Below are positions 1-64,000 of a stretch of DNA of 64,000 bases, piece by piece. The stretch is taken from contig JAGTJW010000001.1 in the NCBI GenBank assembly GCA_023657425.1, forward strand, positions 558,001-622,000, written 5' to 3'. This stretch comes from Ideonella sp. WA131b. Its GTDB lineage: Bacteria > Pseudomonadota > Gammaproteobacteria > Burkholderiales > Burkholderiaceae_C. Under the pieces are notes generated by a model. That model made no database searches and had not been told where the DNA came from. It worked only from the letters and a program-made list of their open reading frames with translations. The position numbers were made by a program, and so were the translations under genes. Within the stretch, counting starts at the first letter, position 1; the number at the start of each line of letters is the position of its first letter.

Positions 1-148
1 GCGGGCGGATCTCGGCGCCGCGCCAGGCCCAGGCCAGGACGACGAGCGCCAGCGCCCAGGCCGCGTAGTACAGCCAGCCCGGGCGCTCGGCCGCCGCGCG
101 CTTTTCGATGCGCGCCAGCGCGTCGGCGCTGGGCGCGGTGGCGTTCAT
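1..148 (-). CDS. phnE: Phosphonate ABC transporter permease PhnE, 5' end only
   Basis: Only the first 49 codons are inside the window; the gene runs off the left edge. The readable N-terminus starts MNATAPSADALARIEKR and leads into a hydrophobic stretch (YYAAWALALVVLAWAW) that is the first membrane helix, as expected for an inner-membrane phosphonate permease. It lies 39 bp downstream of phnD in the same direction, in the usual phnC-phnD-phnE order, which is the main reason for the name. An upstream ATG at 162 is out of frame, so 148 is the start. The identification rests on context plus the helix; too little sequence is present to see the EAA loop. Confidence 0.8.
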   Translation of the reverse strand, partial: MNATAPSADALARIEKRAAAERPGWLYYAAWALALVVLAWAWRGAEIRP

Positions 149-187
149 GCGGGGGCCCTCATGCGTCACGCCCAGGCGCGACCGGCC

Positions 188-1159
188 TCACTTGGGGGCC
201 AGTGCCGCGAGCTTGCGGTCGATCTCGGCCAGCTGCTTCGTCTTCTCGTCGGCCGCCAGCTTGTCGTCGTTCTGCACCTTGGCACGGTCGCGGAACAGCT
301 CGAGCTGGCGGATCGGGATCAGCTGGTCGTTGTTGCTGTCGCGGAAACCGCCGTAGTTGTAGATGACGCCGAGGATGCGCTTCTCCTCGGGGTCGGTCTT
401 GGCGTAGTTGAGGACGAAGTTCTTCAGCTTGGCCTTCACCGCGGGGTCGAGGTCCTTGCGCCACACGAAGGGGTCGCTCGGGATCAGCGGGCTGCGCCAC
501 AGCACCTTCAGCTGCGCGGCCAGTTCGGGGCGGCTGCTCTGCAGCTTGCCGTAGTCCTCGGTGTTGTTGGTGGCCACGTCCACCTGCTTGGCCAGCACGG
601 CCTGCAGGTTGGCGCCGTGGCTGGCGTTGCGGATGGTCTTGAAGGCGGTGCGGTGGTCGATCCCGTTTCTGGCAAAGATGTAGAACGTGGGCACCAGGAA
701 GCCCGAGGTCGAGTTCGGATCGCCGATGCTGAAGTTGATGTTCTTCGAGTTCTTCAGCACGTCGTCGAGGTTGTTGTAGGGGCTGTCCTTGTGCGCGATC
801 AGCAGGGCGTGGTAGCCGAAGGTGCCGTCGGCGTACATCACCTGGGCGAAGATCTCGCCCTGGGCGCGGTCGACCGCCTCCATCGCGGCCTTGTTGCCGT
901 ACCAGGCCACCTGCACCTTGTTGAAGCGCATGGCTTCGATGACACCGGCGTAGTCGGGCGCGTAGAAGCTCTTGACCGTCAGGCCGGTCTTTTTCTCCAT
1001 GTCGCGGAAGAAGGGCTCCCAGCGTTCGCGCTGGGTGCTGGCACTGTCGGTGGCGATGACGCCGAAGCTGATCTCCTGGGCCTGGGCGTGCAGCGGCAGG
1101 CTGGCCATCGACGCGCAGGTCAGGGCAGCCAGGGCCACGCGGCGGGTGATGCGGTTCAT
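188..1159 (-). CDS. phnD: Phosphonate ABC transporter periplasmic binding protein PhnD
   Basis: 323 aa, normal for PhnD. Residues 1-28 form a signal peptide (RR near the N-terminus, hydrophobic core, cleavage after AQA). The mature protein has PhnD family features: a ligand-pocket region with FYAPDYAGVIEAMRFNKV and AWYGNKAAMEAV, and the segment SIGDPNSTSGFLVP that matches the phosphonate-binding STS loop. It captures phosphonates, phosphite or phosphate esters in the periplasm and delivers them to PhnE. The C-terminus (residues 285-323) is a charged helix, common in PhnD. It sits 21 bp after phnC and 39 bp before phnE, so the three form an operon. Ligand specificity cannot be read from the sequence. 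Confidence 0.95.
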   Translation of the reverse strand: MNRITRRVALAALTCASMASLPLHAQAQEISFGVIATDSASTQRERWEPFFRDMEKKTGLTVKSFYAPDYAGVIEAMRFNKVQVAWYGNKAAMEAVDRAQGEIFAQVMYADGTFGYHALLIAHKDSPYNNLDDVLKNSKNINFSIGDPNSTSGFLVPTFYIFARNGIDHRTAFKTIRNASHGANLQAVLAKQVDVATNNTEDYGKLQSSRPELAAQLKVLWRSPLIPSDPFVWRKDLDPAVKAKLKNFVLNYAKTDPEEKRILGVIYNYGGFRDSNNDQLIPIRQLELFRDRAKVQNDDKLAADEKTKQLAEIDRKLAALAPK

Positions 1160-1180
1160 GGTCGGTTCTCCTCGGGTGGT

Positions 1181-2020
1181 TCAGGCCGCGGCCAGCGAGG
1201 GCAGCGGCATCGGCTCGGACGGCGTGTCGTCGGTCTGCAGTTCCTCCACGGCCGTGCCGTAGAGCTCGCGCAGGAAGCTGGGGGTGAGCTGTGCCGCCGG
1301 CCCGTCGAACACCAGCGCACCGTCGCGCAGCGCGATCACGCGCTCGCAGAAGCGGCGGGCCAGGCCCACGTGGTGCAGGCTCACCAGCAGCGTCAGGCCC
1401 TGCTCGCGGTTGATCTGCAGCAGCAGCTCCATCACACGGCGCGTGGACTCGGGGTCGAGCGAGGCCACGGGTTCGTCGGCCAGCAGCACCCGGGCGCCCT
1501 GCACCAGCGCACGCGCGATCGCGGCGCGTTGCTGCTGCCCGCCCGACAAGGTGCTGGCGCGCTGGAAGGCCTGCTCGCCCAGGCCCATGGCGTCGAGGGC
1601 ATCGAGGGCCCGCGCCCGCTCGGCGAGGCTGTAGCGCCCGAGCACGGCACGCCACAGCGGCAGCTCGGGCGCCAGCCCGGTGAGCACGTTGGTCAGCACC
1701 GGCAGGCGACCGACGAGGTTGAACTGCTGGAAGATGATGCCGATGGCGCGGCGCTGCGCCCGGATGTCGGCGGCGAGCCGGCCCTCGGCCTGGAGCTGGC
1801 GGCCGAGCACCTCGATGCGCCCACCCTGCCCGGCATCGAGCGTCTCCAGGCCACACAGCGTGCGCAGCAGCGTCGACTTGCCCGAGCCCGAGGCGCCGAG
1901 CAGCGCCACGCGTTCGCCCGGCCGCACGTCGAAGGTCACGCCACGCAGGGCGCGACGGCCGCCGAGGAAGGTCTTGTCGGCCGCGACGACACGCACGGCC
2001 CGATCGGGAACGCTGGACAT
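1181..2020 (-). CDS. phnC: Phosphonate ABC transporter ATP-binding protein PhnC
   Basis: 279 aa cytoplasmic ATPase that energises PhnDE. Walker A GASGSGKST at about residues 42-50, the FQQFNLVGRL Q-loop region near 98, ABC signature LSGGQQQR at about 158-165 and Walker B VLLADEP at about 178-184; the FQQFNL wording is typical of PhnC. I chose the ATG at 2020 (MSSVPDRA); an in-frame ATG at 2062 would add 14 residues with no family counterpart and reach into the divergent promoter region. It is the first gene of phnCDE and is divergent from the PhnZ-type gene at 2107, so an 86-bp gap probably carries both promoters. Confidence 0.95.
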   Translation of the reverse strand: MSSVPDRAVRVVAADKTFLGGRRALRGVTFDVRPGERVALLGASGSGKSTLLRTLCGLETLDAGQGGRIEVLGRQLQAEGRLAADIRAQRRAIGIIFQQFNLVGRLPVLTNVLTGLAPELPLWRAVLGRYSLAERARALDALDAMGLGEQAFQRASTLSGGQQQRAAIARALVQGARVLLADEPVASLDPESTRRVMELLLQINREQGLTLLVSLHHVGLARRFCERVIALRDGALVFDGPAAQLTPSFLRELYGTAVEELQTDDTPSEPMPLPSLAAA

Positions 2021-2106
2021 GGCGGCGCACGCTAGGGCCTGGTCGTGACGACGTGGTGACACCGAGGCGTCAGCGCCCCGTCACGCCAGCGCCGCAACAT
2101 CGACCC

Positions 2107-2676
2107 ATGGACATCGACGAGCTCTGCGCCCTGTACGCCTTGCGCGGACACCTCGCCTACGACGGCGAAGGCATCACGCAGTGGCAGCACGCCTGGCAGT
2201 GCGGCGAACTCGCGCGTCGGGCCGGCGCCGCGCCGGAGCTGCAGCTGGCCGCCTGGCTGCACGACCTCGGACACCTGATGACGGGGCTGGACGGCACGCC
2301 CACGCTGCGCGGCCACGACGACCGCCACGAGGCGCTGGCAGCGCGCGTGCTGGCGCCCCTGTTCGGCGCCGCGGTGGCCGAGCCCGTGGCGCTGCACGTG
2401 CAGGCCAAGCGCTACCTCGTCGCCACCCACCCGGGCTACCGGCAGCGCCTGTCGCCCGACTCCACGCGCAGCCTGGTGTTGCAGGGCGGCGCGATGTCGC
2501 CGCCGGCCTGCGCCGACTTCGAGGCCCGGCCCTTTGCCGCCGACGCGCTGCGCGTGCGCACCTGGGACGACATCGGCAAACGCGCCGCCGACCATCCGCC
2601 CCGGGACGCGGCCGGTGCATTGCAGGCGCTGATGCGCCAGGTGCAGGCCCGAACGCGGGACGCGATCAGTCCCTGA
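2107..2676 (+). CDS. phnZ: PhnZ-type HD-domain di-iron oxygenase (phosphonate catabolism)
   Basis: 189 aa. The family (phosphonate-degradation HD proteins, prototype PhnZ) is a mixed-valence di-iron oxygenase that cleaves the C-P bond of a hydroxylated aminophosphonate. Residues matching the PhnZ active site are all visible in order: Y18 and E21 in YDGEGITQ, H28, the HD pair H52-D53 with H56 in WLHDLGHL, H74 in DDRHE, H97 in HVQAKRYL and an Asp in RTWDDIGK near 154. The start at 2107 gives the family N-terminus; an upstream in-frame start at 2053 would overlap the phnC promoter side. Divergence from phnCDE supports phosphonate use. The partner hydroxylase PhnY is not in the window and could lie beyond phnE. 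It overlaps the convergent permease gene by 11 bp. Substrate is inference. Confidence 0.8.
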   Translation: MDIDELCALYALRGHLAYDGEGITQWQHAWQCGELARRAGAAPELQLAAWLHDLGHLMTGLDGTPTLRGHDDRHEALAARVLAPLFGAAVAEPVALHVQAKRYLVATHPGYRQRLSPDSTRSLVLQGGAMSPPACADFEARPFAADALRVRTWDDIGKRAADHPPRDAAGALQALMRQVQARTRDAISP

Positions 2677-3775
2677 ACTCGGGCCCCGGCGCGGGCGGTT
2701 CGTCGTCGCGCCCCTGCATCCACGCCTCCAGCAGCGTGTAGCCCACCGCCAGCACGACCGGGCCGACGAAGATGCCCACGAGCCCGAAGGCGAACAGGCC
2801 GCCAATGACGCCGGCAAAGATGAGCAGCAGCGGCAGGTCGGCGCCCAGCTTGATGAGCACGGGCCGCACGACGTTGTCGATGGTGCCCACGACCACGGCC
2901 CAGACCGCCAGAGCGATGCCCCAGCCGGCGCTGCCTTCGCCCCAGAAGGCCCAGGCCGCCGCACCCAGCAGCACCGGCATCGGGCCGATCTGCGCGATGC
3001 ACAGCATGAACATCAGCGCCGTCAGCAGCGTGGCGGCCGGCACGCCGGCCACCGCCAGGCCCAGGCCGCCCAGCATGGCCTGCACCAGCGCCGTGCCGCC
3101 GACACCCAGCGCCACGCCGCGGATGGCACCGCCGGCCAGCACCACGGCACCGTCGCCGCGTTCGCCGGCCAGGCGGCGCGCAAACAAGCGCACCTGGCGC
3201 GCCGCCTCCTCACCGTGCGCGTACATCACAGCCGCGATGAGCACGGTGAGCAGGAACTGCAGCAGCAGCACGCCGACGCTGCCGACTTCGGCAACGAACC
3301 AGCGCGTGAGGTCACCGGCATAGGGCCCGAGGCGCGGCAGCAGGTCGCGTGCGCCCAGCGCCGTGAGCTGCGCCCACAGCCCGTCGACCAGCGGCCCCAG
3401 CATCGGCATCGTGCGCAACCACTCGGGCGCCACCTCGGGCAGACGCCAGGCCGCGACCAGACGCGCCCAGTCGATCAGCCGCTCCGCGTTGGCCACGATG
3501 GTGACGATGGCCAGCACCAAGGGCACCACGAACAGCAGCAGCAGCAACAGCGTCATCGCCGTCACCGCCAGCCAGCGGCGGCCGCCCGCGGCGGCCTGCA
3601 CGCGCAGCATCAGCGGCCAGGTGGCCACCACCACCATCGTGGCCCAGACCACGGGGCCGAGGAAGGGCCGCAGCACCCACAGCGAGACGCCCAGCAGCAG
3701 CCCGATGAACAGCACGCCGAAGGTCACCCGCGCCAGGTCGCGGCCGGGTGGGCGCGGCCGCTGCGGCAGGTTCAC
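2666..3775 (-). CDS. AI-2E family (PerM/YdiK-type) transporter
   Basis: 369 aa inner-membrane protein with seven to eight hydrophobic segments: paired helices near the N-terminus (VTFGVLFIGLLLGVSLWVL and PVVWATMVVVATWPLML), one at about residue 70, a central pair and a cluster of helices in the C-terminal third. The conserved family segment near the C-terminus (GIFVGPVVLAVGYTLLEAW) is present. Members are exporters or antiporters; some move autoinducer-2, others Na+/H+. The start is a GTG whose last two bases overlap the TGA of the upstream DUF3299 gene (GTGA), so the two are translationally coupled. An ATG start is absent from the hydrophobic frame. The 3' end overlaps the convergent phnZ-type gene by 11 bp. 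Substrate unknown. Confidence 0.85.
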   Translation of the reverse strand: MNLPQRPRPPGRDLARVTFGVLFIGLLLGVSLWVLRPFLGPVVWATMVVVATWPLMLRVQAAAGGRRWLAVTAMTLLLLLLFVVPLVLAIVTIVANAERLIDWARLVAAWRLPEVAPEWLRTMPMLGPLVDGLWAQLTALGARDLLPRLGPYAGDLTRWFVAEVGSVGVLLLQFLLTVLIAAVMYAHGEEAARQVRLFARRLAGERGDGAVVLAGGAIRGVALGVGGTALVQAMLGGLGLAVAGVPAATLLTALMFMLCIAQIGPMPVLLGAAAWAFWGEGSAGWGIALAVWAVVVGTIDNVVRPVLIKLGADLPLLLIFAGVIGGLFAFGLVGIFVGPVVLAVGYTLLEAWMQGRDDEPPAPGPEFRD

Positions 3776-4359
3776 CGGCGGCGTTCCTCGTAGCGCGTCA
3801 CCGAGTCGGCCTCGATGCGGTAGCCGCTGACGCCCATGTAGCTCTCGGTGCGGGGGGTGCTGATGCGGCCGCTGACCCAGACCGTGTCCATCGAGCGGAA
3901 GCCCTTGGCCGGCACCCTGGGCAGGACGTGGACGATCTGGTTGGCCGGCGGCGGCGGGCTGTGGATGCAGGCGCCGAAGTAGGGCACGAGCAGGAACTCC
4001 TTCAGGCCCTCGTTGCTGTCCTCCAGCGGCACGACGAAGCCCGGGATGCGCACCACCTGGCCGGCCAGCTGCGGGTTCACGGGCGCGGCGTCCCAGACCT
4101 CGCGCATCCGCTTCAGCAGCGCGTTGGCGCGCGAGTCGCCGTCGTCGAGCAGCTGGAAGTTGATGTCGCGGAAGTCCTTGAACGGGTCCCAGTCGGGCGG
4201 CACCAGATCCTCCCACTGAATCGTGCGCGGCGCGCCGGGCGTGGCCGCCGGTGTGGCCCGGATCGGCGGCTTCATGGCCGGCACGCCGGCGGGGTTCTGC
4301 GCCCAGGCCAGGGCGGGCAGCGTGCAGGCGGCGAACAGCAGGCGGCGGCGGGCGATCAT
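3772..4359 (-). CDS. DUF3299 lipoprotein-like periplasmic protein of the zinc-type ABC operon
   Basis: 195 aa. The start MIARRRLLFAACTLPALAWAQ is a signal peptide (residues 1-21), so the product is exported. The body carries the DUF3299 signature: an IQWEDLVPPDWDP motif near residue 48, then VRIPGFVVPLE and the conserved ACIHSPPPPANQIVHV segment with its single Cys-Ile-His. In Pseudomonas aeruginosa the homologous gene PA4066 is part of a zinc-responsive operon with an FtsX-like ABC transporter, and the two genes upstream here are exactly such a transporter. Function of the domain is unknown; a role in periplasmic metal handling is inference. A longer upstream in-frame start at 4491 would overlap the permease gene and lose the signal peptide. 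Confidence 0.85.
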   Translation of the reverse strand: MIARRRLLFAACTLPALAWAQNPAGVPAMKPPIRATPAATPGAPRTIQWEDLVPPDWDPFKDFRDINFQLLDDGDSRANALLKRMREVWDAAPVNPQLAGQVVRIPGFVVPLEDSNEGLKEFLLVPYFGACIHSPPPPANQIVHVLPRVPAKGFRSMDTVWVSGRISTPRTESYMGVSGYRIEADSVTRYEERRR

Positions 4360-4382
4360 GCGCGGGACGTGGGCGGACGGGG

Positions 4383-5669
4383 TCAGGTGCGGGGACTCAA
4401 GCCATCGGCCAGCGACAGACGGTACGCCCGCCAGCCCGGCACCAGGCTGGCGAGCATACCCGCCACGATGACGGCGCCGAACAGCCCCCACTGTGCGGCC
4501 GACGGCGCGGCCGTGCTCAGCGTGATGCCGAACTGGCTCTGCAGCAGCGGCCCGGCGAGCAGCACCCCCGCCCCGGCGAGGGCCGCGCCCAGCAGCGCGC
4601 CAGCCAGCGTGACGAGCACGCCCTCGGCCGCCAGCAGCAGCAGCACATGGCGCGGTCCGGCGCCCACGGCGCGCAGGACGGCGAGCTCACGCCGCCGCTC
4701 GTTCAGGCCCGCCAGCACCACGGCCACCAGCGAGGCCAGGCTGAGCACCGCCACCAGCGCGCTGATGGCCAGCAGGCTCTGCTCGGCCGGGCCCACCACC
4801 TGCCAGAGCTCGTCGAGCGCCACCGCGGGCAACACGGCCAGCAGCGCCTCGCCCTGGTACTCGGCCACGAAGCGCTGCACGTTGAAGACGGCGACGCGGT
4901 TCTTCAGCCCCACCAGCGCCGCCGTCACCTGCTTGGGCGAGAGGTCGAACTTGCGCGCTGCATCGGCGGGGATGCTCAGGCCCGGGAGCGGCGCGCCGGC
5001 GGCCCAGTCGAGGTGGATGGCCTCCAGCGCCTCGAGGCTGACGTGCACCGTGCGGTCCACCGGCGTGCCGGTGCGCGCCAGCACGCCGACGATGATGAAG
5101 GGCTTGTCGGCGTGTTCCAGCCCCGGCATGGCGCCGCTGCCCAGACCGCTGCCGTGCGTGAGCGTGATGCGCGTGCCCGGCGCGTAGCCCAGCGCCGCGG
5201 CGACCTCAGCGCCCACCACGGCCTCGTACAGACCGTCCAGCGTGCCCGCGAAAGGCCGGCCGGCTGCAAAGGCCAGCGGCTGCCGGTCGCCCCAGCGCAA
5301 GCGCTCGAAGTAGGCCGTGGTGGTGCCCAGCACAGGGCGGCCGCGGTGCGAGTCGCCCAGCGACAGCGGCACCACCCAGGCCACGGCGCGGTGGCCCTCG
5401 AGCGCGCGGATGCTCTCGATGCCGATGTTGTGGGTGGCGCCGCCGACTCGGAACACCGCGTACAGCATCAGTTGGATCGGGCTGGTGCGCGCACCGACCA
5501 CGAGGTCGGTGCCGCTCACGCTCTGCGAGAAGCCGGCGCGGATGTCGGTGCGCAGCCGCTCCAGGCCCAGCAGCAGCGCCGTGGCCAGCGCGATGCCGGC
5601 GACCACCAACGCCAGCGTGCCGCGGCGGTTGAGCGCGCTGCGCCAGGCCACGTGCAGAAGCGCCATCAT
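4383..5669 (-). CDS. FtsX-like ABC transporter permease (PA4065-like)
   Basis: 428 aa. Architecture of the MacB/FtsX permease class: N-terminal helix (residues 12-35), a large periplasmic domain of about 240 residues, then three C-terminal helices (around 285-310, 325-355 and 385-410). The phrase LNERRRELAVLRAVGAGP between helices two and three is the family hallmark coupling segment. Such permeases are mechanotransmission devices rather than classical pores. The ATG at 5669 overlaps the TGA of the ATPase gene (ATGA), and DUF3299 follows 23 bp after the stop. With these neighbours it resembles PA4065 of the zinc-responsive cluster. The cluster's DUF2796 member is not seen here. Confidence 0.88.
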   Translation of the reverse strand: MMALLHVAWRSALNRRGTLALVVAGIALATALLLGLERLRTDIRAGFSQSVSGTDLVVGARTSPIQLMLYAVFRVGGATHNIGIESIRALEGHRAVAWVVPLSLGDSHRGRPVLGTTTAYFERLRWGDRQPLAFAAGRPFAGTLDGLYEAVVGAEVAAALGYAPGTRITLTHGSGLGSGAMPGLEHADKPFIIVGVLARTGTPVDRTVHVSLEALEAIHLDWAAGAPLPGLSIPADAARKFDLSPKQVTAALVGLKNRVAVFNVQRFVAEYQGEALLAVLPAVALDELWQVVGPAEQSLLAISALVAVLSLASLVAVVLAGLNERRRELAVLRAVGAGPRHVLLLLAAEGVLVTLAGALLGAALAGAGVLLAGPLLQSQFGITLSTAAPSAAQWGLFGAVIVAGMLASLVPGWRAYRLSLADGLSPRT

Positions 5670-6355
5670 GCCGCGTCGTCCAAGCTCGCCACGCGGTTGA
5701 GTGCGGGCAGGTCGATGCGCTCGTCGAAGCCGGCCGCCAGCCGCTCGTCGTGGCTGACGAACACCAGGGTGCTGCCGGCCGCGGCGCAGGCCTCGCGCAG
5801 CAGCGCCATGAAGTCGTTGCGCCGCGCGGCATCGAGCGCCGACGTGGGTTCGTCGGCGATCACCAGCTCGGGCTGGCCGATCAAGGCCCGCGCTGCCGCC
5901 ACGCGCTGCTGCTGGCCCACGCTCAACGCATCGGCGCGGCGGCCGTGCAGCGTCGCGGCCAGGCCCACGCGCTGCAGCAGCGCGGCCGCCGCCGCGGCCG
6001 GGCCGTTGGGGCAACGCCGCGCACGCAACACCGAAAAGCGCGTGGGCAGCAGCACGTTGTCAAGCACGCTCAGGTAGGGCAGCAGGTTGAACTGCTGGAA
6101 GATGACGCCGACGTGGTCGGCCCGCCGGGCATCGCGCGCGCCGGCCGGCAGCGTCGCCCAGTCGCGGCCGAGCAGCTCGACGCGGCCCTGGCGGGCGAGC
6201 AGCACGCCGGCCATCAGGCCCAGCAGCGTGCTCTTGCCGCAGCCGCTGGGCCCGTGCAGGAAGTGCATGCGGCCGGACTGCAGCGCCAGGCGGTCGATGG
6301 CCAGGCAGTCGGCGCCGCCGGGCCAGCCATAACGGACGTCGTGAAGCTCCAGCAC
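5666..6355 (-). CDS. ABC transporter ATP-binding protein (LolD/PA4064-like)
   Basis: 229 aa ATPase for the permease at 4383. Walker A HGPSGCGKST, Q-loop FQQFNLLPYLSV, an ABC signature altered to ALSVGQQQR (LSVGQ instead of LSGGQ, common in this subfamily) and Walker B LVIADEPTSALD followed by the switch SHDE. The best start is GTG at 6355 (VLELHDVRYGW); there is no ATG in frame before the repeat element that begins 11 bp upstream at 6366. The gene therefore has almost no leader of its own: whatever promotes it lies in or beyond the family A repeat. It is the first gene of the four-gene operon running down to 2666. Confidence 0.88.
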   Translation of the reverse strand: MLELHDVRYGWPGGADCLAIDRLALQSGRMHFLHGPSGCGKSTLLGLMAGVLLARQGRVELLGRDWATLPAGARDARRADHVGVIFQQFNLLPYLSVLDNVLLPTRFSVLRARRCPNGPAAAAAALLQRVGLAATLHGRRADALSVGQQQRVAAARALIGQPELVIADEPTSALDAARRNDFMALLREACAAAGSTLVFVSHDERLAAGFDERIDLPALNRVASLDDAA

Positions 6356-6365
6356 GCGGGCGATG

Positions 6366-6640
6366 CTAGGAGCGTGGGCGGCAGAAATCCAGCCCCGCGT
6401 TGGGCCGACTTCGGGGCCCAGGCCAGGCGCCGCGCGCAGCCCGGGCTGTACGCCCGGGCCAGCGTGGCAACGCCGCAAGGGCCCCGAAATCGGCCCAACC
6501 CGAAGGGCCGGGGCGGCCAAAGCCGCTGGCGGGTGTTGCGCCGCTGGCGCGGGCGTCAAGCCCGCGCTGCACGACGCGCCTGCGCCAGTGGCTTTGGCCG
6601 CCCCGGCGCGGGGCTGGATTTCTGCCGCCCACACTCCTAG
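6366..6640. repeat. Family A repeat, long copy (275 bp), CTAG-bounded palindrome
   Basis: Starts and ends with CTAG (6366-6369 and 6637-6640). The outer arms are inverted copies of the family A tip (GTGGGCGGCAGAAATCC followed by AGCCCCG). The interior has two more imperfect hairpins: GGGCCGACTTCGGGGCCC-like arms around 6400-6500, and arms carrying GCCAAAGCCGCTGGCG and CGCCAGTGGCTTTGGC around 6515-6600. It fills most of the gap between the ABC ATPase start (6355) and a small minus-strand gene (6682). No coding potential is evident. It could fold into a long cruciform and act as a bidirectional terminator, or be a non-autonomous mobile element; no transposase is nearby. Confidence 0.9.
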
Positions 6641-6681
6641 CCGCAGCGCCGCCGGAGCCCGGGGCGAGACCCCGGGCGCTG

Positions 6682-6867
6682 TCAGGCCGCCAGCGGCATC
6701 CCCGGGCCACCCTGGGGCTGCAGCGCCGGCAGCAGGTCGAGGTCCTCGAAGAAGGCTTCGCTGCGGGCCGCATCCCAGGCCGGCACAGGCGCCGTCTCGT
6801 CGCGGCGGCGACGGTTCTCGGGGCGCTGCTCGGGGGCCAGGGGGAACAGGTCGGCAAGCGAGATCAT
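6682..6867 (-). CDS. Small hypothetical protein (61 aa)
   Basis: Begins MISLADLFPLAPEQRPENRR and ends GGPGMPLAA; mildly acidic middle (SEAFFEDLDLLPAL), no membrane segment, no recognisable domain. A GGAG sits about six bases before the ATG at 6867, which is why I prefer this start to the longer arginine-rich extension to 7011. It is divergent from the 5'-nucleotidase gene at 6966 with a 98-bp gap. I do not recognise it. The composition is less Arg/Ala-biased than the antisense shadows around it, which argues for a real gene, but it could still be spurious. Confidence 0.5.
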   Translation of the reverse strand: MISLADLFPLAPEQRPENRRRRDETAPVPAWDAARSEAFFEDLDLLPALQPQGGPGMPLAA

Positions 6868-6965
6868 GGCGGCTCCGGCGGGGTTGGCGTCGGGATGCGC
6901 GGCATCGTGCCCGCGCGATGTGGCAGCGCGATGAAGCGCACCGGCGCGGCGTTCACAATTCACGC

Positions 6966-7868
6966 ATGCCCGCCACGCTCGAAGGCCAGCTCGTCGTTGC
7001 CATCTCCTCACGCGCCCTCTTCGATTTCGAGGAGGAGAACCGCGTCTTCGAGGCCGCCGACGACCGCGCCTACATGCAGCTGCAGCTGGCGCGGCTGGAG
7101 CAGCCGGCGCGGCCTGGCGTGGCTTTTTCGCTGGTGCACAAGCTGTTGGGCTTCAACATCGGCGGCGATGCGCGCGTGGAGGTGGTGATCCTGTCGCGCA
7201 ACGACCCCGTTTCGGGCCTGCGCGTGTTCCGCTCGGCGCAGCACTACGGCCTGGCGGTGCAGCGTGGTGTGTTCACGCGCGGCCAGCCGCCCTGGCGCTA
7301 CCTGCGGCCGCTGAAGGCCAACCTGTTTCTCAGCACCAACGAGGCCGATGTGCGCGAGGCCCTGGCGGCAGGCGTGCCGGCCGCGCGCGTGCTGCCGGAG
7401 AGCGCGCGGGCGGGCGCCAACCACCCCGACGAGGTGCGCATCGCCTTCGACGGCGACGCCGTGCTGTTCTCCGACGAGGCCGAGCGGGTCTACCAGAGCC
7501 AGGGCCTGCCGGCCTTCCAGCGCCACGAGCACGAACGGGCCGACACGCCGCTGGCCCCCGGCCCGTTCAAGCCGCTGCTCGAGGCCCTGCACCGCCTGCA
7601 GCGCGAGCCTGGCCCGGGCGGCCTGCGGCTGCGCACGGCGCTGGTCACGGCGCGCAGCGCCCCAGCGCACGAGCGCGCCATCCGCACGCTGATGCAGTGG
7701 CAGATCGACATCGACGAGGCCCTCTTCCTGGGCGGCCTGCCCAAGGGCGCCTTCCTGGCCGAGTTCGAACCCGATTTCTTCTTCGACGACCAAACCGGCC
7801 ACGTCGAGAACGCCGCACCGCACGTGCCGGCGGGCCATGTGGCCCACGGCGTGAGCAACGGGGGCTGA
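6966..7868 (+). CDS. Cytosolic 5'-nucleotidase (NT5C1-like family)
   Basis: 300 aa, close to the usual length of bacterial members of the 5'-nucleotidase family related to animal cytosolic 5'-nucleotidase I. Visible features are the N-terminal VVAISSRALFDFEEENRVFE segment, where SRALFDFEEE stands in the position of the HAD-like nucleophile region, followed by KLLGFNIGGDARVEVVILSRNDPVSGLRVF, then the DGDAVLFSDEAE loop around residue 160 and LFLGGLPKGAFLAEFEPDFFFDD near the C-terminus. It hydrolyses nucleoside monophosphates in the cytoplasm. I chose the ATG at 6966 because homology-like sequence begins there; upstream in-frame sequence belongs to the repeat. Specificity is not readable. Confidence 0.85.
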   Translation: MPATLEGQLVVAISSRALFDFEEENRVFEAADDRAYMQLQLARLEQPARPGVAFSLVHKLLGFNIGGDARVEVVILSRNDPVSGLRVFRSAQHYGLAVQRGVFTRGQPPWRYLRPLKANLFLSTNEADVREALAAGVPAARVLPESARAGANHPDEVRIAFDGDAVLFSDEAERVYQSQGLPAFQRHEHERADTPLAPGPFKPLLEALHRLQREPGPGGLRLRTALVTARSAPAHERAIRTLMQWQIDIDEALFLGGLPKGAFLAEFEPDFFFDDQTGHVENAAPHVPAGHVAHGVSNGG

Positions 7869-7872
7869 GCGC

Positions 7873-7992
7873 CTACTCCTTGCCGGCCCAGGGCGGCAGT
7901 TCCTCCTGGGCCGGCTCGACGCGCTGCAGGGCGCCGAAACCCAGCACCCTGGCTGCCGCGCACAGGACCGCCAGCGGCCGCCGGATGCCCAT
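7873..7992 (-). CDS. Candidate 39-aa small protein downstream of M16 peptidase
   Basis: Reads MGIRRPLAVLCAAARVLGFG, then ALQRVEPAQEELPPWAGKE. The first half could be a short membrane or signal segment, the tail (QEELPPWAGKE) is polar with a Trp-Pro motif. It starts 14 bp after the stop of the M16 peptidase gene on the same strand, so it could be co-transcribed, and ends 5 bp from the convergent 5'-nucleotidase gene. There is no strong Shine-Dalgarno sequence. It is included because it fills a gap neatly and has a plausible membrane-peptide layout; the evidence is position and composition only. Confidence 0.4.
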   Translation of the reverse strand: MGIRRPLAVLCAAARVLGFGALQRVEPAQEELPPWAGKE

Positions 7993-8005
7993 CGCAGCGG
8001 GGGCT

Positions 8006-10753
8006 TCAGGGCTTGGCACGGAAGTCACCGCCCCAGGCGATGACGAGTCTGGCCGGATCGATGTGGCGGCGCCAGGCGGCGTTGATCTCGGCCAGCGTCA
8101 CGCGGGCCAGCGCGTCGTCAAGCGCCTGCTCACGCGCGAAACGGCGATCGTGGTACAGGTTGCTGGCCAGGCGGTCCACCAGCACGCCGTCCTGGGCCCG
8201 GGCCAAGGCGCGCCGCTTCAGCAGCCCGGCACGGCCTGCGTCGAGCTCGGCCTGCGTGAAGCCCTCGGCCAGGGAGCGTGCCAACTCCTCCTTCAGCGCC
8301 TGCTCGACGCGCGGCTGGTTCTGCGGCGCGAAGATGGCGCTGAGGTTGAACGTGGTGCCGGCGTCCTGCACCGGAAAGTCGAACCAGCTGCCGACGTCGT
8401 AGCTCAGGCCCTCTTTCTCGCGGATGCGCATCCACAGCCGCGAGTCGGTACCGCGGCCGAACACCTGGTTGGCCAGCAGCAGCGCCGCATGATCGGGGTG
8501 GCTGTCGGTGATCGGCAGCACCAGGCGCGCGGCGAGGTGGGCGTTGGCCTTGTCGGGCGTGGCCTCGACGAAGCGGGCCGGCTCGGCCGGCGCCTGGGGC
8601 CGCGGCACGCGCACCTGCGGCTCGGGGCCGCCCGCGGGCTGGTGCCAGGCGCCGAAGGCCTCGGCGAGTGCACGGCGCACGGCGGCCACGTCCATGTCGC
8701 CCACCGCCGCGAACTCACCGCGCTGGGCGCTCACGAAGCGGCGGTGGAAGGCCCGCACCTGCTCCAGCGTGACGGCGCGCACCGCGGCGGCCTCCTCGTC
8801 GAAACCGGGCACATGGCGCAGGTCGCCCGCGGGCCAGCGGTTGCCGTGGCGTTCGATGCGGCGGTCGACCACGGCACCGGGGTCCTGGCGCGACTCCTCC
8901 AGGCCCAGCAGCCACTGCCGGCGCATCTCTTCCAGCGGCCCGGCCTCGAAGGCCGGCTCGCGCAGGAGCCGGCCGACCAGCAAGATGACCTCGGGCAAAC
9001 GCTCGCGGCGCGTCGTCACGTTCACCCAGATCGACTCGCCGGTGCCCTGGATGGACACCTGGGCCTGCAGCGCATCGAAGCGGTCGGCGATCTGCTGGCG
9101 CGTCATACCGGCGCCGCCCTTGTCGATCAGCGCACCCGCCAGCTCCGCCACGGTGCGTTGGCCCACCAGGCTCTGCGCCGTGCCGTGGTGCAGCGCCAGG
9201 CGCATGCGCACGCTGCGCCCGCGCGTGCCCTTGGGCAGCAGCGCATACCGCAGGCCCGCGTTCGGCAGCCGTGCCGGGCCGCCGACGGTGCCCTGCACCG
9301 TGCGGGCGTCCAGCACCGCGGGCGTCGGGTCGAAGGCCTCGGCCACGGCGGCGGCGGGGTCGCCGCGGTAGCCCTCGACGAGGCGGGCGACGTCGAACTT
9401 GGCCGGGGTCGGCGCCCGGTCGGGCGCGGCCACCGGCTCGAACACCGCGACGCTGCGGTTGTCGCGCTTGAGCCAGGTGCGCGCAAAGCGGTTGAGATCG
9501 TCGAGCGTGAGGGCACGGACGCGGTCACGGGCCAGGAAATACAGCCGCCAGTCGCCCTGCGCGATGGCCTCCGACAGCGCCACGCCGATGCGCTCGGGAT
9601 CGGCGAAGCCGTTGTCCCAGTCGTTCAGCCAGGCCTGGCGCGCGCGCTGCAGCTCCTCGGCCGTCACCGGCTCGGTGGCCACGCCGTCGAGCACCGCAGC
9701 CATGGCGGCGCGCGCAGCGGCCACGTCCTGGCCTGGCGCCAGCGCCGCGCCCACGATCAGGGCCGAGGGCTCGGCCCAGGCCAGCGTGGCGCTGAAGGCC
9801 TGCGCGGCCTGACCCGGCTCAACGACGCGGCGGTGCAGGCGGCCGCCGGGCGTGTCGCCCAGCACCATGGCCAGCAGCTGCGCCGCGGCGAAGTCGGGGT
9901 GCGGGCCCGGCGGCACGTGGTAGCCGATGTAGATCAGCGGCGCGCCGCCGACACGGCGCACGGTGGCGAGCCGCTCGCCGTCCTGGGCCGGGTCCAGCGT
10001 GTAGGTGGGCTCGAGCACGCGCGTCGGCCGCGGGATCGGGCCGAAGCTCTCCTGCACCCAGGCCAGCACCTGGGCCGTGTCGAACTTGCCCGAGACGATG
10101 AGCGTGGCGTTGTCGGGCTGGTAGTGCCTGCGGTAGAAGGCCTGGAGGCGCGAGATGTCGACGTTCTCGATGTCGGTGCGCGCGCCGATCGTGCCCTTGC
10201 CGTAGTTGTGCCAGTCGTACATCGTGCCCAGGAGGCGGTGGAAGAGCACGCGGCCGGGGTTGTTCTCGCCGGCCTCGAACTCGTTGCGCACCACCGTCAT
10301 CTCGGTGTCGAGATCGGCCCGGGCGATGAAGCTGTTGACCATGATGTCGGCCTGCCAGCCCAGATACCAGCGCAGGTTGCGGTCATCGGCGGCGAAGCTG
10401 GCGAAGTAGTTGGTGCGATCCGTCCAGGTGGTGCCGTTGGCGCGCAGACCACGGCGGCTGAACTCGGCCAGCGCGTTGCGCGTGGTCGGCGTGCCCTTGA
10501 AGACGAGGTGCTCCAGCAGATGCGCCATGCCGGTCTCGCCGTAGTTCTCGTGCCGACTGCCGACACGGTAGGTCATGTTCACCGTGGTCGTCGGCTTGCT
10601 GTCGTCGGGCACCAGCAGCAGCTGCAGGCCGTTGACCAGGCGGTATTCGCTGATGCCTTCGACGGTGGTCACCCGTTGCGGAGCCGCCAGCGCGGCACCC
10701 GCGGCGCAGAGCAAGGCGAGCGCGCAGGCCCGCAGCCAGAGGAGCTTGATCAT
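8006..10753 (-). CDS. Periplasmic M16 family zinc metallopeptidase (two-domain, pitrilysin-like)
   Basis: 915 aa. Signal peptide at residues 1-24 (ends ALAA). The inverted zinc motif HLLEH at residues 78-82 lies in the conserved GMAHLLEHLVFKGT context, with the distal Glu expected in NEFEAGENNPGR about 75 residues later. The second half (from about residue 490) is a further pair of M16 subdomains without an HxxEH motif, as usual, and contains the RLVLPITDSHPDHAALLLAN and FGRGTDSRLWMRIREKEGLSYDVG segments that bind peptide termini. It degrades oligopeptides in the periplasm. The start at 10753 is fixed by the signal peptide. Next gene upstream is the Crp-type regulator (same strand, 101 bp). 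Confidence 0.92.
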   Translation of the reverse strand: MIKLLWLRACALALLCAAGAALAAPQRVTTVEGISEYRLVNGLQLLLVPDDSKPTTTVNMTYRVGSRHENYGETGMAHLLEHLVFKGTPTTRNALAEFSRRGLRANGTTWTDRTNYFASFAADDRNLRWYLGWQADIMVNSFIARADLDTEMTVVRNEFEAGENNPGRVLFHRLLGTMYDWHNYGKGTIGARTDIENVDISRLQAFYRRHYQPDNATLIVSGKFDTAQVLAWVQESFGPIPRPTRVLEPTYTLDPAQDGERLATVRRVGGAPLIYIGYHVPPGPHPDFAAAQLLAMVLGDTPGGRLHRRVVEPGQAAQAFSATLAWAEPSALIVGAALAPGQDVAAARAAMAAVLDGVATEPVTAEELQRARQAWLNDWDNGFADPERIGVALSEAIAQGDWRLYFLARDRVRALTLDDLNRFARTWLKRDNRSVAVFEPVAAPDRAPTPAKFDVARLVEGYRGDPAAAVAEAFDPTPAVLDARTVQGTVGGPARLPNAGLRYALLPKGTRGRSVRMRLALHHGTAQSLVGQRTVAELAGALIDKGGAGMTRQQIADRFDALQAQVSIQGTGESIWVNVTTRRERLPEVILLVGRLLREPAFEAGPLEEMRRQWLLGLEESRQDPGAVVDRRIERHGNRWPAGDLRHVPGFDEEAAAVRAVTLEQVRAFHRRFVSAQRGEFAAVGDMDVAAVRRALAEAFGAWHQPAGGPEPQVRVPRPQAPAEPARFVEATPDKANAHLAARLVLPITDSHPDHAALLLANQVFGRGTDSRLWMRIREKEGLSYDVGSWFDFPVQDAGTTFNLSAIFAPQNQPRVEQALKEELARSLAEGFTQAELDAGRAGLLKRRALARAQDGVLVDRLASNLYHDRRFAREQALDDALARVTLAEINAAWRRHIDPARLVIAWGGDFRAKP

Positions 10754-10854
10754 GGGCGGATTCTTGCGCAGCGCCGCGGCATCGACATGCCCCGTGGCCG
10801 GCCAGGGTTGGTGACAGCGCCTTCCGCCGGAGCGCTTGATGTCCTCAAGGGCGG

Positions 10855-11589
10855 TCAGGCCGCATAACGCCGCAGCCGTTCCAGATCGAGCACGCGCACG
10901 CCACCGTACTCGACGCGGATGACGCCTGCGCCGTCCAGCGCGGCCAGCGCCTCGTTCACACGCTGGCGGCCCAGGCCCACGAGGTAGCCCAGCTCCTGCT
11001 GCGTGATGCGCAGCCGCTCGCCCACGCCGGGATACAGCACGGGGTGAAACAGCGCCGCCAGGTTGCGCGCCACGCGCTCGTCGGGGTGGGTGAGGCGGTC
11101 GATCTCGCGCGCGGCGATGAACTGGCCCAGCCGCTCGTTGAGCTGGTTCATGACGAAGCGGTTGAAGGCGATGCTGCGGCCCAGCAGCCAGTGGAAGGTG
11201 TCGGCCGGGATGCCCGCCACCACGCTGGGCCGCAGCGCCTGGATGTTGTAGCGGTAGACCTCGTTCTTCAGCAGCGTGCCCTCGCCGAACCAGCCGCCAC
11301 TGGTGATGCCGGTGAAGGTGATCGGCAGGCCCTCGGCGCTGTCGTTGCTCATCTTCAAGAGGCCGTCGATCACGCCCAGCCACCACACGGCGGCGCGGCC
11401 GACACGGCACAGCACCTCGCCCGGCTGCACGTCGATGACGCGCAGATCGGCCACCACGCGGGCCCGGTGCTCGGCCTCGATCAGCCCGAGCCAGGGCACG
11501 CTGGCGAGATCGTCGCGCGCGGGCGCCCGCGACTGCGAGCTGCGCACCGCGATGGCATGGTTGGCTGACGGGAGAGCATTCGTCGCCAT
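10855..11589 (-). CDS. Crp/Fnr family transcriptional regulator, divergent from the acyl-CoA ligase/liv operon
   Basis: 244 aa. N-terminal cyclic-nucleotide-binding-like beta-roll (about residues 40-150, with GEVLCRVGRAAVWWLGVIDGLLKMS and GGWFGEG), long dimer helix, then a C-terminal winged helix (about 170-240) with recognition region RITQQELGYLVGLGRQRVNEAL. The Arg-Ser/Thr pair that contacts cAMP phosphate in Crp is not seen in the GGWFGEGTLLKNEVYRYN segment, and there is no Fnr-type cysteine cluster, so it likely senses something else, possibly an acyl-CoA, as this subfamily usually sits next to acyl-CoA ligase/liv operons. Start ATG 11589 is before the divergent gap that holds a perfect dyad at 11633-11650. 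Autoregulation and control of the divergent operon are inference. Confidence 0.85.
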   Translation of the reverse strand: MATNALPSANHAIAVRSSQSRAPARDDLASVPWLGLIEAEHRARVVADLRVIDVQPGEVLCRVGRAAVWWLGVIDGLLKMSNDSAEGLPITFTGITSGGWFGEGTLLKNEVYRYNIQALRPSVVAGIPADTFHWLLGRSIAFNRFVMNQLNERLGQFIAAREIDRLTHPDERVARNLAALFHPVLYPGVGERLRITQQELGYLVGLGRQRVNEALAALDGAGVIRVEYGGVRVLDLERLRRYAA

Positions 11590-11632
11590 GGGCGGGTCAC
11601 AAGGGAAACACCTGTCAGTGCGAACCCGACAA

Positions 11633-11650
11633 TTGTCGTCGGAACGACAA
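11633..11650. promoter_or_regulatory. Candidate Crp/Fnr-type operator (7-4-7 dyad)
   Basis: TTGTCGT-CGGA-ACGACAA is a perfect 7-bp inverted repeat with a 4-bp spacer, located between the divergent regulator (start 11589) and the ligase gene (start 11715). An overlapping 12-bp palindrome CGACAATTGTCG lies at 11627-11638. Length and spacing fit a Crp/Fnr dimer site. The assignment to the adjacent regulator is inference from position. Confidence 0.6.
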
Positions 11651-11714
11651 CACGGCGTCAAAGTGATGTCCAGAATGAATGCTCGGGGTCCAACGAGAAC
11701 CCAGGAGACACGCA

Positions 11715-13694
11715 GTGCCGACGACGTTCCCCCGTCTGATGCTCGACCACGCGAAGGCGCGCCCCTCGGCGCCGGCCCTGCGCGAGAAGGTCTACGGCAT
11801 CTGGCAGACCACGACGTGGGCCGAGCTTGCGGTGCTGGTGCGGCACCTGGCTTGCGGCCTGGCCCATGCGGGCCTGAAGCGCGGCGACCACATCGTCGTC
11901 GTCGGCGACAACCGGCCGCGCCTGTACGCCACCCTGCTGGCGGCGCAGAGCCTGGGCGGCATCCCGGTGCCCCTGTACCAGGACGCCGCGGCCACCGAGT
12001 ACGTGTTCCCGGTCAACAACGCCGAGGTGCGCTTCGCCGTCGTCGAAGACCAGGAGCAGGTCGACAAGATGCTCGAGCTGCGCGAGCAATGCCCGCTGCT
12101 GGCGCACATCTGGTACGACGACGCGCGCGGCCTGCGCAACTACGCCGAAAACGGCCTCGACAGCCTGGACGCGCTGGTGGCCGCCGGCCAGGCCCACGAC
12201 GCGAGCCACGCGCGCCTGTTCGACGACGAGGTGGCGCAGTGCCAGCCGGGCGACGTGGCGGCGATGTTCTTCACCAGCGGCACCACCGGCAACCCGAAGG
12301 GCGTGGTGCACACGCACGCCACCCTGCTGGACCGCGCCAAGGCCGGCCAGTCCTTCGACAAGCTCACCGAGCGCGAAGAGGTGCTCGCCTACATGCCGCT
12401 GGCCTGGATCGGCCAGAACATCTTCAGCTACGCGCAGTGGCTGGCCTGCGGCTACGTGGTGAACTGCCCTGAGAGCGCGGCCACGGTGATGATCGACCTG
12501 AAGGAGATCGGCCCCACGTACTACTTCGCGCCGCCGCGGGTGTTCGAAGGGCTGCTCACCAGCGTGATGATCCGCATGGAAGACGCCGGCCGCGTGAAGC
12601 GCTGGCTGTTCGAGCGCGGCATGGACGTGGCCCGCCGCGTGGGGCCGGCCCTGATGGACGACCGCCTTGCCGCGGGCACGGCGGGGGCCGGCAAGACCAT
12701 CGGCGCGCTCGACCGCCTCAAGTACCGCCTGGGCGACTACTTCGTCTACGGCCCCTTGCGCAACACGCTGGGCTTCAGCCGCGTGCGCGTGGCCTACACG
12801 GCCGGCGAGGCCATCGGCCCCGACCTCTTCACCTTCTACCGCTCCATCGGCATCAACCTGAAGCAGCTCTACGGCAGCACCGAAACCGCCGTGTTCGTGT
12901 GCCTGCAGCCCGACCATGAAGTGAAGGCCGACACGGTGGGCGTGCCGATCGACGGCGTGCAGATCCGCGTCGAGGCCAGCGGCGAGATCATGGTCAAGAG
13001 CCCGGGCCTGCTGAAGGAGTACTACAAGAACCCCAAGGCCACCGAAGAGGTGCTGACGGCCGACGGTTGGTACCACACGGGCGACGCCGGCTTCCTGGAT
13101 GCCACCGGCCACCTGAAGATCATCGACCGCGCCAAAGACGTGGGCCGCCTGTTGGGCGGCACCAACGACGGGGCCATGTTCGCGCCCAAGTACGTGGAGA
13201 ACAAGCTGAAGTTCTTCCCGTTCATCAAGGAGGCCGTGGCCTTCGGCGACCGGCGCGAGAAGGTCTGCGCCTTCATCAACATTGACTTCGAGGCCGTGGG
13301 CAACTGGGCCGAGCGGCGCAACCTGCCGTATGCCGGCTACACCGATCTGGCCGGCAAGACCGAGGTGCTGGCGCTGGTGAAGGACTGCGTCGAGAAGGTC
13401 AACGCCGATCTCGCCGCCGACGCCATGCTGGCCGGCAGCCAGGTGAGCCGCTTCCTCGTGCTGCACAAGGAGCTGGATGCCGACGACGGCGAGCTCACGC
13501 GCACGCGCAAGGTGCGCCGCGGCGACATCGGCGACAAGTACCAGGTGCTGGTCGATGCGCTCTATGGCGGCCGGGCCGAGCAGTTCATCGAGACGGCGGT
13601 GAAGTTCGAAGACGGCCGCTCGGGCAGCGTGAGTGCGACGCTGCCGATCGTGGATGCGAAGACGTTCGCGGCGGTGGGGGGGAAGGCGGCGTGA
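11715..13694 (+). CDS. AMP-forming acyl-CoA ligase (long-chain/aryl type) of the liv operon
   Basis: 659 aa ANL-superfamily enzyme. Core motifs: P-loop FFTSGTTGNPKG (about residue 194), A5-type YGSTETA, A7 YHTGDAGFLD and A8 hinge IIDRAKDVGRL; the last catalytic Lys region near the C-terminus reads GELTRTRKVRRGDI. It activates a carboxylic acid with ATP and CoA. The start is GTG at 11715 with AGGAGA six bases upstream; this gives the family N-terminus TTFPRLMLDHAKARPSAPA. It opens the operon with livGHM, the binding protein and livF, so it probably activates the imported compound. Members of this subfamily are annotated long-chain fatty-acid CoA ligases but the substrate is not proven. Confidence 0.88.
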   Translation: MPTTFPRLMLDHAKARPSAPALREKVYGIWQTTTWAELAVLVRHLACGLAHAGLKRGDHIVVVGDNRPRLYATLLAAQSLGGIPVPLYQDAAATEYVFPVNNAEVRFAVVEDQEQVDKMLELREQCPLLAHIWYDDARGLRNYAENGLDSLDALVAAGQAHDASHARLFDDEVAQCQPGDVAAMFFTSGTTGNPKGVVHTHATLLDRAKAGQSFDKLTEREEVLAYMPLAWIGQNIFSYAQWLACGYVVNCPESAATVMIDLKEIGPTYYFAPPRVFEGLLTSVMIRMEDAGRVKRWLFERGMDVARRVGPALMDDRLAAGTAGAGKTIGALDRLKYRLGDYFVYGPLRNTLGFSRVRVAYTAGEAIGPDLFTFYRSIGINLKQLYGSTETAVFVCLQPDHEVKADTVGVPIDGVQIRVEASGEIMVKSPGLLKEYYKNPKATEEVLTADGWYHTGDAGFLDATGHLKIIDRAKDVGRLLGGTNDGAMFAPKYVENKLKFFPFIKEAVAFGDRREKVCAFINIDFEAVGNWAERRNLPYAGYTDLAGKTEVLALVKDCVEKVNADLAADAMLAGSQVSRFLVLHKELDADDGELTRTRKVRRGDIGDKYQVLVDALYGGRAEQFIETAVKFEDGRSGSVSATLPIVDAKTFAAVGGKAA

Positions 13695-13730
13695 GTGCCT
13701 CGGCGCTGTTCTCGTGGGCTGCTGCGCGTC

Positions 13731-14241
13731 GCGGCGGGCGGTGTCGGGCTGGGGGGCAGGATGGGGCGGTCTTCGCTGCGCGAAGACTCCGCTCCGATGC
13801 TCGGTCCGAGGGCGCACGGCAAAACTCGCTACGCGGGCCTTGCCCGCTCCGCTCAAACACTTGCCGTGAGTCAGTCCACGAAGCGCGCTGCGCGCGCCGC
13901 CCTCGGCCCTGCGCTTCTCGCCGCCCCAGACTGCCCCCCAGCCCGACACCGCCCGCCGCTCAAGCACCGGCATTGGTTCTCGGTGACGACCCAAGACGGT
14001 TGTTTGCAAAGGCGGGGGCGGTGGGCCGGTGGCGCGCCTTTGCGCAGCCGAGGAGCGCAGGGCTTTCGGCCCGCGCGCGCAGCGCGCCTCGTCAACTGAC
14101 TCACGGCAAGTGTTTGAGCGCAGCGGGCAAGGCCCGCGTAGCGAGTTTTGCCGTGGGGCCGGAAGCCCGAGCACCGCAGGGCACCCCCGCGCAGCGGGGG
14201 CCAGCAACGAAGCGACACCGGCCCACCGCCCCCGCCTTTGC
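13731..14241. repeat. Two inverted hairpin-type elements in the ligase-livG gap
   Basis: The 577-bp gap 13695-14271 holds no gene that I can support. Element 1 (13731-13959) is bounded by a perfect 29-bp inverted repeat (13731-13759 and 13931-13959). Element 2 (14006-14241) is bounded by a 26-bp inverted repeat (14006-14031 and 14216-14241) related in sequence. Inside each is a homologous segment of about 83 bp in opposite orientation (13815-13897 and 14073-14155, containing GTTTGAGCGCAGCGGGCAAG on one strand), so the two elements are inverted copies of each other. A small hairpin CTTCGCTGCGCGAAG is at 13771-13785. It could be a REP/MITE pair; its effect on the ligase-to-livG transcript is unknown. 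Confidence 0.85.
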
Positions 14242-14271
14242 CCGCGCAGCAGCGAGCGAGCACCCCACACC

Positions 14272-15066
14272 ATGAGCCAACGCAAGATCGGCGACGTCAT
14301 CCTCGACGTCAAGAACATCAGCCTGCGTTTCGGTGGCGTGAAGGCGCTCACCGACATCAGCTTCGACGTGCGCGAGCACGAGGTGCGGGCCATCATCGGC
14401 CCCAACGGCGCCGGCAAGAGCAGCATGCTCAACTGCATCAATGGCGTGTACACGCCGCAGGAAGGCAGCATCACCTTCCACGGCAAGACCTTCGACCACA
14501 TGAACAGCCGCCAGGTGGCCGAGATGGGCGTGGCGCGCACCTTCCAGAACCTGGCCCTCTTCAAGGGCATGAGCGTGCTCGACAACATCATGAGCGGCCG
14601 CAACCTGCGCATGAACACCAACCTGCTGCAGCAGGCCTTCCGCAACCCCTGGTGGAGCAGCGCCGAGAAGGAAGAGGCCGAGCACCGCGAGACGGTGGAA
14701 AAGATCATCGACTTCCTCGAGATCCAGGCCTGGCGCAAGACGCCCGTCGGCCGCCTGCCCTATGGCCTGCAAAAGCGCGTGGACCTGGGCCGCGCGCTGG
14801 CCATGGAGCCCACGGTGCTGCTGCTCGACGAGCCGATGGCCGGCATGAACGTCGAGGAGAAGCAGGACATGAGCCGCTTCGTGCTCGACGTGAACGACGA
14901 GTTCGGCACCACCATCGTGCTCATCGAGCACGACATGGGCGTGGTCATGGACATCTCCGACCGCGTGGTGGTGCTCGACTACGGCAGGAAGATCGGCGAC
15001 GGCACCCCGCAGGAGGTGCGCGCCAACCCCGACGTCATCAGTGCCTACCTCGGCACCAGCCACTGA
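14272..15066 (+). CDS. livG: Branched-chain amino acid-type ABC transporter ATP-binding protein LivG
   Basis: 264 aa. Walker A GPNGAGKSS near residue 43, the LivG-specific LFKGMSVLDNIMSGR segment, a degenerate ABC signature LPYGLQKRVDLGRAL (LPYGLQ is typical of LivG, in place of LSGGQ), Walker B VLLLDEPMAG and switch IEHDMG. It starts with ATG 14272, 577 bp after the ligase because of the repeat pair, and is 12 bp before livH. With LivHM, LivF and the binding protein it forms a HAAT-type importer. The neighbouring ligase suggests a fatty or aromatic acid as substrate rather than an amino acid; this is inference. Confidence 0.92.
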   Translation: MSQRKIGDVILDVKNISLRFGGVKALTDISFDVREHEVRAIIGPNGAGKSSMLNCINGVYTPQEGSITFHGKTFDHMNSRQVAEMGVARTFQNLALFKGMSVLDNIMSGRNLRMNTNLLQQAFRNPWWSSAEKEEAEHRETVEKIIDFLEIQAWRKTPVGRLPYGLQKRVDLGRALAMEPTVLLLDEPMAGMNVEEKQDMSRFVLDVNDEFGTTIVLIEHDMGVVMDISDRVVVLDYGRKIGDGTPQEVRANPDVISAYLGTSH

Positions 15067-15078
15067 GGAGCAAGGGCC

Positions 15079-16008
15079 ATGGGGTTCTTCATCGAGACGG
15101 TGATCGGCGGGCTGATGAGCGGCATGCTGTATTCGCTCATCGCGCTGGGCTTCGTGCTCATCTTCAAGGCCAGCGGCGTCTTCAACTTCGCTCAAGGCGC
15201 GATGGTGCTGTTCGCGGCACTGGCGATGGCGCGCTTCTCGGAGTGGTTCCCGGCGCTGCTGGGTTTCGACAGCAAGCTGCTGGCCAACCTGCTGGCCTTT
15301 GCCGGCGCGCTGGTGCTGATGATCATCGTGGCCTGGCTGATCGAGCGGCTGGTGCTGGGCAAGATGGTCAACCAGGAGGCCATCACGCTGCTGATGGCCA
15401 CATTGGGCATCACCTACTTCCTCGACGGCTTCGGCCAGACGGTCTTCGGCAGCGCCATCTACAAGATCGACATCGGCCTGCCGAAGGACCCGCTCTTCCT
15501 GTTCGAGAGCACCTTCCAGGGCGGCGTGCTGGTCAACAAGGAAGACCTCTACGCGGCGGCGATCGCGGCCACACTGGTGATCGCGCTGAGCATCTTCTTC
15601 CAGAAAACGCCTACGGGCCGCGCGCTGCGCGCCGTGGCCGACGACCACCAGGCCGCACAGAGCATCGGCATCCCGCTCAACCGCGTGTGGGTGATCGTCT
15701 GGAGCGTCGCCGGTTTCGTGGCGCTGGTGGCCGGCATGATCTGGGGCAGCAAGCTGGGCGTGCAGTTCAGCTTGAGCCTGCTGGCACTGAAGGCGCTGCC
15801 GGTGGTCATCCTGGGCGGGCTGACCAGCGTGCCGGGGGCCATCGTCGGCGGGCTGATCATCGGCGTGGGCGAGAAAGTCTCCGAGGTCTACCTCGGGCCT
15901 CTGCTCGGCGGCGGCATCGAGATCTGGTTCGCCTACGTGCTGGTGCTCTTCGTGCTGCTGGTGCGGCCGCAGGGCCTCTTCGGCGAAAAAATCATCGACC
16001 GCGTATGA
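15079..16008 (+). CDS. livH: LivH-type permease subunit
   Basis: 309 aa with about eight membrane helices. Family marks: N-terminal GLMSGMLYSLIALGFVLIFK with FNFAQGAMVLF, and the cytoplasmic EAA-like loop around residues 175-195 (TPTGRALRAVADDHQAAQS), followed by LGGLTSVPGAIVGGLIIGV. Shine-Dalgarno AGGAG lies eight bases before the ATG. It pairs with LivM to form the membrane channel. The gap to livM is filled with four family B repeats. Confidence 0.92.
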   Translation: MGFFIETVIGGLMSGMLYSLIALGFVLIFKASGVFNFAQGAMVLFAALAMARFSEWFPALLGFDSKLLANLLAFAGALVLMIIVAWLIERLVLGKMVNQEAITLLMATLGITYFLDGFGQTVFGSAIYKIDIGLPKDPLFLFESTFQGGVLVNKEDLYAAAIAATLVIALSIFFQKTPTGRALRAVADDHQAAQSIGIPLNRVWVIVWSVAGFVALVAGMIWGSKLGVQFSLSLLALKALPVVILGGLTSVPGAIVGGLIIGVGEKVSEVYLGPLLGGGIEIWFAYVLVLFVLLVRPQGLFGEKIIDRV

Positions 16009-16023
16009 GCCTGAATCCCCACC

Positions 16024-16164
16024 CGTTCGGGCTGAGCCTGTCGAAGCCTCACACGGCACTTCGACTGGCTCAGTGCGAACGGGATCGTTACCCGTTCGGG
16101 CTGAGCCTGTCGAAGCCCTGCCCCCACAGCCCACCCAGCGCTTCGACAGGCTCAGCGCGAACGG
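16024..16164. repeat. Four family B REP-like repeats between livH and livM
   Basis: Copies of the CTGAGCCTGTCGAAG unit with flanking CGTTCGGG at 16024-16046 and 16092-16116 (direct) and at 16058-16083 and 16141-16164 (inverted). They form alternating head-to-head pairs able to fold into two stem-loops in the transcript. They fill nearly all of the 164-bp gap inside the operon. The last copy runs directly into the livM ribosome-binding site. Confidence 0.88.
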
Positions 16165-16167
16165 AGG
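16163..16167 (+). promoter_or_regulatory. livM Shine-Dalgarno (GGAGG) formed at the edge of a repeat
   Basis: GGAGG lies five bases before the GTG start codon at 16173. Its first bases belong to the inverted family B repeat that ends ...GCGAACGG, so the repeat contributes to the ribosome-binding site. This also decides the start: GTG 16173 is well placed, and no ATG is near. Confidence 0.6.
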
Positions 16168-16172
16168 CCTGA

Positions 16173-17249
16173 GTGCTCTACAGAGAAAACGGTCAGTTCA
16201 AGACCTCGTACACGAACGACTCGCAGGTCTTCCCGATCACGCAAGACCGCGTCGGCATCACGCTGCTGCTGGCCTTTGCCGTGATCGGCGTGCCGCTGCT
16301 GGCTGACGAGTACGCCTTCCGCGCCATCCTCATCCCCTTCCTCATCCTGTCGCTGGCCGCGCTCGGACTGAACATCCTCGTCGGCTACTGCGGCCAGGTG
16401 TCGCTGGGCACCGGTGCCTTCATGGCGGTGGGCGCCTACGCGGCCTACAACTTCATGGTGCGCATCGATGGCATGCCGCTGCTGGTGGCCATCCTGCTGG
16501 GCGGTGTCTGCGCCATGGTGGTGGGCGTGCTGTTCGGCATTCCCAGCCTGCGCATCAAGGGCCTGTACCTGGCGGTGGCCACGCTGGCGGCGCAGTTCTT
16601 CGTCGACTGGGCCTTCCTGCGCATCTCCTGGTTCACCAACAACTCGTCGTCAGGCTCGGTGTCGGTGAGCGGCCTCAACGTGTTCGGCATCGCCATCGAC
16701 CAGCCGCACGAGAAGTACCTGCTGTGCCTGGGCGTCCTGATCGTCTTTGCCTGGATGGCCAAGAACCTGGTGCGCAGCCACATCGGCCGCGAGTGGATGG
16801 CCATCCGCGACATGGACGTGGCCGCCGCCGTGATCGGCATCCGCCCGGTGTACGCCAAGCTCACCGCGTTTGCCATCAGCAGCTTCTTTGTCGGCGTGGC
16901 CGGCGCGCTGTGGGGCTTCGTGCATCTGGGCTCGTGGGAGCCGGCGGCCTTCAGCATCGACCGCTCGTTCCAGCTGCTGTTCATGATCATCATCGGCGGC
17001 CTCGGCTCCATCATGGGCAGCTTCTTCGGCGCGGCGTTCATCGTCATCCTGCCGATCTTCCTGAACCAGTTTCTGCCCGCGCTCGGGGCTGTCGTCGGCG
17101 TCACCATCAGCACCGCGGCCATCGCGCACGCCGAGCTGATGATCTTCGGCGCGCTGATCGTTTTCTTCCTGATCGTCGAACCGCACGGCCTGGCACGACT
17201 CTGGTCGACCGCCAAGGAAAAGATGCGGCTGTGGCCCTTCCCTCACTGA
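16173..17249 (+). CDS. livM: LivM-type permease subunit
   Basis: 358 aa with about ten membrane helices. Family marks: LNILVGYCGQVSLGTGAFMAVGAYAAY near residues 65-92, LYLAVATLAAQFF, and the cytoplasmic loop with SHIGREWMAIRDMDVAAAVIGI; the C-terminus has LGSIMGSFFGAAFI. GTG start supported by GGAGG at 16163. It forms the channel with LivH. The stop is 22 bp before the binding-protein gene. Confidence 0.92.
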   Translation: MLYRENGQFKTSYTNDSQVFPITQDRVGITLLLAFAVIGVPLLADEYAFRAILIPFLILSLAALGLNILVGYCGQVSLGTGAFMAVGAYAAYNFMVRIDGMPLLVAILLGGVCAMVVGVLFGIPSLRIKGLYLAVATLAAQFFVDWAFLRISWFTNNSSSGSVSVSGLNVFGIAIDQPHEKYLLCLGVLIVFAWMAKNLVRSHIGREWMAIRDMDVAAAVIGIRPVYAKLTAFAISSFFVGVAGALWGFVHLGSWEPAAFSIDRSFQLLFMIIIGGLGSIMGSFFGAAFIVILPIFLNQFLPALGAVVGVTISTAAIAHAELMIFGALIVFFLIVEPHGLARLWSTAKEKMRLWPFPH

Positions 17250-17271
17250 TTGCCAAACGGAGACACACACC

Positions 17272-18597
17272 ATGAAGCTCAAGACCCTGGCCCTGGCCGC
17301 CACGCTGGCCGCTGCCGGCAGTCTGGCACCCCTTGCGTACGCGCAAGAGAAGGTGCAGTTCTTCCCCAGCCTCACCGGCCGCACCGGCCCGGTGGCGCCG
17401 AACGCCACGCCGTTTGCCAACGGCTATGCCGACTACATGAAACTCGTCAACGTGCGCGGCGGCATCAACGGCGTGAAGACGCTGGTCGAAGAGTGCGAAA
17501 CCGCCTACGCCACCGACCGCGGCGTCGAGTGCTACGAGCGCCTGAAGGGCAAACACGGTGGCGCGACGGTGTTCCAGCCGCTGTCGACCGGCATCACCTT
17601 CGCGCTGACCGAGAAAGTGCCCGCCGACAAGATCCCGATGATCACCTCGGGCTACGGCCGCAGCGACAGCCAGGACGGCAGCATCTTCAAGTGGAACTTC
17701 CCGCTCATCGGCCACTACTGGGTGGCCGGCGACACGGTGCTGCAGCACATCGCCAAGCAAGAGGGCGGCTGGGACAAGCTGCGCGGCAAGAAGATCGCCG
17801 TCGTCTACCACGACAGCCCCTTCGGCAAGGAGCTGCTGCCCATCATCGAAGAGCGCCGCAAGATGCACGGCTTCGAGGTCCAGCTGCTGCCGGTGCCGGC
17901 GCCGGGCGTGGAGCAGAAGGCCGTGTGGCTGCAGGTGCGTCAGCAGCGCCCCGACTTTGTGGTGATGCAGACCTGGGGGGTGATGACGGCCACCGCCATC
18001 AAGGAAGCCGTGGCCACGGGCTACCCGCGCGAGAAGATGTTCGGCACCTGGTGGAGCGGCGCCGAACCCGACCTGAAGGACATCGGTGCCGCCGCCAAGG
18101 GCTACAGCGCGGTCATGATGCAGCACGGTGCCGAGCCAGGGGCCGCCGTGGTGAAGGAGATCCTCGACAAGGTGCACGCCAAGGGCCAGGGCACAGGCCC
18201 GAAGGACGAAGTCGGCCAGGTGCTGTACATGCGCGGCGTGGTCGGCGCGATGCTGGCGGTGGAAGGCGTGCGTGCCGCGCAAGAACGCTTCGGCAAGGGC
18301 AAGGTCGTCACCGGCGAGCAGGCACGCTGGGGCTACGAGAACCTCAACCTCACTCAGGCGAAGCTCGACGCACTCGGCTTCAAGGGGGTGATGCGCCCGG
18401 TGTCGACGAGCTGCTTCGACCACATGGGCTCGGCGTGGGCGCGAGTGCACACCTGGGACGGCGCCAAGTTCACCTGGTCATCTGACTGGCTGCAGGCCGA
18501 CGAGCAGATCATCAAGCCGATGGTGCGCAGCTCGGCCGAGCGTTATGCGGCCGAGAAGAAGCTCACCAAGCGCGACCCCAAGGACTGCCAGTCTTGA
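17272..18597 (+). CDS. Periplasmic binding protein of the LivK/HAAT type
   Basis: 441 aa, longer than amino-acid-binding LivK (about 370) and typical for aromatic/fatty-acid clusters. Signal peptide residues 1-24 (cleavage after LAYAQ). The mature protein has the peripla_BP_6 fold: PNATPFANGYADYMKLVNVRGGINGVK at the N-terminus and KIAVVYHDSPFGKELLPIIE in lobe 2. Paired cysteines at about 83 and 94 (EECETAYATDRGVECYERL) probably form a disulfide. AGACAC-rich leader, start ATG 17272. It sits between livM and livF. The ligand is unknown; the neighbouring ligase makes a carboxylic acid likely. Confidence 0.88.
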   Translation: MKLKTLALAATLAAAGSLAPLAYAQEKVQFFPSLTGRTGPVAPNATPFANGYADYMKLVNVRGGINGVKTLVEECETAYATDRGVECYERLKGKHGGATVFQPLSTGITFALTEKVPADKIPMITSGYGRSDSQDGSIFKWNFPLIGHYWVAGDTVLQHIAKQEGGWDKLRGKKIAVVYHDSPFGKELLPIIEERRKMHGFEVQLLPVPAPGVEQKAVWLQVRQQRPDFVVMQTWGVMTATAIKEAVATGYPREKMFGTWWSGAEPDLKDIGAAAKGYSAVMMQHGAEPGAAVVKEILDKVHAKGQGTGPKDEVGQVLYMRGVVGAMLAVEGVRAAQERFGKGKVVTGEQARWGYENLNLTQAKLDALGFKGVMRPVSTSCFDHMGSAWARVHTWDGAKFTWSSDWLQADEQIIKPMVRSSAERYAAEKKLTKRDPKDCQS

Positions 18598-18603
18598 CCC
18601 ACC

Positions 18604-18685
18604 CCCCGGAGCGCCTGACGGCGCTCCCCCCTCAAGGGGGGCGCCGCCAGCGGCCCGGCGAAGCCGGTTCCGCGGCGGCCGCTTG
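18604..18685. repeat. Family C hairpin repeat between binding protein and livF
   Basis: Two hairpins in tandem, AGCGCC-TGAC-GGCGCT near 18609-18624 and CCCCCC-TCAA-GGGGGG at 18626-18641, followed by a GCCAGCGGCCCGGCGAAGCC segment shared with the copy at 48140. It is in a 122-bp gap inside the operon and could attenuate livF or protect the upstream mRNA 3' end. Confidence 0.75.
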
Positions 18686-18719
18686 ATGTCAGACCTTCAC
18701 TTCGTTCGGTCAGCCCGCC

Positions 18720-19529
18720 ATGAGTGCCCACATTCTTCTAAACGTTAACGGCATCGAGGTCATCTACAACCACGTGATCCTCGTGCTCAAGGGCGTTTCG
18801 CTGCGGGTGCCCGAGGGCGGGGTGGTCGCGCTGCTGGGTGGCAACGGCGCCGGCAAGACGACCACGCTGCGCGCGGTGAGCAACCTGCTCGCCGGCGAGC
18901 GGGGCGAGGTCACCAAGGGCTCGATCGAGCTGCGCGGCGAGCGCATCGAGAAGCTCAGCACCGCCGACATGGTGCAGCGCGGCGTGGTGCAGGTCATGGA
19001 GGGGCGGCATTGCTTCGCGCACCTCACGATCGAAGAGAACCTGATGACCGGCGCCTACACCCGCAAGGACGGCAAGGGCGCCGTCAGCGCCACCTTGGAG
19101 AAGGTCTACGACTACTTTCCGCGCCTGAAGACGCGGCGCACCAGCCAGGCCGCCTACACCTCGGGTGGCGAGCAGCAGATGTGCGCCATCGGCCGCGCAC
19201 TGATGGCCAACCCGAAGATGGTGCTGCTCGACGAGCCCAGCATGGGCCTGGCGCCGCAGATCGTGGAAGAGGTGTTCGAGATCGTGAAGGACCTCAACAC
19301 CAAGGAAAGAACCACCTTCCTGCTGGCCGAGCAGAACACCAATATGGCGCTGCGCTACGCCGACTACGGCTACATCCTCGAAAACGGCCGCATCGTGATG
19401 GACGGCGAGGCCAAGTCGCTGCGCGAGAACGAGGACGTCAAGGAGTTCTACCTGGGCATGGGCGGCGGTGACCGCAAGAGCTTCCGCGAGGTGAAGAGCT
19501 ACAAGCGGCGCAAGCGCTGGCTGTCGTGA
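18720..19529 (+). CDS. livF: Branched-chain amino acid-type ABC transporter ATP-binding protein LivF
   Basis: 269 aa. Walker A GGNGAGKTT, VMEGRHCFAHLTIEENL (a LivF-type D-loop region), ABC signature TSGGEQQM (LSGGE-like), Walker B MVLLDEPSMGLAP and switch AEQN, the LivF hallmark. It has a C-terminal extension of about 25 residues (DRKSFREVKSYKRRKRWLS) that is basic and not part of ordinary LivF. Its TGA overlaps the GTG of the next gene (GTGA). It is the second ATPase of the importer with LivG. Confidence 0.92.
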   Translation: MSAHILLNVNGIEVIYNHVILVLKGVSLRVPEGGVVALLGGNGAGKTTTLRAVSNLLAGERGEVTKGSIELRGERIEKLSTADMVQRGVVQVMEGRHCFAHLTIEENLMTGAYTRKDGKGAVSATLEKVYDYFPRLKTRRTSQAAYTSGGEQQMCAIGRALMANPKMVLLDEPSMGLAPQIVEEVFEIVKDLNTKERTTFLLAEQNTNMALRYADYGYILENGRIVMDGEAKSLRENEDVKEFYLGMGGGDRKSFREVKSYKRRKRWLS

Positions 19530-19828
19530 GCGCCGACGACGACTTCGGCTTCGCGCCGCCACCCTTCAACGCCGAGCACACGCTGGCGCAGATGAAGCGC
19601 GCGCTGCGCGACGCGAAGCTGGCCGAACGCGGGCCCGGCTTCGAGCTGCGCGGCCGACGGGTGGCCGAGCTCGCGGTGGTCGACGACGGCATCGAGGCCA
19701 GGCTGGCCCGCCGACTGGCGATGACACCGGAATGGGACCGCCGCGTGCTCAAGAACGCCAACGAGCAACGCCAGTGGCTCGACGACCTGAAGAAACGCCT
19801 GGCCCGCTGGGAATCCGGCGACGACTGA
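19526..19828 (+). CDS. Hypothetical 100-aa protein coupled to livF
   Basis: GTG start overlapping the livF stop. Acidic N-terminus (MSADDDFGFAPPPFNAEHTL), then a mostly helical, charged body (QMKRALRDAKLAERGPGFELRGR, KNANEQRQWLDDLKKRLARW) without membrane segment or known motif. It lies between livF and the PaaK-like gene (23 bp). I do not recognise a family. Translational coupling and clean codon usage make it a real gene. It could be a small partner of the ligase-like protein; that is only a guess from position. Confidence 0.75.
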   Translation: MSADDDFGFAPPPFNAEHTLAQMKRALRDAKLAERGPGFELRGRRVAELAVVDDGIEARLARRLAMTPEWDRRVLKNANEQRQWLDDLKKRLARWESGDD

Positions 19829-19851
19829 GCCCGTGAGGCCAAGAGATTGAC

Positions 19852-21138
19852 GTGAACACAGCCCCCTCCGCCATCGACCCCCTGGCCCTGCGAGACCCCG
19901 CCGAGCGCGAGGCCTCGTTGATGGCCGCGCTGCCGGCGCAGTTGCGCGCTGCCCAGGCCCTGCCGGCGATGGCCGGGCTGCTCGCCGGCATCGACGCCGA
20001 CACACTCACCAGCCGCGCCGCGCTGGCGCGCGTGCCGGTCACGCGCAAGCACACGCTGCTCGAGCGCCAGCAGGCGGCGCGCGAGGCCACTCCCGGCCGC
20101 GTGCACGACCCCTTCGGCGGCTTCAGCGCCATCGGCTGGCGGGCCACCGGCGCCACGCGCCGTGCGCGGCGCGTGTTCCAGTCGCCGGGCCCCATCTATG
20201 AACCTGAGGGCGAGGCCCCCGACCATTGGCACTGCGCGCGCGCCATGCAGGCCGCCGGCTTCGTGGCCGGCGATCTCGTGCACAACAGCTTCAGCTACCA
20301 CCTGACGCCCGGCGCCTGGATCATGGAAAGTGGCGCGCTCGCCCTGGGCTGCACCGTGTTCCCCGGTGGCACCGGCCACACCGAGCTGCAGCTGCAGGCC
20401 ATGCAGCACCTCGAGCCCGACGCCTACGCCGGCACGCCCAGCTTCCTGCGCATCCTGCTGGAGAAGGCGGCCGAGCTGGGCGTGGCGCTGCCGCGGCTGA
20501 GGAAGGCGATGCTCAGCGGCGAGGCCTTCCCGCCCAGCCTGCGCGACTGGCTGGCCGAACGCGGCGTGGCCGGCTACCAGGCCTACGCCACGGCCGAGTT
20601 CGGCGTCATCGCCTACGAGACGGCGGCACGCGAGGGGCTGGTGGTCGACGAGGCCGTGCTGGTGGAGATCGTCCGCCCCGGCACCGACGACCCTGTGTCC
20701 GACGGCGAGGTGGGCGAGGTCGTCGTCACCGCGCTCACGCCCGACTACCCGCTGCTGCGCTTTGGCACCGGCGACCTGTCGGCCGTGCTGCCCGGCCGCT
20801 GCCCCACAGGGCGCACCAACACCCGCATCAAGGGTTGGCTGGGCCGCGCCGACCAGACCGCCAAGGTGCGCGGGATGTTCGTGCACCCCAGCCAGGTGGC
20901 CGAGGTGCTCAAGCGACACCCCGAGCTCGGTCGCGCCCGTCTGGTGGTAGCCGGCGAGATGGCCGCCGACACGATGACGCTGCGCGTGGAGGCGGGCTCG
21001 CGCCCCACCGGACTGGCCGAGGCCGTGGCCACGAGCGTGCGCGAGGTGACCAAACTGCGGGCCGAGATCGAGCTGGTGGAGCCGGGCAGCCTGCCCAACG
21101 ACGGCAAGGTCATCGAAGACGCCCGCAGCTACCGCTGA
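19852..21138 (+). CDS. PaaK-like (phenylacetate-CoA ligase family) protein with degenerate P-loop
   Basis: 428 aa, GTG start. The order of ANL motifs can be followed: where PaaK has the Ser/Thr/Gly P-loop (SSGTTG), this protein reads VFQSPGPIYEPEG; then AGTPSFLRILLEKA, A5-like YATAEFGVIAYE (YGxTE expected), A7 FGTGDLSAVLPG, A8 IKGWLGRADQTAKVRGMFVHP, and a C-terminal Lys in LPNDGKVIED. So most catalytic segments are kept but the phosphate-binding loop is changed. It ends the liv operon, 24 bp after the 100-aa gene. It may be a ligase with an unusual loop, or act with the first ligase; activity cannot be judged from sequence. Confidence 0.8.
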   Translation: MNTAPSAIDPLALRDPAEREASLMAALPAQLRAAQALPAMAGLLAGIDADTLTSRAALARVPVTRKHTLLERQQAAREATPGRVHDPFGGFSAIGWRATGATRRARRVFQSPGPIYEPEGEAPDHWHCARAMQAAGFVAGDLVHNSFSYHLTPGAWIMESGALALGCTVFPGGTGHTELQLQAMQHLEPDAYAGTPSFLRILLEKAAELGVALPRLRKAMLSGEAFPPSLRDWLAERGVAGYQAYATAEFGVIAYETAAREGLVVDEAVLVEIVRPGTDDPVSDGEVGEVVVTALTPDYPLLRFGTGDLSAVLPGRCPTGRTNTRIKGWLGRADQTAKVRGMFVHPSQVAEVLKRHPELGRARLVVAGEMAADTMTLRVEAGSRPTGLAEAVATSVREVTKLRAEIELVEPGSLPNDGKVIEDARSYR

Positions 21139-21291
21139 AGACCGGGCTGGCATCACGCCTGCGCAGCGGCCGGCCGGCAGGCGCTGCTTCACCCCGAGAC
21201 GATCCGGGAGATAGGTAGTTTCCACGCGGCACCGGTGGGCGGCTTGCCTACCATCTGCGCCCAGCATTCCGTCACCTGTGGAGACCAACGC

Positions 21292-22260
21292 ATGAAGAAG
21301 AGCCTCGTTGCCCTGGCCACCGTCGTCATCAGCGGTGCCGCGATGGCCTGGCCCGAAAAGCCCATCACCATCGTCGTGCCCTTCGCCGCCGGAGGCCCCA
21401 CCGACAAGGTGGCGCGCGACTTCGGCGTGGCGGTGCAGAAGCAGATCCCGAACTCGACCGTCATCATCGAGAACGTCGGTGGTGCCGGCGGCACGCTGGG
21501 CGCTGCGCGCGTGGCCAAGGCCGCGCCGGACGGCCACACCTTCCTGCTGCACCACATCGGCATGGCCACCAGCCCGGCCCTGTACCGCAACCTGCCCTAC
21601 AAGACGCTCGACGACTTCGAGTACGTGGGCATGATCAACGAAGTGCCGATGACGCTGGTCGGCCGCAGCACATTGCCGGCGAACAACTACGCCGAGCTCG
21701 TGCGCTGGCTCGAGGCCAACCGCGGCAAGATCAACCTGGCCAACGCCGGCCTGGGCGCTGCCTCGCACCTGTGCGGGCTGCTGTTCCAGCAGGCCGTCAA
21801 GATCGACATGACGACGATCCCCTACAAGGGCACGGGTCCGGCCATGACCGACCTGCTCGGCGGCCAGGTCGACCTGATGTGCGACCAGACCACCAACACC
21901 ACGCAGCAGATCGCGGGCGGCAAGGTCAAGGCCTTCGCGGTGACGACCAGCCGGCGCCTGAGCACCCCGGCCCTGGCCAGCCTGCCCACCCTGGACGAAG
22001 CCGGCCTGAAGGGCTTCAACGTCAGCGTCTGGCACGGCCTTTACGCGCCCAAGGGCACGCCGGCCGCCGTGCTGACGCGTGTGAACACGGCGCTGAAGGC
22101 CGCGATCAAGGACACGGCTTTCGTGTCGAGCATGGAGTCGCTGGGCGCGGTGATCGTCAACGACGCTCGCATCAACCCCGCCGAGCACAAGCGCTTCGTC
22201 GAGACCGAGATCGCCAAGTGGGGCCCGGTGATCCGCGCGGCTGGGGAATACGCGGACTGA
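21292..22260 (+). CDS. Bug-family tripartite tricarboxylate transporter substrate-binding receptor
   Basis: 322 aa. Signal peptide residues 1-18 (MKKSLVALATVVISGAAMAW). Mature start WPEKPITIVVPFAAGGPTDKVARD is the classic Bug N-terminus with the PFAAGGPTD ligand loop; NVGGAGGTLGAARVAKA and YKGTGPAMTDLLGGQVDLM are the other conserved blocks. It binds a carboxylate in the periplasm. No TctAB membrane genes are nearby, typical for the many orphan Bug proteins in Burkholderiales. It lies 153 bp after the PaaK-like gene and has its own terminator, so it may be a separate unit. Confidence 0.92.
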   Translation: MKKSLVALATVVISGAAMAWPEKPITIVVPFAAGGPTDKVARDFGVAVQKQIPNSTVIIENVGGAGGTLGAARVAKAAPDGHTFLLHHIGMATSPALYRNLPYKTLDDFEYVGMINEVPMTLVGRSTLPANNYAELVRWLEANRGKINLANAGLGAASHLCGLLFQQAVKIDMTTIPYKGTGPAMTDLLGGQVDLMCDQTTNTTQQIAGGKVKAFAVTTSRRLSTPALASLPTLDEAGLKGFNVSVWHGLYAPKGTPAAVLTRVNTALKAAIKDTAFVSSMESLGAVIVNDARINPAEHKRFVETEIAKWGPVIRAAGEYAD

Positions 22261-22283
22261 AGGCCGCTGTGCCACAAGAAGAG

Positions 22284-22307
22284 GCCGCCCGACCGGGCGG
22301 CTTTTTT
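22284..22307 (+). terminator. Rho-independent terminator after the Bug receptor gene
   Basis: GCCGCCCG-AC-CGGGCGGC is a perfect 8-bp stem with a tight loop (22284-22301), immediately followed by six T. It starts 24 bp after the stop codon at 22260. This is the clearest intrinsic terminator in the window. Confidence 0.9.
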
Positions 22308-22341
22308 GTCGGCGGTCTTCCTGGCGTCCAGGGCACCGGTG

Positions 22342-22782
22342 TCAGCGCAGCGTGATCGGGATCGTCACCGGCCCGTCGTTCACCAGGTGGACCTGCATGT
22401 CGGCACCGAACTCGCCTGCCTCGACCCGGCCCAGGCGCAGACGGGCCTGGGCCAGCACCGCCTCATAGAGCACGCGGCCCAGGGCCGGCGGCGCGGCACC
22501 GGTGAAGCTGGGCCGGTTGCCGCCGCTGAGGTCGGCAGCCAGCGTGAACTGGCTCACCACGAGCAGCGCGCCGCCGACGTCCTGCACGCTGTGGTTCATC
22601 TTGCCGGCCTCGTCGGCAAAGATGCGCAGCTTCGCGATCTTGTCCACGAGCCTCGCGGCCGTGGCCCCGGTGTCCGCAGGCTCAGCGCACACCAGCACCA
22701 GCAAGCCCGGGCCGATGGCGCCGGTGACGCGGCCGGCCATCTCCACGCGCGCCTCGCGGACGCGCTGCACGAGGGCGATCAT
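22342..22782 (-). CDS. dtd: D-aminoacyl-tRNA deacylase Dtd
   Basis: 146 aa, full family length. Starts [15 protein letters not shown]; catalytic motif region [23 protein letters not shown] and the C-terminal cross-subunit Gly-Pro motif in NDGPVTIPI are present, as are conserved [16 protein letters not shown] residues. It hydrolyses D-amino acids (and glycine from tRNA-Ala) from mischarged tRNA in the cytoplasm. It follows tyrS on the same strand with a 36-bp gap, matching its known role in removing D-Tyr from tRNA-Tyr, the product of its neighbour. Confidence 0.96.
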
Positions 22783-22818
22783 GCGGCCTGCCTCGGATCG
22801 GCCGACGCGGTCCGCCCC

Positions 22819-24078
22819 TCAGGCGGTCAGCGTGACGCGCGCGAACTTGCGCTTGCCCACCTGCACCACCACCGTGCCGGCGCCGACCTTCAGGCCCTTG
22901 TCGGAGACCGCGCCGCCGTCGATGCGCACGCCGCCCTGCTCGACCATCCGCAGGCCCTCGTTGGTGCTGGGCACCAGCCCGGCCGCCTTGAGCAGCGTGC
23001 CGATGGGCATGGGGGCGCCGGACAGCGCCACCTCGGGCACCTCGTCAGGGATGCCGCCCGCGGCGCGGCGCTGGAAATCCGCCTCGGCGTCGTCGGCCGC
23101 CTTCGCCGAGTGGAAGCGTGCGGTGATCTCCTTGGCGAGCATCACCTTGGCGTCCTTCGGGTTGCGGCCGGCCTCGACCTCGCGCCGGAGCGCCGCGATC
23201 TCGGCCTCGGGGCGGAAGCTCAGCAGCGTGAACCAGCGCCACATCGGCGCGTCGGCGATGCTCAGCACCTTGGCGAACATGGTGTTGGCGTCTTCGGTGA
23301 TGCCGATGTAGTTGTTCTTGCTCTTCGACATCTTCTCGACGCCGTCGAGGCCCTCGAGCAGCGGCATCGTCAGGATGCACTGAGGCTCCTGGCCGTACTC
23401 CTGCTGCAGCGCGCGGCCCACGAGCAGGTTGAACTTTTGGTCGGTGCCGCCGAGCTCGAGATCGCTCTTCAAGGCCACCGAGTCGTAGCCCTGCATCAGC
23501 GGGTACAGCAACTCGTGAATGCTGATCGGCGTGCCAGCCCTGTGGCGCCTGGTGAAGTCGTCACGCTCCAGGAGCCGCGCCAGGGTGTACCGGGCCGAGA
23601 GTTGGATGAGTCCGCGTGTGCCGAGCGCGTCGGACCACTCGCTGTTGTAGCGGATCTCGGTCTTGGCCGGGTCGAGCACCAGGCTCGCCTGCTGATAGTA
23701 GGTGCTGGCGTTGGCCTCGATCTGTTCCCTCGTGAGCGGCGGGCGTGTGGTGTTGCGGCCCGAAGGGTCGCCGATCATCGACGTGAAGTCGCCGATGAGA
23801 AAGATCACCGTATGCCCCAGGTCCTGCAGCTGGCGCATCTTGTTCAGGACCACCGTGTGGCCGATATGGATGTCGGGGGCGGTCGGATCCAGGCCGAGCT
23901 TGATGCGCAGCGGCTGGCCGGTGGCCTCGCTGCGGGCCAGTTTTTTCAGCCAGTCGGCCTCGGGGAGCAGTTCTTCGCAGCCGCGACGCGACACGGCCAG
24001 GGCTTCGCGCGTGCGGTCGGTGACCGGGAAGTCCGGGCCGCTGGCCGGCACACGCGCGGTGGCCTGGGGCTGTGACAT
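22819..24078 (-). CDS. tyrS: Tyrosyl-tRNA synthetase (TyrS, S4-domain type)
   Basis: 419 aa. Class I signature HIGHT in [16 protein letters not shown] (about residue 70), KMSKS in [15 protein letters not shown] (about 240), and a C-terminal S4 RNA-binding domain from about residue 345 ([21 protein letters not shown]). The [15 protein letters not shown] block binds tyrosine and ATP. This is the bacterial TyrZ-like branch rather than the E. coli TyrS branch, judged from the HIGHT form. It is divergent from the M23 peptidase gene and followed by dtd. Start ATG 24078 gives [11 protein letters not shown]. Confidence 0.96.
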
Positions 24079-24321
24079 GGGATTTCGAAGGGGGATTTCG
24101 TGAAGGGGAGCGAGGGTGCCCGCCGCTATACTCGACGCCCCGGATCACGTGAGGGGTGCAGTCAGCGCAGAGCGCTTCCCGGCGCACCCGCACATTCTAG
24201 TGGACGGGCCCCGCCGGCGCTGCCCTCGTGGCCGTGGCTGGCGCCCTCGAACCCGTCCCCGGCCCGCTCGCGGGCGACCGTGCCCGACAACGCCCGCCAC
24301 ACGCTGCCGTAGCCGCCCGCG

Positions 24322-25689
24322 ATGCCGCCCCGCACTTTCCGCGAACACCTCGAGTCCCTGGCGCGCCGCCATCGCGGCACGCTGGTGGCGGCCGGCGTGG
24401 CGCTGCTGGCCGGTTTTGGCATCACGGCCATCGCCGTGGCCCCGCTGGCGCCGGATGCGGCCGACCTGCCGCGCCGCAGCATCACCGAGACCGTGACGCC
24501 GCCGGACTTGTCGGCCCAGCTTGAGGCCCTGGCGGCACACACCCTCACCTTGACACGCAGCGACGTCACCCGTAGCACCGACACCGCCGAGGCGCTGCTC
24601 TCGCGGCTTGGTGTGCGCGATGTCCTGGCGGCCGACTTCCTGCGCAGCGACGCCACGGCGCGGCAGTTGCTCAGCGGCCGCGGCGGCCGGCTGGTGCAGG
24701 TGCAGACCACGGCCGAAGGTTTCCTCGAAGAACTCGTCGCGCGCTGGCCGAGCGCCGCTGCAGACGCCGGCCGCACGCACTTCACGCGGCTGACCATGCG
24801 TCGCGGCCCGGATGGCCGCTGGACCGCCGAGACCGCCACCGCCGCTTATGGCACCGAGCAGCGCCTGGCCAGCGGCACCATCGCCTCCACCCTGTTTGCC
24901 GCCACCGACGACGCCGGGCTCCCAGACACCGTGGCGGCGCAGATCGCCGACATCTTCTCCACCCAAATCGATTTCCACCGCGAGCTGCGCCGCGGCGACA
25001 GCTTCAGCGTCGTCTACGAGTCCCTGACCGCCGACGGCCAGCCCGTGCCCTGGAACGAGGGTGCCGGCCGCGTGCTGGCGGCGGAGTTCGTCAACGGCGG
25101 TCGCGCGCACCATGCCGTGTGGTTCACGCGCGAAGACGGCCGCGGCGGCTACTACGGCGCCGACGGCCGCAGCCTGCGCCGCAGTTTCCTGGCCAGCCCG
25201 ATGGAGTTTTCACGGGTCACCTCGGGCTTCGCGATGCGCTTCCATCCGCTGCTGCAGCGCTGGCGCCAACACCTCGGCGTGGACTACGCGGCCCCGGTGG
25301 GCACGCCGGTGCGGACGGTGGCCGATGGCGTCGTGAGCTTCTCGGGCTGGCAGAACGGCTACGGCAGGACGATCGAGATCGACCACGGCAACGGCAGGAC
25401 GACGCTCTACGCCCACCTCAGTCGCCATGACGTCAAGCGCGGCCAGCGCGTGCAGCAGGGACAGCGCATCGGTGCCGTGGGCATGACCGGCTGGACCACC
25501 GGGCCGCACCTGCACTTCGAGTTCCGCGTCAACGGCACACATCAGGATCCGCTGCGCATCGCCAAGGCCTCTGAAGCCGGGGTGCTGGACGGCGCGTCGC
25601 GCCCGCGCTTCGACCAGATGGTGCTGCAAGTGCGCAACAAGCTTGAGCTGGCCGAGTCGCTGACCGCCCCGGTCGTCGCCTCCCGTTGA
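24322..25689 (+). CDS. M23 family (LytM-type) metallopeptidase, inner-membrane anchored
   Basis: 455 aa. A single N-terminal membrane segment (about residues 20-42, GTLVAAGVALLAGFGITAIAV) anchors the protein; the middle carries an OapA/LysM-like regulatory domain. The C-terminal M23 domain runs from about residue 300 to 415. Zinc ligands are in RFHPLLQRWRQHLGVDYAAP (H and D) and TGPHLHFEFRVNG (HxH). It cleaves peptidoglycan peptide bridges in the periplasm. The order tyrS (divergent) - M23 - anmK is conserved in betaproteobacteria and links it to wall turnover with AnmK. Start ATG 24322, 33 bp before anmK. Confidence 0.93.
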   Translation: MPPRTFREHLESLARRHRGTLVAAGVALLAGFGITAIAVAPLAPDAADLPRRSITETVTPPDLSAQLEALAAHTLTLTRSDVTRSTDTAEALLSRLGVRDVLAADFLRSDATARQLLSGRGGRLVQVQTTAEGFLEELVARWPSAAADAGRTHFTRLTMRRGPDGRWTAETATAAYGTEQRLASGTIASTLFAATDDAGLPDTVAAQIADIFSTQIDFHRELRRGDSFSVVYESLTADGQPVPWNEGAGRVLAAEFVNGGRAHHAVWFTREDGRGGYYGADGRSLRRSFLASPMEFSRVTSGFAMRFHPLLQRWRQHLGVDYAAPVGTPVRTVADGVVSFSGWQNGYGRTIEIDHGNGRTTLYAHLSRHDVKRGQRVQQGQRIGAVGMTGWTTGPHLHFEFRVNGTHQDPLRIAKASEAGVLDGASRPRFDQMVLQVRNKLELAESLTAPVVASR

Positions 25690-25721
25690 CGGCGGGCCGC
25701 CAACGCGGCGATGTCGCGACG

Positions 25722-26837
25722 ATGACAGCCTGGATCGGCCTGATGTCGGGCTCTTCGCTCGACGGCGTCGACGGCGTGCTGGCGCTCGAAGAGAACCGCG
25801 GCGTGCTGCGCGGCTGTGCCCACGTGCACCTGGACTTTGCGCTCGAATTGCGCGCCGAGCTGCTGGCGCTGAACAGCCCCGGCAACAACGAGCTGCACCG
25901 TGCGGCTCTCGCCACGAACGCGCTGATGCAGGTGTACGCCGAGGCGGTGGCGACACTGCTGAGTCGCACCAGCCTAGCGCGCGCGTCCGTTCGGGCCATC
26001 GGCGCCCATGGCCAGACGGTACGCCACCGGCCTGGCGAGTTCGACGGCAGTGGCTACACGCTGCAGCTCGTCAACGGCGCACTGCTGTCCGAGCGGGCCG
26101 GCATCGATGTGGTCTGCGACTTTCGCAGCCGCGACGTCGCGGCCGGCGGCCAGGGCGCACCGCTGGTCCCGGCCTTCCACGCCGCGCGCTTCGGCCGCGC
26201 GGGCGAGTCGCTGGCGGTGCTCAACATCGGCGGCATCGCCAATCTCAGCCTGCTCGATGCCGACGGCGGCGTGCGCGGCTTCGACTGCGGGCCGGGCAAC
26301 GTGTTGATGGATGCGTGGATCCAGCGCCACCGCGGCGAGGCTTTCGACGACGATGGCGCCTGGGCCGCCCGTGGCCGACCGCTGCCGGCATTGCTGGCGT
26401 GCTGCCTGGACGAGCCTTACCTGTCGAAGGCGCCGCCCAAGAGCACGGGGCGGGATCTGTTCACGCCCGACTGGCTGACCCCGCGGCTCGACGCGGCCGG
26501 TGCCACCGCGGCCGATCCCGCTGACGTGATGGCCACGCTGGCGGAGTTCACGGCCACCGCCGCCGTGCAGGCCCTGCGGACGCAGCAGCGAGGCACGACG
26601 AGGCTGGTGGTCTGCGGGGGCGGCGCCTGGAATGCCCACGTGATGCGGCGCCTGACGGCACTGTCTGGCCTGCCGGTGGTGTCGAGCGCCGCCGAGGGTG
26701 TGCCGCCCGAACAGGTGGAGGCCATGGCCTTCGCATGGTTAGCCCGAGCCTGCGTGCGGCGCGAGCCTGGCAATGTGCCCGCCGTCACGGGCGCGGCCGG
26801 GCCGCGGGTGCTGGGAGCTCTTTACCAAGCGGGCTAG
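25722..26837 (+). CDS. anmK: Anhydro-N-acetylmuramic acid kinase AnmK
   Basis: 371 aa. Begins WIGLMSGSSLDGVDGVL (substrate and phosphate loop), with GAHGQTVRHRP, the catalytic Asp segment FRSRDVAAGGQGAPLVPAFH, NIGGIANLSLL and the C-terminal VCGGGAWNAHVMRRL. It phosphorylates and opens 1,6-anhydroMurNAc from recycled peptidoglycan. I preferred ATG 25722; a TTG at 25686 overlapping the M23 stop would add 12 residues with no family match. Its TAG stop (26835-26837) is part of the CTAG boundary of the family A repeat, so the last codons abut the repeat. Confidence 0.95.
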   Translation: MTAWIGLMSGSSLDGVDGVLALEENRGVLRGCAHVHLDFALELRAELLALNSPGNNELHRAALATNALMQVYAEAVATLLSRTSLARASVRAIGAHGQTVRHRPGEFDGSGYTLQLVNGALLSERAGIDVVCDFRSRDVAAGGQGAPLVPAFHAARFGRAGESLAVLNIGGIANLSLLDADGGVRGFDCGPGNVLMDAWIQRHRGEAFDDDGAWAARGRPLPALLACCLDEPYLSKAPPKSTGRDLFTPDWLTPRLDAAGATAADPADVMATLAEFTATAAVQALRTQQRGTTRLVVCGGGAWNAHVMRRLTALSGLPVVSSAAEGVPPEQVEAMAFAWLARACVRREPGNVPAVTGAAGPRVLGALYQAG

Positions 26838-27008
26838 GAGCGTGGGCGGCAGAAATCCAGCCCCGGCCCCTCGGGTTGGGCCGATTTCGGGGCCCATGCG
26901 GCGTTGCCACGCTGGCCCGGGCGCACAGCCCGGGCTGCGCGCGGCGCCTGGCCTGGGCCCCGAAGTCGGCCCAACGCGGGGCTGGATTTCTGCCGCCCAC
27001 GCTCCTAG
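26834..27008. repeat. Family A repeat, 175-bp copy between convergent anmK and erpA
   Basis: CTAG at both ends (26834-26837 and 27005-27008). Outer inverted arms carry GTGGGCGGCAGAAATCC; an inner palindrome has GGGCCGATTTCGGGGCCC-like arms and a CCCGGGC...GCCCGGG core. The left CTAG contains the TAG of anmK and the right CTAG contains the TAG of erpA on the other strand, so the repeat exactly fills the space between two stop codons. It is the most symmetrical copy in the window and would make a strong bidirectional terminator. Confidence 0.92.
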
Positions 27009-27379
27009 ACTGAGAACGACGACCCGCAGCCGCAGGTCGTCGAGGCGTTCGGGTTCTTGATCACGAACTGCGCACCCTGGAGGTCTTCCTTGTAGTCGAT
27101 CTCGGCGCCCATCAGGTACTGCAGGCTCATGGCATCGATCAGCAGCGTGACACCGTTCTTGGACATCTGCGTGTCGTCTTCGTTGACAAGCTCGTCGAAA
27201 GTGAACCCGTACTGAAAACCCGAGCAGCCGCCGCCCTGCACGAAAACGCGCAGCTTGAGTTCGGGGTTGCCTTCCTCGGCCACCAGATCGGCCACTTTGG
27301 CCGCGGCGCTGTCGGTGAAGATCAGCGGCACCGGCATCTCGTCGGTGGCGGTGGGCAGGGCTTCGGCGATGGCGTTCAT
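27005..27379 (-). CDS. erpA: A-type iron-sulfur cluster insertion protein ErpA
   Basis: 124 aa. A-type carrier with the three conserved cysteines: C52 in [15 protein letters not shown] and C116/C118 in TTCGCGSSF near the C-terminus. It delivers Fe-S clusters to apo-enzymes such as IspG and IspH. The start ATG 27379 gives [14 protein letters not shown], usual for Burkholderiales ErpA. The stop TAG belongs to the family A repeat. Bactofilin is 11 bp upstream on the same strand. Confidence 0.95.
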
Positions 27380-27390
27380 CCACTTCTCCT

Positions 27391-27792
27391 TCAGGCTTCG
27401 TTGGACGCAGCAAGCTTGAGTGCGGGCTTCTCGGCGCTCTTCAGCGGCTTGAGCTCGCCGTCGACCAGCGCCCCGGGATGCACTTCCAGCAACTCGTAGC
27501 GAATGTCCCCGGTGACGCGAGCCTTGGGCTGCAACTCGAGCATCTCGGTGCTGTGCACGGGACCACACACTTCACCGCTGATGATCACATGGCTGGCCGC
27601 CACCCTCCCGTGCACCCGGGCATTGTCGCCGATCACCAGGATGCTGCGGCCATCGCCGTCGGCGATCACGTCGCCGTTCACCTGGCCGTCGATGCGCAGC
27701 CCCTCGCGGAAGCGGACGGAGCCCTGAAACACCATGCCGTCACCGATGAGGCTGCGGATGGGGGGTGGGCGCTTCTTGCCGAGCCAGCTCAT
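27391..27792 (-). CDS. Bactofilin (polymer-forming cytoskeletal protein)
   Basis: 133 aa. Short N-terminal tail then the beta-helical bactofilin domain (about residues 12-115): [78 protein letters not shown]. It polymerises into filaments that scaffold cell-wall enzymes. It lies between DUF6776 (30 bp) and erpA (11 bp) in one operon, close to the M23 peptidase, which fits a role in wall morphogenesis. No membrane segment is seen. Confidence 0.93.
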
Positions 27793-27822
27793 GAAGGGTA
27801 CTCCTGTGTTCGGGGGCAGCGG

Positions 27823-28530
27823 CTACAGCCGCACCGCCTGGGTGGCGCGGGTCGCGCCCTGATCGTCCAAGACCCGCACCTCCAGGCTTTTTATCACGGC
27901 GCCGGGCGGGTGATCGACAAGGCCTGAGACGCGCGTGACACGGCGCAACTTCAGCGGCCTGGGGCCGCCGGGCAAACGCTGCTGCCAGGCCTTGCCCTCC
28001 AGCTGACCGGTGAGCAGCACCTCATAACGGCCGCGGAACTCCGCCTCGCCCTTGGCCTGGTGCACCAGCAGCAGCTGGTAGCGAAGCTGCCCCGGCGCCT
28101 GTGGCTCGGCCGACAGCCCACGCACCTGCAAGCCCTCGCCGGTAGCCGGAATCAGACGCTGGAAGAACCCCAGCTCGTCCTGCAGGGCCTGTTTGTCCAG
28201 CTCCAGCTGCCGCACCTGCTGCACGAGCCGCTCCTGCGCGGCGCGCTCGGCCGTCAACAGGCTGTCGGCGGCGTTCGCGATCTGCTGCGCCTGACCGTGG
28301 CGCTCCTTCAACATCGCCAACTCGCCACTCAGTGCGGTCAGCTCTTCCTTGGCGCCGCGGTCCAGGCCGGCAATCTCTTTGCCGAATTCGAAGGCCCACA
28401 GGGCGATGGCGGCCGAGAAACCCAGCACCACGGCCAGCGCCGCCCAGCGCAGCGGCCAGGGCAGGTGGCTGCGCACGATCATGCGCGGCGCACTCACCGA
28501 CAGCCGGCGACGCAGCAACTTCCAGCGCAT
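27823..28530 (-). CDS. DUF6776 family membrane protein with coiled coil
   Basis: 235 aa. Basic N-terminus, one membrane helix at about residues 27-48 (PLRWAALAVVLGFSAAIALWAF), then a coiled coil from about 55 to 120 (LSGELAMLKERHGQAQQ ... VRQLELDKQALQDELGFFQRL), and a beta-rich C-terminal domain (QLRYQLLLVHQAKGEAEFRGRYEVLLTG). This layout is that of DUF6776 proteins which sit next to bactofilin genes in betaproteobacteria. It may link bactofilin filaments to the membrane; that is inference. It starts 108 bp after rpsI, past a hairpin at 28596. Confidence 0.75.
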   Translation of the reverse strand: MRWKLLRRRLSVSAPRMIVRSHLPWPLRWAALAVVLGFSAAIALWAFEFGKEIAGLDRGAKEELTALSGELAMLKERHGQAQQIANAADSLLTAERAAQERLVQQVRQLELDKQALQDELGFFQRLIPATGEGLQVRGLSAEPQAPGQLRYQLLLVHQAKGEAEFRGRYEVLLTGQLEGKAWQQRLPGGPRPLKLRRVTRVSGLVDHPPGAVIKSLEVRVLDDQGATRATQAVRL

Positions 28531-28595
28531 CGCCCGTCAGAGCCTCGGTCTGGCCAAGCGACCGCCGCGGATCCGGGTCAGCATCCGCCAGCGGT

Positions 28596-28611
28596 GCCCC
28601 CTCGAGGGGGC
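28596..28611. terminator. Family C palindrome after rpsI (possible terminator/attenuator)
   Basis: GCCCCCTCGAGGGGGC is a perfect 16-bp palindrome between rpsI (ends 28639) and the DUF6776 gene (starts 28530), on the minus-strand transcript. There is no T-run, so if it stops transcription it would do so with help from Rho or act as an mRNA 3' end barrier. It belongs to the family C hairpins seen at 18604, 30721 and 48096. Confidence 0.5.
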
Positions 28612-28638
28612 GCGCGAAGCGCGTAGGGAGGGAACCAA

Positions 28639-29031
28639 TCAGCGCTTGCTGAACTGCTTGCGGCGCCGCGCGCCGTGCAGGCCGACCTTCTTGCGCTCCA
28701 CCTCGCGCGCATCGCGCGTGACGAAGCCGGCGCGGCTGAGTTCGCTCTTGAGCGCCGCGTCGTAGTCGATCAGCGCACGGGTGATGCCGTGGCGCACCGC
28801 GCCGGCCTGACCGGATTCACCGCCGCCGTGCACGTTGATCTTGATGTCGAAGCCCTCGTTGTTGCCCGTCAGCAGCAGCGGCTGGCGGACGATCATGATC
28901 GAGGTCTGACGGCCAAAGTAGGCGTCGATGGGCTTGCCGTTGATGACGATCTGGCCCGAGCCCTTCTTCATGAAGACTCGTGCCACGCTCGACTTGCGGC
29001 GGCCGGTGCCGTAGTTCCAGGTTCCGATCAT
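28639..29031 (-). CDS. rpsI: 30S ribosomal protein S9
   Basis: 130 aa. [20 protein letters not shown] and C-terminal [14 protein letters not shown] are textbook S9, with the conserved basic tail that reaches into the tRNA P site. The start ATG 29031 gives the usual N-terminus; a longer in-frame start at 29091 would overlap rplM. It follows rplM by four bases, the universal rplM-rpsI pair. Confidence 0.99.
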
Positions 29032-29035
29032 CGCG

Positions 29036-29464
29036 TCAGATCTCCAGCGCCTTGGGTTGCTGAGCGGCATGGGGGTGCTCGGCACCGGCATACACCTTCA
29101 GCTTCTTGACCATCGCGTAGCCCAGCGGGCCCTTGGGCAGCATGCCCTTCACGGCCTTCTCAAGGGCGCGGCCGGGGTGCTTGGCCTGCATGTCCTTGAA
29201 CGGCGTGGCATAGATGCCGCCCGGGTAGCCCGAGTGGCGGTAGTAAATCTTGTCCGTGGCCTTGGCCCCGGTGACGCGGATCTTGTCGGCGTTGACGACG
29301 ATGATGAAATCACCGGTGTCGACGTGAGGCGTGTAGATGGCCTTGTGCTTGCCGCGCAAACGGCGTGCTGCTTCGCTGGCAACACGACCGAGCACCTTGT
29401 CGGTGGCGTCAATCACAAACCACTCGTGCTTCACCTCGGCCGGCTTGGCGCTGAAGGTCTTCAT
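29036..29464 (-). CDS. rplM: 50S ribosomal protein L13
   Basis: 142 aa, standard length. Starts [20 protein letters not shown]; contains [30 protein letters not shown] and the [21 protein letters not shown] block. It binds 23S rRNA early in 50S assembly. It is the first gene of the rplM-rpsI-DUF6776-bactofilin-erpA run. Confidence 0.99.
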
Positions 29465-29584
29465 GAGGGTCTTTCGATGCTTCGGAGGATGGGGCCGCCA
29501 GCAGGGCCTCCGGTGCCGTCTCGGGCGGACGGCCTCTCGGGATGACGGGCGGTTCTTGCCCGGCCGAATCCGGGAAAGCCCGCC

Positions 29585-29590
29585 AGTATA
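29585..29590 (-). promoter_or_regulatory. Possible -10 box for rplM
   Basis: On the minus strand the sequence reads TATACT, an almost perfect -10 hexamer in an otherwise GC-rich region, about 120 bp before the rplM start. No good -35 hexamer at 17 bp is visible, so the call is weak. Confidence 0.3.
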
Positions 29591-29657
29591 GCCGCAACCG
29601 GGGCAATCCTGGCGCAGGCCCTGAAAGCGCCCGCTGCGAAGGTTGACGCGCTGTTTG

Positions 29658-29669
29658 AGGGTAAACCCT
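29658..29669. promoter_or_regulatory. AGGGT-AA-ACCCT dyad upstream of the GNAT gene
   Basis: A 5-bp inverted repeat with a two-base centre, 24 bp before the ATG of the acetyltransferase gene. A TTGACG lies upstream at 29643-29648 and a TAGATT at 29669-29674, with a spacing of 20 that is too wide for a usual sigma-70 promoter. It may be an operator; no regulator is assigned. Confidence 0.3.
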
Positions 29670-29693
29670 AGATTGATGGGCTAGCATGTGACC

Positions 29694-30344
29694 ATGACTC
29701 CCCGCGACGACCTGCTGCACACCACCCTCCCGGACGTGCCGGCCCCCCGCTGGCTGCTGCCGGGCTGGCTGCCGGTGCGCACGCTGAGCGAGCGCCACCG
29801 CGAGCGGGTGCTCACCCACCTGTTGGCGCTGGACGAGCTCGACCGCCACCGCCGCTTCGGCCAGGTGGCCACCGACGAGCAGATCCGTGGCTATGTCGAC
29901 CGCATCGACTTCGCCCGCGACGAGCTGTTCGGCGTGTTCGACGCGCGGCTGCGGCTGGTGGCCATGGCGCATCTCGCGTACTCGGCCGATGGCGCACGCG
30001 ACGCGGCCTCGGCCGAGTTCGGCGTCTCGGTGCTGCCGCGCGGCCGCGGGGGCAGGCTCGGCCGCCGGCTGTTCGAGCTGTCGGTGCTGCACGCCCGCAA
30101 CCGCGGCGCGCACACGTTGGTGATCCACCTGGCGCGCGACAACGCGCCGATGCTGGCCATCGTGCGGCGCTCGGGCGCGGCGGTGCGCTACGAAGTCAAC
30201 GACGCCGTCGCCCACCTGACACTGCCTGACGACAGCCTGCGCAGCCACCTCGGCGCACTGGCCGAGAGCGGCGCTGCCAACCTGGACTACCGCCTCAAGC
30301 GCACCGCGCTGCGCTGGCGCGCGCGGCGGGGCATGGCAGCATGA
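29694..30344 (+). CDS. GNAT family N-acetyltransferase
   Basis: 216 aa. Acetyl-CoA-binding motif A appears as FGVSVLPRGRGGRLGRRLFELSVLHARNRG (pattern Q/RxxGxG/A), with beta-strand LRLVAMAHLAYSAD before it and HLARDNAPMLAIVRRSGA after it. Substrate unknown. The ATG at 29694 is preferred to GTG 29688. It overlaps the Sui1-like gene (ATGA), so the two are coupled. Confidence 0.8.
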   Translation: MTPRDDLLHTTLPDVPAPRWLLPGWLPVRTLSERHRERVLTHLLALDELDRHRRFGQVATDEQIRGYVDRIDFARDELFGVFDARLRLVAMAHLAYSADGARDAASAEFGVSVLPRGRGGRLGRRLFELSVLHARNRGAHTLVIHLARDNAPMLAIVRRSGAAVRYEVNDAVAHLTLPDDSLRSHLGALAESGAANLDYRLKRTALRWRARRGMAA

Positions 30345-30715
30345 GGGACATGAGCCCACCGCCCGGCGCTACGCGCCTCGTCTACTCCACCGATGGCGGC
30401 CGCACCTGCCCGCAGTGCCGCCAGCCCCTGGCGGCCTGCGGCTGCACCGCCGCACAGGCGCAGCAACTGCGCGGCGACGGCCGCGTGCGCGTGGGCCGCG
30501 AGAGCGCCGGCCGCGGCGGCAAGACGGTGACGGTGGTGCGAGGCCTGGCGCTCGCCGACGCGCAGATCGCCGAGCTCGGCAAACGGCTGCGCAGCGCCTG
30601 CGGCACCGGCGGCACGGCCAAGGACGGCGTCATCGAGATCCAGGGCGACCACATCGAGCGTGTGCTGGCCCTGCTGCTGAAGGACGGCCACGCCGCCAAG
30701 CGAACCGGGGGATGA
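30341..30715 (+). CDS. SUI1/YciH-like translation initiation factor
   Basis: 124 aa. The C-terminal two thirds is the SUI1 fold: GKTVTVVRGLALADAQIAELGKRLRSACGTGGTAKDG, with the conserved GTGGT/KDG loop, then VIEIQGDHIERVLALLLKDG. The N-terminus holds four cysteines (C23, C26, C33, C35 in TCPQCRQPLAACGC) that could bind zinc. Bacterial YciH tunes start-codon selection. The start ATG 30341 overlaps the GNAT stop; ATG 30350 is an alternative. The stop lies 5 bp before a tandem repeat array. Confidence 0.9.
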   Translation: MRDMSPPPGATRLVYSTDGGRTCPQCRQPLAACGCTAAQAQQLRGDGRVRVGRESAGRGGKTVTVVRGLALADAQIAELGKRLRSACGTGGTAKDGVIEIQGDHIERVLALLLKDGHAAKRTGG

Positions 30716-30720
30716 AGCGG

Positions 30721-30945
30721 GCCCCCAGGCTCGCTGCGCTCGCCGCCCCCCAAGGGGGCCGTGTCGCGGACCGGCCAAGCCGGATCCGCTTCGACCGGGC
30801 CCCCAGGCTCGCTGCGCTCGCCGCCCCCCAAGGGGGCCGTGTCGCGGACCGGCCAAGCCGGATCCGCTTCGACCGGGCCCCCAGGCTCGCTGCGCTCGCC
30901 GCCCCCCAAGGGGGCCGTGTCGCGGACCGGCCAAGCCGGATCCGC
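30721..30945. repeat. 78-bp tandem repeat (2.9 copies) of family C
   Basis: Units begin at 30721, 30799 and 30877; the spacing is exactly 78 bp and copies are almost identical until the third diverges at about 30945. Each unit contains GCTCGCTGCGCTCG, a CCCCCCAAGGGGGCC hairpin and CCGGCCAAGCCGG. Because 78 is a multiple of three, reading frames stay open through the array and create spurious long frames. It lies between the Sui1-like gene and the end of the convergent helicase gene. Confidence 0.92.
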
Positions 30946-30955
30946 GACGGCTCCG

Positions 30956-33156
<2,201 letters not shown>

Positions 33157-33160
<4 letters not shown>

Positions 33161-35106
33161 GCGGTCTCCGCGCCGGCCTGCAGCGCCCGTTCGATGCGGC
33201 GGCGGGCCACGCGCGCCTTGGGCACGGGGAAGTCCCACCACCGGCGCACGTCCTCCTCGAGGCCGAGGCCGTGCATGTAGTTGTAGAGGGCCTTCTTGAG
33301 GCCGGCGCCCAGCGCATCGTGGTCGGTGCCCGTGGGGTCGGTGAATCCGACGTCGTTCCTGGCGAAGGTCGGACCCGGGCCCGATGGCAAGGGGTGCAAG
33401 GCAATGCCGTAGTCCTGCGGGTTCTTGCCCACAGGCGAGTGCACGGTGCACACGAAGCGGTGCCAGAAGCCACTGTGGATGCAGCCCTGGGCGAACAGTT
33501 GGCGCACCAGCTCCAGCGCATCGACCGTATCCTGCACCGTCTGCGTCGGAAAGCCGTGCATCAGGTAGGCGTGCACCAGCACGCCCTGGTCGGCGAAGGC
33601 CTTGGTCACGCGGGCCACCTGGTCCACCGTCACACCCTTGTGCATCAGCGCCAGCAGCCGGTCGGACGCCACCTCCAGGCCGCCCGTGATGGCGATGCAG
33701 CCGCTCTCGGCCAGCCGCTCGGCCAGCGCGGGGGTGAAGGTCTTCTCGAAGCGCACGTTGCCCCACCAGCTGATGCGCGTGCCGCGCCGCAACAGTTCGT
33801 CGGCCAGGGCCTTGAGTGCCTTGGGCGGCGCGGCCTCGTCGACGAAGTGGAAGCCGGTCTGCCCCGTCTCGGCCACGATCGCGTCGACGCGGTCGGCCAG
33901 CACCTCCGCACTCGCCGTCTCGTAACGGCCGATGTAATCCAGGCCCACGTCGCAGAAGCTGCACTTTTTCCAGTAGCAGCCGTGGGCCACGGTAAGCTTG
34001 TTCCAACGGCCATCGCTCCACAGCCGGTGCATGGGGTTGAGCAGGTCCAGCAGCGAGAGGTAGCGGTCCAGCGGCAGGCCGTCCCAGGTGGGCGTGCCGA
34101 CCTCCTCGAAGGGCAGGTCGGGCTCGAAGCCGGCCTGGTAGCGCACGGCCCCGTCCACGCGGGTGAACGTGCGCACCAGCCGCGCGGCGCCACGGCGGCC
34201 GGCCCAGTGCTCCAGCAGCGCCAGCACGGGCCGCTCGCCGGCATCGAGCGTGACGGCGTCGACAAAGTCGAACAGCCGCGGCTCGGCCAGCTCGCGCAGT
34301 TCGGTGTTGACGTAGCCGCCACCCAGCGCAATCCGCAGGTTCGGCAGACCCGGCCGGGCCGCCCGGGCCGCCTGCGCGATGCGCAGCGCGCCATACACCG
34401 CGCCGGGGAAAGGCACGCTCAGCAGCAGCACGTCGGGCGCGTGCTCGGCCAGCGCCTCGTGGGTGAGCGCCTCCAGCCACGCATCCAGCAAGGTGGGCGG
34501 CGCGGCCAGGGCCTGGGCCAGCGGCTCGAAGCTGGCCTGGCTGGCGGCCAGCTTCTCGCCGTAACGCACGAACTCGAAGCGCGGGTCGACGCCGTCCTTG
34601 ACGACGTCGGCGATGTCGTTCAGATAGAGCGTGGCGAGGTGGCGTGCGCGGTCCGTGGTGCCCAAGCTGCCGAAGGCCCAGGCCAGCGGATCGGCGTCGC
34701 CTGCGCCGACGCCGGCCGCGTAGGCGTCGAGCGCGCGAAAGCGCTCGCCCTCGGGCAGGAAGCCGCCCATGGCGATGCGGTGCGCCAGCGTCGGATCGCG
34801 CCCCTGCAGGAAGGCGACCACGCGTTCGACGCTGGCGGCGTAGGCCTCGGCCTGCTGCAGGAAGGCGGCGACGCGCGGTGTCCGGCGAGCCTCGGGCAGG
34901 CCCCGCAAGGCCTCGGCCAGCGCCTGCAGACCCGGCCGCGACAGCAGCTTGAGCACCAGGGCCAGCGCCAGATCGCACTGCCGCGCGTCCACCCCCCGCC
35001 CGCGCAGGAAGCCGGTGAGGTAGGCGGTGGACGGGTAGGGCGTGTTCAGCTGCGTCATCGGCGGGATGACGGCCAGCACGCGCAGTCCGGGGGTGGCGAC
35101 GGGCAT
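33157..35106 (-). CDS. B12-binding radical SAM protein
   Basis: 649 aa. N-terminal part (about 1-300) has the cobalamin-binding-like fold with LRVLAVIPPMTQLNTPYPS and HAPDVLLLSVPFPGAVYGALR plus IALGGGYVNTEL. The radical SAM core follows: C377, C382 and C385 in GCYWKKCSFCDVG bind the [4Fe-4S] cluster in a CX4CX2C form used by this family, followed by VDEAAPP, WWGNVRFEK and GLEVASDRLL. The chemistry could be methylation or another B12-dependent step on an unknown substrate. First gene of the pair with the helicase. Start ATG 35106, 122 bp from the divergent gene. Confidence 0.88.
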
Positions 35107-35228
35107 GCACCATTGTCAGCGCCACGGCTTGGGCCGGCCGGCCCAAGCACGCGCCAGGGCTGGAGTGGCCCCGGATTGCTGGACCTGCGGACCCTTTTGC
35201 TGCTGCACGTCGACAATCCGGGTCGAAC

Positions 35229-36392
35229 ATGACTGAGCTTGGCCCTGCTGACGTTGCCGCCCGCGTGGTGGCCTGGCACAACCGGCACCCGCTGGCGCGG
35301 CGGTTGCGGGTGGCCGACGTGCACTCGATCGGTCACGTGGCGCTGCCATTCAGCAACCCTGCCGCGGCACCGGTGGAGTCCCCCGAAGAGGCCACGGGCT
35401 CTTTGCGCGAACGGGCGGCAGCCCGGGCGCGCGCAGGCCCGGGTGCCGCCGCAACGGGCGGTGCCGGCGGGCCGCTGCAGAGCGCCTTCCGAGAGGACTT
35501 CATCCCGCCCTGGACCCCCGACGAGGTGGCCACCTTCGCCGCGGGCCATGGTGTCGAGCGCGGCAGCGAGCCCCGGGACGCGCCGGTGCGCCGCGCCCTG
35601 CCGCAGCCGGCGCAGCAGGGCCTGGTCTGGCGCTGGCTGTGGACGGCCGAGTTGCGCAGCGGCCGCTGGCACACCCGTGTACTGCTGGGCCCGGCCCCAG
35701 ACGGGCCGCTGCTGGGGCGGCGGCTCTGGAGCCTGCCGCGCATCGGGGCCCTGGCGGCGCTGGGCGGGGCGGTGCTGGCGGGCGCGCTGGCGGCAGGCGG
35801 GCTCCGCGGCAGCGGGCCTGGCGAGGCGGCCGTCGCGGGGGGCACCCTGCCGGCCGCCACGCCTGGCTCCGGCACAGTCGCCGGCACGGCAACGGCCGCG
35901 CCGCCCCCCGCCTCGGCCGACGCCGGGGCCGGCACGGCCACGATCACCCCGGCGGCCGAAGCGGCCGCCAGCGCAGCCGCTGCGCGCCCGCTCGACGTCG
36001 AGCCGCGGCTCGGCCGCATCGAACTGCCGCCCATCGGCAGCATCGTCGATGCCCGCCGCCGGCAGGCGGCCGAACAGGCGGCCTCCGCGGCGGCGTCAAC
36101 CCCCGACGCGTCGGCGGCCGTCCCGCTGGCCGCTGCAACCCCGGCCACGAGGGCTCCGGCCTACGCCCTGGCCACGCGGGTGCTGCGCACGCGCACCGAG
36201 AGCGAGCAGATCGCGCGCGCGCTGAGCGCCTTGCTGGTCGTGCCCGGAAGCCCGGTGCAGAAGGTCGAGGTGCTGCGCCTCGGTGACGACTTCCGCGTCG
36301 TCGCCTGGCCCTACCCGGCGCGCGCCGATGCCGAGCGCGCGCAGGCCGCGCTGCGGGCCCGCGGGCACGCCTTGCAGTTGATCGATTTCTGA
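35229..36392 (+). CDS. Hypothetical membrane protein with C-terminal SPOR-like domain
   Basis: 387 aa. Cytoplasmic N-terminal region of about 170 residues (includes FREDFIPPWTPDEVATFAAGHG), one membrane helix at about 172-193 (IGALAALGGAVLAGALAAGG), a low-complexity Ala/Pro/Gly linker of about 110 residues, and a C-terminal domain from about 310 (VLRTRTESEQIARALSALL and FRVVAWPYPARADAERAQAALRARG) that looks like a SPOR domain, which binds denuded peptidoglycan at the septum. The family is a recurrent one in betaproteobacteria but I do not know a name. It is 23 bp before pfp. The linker has extreme GC. Confidence 0.65.
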   Translation: MTELGPADVAARVVAWHNRHPLARRLRVADVHSIGHVALPFSNPAAAPVESPEEATGSLRERAAARARAGPGAAATGGAGGPLQSAFREDFIPPWTPDEVATFAAGHGVERGSEPRDAPVRRALPQPAQQGLVWRWLWTAELRSGRWHTRVLLGPAPDGPLLGRRLWSLPRIGALAALGGAVLAGALAAGGLRGSGPGEAAVAGGTLPAATPGSGTVAGTATAAPPPASADAGAGTATITPAAEAAASAAAARPLDVEPRLGRIELPPIGSIVDARRRQAAEQAASAAASTPDASAAVPLAAATPATRAPAYALATRVLRTRTESEQIARALSALLVVPGSPVQKVEVLRLGDDFRVVAWPYPARADAERAQAALRARGHALQLIDF

Positions 36393-36415
36393 CCCCCACC
36401 CCCCGAAGGACCGCC

Positions 36416-37651
36416 ATGCACTCCGGCAAGATCCTCGTCGCCCAGGGCGGCGGCCCCACCGCCGTCATCAACCAGAGTCTCGTGGGCGTGGTGCTCGAGG
36501 CCCGCCGCCACGCCGGCATCACGCGCGTGTATGGCGCGCGCCATGGTGTGCGCGGCATCGTCGACGAGGACTTCGTCGATCTCACCCAGGAGACCAGCCA
36601 CAACCTCGAGCTGGTGGCCGCCACGCCCGCAGCGGCCCTGGGCAGCACACGCGACAAGCCTGACCTGGCCTACTGCCGCGAGATGTTCAAGGTGCTGCAG
36701 GCGCACCGCATCGAGAACTTCTTCAACATCGGCGGCAACGACAGCTCCGACACCGTGCGCATCGTCGCCGAGGAGGCCCGTGCCGCCGGCTACCCGCTGC
36801 GCTGCATCCACATTCCCAAGACGATCGACAACGACCTCGTGCTCAACGACCACACGCCGGGCTTTCCGAGCGCGGCGCGCTTCGTGGCCCAGGCCTTTGC
36901 CGGCGCCAACCTGGACAACGCGGCACTGCCGGGCGTGTACGTCGGCGTCGTGATGGGCCGCCACGCCGGCTTCCTGACGGCGGCCAGCGCCCTGGGCAAA
37001 AAGTTCGCCGACGACGGCCCGCACCTGATCTACCTGCCCGAGCGCGTGTTCGAGATCGACCGCTTCCTGGCCGACGTGAAGGCGACCTACGAGCGCCACG
37101 GCCGCTGCGTGGTGGCGGTGAGCGAGGGCATCCACGACGCCGCGGGCACGCCGATCCTGGCTCGGCTGGCCAAGGACCTGGAGCGCGACGCCCACGGCAA
37201 CGTGCAGCTCTCGGGCAGCGGCGCGCTGGCCGACCTGCTGTGCGAGGAGATCCGCAGCAAGCTCAAGATCAAGCGCATCCGCGGCGACACCTTCGGCTAC
37301 CTGCAGCGAAGCTTTGTCGGCTGCGTCTCCGATGTCGACGCACGCGAGGCGCGCGAGGTCGGCGAGAAGGCCGTGCAATACGCGATGTGGGGCTTTCAGG
37401 GCCAGATGCGCGATGGCTCGGTGGCCATCCAGCGCACCGGCTTCTACAGCGCCGACTACACGCTGCTGCCGCTGCAAGCCGTGGCCGGCAAGACGCGCAC
37501 GATGGACGACGCCTTCATCGCCGACAGCGGCACCGACGTGACGGACGCCTTCCGGATGTACCTGCGGCCGTTGCTCGGGTCGGGCATGCCGGATGCCTTC
37601 CGGCTGCGGCCCAACGCCGTGCCGAAAGTCCTGCGCGGCACCCGGCCATGA
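36416..37651 (+). CDS. pfp: Pyrophosphate-dependent 6-phosphofructokinase
   Basis: 411 aa. GGGPTAVINQS near the N-terminus, GGNDSSDT at 106-113 where ATP-PFK has GGDGS, HIPKTIDNDL at 133-141 and GVVMGRHAGFLT at 178-188. The Asn-Asp version of the first motif and the Lys-Thr-Ile-Asp-Asn-Asp active site are those of PPi-dependent enzymes (clade B2), giving reversible fructose 6-phosphate phosphorylation with PPi. It is the glycolytic PFK in many betaproteobacteria that lack ATP-PFK. It overlaps the hydrolase gene (ATGA). Confidence 0.93.
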   Translation: MHSGKILVAQGGGPTAVINQSLVGVVLEARRHAGITRVYGARHGVRGIVDEDFVDLTQETSHNLELVAATPAAALGSTRDKPDLAYCREMFKVLQAHRIENFFNIGGNDSSDTVRIVAEEARAAGYPLRCIHIPKTIDNDLVLNDHTPGFPSAARFVAQAFAGANLDNAALPGVYVGVVMGRHAGFLTAASALGKKFADDGPHLIYLPERVFEIDRFLADVKATYERHGRCVVAVSEGIHDAAGTPILARLAKDLERDAHGNVQLSGSGALADLLCEEIRSKLKIKRIRGDTFGYLQRSFVGCVSDVDAREAREVGEKAVQYAMWGFQGQMRDGSVAIQRTGFYSADYTLLPLQAVAGKTRTMDDAFIADSGTDVTDAFRMYLRPLLGSGMPDAFRLRPNAVPKVLRGTRP

Positions 37652-38526
37652 GCCCCCAAGACCTCCGCCCGGACGGCTTGCATGTCCACACGGCCGGCGA
37701 CGGCCCGCCCGTGCTGCTGGTGCACAGCATCAACGCCGCCGCGGGGGCCCACGAGATGCGGCCGCTGGTGGAGCACCTGCGCACCACCCACACGGTCTAC
37801 ACGCCCGACTTGCCGGGCTTCGGCGCCAGCGAACGGGCCGACGTGGCTTACACGCCGCGCCTGTACACCGACGCGCTGCACGGCGTGGTGCAGGCTATCC
37901 AGGCGCGCCACGGCCCGGCGGCGCTGCCCGCGGTGGCCCTGTCGCTGGGCTGCGAGTTCCTGGCGCGCGCGGCGGCCGAGCGGCCCGCGGCCTTCTCGCG
38001 CCTGGCGCTCGTCAGCCCCACCGGGCTGATGGGCACCAAGGCCCGCCGCGGCCCGCCTGGGGGCACGCGCGCCGTGCCCGGGCTGCATGCGCTGGTGGCG
38101 GCGCCCTGGTGGGGCGAGCGGCTGTTCCGCCAGCTCACGCGGCCCGCCGTTGTGCGCTACTTCCTGCGCCGCACCTGGGGCTCCGACGCCATCGACGAGA
38201 CGATGTGGGCCGAAGCCGTGGCCGCCGCGCAGGCACCGGGCGCGCACCACGCGCCCCTGCACTTTCTCTCGGCGGGCCTGTTCAGCGCCGACGTGTTGGC
38301 CTTGTACGAGGCGCTGTCGATGCCGGTGTGGGCCAGCCACGGCACGCGCGGCGACTTCACCGACTACCGCGGCCGCGTGCACCTGCAGCAACGCGCCAAC
38401 TGGCAGTGGACGGTGTACGAGGGCGGCGCCCTGCCCTACTTCGAGCACCGCCCGGCCTTTGCGGCGGCACTGGACCGCTTCCTGGCCGGGGAGTCCGGCC
38501 CCGCAGTGAGCGTGGGGGCCTCGTGA
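37648..38526 (+). CDS. Alpha/beta hydrolase
   Basis: 292 aa. The HTAGDGPPVLLVHSINAAAG segment holds the oxyanion-hole loop; the nucleophile elbow reads ALSLGCEFL (Ser in A-x-S-x-G, with Ala instead of Gly); an Asp near SHGTRGDFTDYRG and a C-terminal His in YFEHRPAF complete the triad. Cytoplasmic, substrate unknown. It overlaps the pfp stop. The C-terminus is rich in Ala/Gly/Ser. Confidence 0.8.
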   Translation: MSPQDLRPDGLHVHTAGDGPPVLLVHSINAAAGAHEMRPLVEHLRTTHTVYTPDLPGFGASERADVAYTPRLYTDALHGVVQAIQARHGPAALPAVALSLGCEFLARAAAERPAAFSRLALVSPTGLMGTKARRGPPGGTRAVPGLHALVAAPWWGERLFRQLTRPAVVRYFLRRTWGSDAIDETMWAEAVAAAQAPGAHHAPLHFLSAGLFSADVLALYEALSMPVWASHGTRGDFTDYRGRVHLQQRANWQWTVYEGGALPYFEHRPAFAAALDRFLAGESGPAVSVGAS

Positions 38527-38674
38527 GGTCACGGCGCGCGTGGGGGTGCGCTCCGCTGACCGGCACGCTGGATGTGCCGACGCGGCGCCCCCAGCCCAGG
38601 ATGCCGGCCACGGCCACTGACGACCCGCCAGACCCCCTGCCCGGCGCCTGCACGTCAGCGCAGCACGTGCATGC

Positions 38675-39688
38675 TCAAGGCGGATACAGGCCGCGTTCCC
38701 GCGCCATCAGGCGCACCAGGCCCATCAGCGCATCGAGCATGGGCGTCGGCCGGCCCAGCCGCACGCCGATCTCGCGCACGGCGCCCACCAGCGCGTCGAT
38801 CTCCAGCGCGCGGCCGGCCTGCAGATCCTGCAGCATGCTGGTTCGCACCGCGCCCAGTTTCGCCGTCACGGCGTGGCGTTGTTCGGGCGTCTGCCCGATG
38901 GGCAGACCGATGGCGGCGCCCAGCGCCTGCGCCTCGGCCATCACGGCGCTGCAGTAGGGGCGCACCAGCTCGTCGGCCAGGATGCGGTCGAGCGTGGCGC
39001 CGGTGAGCGCCGACACCGGGTTCATCGTGAGGTTGCCCCAGAGCTTGAACCAGACCTCACCCTGGATGCAGGCCGAGGACTCCGCCTCGACGCCGGCCTC
39101 GGCCAGCAGCGCCGCCACGGTGGCGGTGCGCAGGCCCATGCCGCCGGTGGCATCGCCGATGACGAGGCGGCGGCCCATGGCGTGCTTCACATGACCGGGG
39201 CTCAGGGTGGACGCCGCCATGTGCACGACACCGCCCACGGTGCGCGCCGGGGGCATGCGCTCGCGCAGGCGGCCACCGGGATCGACGCTGTCGAGCACCC
39301 AGCCGCGGGTGGGCACGGGCATGCCGGGGCCCGGCTCCGCGGGCAGGCCGTCGAAGAACCACCAGGGCACACCGTTCATCGCGCTCAGCACGGTGGTGTC
39401 GGCGTGGCTGAGCGCCGCCACGGCGTCGGCCACCGCGGGCAGCGCCGGGGCCTTGACGGCGACGATGACGAGGTCCTGCGGGCCCAGCGCCGCGGCGCTG
39501 TCCGCCACGGTGATGGCCAGGTGGTGGGTGCCGGTGGCATCGTCGAGCACGAGGCCGCGCTCGCGCACGGCCGCCAGCGTCTCGCCGCGCACCAGCGCGC
39601 TCACCTGCACGCGGCCGGGCGGCAGCCGCGCGATCCAGGCCGCGAGCAGGCCACCGATGGCGCCCAGGCCGACGATGCAGACCTTCAT
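38675..39688 (-). CDS. Ketopantoate reductase-like (2-dehydropantoate 2-reductase family) protein
   Basis: 337 aa. N-terminal Rossmann motif VCIVGLGAIGGLLAAW, then QDLVIVAVKAPALP and SAMNGVPWWFFDGLP in the middle; the C-terminal all-alpha domain has EVWFKLWGNLTMNPVSALTGAT, with the catalytic Lys in that block. The length and the NGVPWWF wording resemble the 2-dehydropantoate 2-reductase paralogues of Burkholderiales. The true panE product acts in pantothenate synthesis; paralogues act on other 2-oxo acids, and without neighbours in CoA synthesis I keep it as family level. It converges with the hydrolase gene. Confidence 0.8.
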   Translation of the reverse strand: MKVCIVGLGAIGGLLAAWIARLPPGRVQVSALVRGETLAAVRERGLVLDDATGTHHLAITVADSAAALGPQDLVIVAVKAPALPAVADAVAALSHADTTVLSAMNGVPWWFFDGLPAEPGPGMPVPTRGWVLDSVDPGGRLRERMPPARTVGGVVHMAASTLSPGHVKHAMGRRLVIGDATGGMGLRTATVAALLAEAGVEAESSACIQGEVWFKLWGNLTMNPVSALTGATLDRILADELVRPYCSAVMAEAQALGAAIGLPIGQTPEQRHAVTAKLGAVRTSMLQDLQAGRALEIDALVGAVREIGVRLGRPTPMLDALMGLVRLMARERGLYPP

Positions 39689-39898
39689 GGTTCAGTCCCC
39701 TCGGGAAGTGGTTGAAGCACGGCGGCGGCACAGCGCCTCGCCGGCCGCCAGGGCGTGGCAGGGCGGGCTGCGCACCACGGCCGCAACGGCAGCCACCAGA
39801 AAGTCATCGGGCATCGGCAAGGGTGGGCCGCAGATCCGCGGTAGCCGCCGCAGGAAGTCTAAGCCGCGGGGCCTGTGCGATCAGGCAGCATCGGGGAC

Positions 39899-40525
39899 AT
39901 GACCACCGCTGCCTGGGCTGCCGCTTCCACGGGCTTCGCGCTCGGCCTCACGCTCATCGTCGCCATCGGCGCGCAGAACGCCTTTGTGTTGCGCCAGGGG
40001 CTGCGGCGCGAGCACGTGGGCCTCATCGTCGCCTTCTGCGCCACGGCCGACGCGGCGCTGATGCTGGCCGGCATCGCCGGCCTGGCCAGCGTGCTGGGCC
40101 ACCAGCCGCTGCTGGCCAGCGTGCTGACGGCCGGCGGCGCGCTGTTCCTCACCGTCTACGGCCTGCGCGCCCTGGCCCGCGCACGGCGCGGCGGCTCGCT
40201 GGGTGCGGCCGCGGGCACGGCGCCGCTGTCGCGCCGCACGGCCCTGGCGCAGACCGCCGCCTTCACGCTGCTGAACCCGCATGTCTACATCGACACCGTG
40301 CTGCTGGTGGGCAGCGTCGGCGCGCAGATGGGCGAGGCGCGATGGTGGTTCGCCACCGGCGCGGCCGCAGCCAGCGCGTTGTGGTTCACGTCGCTGGGCT
40401 TTGGTGCGCGACTGCTCGCGCCGCTGTTCGCACGGCCCCGGGCGTGGCAGGTGCTGGATCTGCTGATCGGGCTGACGATGCTGGGCATCGCGGCGCTGCT
40501 GCTGCGGCGGCTGATGGGGGGCTGA
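39899..40525 (+). CDS. LysE/ArgO family amino acid exporter
   Basis: 208 aa, six membrane helices. N-terminal GFALGLTLIVAIGAQNAFVLRQGLRREHVG is the ArgO/LysE hallmark (GAQNAFVLRQG), with FTLLNPHVYIDTVLLVGSVG in the C-terminal half. It exports basic amino acids such as Arg or Lys. The start MTTAAWAAAST at ATG 39899 fits the family. Its stop TGA (40523-40525) is located inside the second unit of an 11-bp tandem repeat. Confidence 0.85.
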   Translation: MTTAAWAAASTGFALGLTLIVAIGAQNAFVLRQGLRREHVGLIVAFCATADAALMLAGIAGLASVLGHQPLLASVLTAGGALFLTVYGLRALARARRGGSLGAAAGTAPLSRRTALAQTAAFTLLNPHVYIDTVLLVGSVGAQMGEARWWFATGAAAASALWFTSLGFGARLLAPLFARPRAWQVLDLLIGLTMLGIAALLLRRLMGG

Positions 40526-40599
40526 TGGGGGGCTGATGGGGGGCTGATGGGGGGCTGATGGGGGGCTGATGGGGGGCTGATGGGGGGCTGATGGGGGGG
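40511..40599. repeat. 11-bp tandem repeat (8 copies, CTGATGGGGGG)
   Basis: Units begin at 40511, 40522, 40533, 40544, 40555, 40566, 40577 and 40588; the last has an extra G. The array covers the stop codon of the exporter gene and the gap to the convergent DUF1415 gene. The period is not a multiple of three, so expansions would shift the frame, but the stop in the second unit protects the exporter. The G-runs could form a G-quadruplex. Confidence 0.95.
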
Positions 40600-40614
40600 C
40601 TGAGCGGCGCCTGA

Positions 40615-42269
<1,655 letters not shown>

Positions 42270-42273
<4 letters not shown>

Positions 42274-43178
42274 GAGGCCGCCTGCGCCTGCGCCAACTGC
42301 ACCAGCAGCGCCGAGGCCTGCTCCAGCAGCGGCCCGCGGGGCCGCTGCGCCGAGGTCGCCAGCGACAGGCTGGTGCTGAGCGGCCGCCTGGGCGCCCGGT
42401 GGATCGGCCGGGCATGCAGCGCGCCGCCGGCCGGGTGGTCGGCCAGCGCGCTGGAGGCCAGAACGGCATGCAGCGCATGGCGCTGCACCAGCGCCAGCAT
42501 CGCGCCGACGCTCTCGATCTCCAGCGCCACGCGCGGCACCAGGCCGGCCTCGGCCAGCGCGGTTTCCACGCGCATGCGCAGCGCGTGCGGCCGGCTGGGG
42601 ATGACGAGCTCGCAGACGGCCAGCTCCACCAGCGAGACCGGCCGGGCCCGCGCCGGCTGGCGGCCGCGCGCCGAGATCAGCTGCAGCGGCTCTTCGAGCA
42701 CCGGCTGCAACGCCACGGCGGTGGACGGCGTGGCGTTGTAGACGAGTGCGGCGTCGATGCGGCCCTGCACCAGCCACTCCAGCATGTAGTGCGTCAGGCC
42801 CTCGACGATGCTGACGCCGGCCCGCGGCAGGCGCTCGCGGAAGGCCTCCACCAGCGGCGCGGTGAGCGTGCGGCTCAGGCTGGGCGGCAGGCCGATGGAC
42901 AGCACGCCCGAGACCGTGCCGCGCAGCTCCTCCAGATCCTGGACGGCGCGCTGCACCTGCTGCAGGATGCCGCGGCCGTGTGCCAGCAGCCGCGTGCCCG
43001 CAGGCGTGAGCGTGACGCCGCGGCCGTTGCGCTCGAAGAGGGTTTGACGCAACTCGACCTCGAGTGCGCGCACCTGGCGGCTGAGCGCGGGCTGCGCCAC
43101 GCGCAGCACCGCCGCAGCGCGCGTGAAGCTGCCAAGTTCGGCCACCTGCACGAAGCCGGTGATCTGCTTCAGATCCAT
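42270..43178 (-). CDS. LysR family regulator of the protocatechuate 4,5-cleavage operon
   Basis: 302 aa. Winged helix-turn-helix at residues 1-60 (MDLKQITGFVQVAELGSFTRAA, AQPALSRQVRALE), then the effector-binding domain from about 90. It is divergent from the pmd operon with an 87-bp gap that holds a CTAGC-A-GCTAG dyad, the usual LysR layout, and so the likely activator. In related clusters the inducer is protocatechuate or a downstream intermediate; here inference. Overlaps the FAD oxidoreductase start. Confidence 0.88.
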
Positions 43179-43202
43179 GCCGGCATGGTATGCCCAAACG
43201 TT

Positions 43203-43213
43203 CTAGCAGCTAG
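43203..43213. promoter_or_regulatory. Candidate LysR-type operator dyad (CTAGC-A-GCTAG)
   Basis: Perfect 5-1-5 inverted repeat between the LysR gene (start 43178) and the first operon gene (start 43266). Its position is right for an autoregulator/activator site. The flanking sequence could supply a T-N11-A core. Not unique evidence. Confidence 0.4.
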
Positions 43214-43265
43214 TGCGGGTGTGCGGTTGAAACATGGGCCGGGGCGCCGAAGAATCGGCCCTCCC

Positions 43266-43958
43266 ATGAGCACCATCCTGACCGGAATCTCCTCGATGGC
43301 CACGCGCCAGGTGCTGGCCGCGCTGGCCGAGCACGCCGCGGCCACGGGCGGCCTGGCGGTGCGCTGGGAAAGCGTCGGCGGCGTCGATGCCGCCAGGCGC
43401 GTGGCGGCGGGAGAGCGATTCGACCTCGTCTGCCTGGCCGCCGACGCGCTGGACAAGCTGCTGGCCGCTGCCCAGGTGCAGGGCCCGCGCGTGGACCTCG
43501 TGCGTTCGGCTTGTGCCTTGGCGGTGCGCGAGGGCGCGGCGCGGCCCGGCATCGCCACCGAGGCCGCGCTGCGCGAAGCCGTGGCCTCGGCGCGCACGAT
43601 CGGCTACTCCACCGGCCCGAGCGGCAACCACCTGCTGGCTCTGCTGGAACGCTGGGGCCTGAAGGAGGCGCTGGCCGGGCGCCTCGTGCAGGCCCCGCCC
43701 GGCGTGCCGGTGGCGCAACTGGTGGCTCGCGGCGACGCCGAGCTGGGCTTGCAGCAGATGCCCGAGCTGGCTGGCCAGCCCGGCATCACCGTGCTGGGGG
43801 CGCTGCCGGGCGCCGCGGCGCAGATCACCACCTTCAGCGCCGCGCTGGGCGCCGGCACGGCAAACGCCGACGCCGCCCGTGCCGTGCTGGGGCTGTTCAA
43901 CGACGACGCCGCAGCCGCCATCAAGCGGCGCTGCGGCCTGGAGCCCTGCTCACCATGA
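43266..43958 (+). CDS. ModA-like substrate-binding-domain protein without signal peptide, first gene of the lig operon
   Basis: 230 aa. The fold motif resembles molybdate-type binding proteins (periplasmic type 2): MATRQVLAALAEHAAATGGLAV, AAGERFDLVCLAADALDKLL, SARTIGYSTGPSGNHLLALLERWGL and GDAELGLQQMPELAGQPGITVLGALP. The N-terminus MSTILTGISSMATRQ has no signal sequence, so it should be cytoplasmic. It is coupled to ligJ by an ATGA overlap. Its place at the head of the operon suggests a ligand-sensing or enzymatic role rather than transport. I do not know a characterised homologue. Confidence 0.7.
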   Translation: MSTILTGISSMATRQVLAALAEHAAATGGLAVRWESVGGVDAARRVAAGERFDLVCLAADALDKLLAAAQVQGPRVDLVRSACALAVREGAARPGIATEAALREAVASARTIGYSTGPSGNHLLALLERWGLKEALAGRLVQAPPGVPVAQLVARGDAELGLQQMPELAGQPGITVLGALPGAAAQITTFSAALGAGTANADAARAVLGLFNDDAAAAIKRRCGLEPCSP

Positions 43959-44983
43959 TCATCGACATCCACGGCCACTACACCACCGCGCCCAAGGCGC
44001 TGGAGGCCTGGCGCAACGCGCAGATTGCCGGCATCCAGGACCCCGCCGTCATGCCGAAGGCGGCCGACCTGAGGATCTCCGACGACGAAATCCGCGAGAG
44101 CATCGAGACCAACCAGCTCGCCAAGATGCGCGAGCGCGGCAGCGACCTCACCGTCTTCAGCCCGCGCGCCAGCTTCATGGCGCACCACATCGGCGACTTC
44201 CAGGTCTCCAGCACCTGGGCCGCCCTCTGCAACGAGCTGTGCTTCCGCGTCAGCACCCTGTTCCCGGATTCGTTCATCCCCGCGGCCATGCTGCCGCAGA
44301 GCCCGGGCGTGGACCCGGCCAGCTGCATCCCCGAACTCGTGAAGTGCGTGGAGCAGTACGGCAACGTCGCGCTCAACCTCAACCCCGACCCGAGCGGTGG
44401 CCACTGGACGAGCCCACCACTGACCGACCGCCACTGGTACCCCCTCTACGAGAAGATGGTGGAGTACGACATTCCGGCCATGGTGCACGTGAGCACGAGC
44501 TGCAACGCCTGCTTCCACACCACCGGCGCGCACTACATCAACGCCGACACCACGGCGGTGATGCAGCTGATCCAGGGCGACCTGTTCACCGACTTCCCGA
44601 CGCTGAAATTCGTCGTGCCGCACGGCGGCGGCGCCGCGCCCTACCACTGGGGCCGCTACCGCGGCCTGGCGCAGGAGCTGAAGAAGCCGCTGCTGGCCGA
44701 GCACCTGCTGAACAACGTGTTCTTCGACACCTGCGTGTACCACCAGCCGGGCATCGACCTGCTGACGAAGGTGATTCCGATGAAGAACATCCTGTTCGCC
44801 AGCGAGATGATCGGCGCCGTGCGCGGCGTCGACCCCGAGACCGGCTTCCACTACGACGACACCAAACGCTACATCGAGGCCAGCACGCTGCTGAGCGCGG
44901 CCGACCGGCACGCCATCTACGAAGGCAACGCGCGGCGCGTGTACCCTCGGCTGGACGCCGCGCTCAAGCGCAAGGGGAAGTGA
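43955..44983 (+). CDS. ligJ: 4-oxalomesaconate hydratase LigJ (amidohydrolase-2 family)
   Basis: 342 aa. Metal motif IDIHGHYTTA at the N-terminus (H6 and H8), then ISDDEIRESIETNQLAKMRERGSDLTVFSPRASFMAHH, VHVSTSCNACFH and the KFVVPHGGGAAPYHWGRYRG block; the overall pattern and length match LigJ of Sphingobium and the PmdE/GalB analogues. It hydrates the oxalomesaconate tautomer to 4-carboxy-4-hydroxy-2-oxoadipate. Cytoplasmic, Zn-dependent. ATGA overlap with the preceding gene, 47 bp before ligK. Confidence 0.9.
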   Translation: MIIDIHGHYTTAPKALEAWRNAQIAGIQDPAVMPKAADLRISDDEIRESIETNQLAKMRERGSDLTVFSPRASFMAHHIGDFQVSSTWAALCNELCFRVSTLFPDSFIPAAMLPQSPGVDPASCIPELVKCVEQYGNVALNLNPDPSGGHWTSPPLTDRHWYPLYEKMVEYDIPAMVHVSTSCNACFHTTGAHYINADTTAVMQLIQGDLFTDFPTLKFVVPHGGGAAPYHWGRYRGLAQELKKPLLAEHLLNNVFFDTCVYHQPGIDLLTKVIPMKNILFASEMIGAVRGVDPETGFHYDDTKRYIEASTLLSAADRHAIYEGNARRVYPRLDAALKRKGK

Positions 44984-44986
44984 TGG

Positions 44987-45022
44987 ACCCCCAAGCTCCC
45001 TTCGTTCGCTGCCCCCCGTGAG
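44987..45022. repeat. Partial family C repeat before ligK
   Basis: ACCCCCAAGCTCCC followed by GTTCGCTGCCCCCCGTGAGG. It is a short, decayed version of the family C unit seen at 48096-48180, sitting in the 47-bp gap between ligJ and ligK. The gap also has the ligK ribosome site region. Confidence 0.65.
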
Positions 45023-45030
45023 GCCCTGAC

Positions 45031-45714
45031 ATGTACGAACTCGGCGTCGTCTACCGCAACATCGAACGCACCCCTGGCCACCTCGCCGATGCGCTGGCGA
45101 AGTTCGGCAGCGCCACCGTGCACGAGGCCATGGGCCGCGTGGGCCTGATGCACAGCGGCATCCGCCCCATCTGGGCCGGCGCGCAGGTCAGCGGGACCGC
45201 GGTGACGGTGCTGCTGCACCCGGGCGACAACTGGATGATGCACGTCGTGGCCGAGCAGATCAGGCCGGGCGACATCGTCGTGGCCGCGATCACGGCGCCG
45301 TGCACCGACGGCTACTTCGGCGACCTGCTGGCCACCTCCTTCCAGGCCCGGGGCGCGCGGGCGCTGGTCATCGACGCCGGTGTGCGCGACGTGAAGACGC
45401 TGCAGCAGATGGGCTTCCCGGTTTGGAGCCGGGCGATCAGCGCCAAGGGCACGATCAAGGCGACGCTGGGCAGCGTCAACATCCCGGTGGTCTGCGCCGA
45501 CGCGCTGGTGCACCCGGGCGACGTGATCGTGGCCGACGACGACGGCGTGGTCTGCGTGCCGCGCAAGCTGGCCGAGAAGGCGCTGGAGGCGGCGACAAAA
45601 CGTGAGGCCAACGAAGGCGAGAAGCGCGCCAAGCTCGCCAGCGGCGTGCTGGGCCTGGACATGTACAAGATGCGCGAGCCCTTGGTGGCGGCGGGGCTGC
45701 GGTATGTGGATTGA
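45031..45714 (+). CDS. ligK: 4-carboxy-4-hydroxy-2-oxoadipate aldolase/oxaloacetate decarboxylase (LigK/GalC, RraA-like)
   Basis: 227 aa. RraA-like fold: [20 protein letters not shown] (substrate helix), the metal/substrate block [24 protein letters not shown] with Arg-Asp after the Gly, and [26 protein letters not shown]. It cleaves 4-carboxy-4-hydroxy-2-oxoadipate to pyruvate and oxaloacetate, then can decarboxylate oxaloacetate. Last step of the pathway. The gap to the next gene is a 297-bp repeat region. Confidence 0.92.
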
Positions 45715-46011
45715 CGAGGCGGTGGAGGCTGGGCTTCGACAGGCTCAGCCCGAACGGAGGTTTCCCACTTCCGCTTTCAATCAGCCACGAACCGCCGTTC
45801 GCACCGAGCCACACACCCCCGCTCGCACTGAGCCACACCCCTCCGTTCACGCGGAGCCACGCCCCTCCGTTCACGCGGAGCCACGCCCCTCCGTTCGCAC
45901 TGAGCCTGTCGAAGTGCGCTCGCCACACCCCTCCGTTCACGCGGAGCCACGCCCCTCCGTTCGCACTGAGCCTGTCGAAGTGCCCGCGCGCCGCACCGCC
46001 AGCCACACGCC
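45715..46011. repeat. 24-bp tandem array derived from family B repeats
   Basis: The gap contains one family B repeat at 45733-45760, then units starting AGCCAC at 45783, 45807, 45831, 45855 and 45879, period exactly 24 bp. Each unit is a piece of the family B repeat (CCCCTCCGTTC plus a short tail). The array ends in a full CTGAGCCTGTCGAAG at 45899-45916, and the last two units plus this tail are duplicated at 45922-45980. No gene is seen. It is not a CRISPR: the repeat is continuous with no spacers. Confidence 0.9.
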
Positions 46012-46920
46012 ATGACCATCGCGCTCATCGGCTACGGCGAAGTCGGCCGCATCCTGGCTGAAGACCTGCGCGCACGCGGCATGGCCGTGCGCGCCTACGA
46101 CCTCAAGCTCGACAAGGCCGACAGCGCCCAGCCCCTGCGCGAGCACGCCGCCGCGTACGGCGTGGCGCTGGCCGCCAGCGCCGCCGACGCCGCCCACGGC
46201 GCCACGCTGCTGATCAGCGCCGTCACCGCCAGCCAGGCCGTGGCAGTGGCCGCAGCCGTGGCGCCAGCCCTGCCCCGCGACGCCTTCTTCCTCGACCTCA
46301 ACAGCGCCAGCCCCGGCGCCAAGATCCAGGCCGCCGAGTTCGTGCAGGCCGCAGGCGGCCGTTACGTCGAAGGCGCGGTGATGACCAGCGTGCCGCCCTA
46401 CCGCTGCCGTGTGCCGCTGCTGCTGGGCGGGCCGCACGCGGCGGCGCTGAAGCCGCGGCTGGACGAACTCGGCTTCGCGCCCACCGTGCACAGCGTCGAA
46501 CTCGGCGTGGCCAGCGCCACCAAGATGTGCCGCAGCGTGATGATCAAAGGTCTGGAGGCCATGGTCATCGAGAGCTTCACCACGGCGCGTGCGCACGGGG
46601 TGGAAGACGCTGTGATCGCCTCGCTGCAGGAAACCTTCCCGGGCATCGACTGGGAGCGGCAGGCGAGCTACTTCTTCCAGCGCGTCATCGAACACGGCCG
46701 TCGCCGCAGCGAAGAGCTGCGCGAGGTGGCCGTCACCGTGCGCGAGGCGGGGCTTGAGCCCTTCAGCGCCGCCGGCACCGCCGAGCGCCAGGCGCGCATG
46801 GCCGATCTTGCCGACGCGGGCGTGTTCGGCGCCCGCAGCGAGCCGGGCTTTGCGCGCAGCACCGACTGGAGAACCGAGGCAGACCGCCTGCTCCGCTCGA
46901 TCAAGGAAACGGGCTCATGA
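46012..46920 (+). CDS. NAD(P)-binding dehydrogenase-like protein with DUF1932 domain
   Basis: 302 aa. N-terminal Rossmann motif IALIGYGEVGRILAEDL (GxGxxG), beta-hydroxyacid dehydrogenase-type segment DLNSASPGAKIQAAEFVQAAGGRYVEGAVMTSVPP with catalytic-region KMCRSVMIKGLEAM, and a C-terminal DUF1932 helical domain. A protein of this kind is found in other Burkholderiales pmd clusters (the PmdF position as I recall), with unknown role. Its stop overlaps the pobA start (ATGA). Confidence 0.8.
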   Translation: MTIALIGYGEVGRILAEDLRARGMAVRAYDLKLDKADSAQPLREHAAAYGVALAASAADAAHGATLLISAVTASQAVAVAAAVAPALPRDAFFLDLNSASPGAKIQAAEFVQAAGGRYVEGAVMTSVPPYRCRVPLLLGGPHAAALKPRLDELGFAPTVHSVELGVASATKMCRSVMIKGLEAMVIESFTTARAHGVEDAVIASLQETFPGIDWERQASYFFQRVIEHGRRRSEELREVAVTVREAGLEPFSAAGTAERQARMADLADAGVFGARSEPGFARSTDWRTEADRLLRSIKETGS

Positions 46921-48098
46921 AGACCCAGGTCGTCATCATCGGCGCCGGCCCGGCGGGCCTGCTGCTGTCGGAGATCCTGCACCACCACGGCATCGAGAGC
47001 GTCGTGCTGGAGCGCTCCAGCCGCGAGCACGTGCTGGCGCGCATCCGCGCCGGCGTGCTGGAAAGCACCACGGTGGACGTGCTGCGCGAGTTCGGCCTGG
47101 CCACGCGCATGGACGCCGAGGGCCACCCGCACGACGGCATGCGCATCGCCTGGGCCGGCCGCGACAGCTTTTTCGTCGACACCTATAGGACGCTGGGCCG
47201 CCGCTTCATGGTCTACGGCCAGACGGCCATCCAGGAAGACCTGTTCGCCGCCGCCGATCGCCGCGGCCAGCCGGTGCTCACGGAAGCCTCCGACGTGGTG
47301 CTGCACGGGCACGACGGCAGCCAGGGCGCCAAGCCCTTCGTCACCTTCGTGCAAGACGGCCAGGCCCGGCGCATAACCTGCGATTTCATCGCCGGCTGCG
47401 ACGGCTTCCACGGCGTGTCGCGCCGCTCCATCCCGATCGGCGTGCGCCGGGAGTTTGAAAAGGTCTACCCCTTCGGCTGGCTGGGCGTGATGGCGCGCGT
47501 GAAGCCGCTGGAGGACATCACCTACGTCAACAACCCGCGCGGCTTTGCGCTGGCGAGCTACCGCAACCAGAAGCTCTCGCGCTACTACATCCAGGTGCCG
47601 CTGAGCGACAAGGTCGAGGACTGGCCCGACGAGCGCTTCTGGCCCGAGCTGAAGGCGCGCTTCCCGGCCGCGATGGCCGATGCCATCACCACGGCCGACA
47701 CCATCGAGAAGAGCATCGCGCCGCTGCGCAGCTTCGTCAGCGAGCCCATGCGGTTTGGCGCGCTGTTCCTCTGCGGCGACGCGGCGCACATCGTGCCGCC
47801 CACCGGCGCCAAGGGCCTGAACCTCGCGGTGAGCGACGTGTACTACCTGTCGCGCGCCCTGGCGCGCTGGTATGGCCGTGGCGACGCCAGTGGCCTGGAC
47901 GGCTACAGCGCGACCGCGCTGCGGCGTGTGTGGAGCAGCGTGCGCACCAGTTGGTACCTCACCACGCTGCTGCACCGCTTTCCGGACACCAGCGAGTTCG
48001 ACCAGAAGGCGCAGGAGGTCGAGCTGGATTACCTCAAGAACTCCGAGCGCGCGCAGGCCGCGCTGGCCGAGCAGTACGCCGGCCTGCCCTACGAATGA
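46917..48098 (+). CDS. pobA: 4-hydroxybenzoate 3-monooxygenase PobA
   Basis: 393 aa, family length. FAD GAGPAGL near residue 9, the substrate-region RIRAGVLESTTVDVLREFGL, the CDGFHGVSRRSIP block, and the FAD-ribityl motif RFGALFLCGDAAHIVPPTGAKGLNLAVSD. It converts 4-hydroxybenzoate plus NADPH and O2 to protocatechuate, the substrate of LigAB. Within the operon it is placed after the DUF1932 gene (overlap) and 103 bp before ligI with a family C repeat in the gap. Confidence 0.95.
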   Translation: MKTQVVIIGAGPAGLLLSEILHHHGIESVVLERSSREHVLARIRAGVLESTTVDVLREFGLATRMDAEGHPHDGMRIAWAGRDSFFVDTYRTLGRRFMVYGQTAIQEDLFAAADRRGQPVLTEASDVVLHGHDGSQGAKPFVTFVQDGQARRITCDFIAGCDGFHGVSRRSIPIGVRREFEKVYPFGWLGVMARVKPLEDITYVNNPRGFALASYRNQKLSRYYIQVPLSDKVEDWPDERFWPELKARFPAAMADAITTADTIEKSIAPLRSFVSEPMRFGALFLCGDAAHIVPPTGAKGLNLAVSDVYYLSRALARWYGRGDASGLDGYSATALRRVWSSVRTSWYLTTLLHRFPDTSEFDQKAQEVELDYLKNSERAQAALAEQYAGLPYE

Positions 48099-48180
48099 GC
48101 CCCCAAGCTCGCTGTCGCTCGCTACCCCCCGAGGGGGCCGCCCGCCAGCGGCCCGGCAGAGCCGGTTCCGCGGCGGTGGC
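48096..48180. repeat. Family C repeat between pobA and ligI
   Basis: GAGCCCCCAAGCTCGC then CGCTCGCTACCCCCCGAGG, with CCAGCGGCCCGGCAGAGCC and GGTTCCGCGGCGG following. The second half is shared with the copy at 18647-18679. It fills the gap after the pobA stop. Confidence 0.8.
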
Positions 48181-48201
48181 TGGACAGGATCCATTCCCGA
48201 C

Positions 48202-49119
48202 ATGAGTCCATTCACGAAAACACCCGGCTGGCTGGACTGGCACGCCAGCCCCAGCAAGCCCCGCTTCCGGCTGCCGGCGGCCGCGGTGGACGCGCACTGC
48301 CACGTGTTCGGCCCCGGTGCCGAGTTCCCGTATGCCCCGGAGCGCAAGTACACGCCTTGCGATGCGAGCAAGGCGCAGCTGTTCGCGCTGCGTGACCACC
48401 TCGGTTTTGCGCGCAACGTCATCGTGCAGGCCACCTGCCACGGCGCCGACAACCGTGCCATGGCCGACGCCTGCGCCACGAGCGGCGGCCGGGCGCGCGG
48501 TGTGGCCACCGTGCGCCGCAGCGTCAGCGATGCCGAGCTGGAGAGCCTGCACGCTGCAGGCGTGCGCGGCGTGCGCTTCAACTTCGTCAAGCGGCTGGTG
48601 GACTTCACGCCCAAGGACGAGCTGATGGAGATCGCCGACCGCATCAAGGCCCTGGGCTGGCATGTCGTCATCTACTTCGAGGCGGTCGACCTGCCCGAGC
48701 TGTGGGACTTCTTCACCGCGCTGCCCACCACCGTGGTGGTGGACCACATGGGCCGGCCCGACGTGCGCAAGCCCGTGGACGGACCCGAGTTCGCGCTCTT
48801 CCTGAAGTTCATGCGCGAGCACGCCAACGTCTGGAGCAAGGTCAGCTGCCCCGAGCGGCTGTCCGTCTCCGGCCCGAAGGCCCTGGACGGCGAGCAGGCG
48901 GCCTATCGCGACGTGGTGCCGTTCGCGCGCACGGTGGTCGAGAGCTTCCCCGACCGCGTGCTCTGGGGCACCGACTGGCCGCACCCCAACCTGAAGGACC
49001 ACATGCCCGACGACGGCTTGCTGGTGGACTTCATCCCGCACATCGCGGTCACGGCCGAGCTGCAGCGCAAGCTGCTCGTCACCAACCCGATGCGCCTGTA
49101 CTGGCCCGAAGACCGATGA
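48202..49119 (+). CDS. ligI: 2-pyrone-4,6-dicarboxylate hydrolase LigI (amidohydrolase-2 family)
   Basis: 305 aa. Conserved DAHCHVFGPGAEFPYAPERKYTPCDA (H30-C-H32), MADACATSGGRARGVATV, FEAVDLPELWDFFTALPTTVVVDHMGRPD, SKVSCPERLS and VLWGTDWPHPN are the LigI blocks. LigI is metal-independent, and the H..H plus Asp/His at WGTDWPHPN are the catalytic set. It opens the lactone from the LigC step. ATG start at 48202. Confidence 0.93.
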   Translation: MSPFTKTPGWLDWHASPSKPRFRLPAAAVDAHCHVFGPGAEFPYAPERKYTPCDASKAQLFALRDHLGFARNVIVQATCHGADNRAMADACATSGGRARGVATVRRSVSDAELESLHAAGVRGVRFNFVKRLVDFTPKDELMEIADRIKALGWHVVIYFEAVDLPELWDFFTALPTTVVVDHMGRPDVRKPVDGPEFALFLKFMREHANVWSKVSCPERLSVSGPKALDGEQAAYRDVVPFARTVVESFPDRVLWGTDWPHPNLKDHMPDDGLLVDFIPHIAVTAELQRKLLVTNPMRLYWPEDR

Positions 49120-49137
49120 GGCGGGCCTTCACGCGCA

Positions 49138-49191
49138 CTTCGACAGGCTCCGTGCGAACGGTCTGCCCTTTCGGGCTGAGCTTGTCGAAGC
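49138..49191. repeat. Inverted pair of family B repeats between ligI and ligA
   Basis: Inverted copy at 49138-49160 (ACTTCGACAGGCTCCGTGCG) and direct copy at 49169-49191 (TTTCGGGCTGAGCTTGTCGAAG with a C-to-T change) form a stem-loop in the 105-bp gap. Confidence 0.85.
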
Positions 49192-49224
49192 CCCTTTGGC
49201 TCACCGCTGCGGAGGCTTGAACCC

Positions 49225-51465
<2,241 letters not shown>

Positions 51466-51469
<4 letters not shown>

Positions 51470-51510
51470 GAGTGTGGGCGGCAGAAATCCAGCCCCGCGC
51501 CGGGGCGGCC
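51466..51510. repeat. Family A repeat, one-ended copy at the 3' end of ligC
   Basis: CTAG at 51466 followed by GAGTGTGGGCGGCAGAAATCC and the hairpin GCCCCG-CGC-CGGGGC (51492-51506). Only one outer arm is present. At 51510 it joins the 3' part of a truncated restriction gene; the reverse arm is missing. So it looks like a deletion product with one end in the repeat. Confidence 0.85.
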
Positions 51511-53057
51511 AGCGCTCGCAACACGCGGGCCCGGTCCAGCATCGTGGCAGCGCCGCCTGTCTCCACCGCAGCCTGCGGCGCACCACCCTTCAGCAGCTCC
51601 AGGCCCAGGTCCATCTGTTGTGCCGAGCGCGGCTGTGCATCCGGCGCCCAGTTCGCCACCCACTGTGCAGGCTGCGCCGCCTGCCAGTCCAGGCCCGCCA
51701 GCACGTCGCTGTCGTACTCGAGATCGCGGCGCTGGCCGTCGGGCTGTACCCAGGTCACGCGCGGCACGACGATGCGGGTGCCTTGCCAGGCCCCGCGGCG
51801 CTGCTGCTTCACGGGGCGCGGCGACTCGGGGTCCGCGTCACCGCCACGCACGGCCGAGCCCAGGTCGCCCATGCCTTCGCCTTCCAGCGACTTGCGGATC
51901 GCTTCCACCACCTTGCCCGTCTCCGCGTCGTGGCACAGCACGTAGCAGGCATCCAGCGCCGGCCGGCCGGTCTTCGCCACCTGGGGCAGCCGCAGCACAC
52001 GGCCCACCAGCTGGGTCATCGCGGCCAGGTTGCGGCCCGCCGCCAGCGTGCACAGCACATAGGCGAACGGGCAGTCCCAACCCTCCTGCAAGGCCTGCTT
52101 GGTGATGATGGCGCGCACCTCGCAGGAGGGTGAGAGCAGGTCGATGTTCTCGGGCGCCGCCAGGTCGTTGCGTTCGCTGGTCTTGATGGCGATGTGGCGC
52201 GGCTGCAGGCCCAGGGCCAGCAGGTGTTCGCGTGCATCCTCGGCGTGGATGAACCCGGCGTCGCGCAGGTCGGCCCCGGTGCGCTCCACCTGCACCAGCA
52301 GGATGGGGCGGATGCAGCGCGCCGTTTCGCCCTGCAGGGCCTCGGCCTCGCGTTGCAGTGCGTCCAGTTGGGCACGGCCTGCAGCAGCGCATGGTGGGCG
52401 GCCAGGTCGTCTTCGCGTGGCAGGAAGCCCATCACGCGGCCGCTGTCGGCAAAGAACTTCAGCGTCTCCCTGTTGCGCCGGGCGGCGCCGGGCGGCACCG
52501 GCCAGCATCCGCAGCATCACGCACAGGTGGCCGTCCACGTCCTGCCGTGTCAGAGGGTGTGTCTTCTCCAGCACCTTCACGCGGCCGGCACCGGCCACGT
52601 TGAGCAGTTGGCGGTACGGAAGCTCGCGGTTGGCCAGCGCCTTGGGCGTCTGCGTGTAGATCGCCTCGTTGGGCACCACCCACAGCACCAGGCCCGTGCT
52701 CCGGCGCAGCCACCCCTGCAGGATCTGGCCCACGGCGGCGGCAGCCAGCAGCGTCTTGCCGCCACCGGTGGGCACCTTCAGGCAGACGTTGGGGATGGCG
52801 CGGCCGGCGCCGTCCCAGCGGCTGTGGTGCTCCGCGCTGTGGTCCTTGTGCAGGGGCGGCGGCAGGGCGCCGGCCTTGCGCAGCGCTTCCCAGGTGTGCC
52901 GGGGACAGTCGGCGAGCTGGCGAAGCGTCTCTTCGGCACCGTCCATCATGCGCAGCGCCTCGGCCTGCTGGACCGTGGAAGCCTGCTGCCGACGCAGCTC
53001 GGTGATGTAGCGCTCCAGTTGCTCCAACACACGGCGCTGGAAGTCCTTCAGCGACAC
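51511..53057 (-). pseudogene. Type III restriction enzyme (Res) gene, 3'-truncated, with two compensating indels
   Basis: Translation starts at GTG 53057 (VSLKDFQRRVLEQLERY) and has Walker A VPTGGGKTLLAAA, VLWVVPNEAIYTQT, AIITKQALQEGWDCPFAYVLC and TQLVGRVLRLPQ of the helicase domain. At 52475-52494 a 10-bp unit GCGCCGGGCG is duplicated in tandem, shifting the frame; near 52367 one C is missing, shifting it back; between them the original sense (RRNRETLKFFADSGRVMGF) is in another frame. The 3' end stops at 51510 where the coding sequence runs into the family A repeat (RVLRALAAP then repeat-encoded residues). The C-terminal endonuclease part is absent, so it cannot cut. It overlaps the mod remnant by 10 bp. 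Confidence 0.88.
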
Positions 53058-53690
53058 CCCGCCCACCGGTGCTGGGCCCACGGCGGCGCGGCGAAGTCCA
53101 CGCCCAACGCCTGCCAGGTGGGCAGGTGCTCGCCGCTGAGCATCTTCTCCAGGCTCAGCGGCTCGCCCAGCGTGCAGCAGGTGAAGCTGCCGCCCAGGCC
53201 CGGTGCATGCTCGCTCACGCGGCGCACGCCTTCGACGCGCAGCACGCCGTCGTCGACCTTGGCCTCGATGGCGTGGAAGCGCTTGGGCGCGTCCTCGCCC
53301 GGGTCGGCCAGGTCGCCTTCGGCAAAGCCTTCGCGGGCCTTGATGGCGTCCACCTGCGCCAGCAGGGCATCGGCCTGCTTCAGCTGCGTGTAGGTGATCT
53401 TCTGCTCCAGCAGCGTTTCGCGCTGCGTGCCCTCCCACGCATAGCCGCGGATGGCAAGGCGCAGGCGCTCGGCGGTGAGCGTGTCGGCGTAGGCCTCGCC
53501 TTCGACAAGGATGAAGCGGCGCGTGCCACCGTCCTTGGCGTTGGCCTTGAGCACGGCGTGGGCGGTGGTGCCGGAGCCGGCGAAGGAGTCGAGGATGAGG
53601 GAGTCGGAAGCACCGCCAATCTCCAGCACACGCAGCAGCAACTCCACGGGCTTGGGCGTTGCGAACTCGGCGCTGTCTTGCGCGGCGCCC
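53048..53690 (-). pseudogene. Type III DNA methyltransferase (Mod) gene, 5'-truncated remnant
   Basis: About 214 aa of the C-terminal half remain: DSAEFATPKPVELLLRVLEI, SAM motif I LILDSFAGSGTTAHAVL, then IRGYAWEGTQRETLLEQKIT, and a tail of specificity. The N-terminal half with the DPPY motif is missing. At about 53690 the Mod reading frame meets a different sequence encoding MRAVNLTIAARLGLLPGALA. It overlaps the res start (GTG 53057 before the TGA at 53048), preserving the usual mod-res coupling. Confidence 0.85.
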
Positions 53691-53699
53691 AGGCGGACA

Positions 53700-53775
53700 G
53701 CACGGTGACCGGCAGGGCCAGAGCCCCCGGCAGCAGGCCGAGTCGCGCCGCGATGGTGAGGTTGACGGCTCTCAT
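53700..53775 (-). pseudogene. Fragment resembling the 5' end of a chemoreceptor (MCP) gene
   Basis: ATG at 53775 begins MRAVNLTIAARLGLLPGALA, which looks like the start of a methyl-accepting chemotaxis protein in this order (NLTIAxRLGLL, then a hydrophobic stretch). It is fused in another frame to the mod remnant after about 25 codons. Short, so the assignment is tentative; the exact junction lies in 53680-53700. Confidence 0.45.
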
Positions 53776-53980
53776 GAGCAGGACCTTCAGCAAGGACGGG
53801 TGGTCGGTCGATCCGGGTTCGTGCCCGGTAGCAGGTTCGACCGGATGTCGGAGCGACGGGCCGGACTTTGGGGCGGGAACTGAGCCGGAGCCTGAGCCGC
53901 GTTTTCGGGCGACGTGCCCGGCCGGCATGGGCAGAATCGGCGGCGGCCGCAGCAAGCGGCCGCCAAGAGCCCGTCTTCCC

Positions 53981-54985
53981 ATGCCTCACGATCCCCGCCC
54001 GCTCGGGCCCTTCCTCGTGCGCCCGCTCGGCCTGGGCTGCATGAACCTCAGCCACGCCTACGGCCTGCCGCCGCCGCCCGAGCAGGGCGAGCGCGTGCTG
54101 CTGGAGGCGCTGGACGCCGGCGTCGACTTCTTCGACACCGCCGCGCTCTACGGCTTCGGCGCCAACGAGCGCCTGGTGGGCCGCGTGCTCGGCCCGCACC
54201 GCCACCGCTTCGTGCTGGCCAGCAAGGGCGGCATGACCGCGCAACCGGTGGGCGAAGGCGGCGCGCTGCAGCGCGTGATCGACGGCCGGCCCGCGAGCAT
54301 CCGCCGCGACTGCGAGGACAGCCTCCAGCGCCTGGGCACCGAGGTCATCGACCTGTACTACCTGCACCGCTGGGACAAGGCCGTTCCCATCGAGGAGAGC
54401 GTGGGGGCGATGGCCGATCTGCTGCGTGCCGGCAAGGTGCGCGCGCTCGGCCTGAGCGAGGTCTCGGCCGCGACGCTCAGGCGCGCCCACCGCGAGCACG
54501 CCATCGCCGCGCTGCAGACCGAGTACAGCCCCTGGACGCGCAACCCCGAGATCGCCGTGCTTGAGGCCTGCCGCGAGCTGGGCACGGCCTTCGTCGCCTT
54601 TAGCCCCGTGGGCCGCGGCGCGCTCACCGACACACCGCCCGACCCCGGGGCCTTCGACGCCAAGGACATCCGCCGCTCGATGCCGCGCTTCGCCCCCGCC
54701 CACTGGCCGGCCAACCAGGCGCTGCGGCAGCGGCTGGCGGCGCTGGCGCGCCAGGCCGGCTGCACCACGGCGCAGCTGTCGCTGGCCTGGGTGCTGTCGC
54801 GCGGGGCGCACGTGCACGTCATCCCGGGCACCACGAGCGTCGCGCACCTGCAAGAGAACCTGGCCACGCCCGCGCTGCCGGCGGCGGTGCTGGCCGCCGT
54901 GGGTGCTCTGATGACGCCGCAAGCGCCCTCGGGCCAGCGCTACGGTGAGCAGGCGCAGGGCGAGGTGGACACCGAGGTGGCCTGA
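53981..54985 (+). CDS. Aldo/keto reductase
   Basis: 334 aa. Active-site set: Asp in DFFDTAALYGFGANE, Tyr in the same block, Lys in RFVLASKGGM, His in DLYYLHRWD; the C-terminal GTTSVAHLQENL segment binds the cofactor phosphate. NADPH-dependent reduction of unknown carbonyl. ATG at 53981. The 205 bp before it (53776-53980) hold no gene that I can support. Confidence 0.88.
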   Translation: MPHDPRPLGPFLVRPLGLGCMNLSHAYGLPPPPEQGERVLLEALDAGVDFFDTAALYGFGANERLVGRVLGPHRHRFVLASKGGMTAQPVGEGGALQRVIDGRPASIRRDCEDSLQRLGTEVIDLYYLHRWDKAVPIEESVGAMADLLRAGKVRALGLSEVSAATLRRAHREHAIAALQTEYSPWTRNPEIAVLEACRELGTAFVAFSPVGRGALTDTPPDPGAFDAKDIRRSMPRFAPAHWPANQALRQRLAALARQAGCTTAQLSLAWVLSRGAHVHVIPGTTSVAHLQENLATPALPAAVLAAVGALMTPQAPSGQRYGEQAQGEVDTEVA

Positions 54986-55114
54986 GCATGCGCGGCGCCG
55001 CGCGGCGGGCGGCTGGCGACAGGCGACAGGCTCTGGAAAGTCGCCGGTAAGTCGAGCCGGCCGACGATGCGGTCCGCCGCCCGTGGTGGCCACTTCAACC
55101 TCCTGGAGCTCCAC

Positions 55115-55774
55115 ATGCCCTGCCTCAGCCGCCCGCCCCTTGCGATGTTCGCTCTGACCCTCACCGCCTCCCTTGTTGGCGCCGCGCCGGCCGCCGCACG
55201 GGCACAGGAGCGCCCGTGGAGCGTCACGCTCGACGCCGGCCTCAGCAGCGCCAGCGACCCCGATTTCGCCGGTGGCCGCCTGAGCACACGGGGCGGCCCG
55301 GCCTACGGCGGCGCCATCGGTCGCCGCCTGGGCGACGACTGGCGCGTCGAGGCGGCGCTGATGTACCGCAGCCACCCGGTCAAGGCGGTCAGCAGCCCCG
55401 GCTTCGACGCCCGCCCGGCCGACGCGGACTGGGCATCCCTCTTCGTCACCGTGAACCTGATCCGTGACTTCGCGGCGTTCAAGCTGGGCCCTGCCCAGGT
55501 TCGCCCCTACGTCGGCCTGGGCTTGGGCCGTGCGCAGGAGGTGGATGCCGACCTGACCAGCGGTGGCAGCCCTCGCGAGTTCTCGGGCTCGCGGAGCGCC
55601 TGGCAGGCCATGGTCGGACTGCGCTGGGACTACGGCAGCCCCTGGGTGGCCGACATCGGCCTGACGCTGGCCGACGCCGGCCGCGTGCGCCTGGCGGCCT
55701 CCGGAGGGGGTGCCGCGGTGGAGGCGCGCTACCGAGCGGCCACGCTCATGGCGCGGCTGGGCTATCGGTTCTGA
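55115..55774 (+). CDS. Outer-membrane beta-barrel protein
   Basis: 219 aa. Signal peptide at residues 1-30 (PPLAMFALTLTASLVGAAPA, ending ARAQ). The mature protein alternates hydrophobic and polar residues (WSVTLDAGLSSASD, WRVEAALMYRSHPV, VRPYVGLGLGRAQEV) and ends in an aromatic (LGYRF), the outer-membrane C-terminal signature. GGAG lies seven bases before ATG 55115. It is 56 bp before a two-component pair on the same strand, so it may be connected to that sensor. Role unknown (porin-like or OmpW-like small barrel). Confidence 0.8.
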   Translation: MPCLSRPPLAMFALTLTASLVGAAPAAARAQERPWSVTLDAGLSSASDPDFAGGRLSTRGGPAYGGAIGRRLGDDWRVEAALMYRSHPVKAVSSPGFDARPADADWASLFVTVNLIRDFAAFKLGPAQVRPYVGLGLGRAQEVDADLTSGGSPREFSGSRSAWQAMVGLRWDYGSPWVADIGLTLADAGRVRLAASGGGAAVEARYRAATLMARLGYRF

Positions 55775-55830
55775 CCGCCTCGGCGCTGCAAGCGAACGCG
55801 CCCGCTGGCACCGGCTTCCAGACTGGCAAC

Positions 55831-56550
55831 GTGAACCGCATTCTGCTGGTCGAAGACCACCCCGCCATGCGCGATCTGGTGCAGCTCGAGCTCGCCCAGG
55901 CCGGCATCGCGGCCGACGCGGTGTCGCGCATCGGTGAGGCCGAGGCTTGCCTGGCGCAGTCGAGCTACGCCGCGCTGGTGCTCGATCGTGGGCTGCCCGA
56001 GGGAGACGCGCTGCCCTGGTTGAAGCGGCTGCGCGGGCGCCAGCTGCTGCTGCCCTGCCTGCTGCTGACGGCACGCGATGCGTTGCACGACCGCGTCGAC
56101 GGCCTCGAGGCCGGCGCCGACGACTACCTGCCCAAGCCTTTCGAGCGCGAGGAGCTGGTGGCCAGGGTGCGCGCGCTGCTGCGGCGCCAGCAGGCTTGGG
56201 TCAGCAATGCCCCGCAGTGGGCCGGGCTGGTGGTTGACCCCATCAGCGCGCGGCTGACTTGCGGCCGAACGAGCGTCAACCTGGCCACCAGCGAGCTGCA
56301 GCTGATGATCGCGCTCGTGCGCGCGCAGGGCGCTCTGGTGCGCCGCGCCGCGCTCGAGGAGGCTGCCTGGGGCCTGACCGAGCCGGTGACGCCCAACGCG
56401 CTCGACGTGGCGCTGCACCGGCTGCGCCGCAAGCTCGCGCTGGTGGCGCCGGGCGTGCTGGTCATCAACACCAAGGGCGTGGGCTACTCGCTGCAGCAAG
56501 GCGACCAGCCAGGCCCGGAGGACGCGGATGCCGGGTCCGCGCCGCGCTGA
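55831..56550 (+). CDS. OmpR/PhoB-type response regulator
   Basis: 239 aa, GTG start. Receiver domain: VEDHPAMRDL, the phospho-acceptor Asp in LVLDRGLPEGDALPWL, Lys in DDYLPKPFEREELVARVRALL. DNA-binding winged helix from about 130 (LATSELQLMIALVRAQGALVRRAALEE, VLVINTKGVGYSLQ). It overlaps the following kinase gene by 23 bp. Its target is unknown; the outer membrane protein gene next door is a candidate. Confidence 0.9.
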   Translation: MNRILLVEDHPAMRDLVQLELAQAGIAADAVSRIGEAEACLAQSSYAALVLDRGLPEGDALPWLKRLRGRQLLLPCLLLTARDALHDRVDGLEAGADDYLPKPFEREELVARVRALLRRQQAWVSNAPQWAGLVVDPISARLTCGRTSVNLATSELQLMIALVRAQGALVRRAALEEAAWGLTEPVTPNALDVALHRLRRKLALVAPGVLVINTKGVGYSLQQGDQPGPEDADAGSAPR

Positions 56551-57916
56551 AGACCGCACGCCCAGCCTGGCTGTGCGCCTGGCGCTGGGTTTCGCCCTGG
56601 CCTTCGCATCGACGGCGCTGCTGGTGGTGGGCGTGCAGGCCGTGCTGGCCGAGCGATTCGGGCATCGCGTCACGCAGATGAGCATGGCCGGACAGACCGA
56701 GGACATCTTCGACGGCTTCGTGTTCGATGAGCACCGGCGGGTCATCGACGTGCGGCTGCCTGCCGAGGACTCGATCGGCTTCGACGACTTCTTCGCGAAC
56801 CTCAAGTACCGGGTGCTCGACCAGACAGGCAAGGTGGTGGCCAGCAGCGAGACCGACCGCCGCTCGCTGCTGCCCGGGCGCCCGGTGGCGGAGCAGGACG
56901 GCTTCTTCGGCGTCGTGCCGGTGGACGGGCGCGACTTCTTCGTCGGCGTCTGGGCGCGTGAGCTGCACGGGCACCGCTACCTGTTGCAGCTGGGGCGCAG
57001 CGACCGCTTCGAACTGCTGGCGCGCGAGGCGCTGACACCCGCCATCACCGACACCGTGCTGGTGCTGGGCTCGCTGTCGGCCATGATCTTCTCGCTGGCC
57101 GGTGCGCTGGCGGTGCGCTCGGTGCTGCGGCCGATCCGCCGCGTCGAGGCAGCGGCACGCGACGTCGGCGGCCGCAACCTGGCCGCACGGCTGCCCGAAG
57201 ACGGTCTGCCGGCCGAGATCCGCCCTCTGGTGCAGGCCTTCAACGGCGTGCTGGAGCGTCTGGAACGCTCGTTCCAGGAGCAGGACCGCTTCATCGCGAA
57301 CGCCGCTCACGAGCTGAAGACGCCACTGGCGCTGGTGCGAGCGCAGCTCGAGGCCGGACCACCCGGGCCCGAGGTGCAGGCCCGATTGCTGCGCGAGCTC
57401 GATGGCCTGGGGCGCCAGGTGCAGCTGCTGTTGCAGTTGGCCCAGGTGGCCGATCGCCAAACGCTGCGCCGCGGCCCGACGCAGCCCTTGGTGGTGGCCC
57501 GCACGGTGCTGGAGCACCTGGCCTTCCAGGCCGAGCGGCGCGACATCAGCCTGCGCCTGGAGGACAACAGTGCCGGACAGCCCATCGACGCCGATGCCGG
57601 TGCGCTGTTCGTGCTGGTGAAAAACCTGGTGGACAACGCGCTGGGCTTCGCGCCGCCCGGCAGCGCCGTCGAGCTGCGGCTGGAGGGCACCGGGTTGAGC
57701 GTCAGCGACCGCGGGCCCGGCGTGCCCCCGGAGCTGCGCGAGCACGTGTTCGAGCGCTTCTGGCGAGCGCCTGGGCAAGCGCGCGCCGGCTCGGGCCTCG
57801 GGTTGGCACTGGTCCGCGAGATCGCCCACGCCCACGGCTGGACGGTGCACTGCACCGAGACACCGGGGGGCGGCGCCAGCTTTGTGCTGCGATGGGCGGG
57901 CCCGGCGGCTGACTAG
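56528..57916 (+). CDS. Sensor histidine kinase, partner of the 55831 regulator
   Basis: 462 aa. N-terminal membrane helix ([22 protein letters not shown]), a periplasmic sensor region of about 120 residues (ends near residue 155), second helix ([22 protein letters not shown]), HAMP-like [16 protein letters not shown], dimerisation H-box [16 protein letters not shown], ATPase N-box [15 protein letters not shown]1 SDRGPGVP and G2 GSGLGLALV. The C-terminus ends GPAAD at the TAG (57914-57916), which is part of the CTAG of a family A repeat. Confidence 0.92.
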
Positions 57917-57953
57917 AAGCGTGGGCGGCAGAAATCCAGCCCCGCGCCGGGGC
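57913..57953. repeat. Family A repeat, one-ended copy at the 3' end of the kinase gene
   Basis: CTAG at 57913-57916, AAGC then GTGGGCGGCAGAAATCC, and the hairpin GCCCCG-CGC-CGGGGC at 57939-57953. The TAG of CTAG is the stop of the kinase gene. It lies 64 bp before htpG and could form a terminator-like hairpin on either strand. Confidence 0.9.
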
Positions 57954-58017
57954 TCTTGAAATCCGTCGCGCTGCCTCCATCCTGGACAGACCCCGCGGTT
58001 TCTATCCTCCGACTCCC

Positions 58018-59895
58018 ATGGACAAAAAGACGCTTTCCTTCCAGGCCGAGGTGCAGCAGATCCTGCACCTCGTCACGCACAGCCTGTACAGCAACAAGGA
58101 GATCTTCCTGCGCGAGCTGGTCTCCAACGCCTCGGACGCCTGCGACAAGCTGCGCTTCGAGGCCCTGGACCAGCCCGCGCTCTGGGAAGAGCAGCCCGAG
58201 CTGAACGTGCGGGTGTGGTTCGACGCCGAGAAGAAGACCCTCACCATCCGCGACAACGGCATCGGCATGAGCGCCGAGGAGGCCGTGGCCCACCTGGGCA
58301 CCATCGCCAAGAGCGGCACGCGCGAGTTCCTCGGCAGGCTCGAGGCGGACAAGAAGAAGGACGCCAATCTCATCGGCCAGTTCGGCGTGGGCTTCTACAG
58401 CGGCTTCATTGTGGCCGACCGCATGACGGTGGAAACCCGCCGCGCCGGGGCCCCGGCCGGCGAGGGCGTGCGCTGGAGCAGCACCGGCAGCGGCGACTTC
58501 GAGGTCGAGACGATCGAGCGCACCGAGCGCGGCACCGACGTCATCCTGCGCCTGCGCGAGGGCGAGGAGGAGTTCCTCAGCGCCTGGAAGCTCAAGTCCA
58601 TCATCGCCAAGTACTCCGACCACCTGAACCTGCCGGTGCTGATGCGCAAGCAGACCTGGGACGAGGACAAGAAGGAGCAGGTCGACACGGACGAGTGGGA
58701 GCCCGCCAACAAGGCGCAGGCCCTGTGGACACGCAGCAAGAGCGACATCACCGACGCCGAGTACACCGCGTTCTACAAGCAGATCAGCTACGACCAGGAC
58801 GCGCCGCTGGCCTACACGCACAACCGCGTGGAGGGCCGCACCGAGTACACGCAGCTGCTGTACGTGCCCAAGAAGGCACCCTTCGACCTGTGGAACCGCG
58901 ACAAGCGCGGCGGCGTCAAGCTCTACGTCAAGCGCGTCTTCATCATGGACGACGCCGAGGCGCTGATGCCGGTGTACCTGCGCTTCGTCAAGGGCGTGAT
59001 CGACAGCGCCGACCTGCCGCTGAACGTGAGCCGCGAGCTGCTGCAGGAGAGCCGCGACGTGAAGGCCATCCGCGAGGGCAGCACCAAAAAAGTGTTGGGC
59101 ATGCTGGAGGACGTGGCCGAGAACCAGAAGGACACCTACGCCGATTTCTGGGCGCAGTTCGGCAACGTGCTAAAAGAAGGCATCGGCGAGGACTACACCA
59201 ACCGCGAGCGGCTGGCCAAGCTGTTCCGCTTTGCGAGCACGCACGCCGACAGCGGCGTGAGTCTTGCGGACTACGTGGGCCGCATGAAGGAAGGCCAGGA
59301 CGACATCTACGTCATCACCGCCGACAGCCTGGCGGCGGCCCGGAGCAGCCCGCAGCTGGAGATCTTCCGCAAGAAGGGCATCGAGGTGCTGCTGCTGGTG
59401 GACCGCGTCGACGAGTGGATGCTGAGCCACCTCCACGAGTTCGACGGCCACACCCTCACCAGCGTGGCCAAGGGCGCGGTCGACCTCGGCAAGCTGCAGG
59501 ACGACGCCGAGAAGCAGCAGGCCGAGGCCGCCGCCGAGGCCGCCAGGCCGCTGATCGAGCGCCTGAAGAAGACGCTGTCCGAGCGCACGAAGGATGTGCG
59601 CGTCACGACGCGACTGGTCGACAGCCCGGCCTGCATCGTGGCCGACGAGGGCGACATGAGCGCGCACCTGGCGCGCATGCTCAAGTCCGCCGGGCAGGAC
59701 GCGCCCAAGGCCAGACCCATCCTGGAGATCAACGCCGAGCACGCGCTGGTGAAGAAGCTGGACTCCGCCGAGGAGAGCGAGCGCTTCGACGACCTGGCCC
59801 ACATCCTGCTCGACCAGGCCGTGCTGGCCGAGGGCGGCGTGCTCGAAGACCCGGCCGCCTACGTGCGGCGCGTCAACGCGCTGCTGGTGGGCTGA
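58018..59895 (+). CDS. htpG: Molecular chaperone HtpG (Hsp90)
   Basis: 625 aa. GHKL ATPase domain: [45 protein letters not shown] (N-box/G1), [27 protein letters not shown]; middle domain with [36 protein letters not shown]-terminal dimerisation. ATG 58018. Bacterial Hsp90 with DnaK. No sigma-32 box identified in the 65-bp gap. Confidence 0.97.
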
Positions 59896-59901
59896 CGGGG
59901 C

Positions 59902-60969
59902 TCAGTCGCCCATCAGCTCCAGCTGCTCTCGCAGCAGCGTCGTCTGCTGGCTCCAGTAGGCGGCGCTGCCGAACCACGGGAAGTGGATCGGGAAGGTGGG
60001 GTCGCTCCAGCGTGCGGCCAGCCAGGCGCTGTGGCGCAGCATGCGGCGCGTGCGCAGCGGCTCGATCAGCGCGCGCTCGCGGTCGTCGAAGTCGCTGAAG
60101 TCCTCGTAGCCGCGCAGCAGCACGTCGAACTGGCGCGCCATCGTCGGCGCGTCGCCCGATACCAGCATCCACAGGTCCTGCACCGCCGGGCCTTGCAGCG
60201 CGTCGTCGAGGTCGACGATGTGGGGGCGGCCAGGGTCGCCCTCGGCGCTGCCGGGGCGCCACAACACGTTGCCGATGTGGCAGTCGCCGTGCAGGCGCAG
60301 CGTGGCAAGGGCGCCGCTGGCCGCCACCCGCTCGAACGCCATGGCCACGGCCGCTGCCGCCGCCTCGGCGCTGGCCTGCCAGGCCGGTCGCTCGGCCGGC
60401 GTCACGATGTCGGCGTCGATCAGCGCCTGCACGGCCCGCGCCGCGTCGGCCGGGGCGAGCCGCTCGCGGTGTGCGAAGCGACCCTGGCGCCCGACCGCGT
60501 GCAGCCGCCCGATGAAGCGACCGAGCTGCGCGAGTACGGCCGGGTCGTCGAGCTCGGGCTCGCGGCCGGCGCGGCGCTCGGCCACGGCAAAGCGGTAGGC
60601 CGTGCCGTCGACGTCGTGCCAGGTGGCCAGCGTGGCCGGCTGGCCCTGCAGCTGCAGCCGCTCATCGGCCGGCTGCAGCACCCAGGGCGGCACGACCGGC
60701 ACCTCGGCAGCGGCGAGCTGGAGTGCGTAGGCATGTTCTTCGAGGATCTGCGCATCCGTCCAGCGCCCGGGCCGGTAGAACTTGGCCACCACCGCGCGGC
60801 CGTCCTCGAGCATCACCTGGAAGACGCGGTTCTCGTAGCTGTTGAGCTGCAGCAGCCGTCCGTCGCCACGCAGACCGGCGGCGTCGAGCGCCCCGAGCAC
60901 CTGCTGCGGGCCCAGGCCGGCGTAATGCGCCTGCGGCGCCGAGGTGGGGGTGTTCCGGGACAGGTCCAT
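59902..60969 (-). CDS. srkA: SrkA-like stress response kinase (YihE/RdoA)
   Basis: 355 aa, aminoglycoside-phosphotransferase-like fold. LLQLNSYENRVFQVMLEDGRAVVAKFYRPGRWTDAQILEEH holds the N-lobe Lys, and LRLHGDCHIGNVLW with IVDLDDALQGPAVQDLW is the catalytic (HGDxxxxN) and DFD-like loop; both are the SrkA signature. In E. coli it counters toxin-induced stress. Convergent with htpG (6 bp between stops). Start ATG 60969. Confidence 0.93.
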   Translation of the reverse strand: MDLSRNTPTSAPQAHYAGLGPQQVLGALDAAGLRGDGRLLQLNSYENRVFQVMLEDGRAVVAKFYRPGRWTDAQILEEHAYALQLAAAEVPVVPPWVLQPADERLQLQGQPATLATWHDVDGTAYRFAVAERRAGREPELDDPAVLAQLGRFIGRLHAVGRQGRFAHRERLAPADAARAVQALIDADIVTPAERPAWQASAEAAAAAVAMAFERVAASGALATLRLHGDCHIGNVLWRPGSAEGDPGRPHIVDLDDALQGPAVQDLWMLVSGDAPTMARQFDVLLRGYEDFSDFDDRERALIEPLRTRRMLRHSAWLAARWSDPTFPIHFPWFGSAAYWSQQTTLLREQLELMGD

Positions 60970-61122
60970 CGGGCAGGCCGGGTGTCGGGGAGGCGGGCCC
61001 CGGGTGCCAGAGCGGCCACCGGCCGCGCGTGTGGCCGGGCTTGCGGTGATTCTTGCATGCGGGTGCCGCGCTCAAGCGGTGCCGTCGCCCCGGGCAGGAC
61101 GATCCGTTACCCTCGCGGCCCG

Positions 61123-61503
61123 ATGGAACGCAACACCCGCCAACGCACCGCCATCCGCGACGCCCTGCAGCGCGCCCGCCGCCCGCTGCTGCCGCAAGAG
61201 GTGCTGCAAGCCGCCCAGGCCCAGGCGCCGCGGCTGGGCCTGGCCACCGTCTACCGCAACTTGAAGATGCTGGTCGAGGACGGCGAGCTGTGCACCGTCG
61301 AGCTGCCCGGCGAGAACCCCCGCTTCGAGTTCGCCGGCCGCCAGCACCACCACCACTTCCAGTGCACGCGCTGCCAGCGCGTGTTCGACGTGCACGCTTG
61401 CCCGGGCGATCTGTCGCGCCTGGCGCCGCCCGGCTTCACGGTGCAGGACCACGAACTCACGCTGTACGGGCGCTGCAGCGACTGCGCCACCGCGCCGCGC
61501 TGA
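61123..61503 (+). CDS. Fur-family transcriptional regulator
   Basis: 126 aa, on the short side for Fur (about 140-150). N-terminal winged helix TRQRTAIRDALQRARRPLLPQEVLQAAQ, LGLATVYRNLKMLVEDGEL; metal-binding RQHHHHFQCTRC and a second CxxC in RCSDCATAP form the structural zinc site. Metal (Fe, Zn or Mn) cannot be determined. It is divergent from srkA with 153 bp between. Given a zinc-type transporter operon near 5 kb, a Zur role is possible but unproven. Confidence 0.88.
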   Translation: MERNTRQRTAIRDALQRARRPLLPQEVLQAAQAQAPRLGLATVYRNLKMLVEDGELCTVELPGENPRFEFAGRQHHHHFQCTRCQRVFDVHACPGDLSRLAPPGFTVQDHELTLYGRCSDCATAPR

Positions 61504-61543
61504 CAACGGCTTGTTCGCGCCTGCCCGGGTGGCTGGCGCGTGG

Positions 61544-62947
61544 TCAGTGCGGCGCGATGGAGAAACCCACGCGGGTGCGCCCGTCGGCCGACTGGGCGCG
61601 CGGCTCGCCGCGGTGCATGCGGGCGATCGCCGCGACGATGGCCAGGCCCAGCCCGTGGTGACCGCCCTCGGCCGTGCAGCGCACGGTGTCGACGCGGAAG
61701 AAGCGGTCGAAGATGCGGGGCAACTGCTCCGCGGTGATCGCCGGGCCGGCGTTCTCCACCTCCACCTGGGCCGGCGCATCCAGCCCCGGCTGGGCGATGC
61801 GCACGGTGACGGCCGTCCCCGGCTGGGCGTAGCGGGTGGCGTTGCCGATCAGGTTGGACAGCGCCCGCTTGACCAGCGGCTCGTCGACCGCCACCGCAGC
61901 GTCGCCGTCGATGTGCACCGCCAGCGCCGCGTCTTCGAGCGCGGCCTCGTGGAACTCGATCACCTGGCGCGCCAGCGCGGCCAGGCTCACCGGTGCGCCG
62001 CGGCGGGCCGCTGCGCCGCGGTCTGCGCTGGCCAGGAACAGCATGTCGTTGACCATCGCCGACAGGCGCTGCAGCTCCTCGAGGTTGGCGGCCATGGTGT
62101 CCTGCAGCTCGGCGCAGCTGCGCTCGCGCGACAGCGCCAGTTCGGTGTGCCCGATCAGTGCTGCCAGCGGCGTGCGCAGCTCGTGCGCGACGTCGGCGTT
62201 GAAGCTCTCCAACTGTACGTAGGCGCGCTCCAGCCGCCCCATCAGGGCGTTGAACTGGTCGACGGCGGGCTGCAGCTCCTCGACGGGCTGCGCGAGTTTC
62301 AGGCGCTGGCCCAGGCGATCGGCCTCGATGGCGCGCGTCTGCATGGCCAGGTCCATCATGGGCGCCAGGCCACGCTTGACGGTGCGGAACACCAGCAGGC
62401 CCACGCCCAGCCCCCCGGCCAGCGCCGTGCCGAGCAGCGTCAGCGCGATGCCGGCCAGCATGGCGCGGTCTTCGCCGCAGTCCAGCACCAGCGTGCCGAC
62501 GAGCCGTCCCCCACCCACCGTGGGCGGGGTTTCGATCACGAAGCGATCGGTGCGGACGCGGTCGGAGTGGATGTCGAAGGCCGGCGGGCCGTCGCGGTAG
62601 AACTCGCTGCCGTCGGCGCGCTGCAGCACCAGGTGGGTGTCGGGCCGGCGCACGGCGTAGTAGGCCATCTTGGCGATGACCTCGGCCTCGCCGAGCTGCA
62701 TGGTGTTGCGCACGATCTCCTGCACGATCGAGGCCTTCACCTCCCACTGCTCGGCGTGCTTGCGCTCGAACTGGCGGCTGGTGAAGCCCCACAGCAGCGC
62801 GCACAGCAGCACCAGGCCGATGAAGGTCTGCACGGCCACCATCCAGCTCAGCCGGCGGCTGATGGAGTGGCGCACCTGCGGGCAGGCCGCCGCCGCGGGC
62901 TTGCGGCCCGCCTCCGGGTTGTCCAGTGCCGTGTCGGAGATGCTCAT
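61544..62947 (-). CDS. Heavy-metal-type sensor histidine kinase (CusS-like)
   Basis: 467 aa. First helix [22 protein letters not shown], periplasmic sensor, second helix [25 protein letters not shown]-like region, H-box [22 protein letters not shown]-box [13 protein letters not shown], and G2 [20 protein letters not shown]. Overall arrangement matches the CusS/IrlS class. It overlaps its regulator gene (ATGA). Convergent with the Fur-family gene. Confidence 0.88.
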
Positions 62948-63696
62948 GGCTGACCCTCGCTGACCACGGCGTCGGGCCGGGCGGCGATTGCCGCTTCAGA
63001 CGCGGCGGCGCCGGGACGCTGCTCGAGCACATAGCCCATGCCGCGTACGTTGTGCAGCAGCTTGCCGCGGAAGGGGTCGTCGATCTTGGCGCGCAGCCGG
63101 CGCACCGCGACCTCGACGACATTGGTGTCGGAGTCGAAGTTCATGTCCCACACCTGCTCGGCCAGCGTGCTGCGCGACAGGATCTGGCCCTGACGGCGCA
63201 TCAGCAGCGTCAGCAGCGCGAACTCCTTGGCCGAAAGGTGCAGGCGCTGCCCGGCGCGCTGGGCCTTGCGGCTGACGAGATCCAGCTCGAGGTCGGCCAG
63301 GTGCAGCAGCGTCGGCGTGGTGGCCGGTGCCGCCGTGGCCACGCCCCGGCGCAGCAGCGCCCCGACGCGGGCCAGCAGCTCGGAAAACGCGAAGGGCTTG
63401 ACGAGGTAGTCGTCGGCCCCGGCTTCCAGGCCGCGCACGCGGTCTTCGATGCGTTCGCGCGCCGTCAGCATCAGCACCGGGGTGCGTCGGCGCTCGCGCA
63501 GCGCCTTGAGCACGCCGAAGCCGTCGATGCCGGGCAGCATGATGTCCAGCACCAGCAGCGCGTAATCGCCATCCAGCGCCAGGCGACGGCCGTCGATGCC
63601 GTCGCGGGCGACGTCGACCACGTAGCCGCTCTCGCCGAGCGCGCGGTGCAGGTAGTCGGCAAGCCGGGGGTCGTCTTCGACAACGAGGATGCGCAT
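62944..63696 (-). CDS. Heavy-metal-type response regulator (CusR/IrlR-like)
   Basis: 250 aa. Receiver: [15 protein letters not shown], Asp in [16 protein letters not shown], Lys in [26 protein letters not shown]-binding domain from about 125, with [45 protein letters not shown] and [26 protein letters not shown] is typical of the CopR/CusR group. Start ATG 63696; a further in-frame extension to 63996 lies in the divergent gene region. Next to a divergent exported protein at 63906 that may be its target. Confidence 0.9.
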
Positions 63697-63905
63697 GGCA
63701 GGGGCAGAACCGGTGCAGGACAGTGGGCCTCGATTGTCCAGCCCCCCGCCCGGGCCGTGGATTACGGATTTGTCATCCCGGCGTTCGGCTCCGGTGAACC
63801 GGGCTCGCCACAGTTCGTTCCACGCCGCAAGCACACGGCGCATCTCCCGAAAGCCAAGCAGTCCTCCTCTACCGACCCAACCTCTTCGAACCACTGGAGC
63901 CCACC

Positions 63906-64000
63906 ATGAACCGCTTCTCCCTGATCGCCCTTGCCGCCGCCGCCGTGCTGGCCACCGCCCCCGCCCACGCCGCCCTGGGTGCCGGCGAAGGCACACCGGG
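63906..64000 (+). CDS. Exported protein, 5' end only
   Basis: ATG 63906 begins [20 protein letters not shown] followed by [11 protein letters not shown], a clear signal peptide with cleavage after AHA. Cut off by the right edge after 31 codons. It is divergent from the CusR-like regulator (209 bp), a position typical of targets. Not enough sequence to name it. Confidence 0.6.

Follow-up and report, generated by a model that had tools for sequence, protein, structure and literature searches.

CTAG-bounded repeats of Ideonella sp. WA131b, in part at stop codons, are very probably MITEs mobilized by IS1182-family transposases

Repeat copies and gene ends in the window

The window is a stretch of 64,000 nucleotides from the genome of Ideonella sp. 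WA131b. It contains four copies of a repeat and four genes that stop at their boundaries:

6366..6640, + strand: full 275-bp element, the CTAG at each end included, with outer stem, arm 1, mini-hairpin and arm 2 (three-way junction)
26834..27008, + strand: 175-bp copy without arm 2, filling the space between the convergent anmK and erpA stops
26835..26837, + strand: TAG stop of anmK (25722-26837), from codon-usage gene call and family model
27005..27007, - strand: TAG stop of erpA (27005-27379), from codon-usage gene call and family model
51466..51512, + strand: half copy with one tip and the start of arm 2, its TAG being the oxidoreductase stop
51467..51469, + strand: TAG stop of the oxidoreductase gene 50519-51469, from codon-usage gene call
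57913..57953, + strand: half copy with one tip, its TAG being the sensor histidine kinase stop
57914..57916, + strand: TAG stop of the sensor kinase gene 56573-57916, from codon-usage gene call and family model

The tip GTGGGCGGCAGAAATCC has six exact matches in the window (6374+, 6616-, 26842+, 26984-, 51474+ and 57921+) and a seventh with three mismatches, the shuffle mean being 0.25. A sequence-only reading had described four copies sharing this tip. They are real and CTAG-bounded, but the tip does not directly follow CTAG, as was stated there: four bases (GAGC, GAGT or AAGC) intervene. In agreement with their description as palindromes, the two full copies (6366 and 26834) have CTAG at either side and fold strongly as single-stranded DNA (z -17.4 and -14.4). 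The 51512 end of one half copy was set by eye against the 6366 copy, while the inner end of the other, at 57913, adjoins a CTTGAAA box upstream of htpG. Among the gene calls of the window, no contact of the 6366 copy with a stop was found.

Codon-usage gene calls place all four genes with their stop at the TAG inside an element CTAG, as had been claimed, and put the 26834 copy between two convergent stops. These stop calls are not fully independent, because three of the four tip-stopped genes also seeded the gene caller, the four seeds being the genes ending at 26837, 51469 and 57916, plus htpG. The names anmK (467 bits, cut-off 367) and erpA (196 bits, cut-off 117) are backed by family models, as are the sensor histidine kinase and the downstream htpG, whereas the gene previously labelled ligC codes for a GFO_IDH_MocA-type oxidoreductase that is not named more closely. 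TGA terminates 55 of the 62 called genes and TAG only seven, four of which are tip TAGs.

Genome-wide census

A search of the whole genome for the core, which had been proposed as a check, returned 82 tips with at most one mismatch, and none in the reversed control. In the sequence collected there are 31 two-ended elements, including 21 of 275 bp (the 6366 copy among them) that are 97-100% identical to each other. Like other MITEs, the two-ended elements are short, have terminal inverted repeats and occur in multiple copies; they are taken as non-coding. None of the 31 lies wholly within a called gene, compared with seven of 35 background CTAGs, while one end of the element at C2:709082 overlaps a called gene. 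A stop is touched by 12 of the 31. Copies occur in all gene orientations, with a convergent context in only three.

Insertion at CTAG

Close relatives have an empty state at four of the seven sites tested, with the flanks joined at a single CTAG. These sites are C1:1962445 (empty in G331 and G327), C2:336440 (G327), C1:233800 (G327 and three further rows) and the 26834 site of the window (G327, L195). As empty sites have one CTAG and filled sites have two, insertion takes place at CTAG, which is thereby duplicated. This bears out the suggested insertion at CTAG and, at these four sites, provides the target site duplication that is characteristic of MITEs. The other three sites yielded no empty CTAG. 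For three of the four good ones, the rows of other relatives mostly have no CTAG at the exact place.

Five rows of G327 and G331 checked at the four empty sites have the TAG in the reading frame of the same gene. At the 26834 site it is in frame with both genes, one CTAG in G327 being the stop of anmK and of erpA. In the sixth row checked (G331 at C1:233800) the TAG is out of frame. It is therefore quite unlikely that the element brings its TAG along and makes the stop at every site instead of landing on existing stops: as a general rule this is refuted by the four sites where the CTAG, with the TAG in frame, is already present in an empty relative. It does hold for at least one half copy. At the gene labelled ligC, the stop is TGA in five relatives and CTAG is absent there, so that the tip of the half copy supplies the stop; similarly, the kinase gene ends at TGA in four relatives, although the alignment is poor. 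A stop without CTAG at the empty site, which had been named as evidence against insertion at CTAG, is thus encountered at the ligC half copy and, with poor alignment, at the kinase half copy, but not at the four two-ended copies.

Solo tips also speak for some stop-making. They were taken from the first, listed part of a 12-mer search with 163 places (12 for the reversed control), so that their number is a lower bound. The matches listed include 32 solo tips, 13 of them at stops; for the boundaries of two-ended elements the count is 11 of 55 (P = 0.048). With double tips added, the counts are 16 of 41 (among the matches listed) and 13 of 62 (P = 0.072). When 14 solo and double-tip sites were compared with eight relatives, 12 could be aligned on at least one side (all but S7 and P3), and most have diverged flanks and no firm history. 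The insertion model accounts only in part for solo tips and for double tips that stand alone. One of these sites, S2, is a tip-like sequence also present in G331 and is possibly no element at all.

CTAG is a rare word and often a stop

The window has 14 CTAGs, compared with a shuffle mean of 60.65. In a 280-kb background sample, which was chosen by the analyst and is not random, 35 were seen and 271 expected, an 8-fold depletion. This sample was used only for background CTAGs because it contains no tip. Stops account for six of its 28 non-coding CTAGs, or six of all 35. The 12 of 31 two-ended elements at stops do not clearly exceed either rate (P = 0.17 and P = 0.059, respectively). For the window, with three of four copies touching a stop, P is 0.033 at the rate of 6/28 and 0.16 at that of 12/31. 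In a tip-centred 305-kb set, where a tip is defined by at most one mismatch in the eight bases following CTAG, stops make up 29 of 103 tip CTAGs and 11 of 46 non-tip CTAGs.

The earlier argument that four genes ending at the same element boundary are not expected by chance has therefore to be modified: the finding is largely accounted for by the scarcity of CTAG and by its frequent position at a stop or between genes. We conclude that the association with stop codons is largely a matter of target availability, and the element may have a modest extra preference for stops. A preference for hairpins at the target is weak, with a mean stem of 3.88 compared with 3.29 in shuffles (P 0.012) and 3.42 for re-paired flanks (P 0.016); this applies to 24 of the 31 two-ended elements, seven having been dropped for a tip just outside, and the P values are uncorrected for the choice of measure.

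A probable IS1182-family partner in congeners

Congeners carry insertion sequences of about 1.56 kb that have the same tip at both ends and code for an IS1182-family transposase. One of them (G321:C679:138-1696) is a 1559-bp element with a transposase of 439 aa that belongs to IS1182 according to model NF033551 (383 bits, cut-off 270). Both of its ends are identical over 21 bases, CTAG included, to the left tip of the 6366 copy, and the right tip of that copy differs by one base. This transposase occurs in eight of 80 genomes, and in five of these eight two CTAG-bounded tips are found 1.55-1.56 kb apart. MITE and autonomous element thus share their ends, and the tip variants GTGGGCGG and CTGCGCGG are present in both.

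A search of the window's own genome turned up no IS1182 transposase whose ends match (none at E 1e-60, none over the cut-off), and the best of 18 weak transposase matches has no tips; a partner in the same genome is usual for MITEs but not strictly defining. The MITE-rich relative G325 has no IS1182 transposase at E 1e-60 either, and none was recovered from G331, which has the MITE and six IS-like tips. The link between the MITE and its mobilizer therefore rests on tip identity across species. An exact search of viral contigs for one IS1182 end gave no match.

The sequence-only reading had considered an IS5-type or RAYT mobilizer; the matching tips, however, are those of insertion sequences of the IS1182 family. 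Mobilization as a REP or REPIN by a RAYT (a tyrosine HUH transposase), with the tip resembling the GTAG of GTAG REPs and paired tips forming a REPIN, would account for a TAG-ended tetranucleotide at each tip, for palindromic pairs beside single tips and for the mostly intergenic location, and termini of GTAG REPs have been reported as a source of TAG stops (PMC3733652). The genome even has one Y1_Tnp match. However, this gene reaches only 54 bits (cut-off 80 for REP_Tyr_transpos), matches the Y1 domain only at profile positions 32-121, its first part being absent, and has no tip in its 3.3-kb locus, so that no repeat-flanked RAYT was found. Together with the CTAG boundaries and the identity to IS1182 ends over 21 bases, this makes a RAYT extremely unlikely.

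Another CTAG-specific transposase resident in the genome, of the IS630, IS701 or IS1634 type, is a very improbable mover as well. IS630 is known to target CTAG. Resident copies of all three types sit exactly in CTAG, some of them in tip CTAGs, and a MITE with CTAG or YTAA as target has been described (MITEPsy1, PMC3189936). The target is shared, but the inverted ends are different: GTGTAGTGTT and TCCACTGA (IS630), TCTTACTGTGT and GCTGAAGTTCCCC are unlike GAGCGTGGGCGG beyond CTAG.

A fold with covarying arms

The consensus fold of the 275-bp unit is a three-way junction with covarying arms, its two ends being paired over 33 base pairs. In 45 of 111 pairs, both sides have changed while pairing is kept in at least one sequence, a number reached in none of 500 shuffles; one and the same alignment served to derive the structure and to test covariation. 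Strand-switch correction is another source of paired changes in long DNA palindromes and needs no selection. The length is 274-275 bp in all eight copies extracted from six other genomes (14 loci were input and only lengths of 240-299 bp considered).

Covariation, constant length and the copies at stops could indicate a functional unit (terminator, mRNA stabilizer or structured RNA) under selection at gene ends, its mobility being secondary. We consider this rather unlikely, as copies occur in all gene orientations, the stop association does not clearly exceed CTAG availability, strand-switch correction may have produced the paired changes and the element ends are without a T-run. There is also a slim chance that the unit is retained as a folded nucleic acid, the arms varying between species while pairing and total length stay near constant. 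It would then be cargo with a function of its own, as a folded single strand in transposition or as an RNA transcribed at gene ends, and CTAG-specific IS1182 transposases would spread it harmlessly onto palindromic stops.

Proposed mode of spreading

The element resides in CTAG, with one CTAG in the empty and two in the filled site, and shares 21 bases with the ends of IS1182-type elements of the same genus. On the basis of these sequence comparisons, the repeats are very probably a MITE for which an IS1182-family DDE transposase provides mobility in trans. The MITE has 267 bp (275 bp with both CTAGs, 269 bp if only TA is duplicated) and terminal inverted repeats of about 30 bp. The transposase would bind the tips and make a staggered cut at CTAG; the duplication may comprise 4 bp or just the TA within CTAG, both giving the same sequence. 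As CTAG is self-complementary and restored on both sides, a stop would stay intact on both strands. Because CTAG is depleted and mostly non-coding, insertions would be tolerated and gather at gene ends and in intergenic regions. Every insertion would make a new CTAG, which would explain tips lying back to back and nested CTAG-specific insertion sequences. Copies would erode later, and a half copy may then carry the stop of a gene.

Relation to known elements and significance

The kind of element is already known, and these repeats are a new member of it, a MITE of the IS1182 family. IS1182-family MITEs of 160 and 169 bp with inverted ends of 25-26 bp, one having 4-bp direct repeats, are described from Methanosarcina acetivorans with ISMac2 as partner (PMC3852290). 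They are likewise short and non-autonomous, with inverted ends and an IS1182-family partner, but the host is archaeal and the sequence is different; here we find 275 bp with CTAGs, a three-way junction, a CTAG target evident from empty sites, and contact with stops. MITEPsy1 of Pseudomonas syringae, whose transposition is reported to be demonstrated in vivo, also has CTAG (or YTAA) as target, behind which it inserts with duplication of the four bases, but is IS5-related, with 100 bp, ISPsy2-type ends and another transposase family (PMC3189936). GTAG REPs and REPINs are palindromic, and their TAG-ended termini are reported to be often the stop of flanking ORFs (PMC3733652); here, no link to a RAYT was found, CTAG is at both ends, the target is duplicated and the partner is IS1182. 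IS1272, of the same transposase family, also has palindromic targets, but is described as replacing the target stem-loop without duplication (PMC5678879), whereas the present element leaves the flanks in place and duplicates CTAG, as seen at four sites.

For annotation, a gene end within a half copy may come from the element. Two or more genera of a single family have the MITE, and identical tips link it to an IS1182 partner. The MITE provides a testable case of a transposon that colonizes a gene-dense genome via a word that is rare, self-complementary, mostly non-coding and often a stop.

Copies in the window and across the genome

Six exact copies of the terminal repeat GTGGGCGGCAGAAATCC (the tip) occur at four places in the window:

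6366-6640: two-ended copy with inverted tips and CTAG on each side
26834-27008: two-ended copy of 175 bp with inverted tips and CTAG on each side
51466: half copy with a single tip, at the end of a gene that had been called ligC
57913-57953: half copy with a single tip, at the end of a sensor histidine kinase gene

The sequence-only reading had placed the tip directly after CTAG, but four bases lie between CTAG and each tip. Its claim that the TAG at four element boundaries serves as a gene stop agrees with a codon-usage gene caller. Family models back the identities of anmK, erpA, the sensor histidine kinase and htpG, while "ligC" turned out to be a GFO_IDH_MocA-type oxidoreductase. TAG is generally a scarce stop: it ends 7 of the window's 62 genes and 21 of 281 genes in fourteen further 20-kb stretches of the genome. 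The half copy at 57913-57953 adjoins a CTTGAAA box upstream of htpG (57954-58018), which resembles the -35 element of a heat-shock promoter; CTTGA is found in the rows of 7 of 7 relatives and CTTGAA in 6.

In the complete genome (3.87 Mb, contigs C1-C3), 82 tips were detected with at most one mismatch, compared to 0 for the reversed control. Within 305 kb around the tips, window included, 103 CTAGs adjoin a tip on at least one side and 46 adjoin none. There are 31 two-ended elements: 21 full copies of 275 bp (267 bp without the CTAGs), three of 175 bp, two of 167 bp, and one each of 36, 60, 66, 72 and 91 bp. Identity among the full copies is 97-100% (mean 98%), suggestive of a recent burst. 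None of the 31 elements is wholly contained in a called gene, and one end of the element at C2:709082 is overlapped by one. The neighbouring genes are both on the reverse strand in 11 cases, both on the forward strand in 10, divergent in five and convergent in three, with one side unknown in two.

A probable IS1182-family partner

Seventeen of the 80 genomes of the genus, the present one included, contain tips when up to two mismatches are allowed. The transposase expected from the sequence alone was of the IS5 or RAYT type; the likely partner, an insertion sequence with matching ends in congeners, belongs to the IS1182 family. A whole copy was found in the related genome G321 (C679:138-1696, 1559 bp). 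It has CTAGGAGCGTGGGCGGCAGAA at both ends and codes for a 439-aa protein that is assigned to IS1182 by NCBIfam (383 bits, cut-off 270) and matches the Pfam families DUF772, DDE_Tnp_1 and DDE_Tnp_1_6. Transposases of this type occur in 8 of the 80 genomes at E <= 1e-60, and none was found at that threshold in Ideonella sp. WA131b, itself among the 80. At five of the eight loci (L232-L236) both CTAG-bounded tips are present, 1.55-1.56 kb apart, with a stop reported inside the transposase frame at L235; the other three (L237-L239) have one end or a rearranged copy. Six contig ends of the relative G331 start with CTAGGAGCGTGGGCGGCAGAACTTC and continue into non-palindromic sequence which, by eye, resembles the left end of the G321 element. 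MITE and IS have 21 terminal bases in common, and no similarity was seen by eye past these. Tips were looked for in the best of 18 weak IS1182-like matches in our genome, a 53-bit fragment, and none was seen.

IS1182 MITEs have been reported, one of them with 4-bp repeats (PMC3852290), as has a CTAG-duplicating MITE (PMC3189936). A term search in the text of a review on prokaryotic MITEs returned neither IS1182 nor CTAG (PMC10969869). Among the matches listed from the open-access literature, we recognised no description of this CTAG/IS1182 MITE family.

Insertion sequences of the IS630, IS701 and IS1634 families also sit in CTAGs of this genome, some of them in tips:

C1:1656628, C1:4931, C1:1026936, C2:710069, C2:1069345, C3:310935: six near-identical full copies of a 1.17-kb IS630-family element (L100-L105), each exactly in CTAG
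C1:1455716-1457193: IS701-family element in the CTAG of a MITE tip
C1:649031-650996: IS1634-family element in the CTAG of a MITE tip, with outward tips on both sides

Tip-like sequence (CTAGGAGCATGGGCG or CTAGGAGCGTGG) follows three of the six IS630-family copies; the flanks of two of these three are identical. Only one Y1_Tnp match occurs in the genome, an incomplete RAYT-like gene (C1:849498, L031) with a sub-threshold helix-turn-helix match at its C-terminus; it neighbours a frame resembling, by eye, the IS1634 transposase at locus L144.

Fold and covariation

The fold of a full copy comprises a 33-pair outer stem, two arms (arm 1 and arm 2) and a tiny hairpin between them; arm 2 is missing from the 175-bp copy. 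A consensus structure was derived from an alignment of the full copy and seven copies found in six further genomes (two genera); 96.3% of its 887 cells are paired. Changes on both sides that keep the pair were found for 45 of 111 pairs (shuffle mean 21.7, this count reached in 0 of 500 shuffles, no more than 9 in slid controls), a comparison biased in favour of the structure, which was taken from the same alignment. Selection on a fold is one possible source of this covariation. Imperfect DNA palindromes tend to become perfect through strand switching, and such correction is another possible source.

Empty sites and target duplication

Eight congeners, picked mostly for closeness, were searched for the joined flanks of seven elements, and the matches were aligned. 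Orthologous empty sites with a single CTAG were obtained for four:

26834 (window): one CTAG in G327, 1 of 8 rows
C1:1962445: one CTAG in G331 and G327, 2 of 7 rows; CTAG one base off in one further row, CTAG elsewhere in two, TGA stop in two
C2:336440: one CTAG in G327, 1 of 6 rows; stop at TGA in four and at GTAG in one
C1:233800: one CTAG in 4 of 6 rows

No empty CTAG was found in these congeners at C1:1589981, C1:1339891 and C1:1455441 (1, 2 and 0 rows, respectively). Because the empty relatives carry a single CTAG at the four sites, the filled site minus the empty site is the element plus one CTAG. By sequence, a 4-bp duplication of CTAG is indistinguishable from a 2-bp duplication of TA inside it; the few copies in relatives with ATAG or TTAG outside are compatible with either length. 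At the empty sites of G327, and of G331 at C1:1962445, the TAG lies in the frame of the gene that has it in Ideonella sp. WA131b too, and at 26834 both anmK and erpA end on it. It is out of frame in G331 at C1:233800.

Half copies, solo tips and double tips

At the "ligC" end, five relatives have a TGA stop and no CTAG, and the gene in our genome stops at the TAG of the tip, two codons ahead of their end. Four relatives have a TGA stop at the kinase end, where the alignment is poor. The tip of each half copy supplies the stop, or at the least these relatives show no stop on which it could have landed. Solo tips contact a stop in 13 of 32 cases, compared to 11 of 55 ends of two-ended elements (P = 0.048); with double tips added, the values are 16 of 41 and 13 of 62 (P = 0.072). 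Erosion that comes to a halt at stop codons would produce such an excess.

Tips stand back to back on 16 of the 103 tip CTAGs, which would follow if elements insert into each other's CTAG. There are also stand-alone double tips, among them the palindrome CACGCTCCTAGGAGCGTG at C1:52847 (L140). G331 (C86, L249), whose flanks are 96% and 94% identical to ours, carries 724-750 additional bp in its place, a portion of an IS1380-like transposase gene (110 bits, cut-off 180). This replacement could be a deletion from a palindrome-bearing state or a stem-loop replacement of the kind proposed for IS1272 (PMC5678879).

Association with stop codons

CTAG is about 8-fold depleted in the genome: the fourteen 20-kb stretches (280 kb) contain 35, compared to 271 expected from dinucleotides. 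Six of these are at stops, 22 are intergenic and seven lie within genes. By extrapolation, and as a very rough figure, one in five of the genome's CTAGs would belong to an element end.

An association of TAG-ended tips with stop codons has been described for GTAG REPs (PMC3733652). In our family, 12 of the 31 two-ended elements touch a gene stop, which compares to 6 of 28 non-coding CTAGs (P = 0.17) or 6 of 35 background CTAGs (P = 0.059). For the window alone, with three of four copies at a stop, P is 0.033 at the rate of 6/28 and 0.16 at that of 12/31. The four stops at element boundaries had been considered beyond chance. While these figures still allow a modest extra preference for stops, they indicate that target availability, together with the harmless restoration of CTAG on both sides of the element, goes most of the way in explaining the association.
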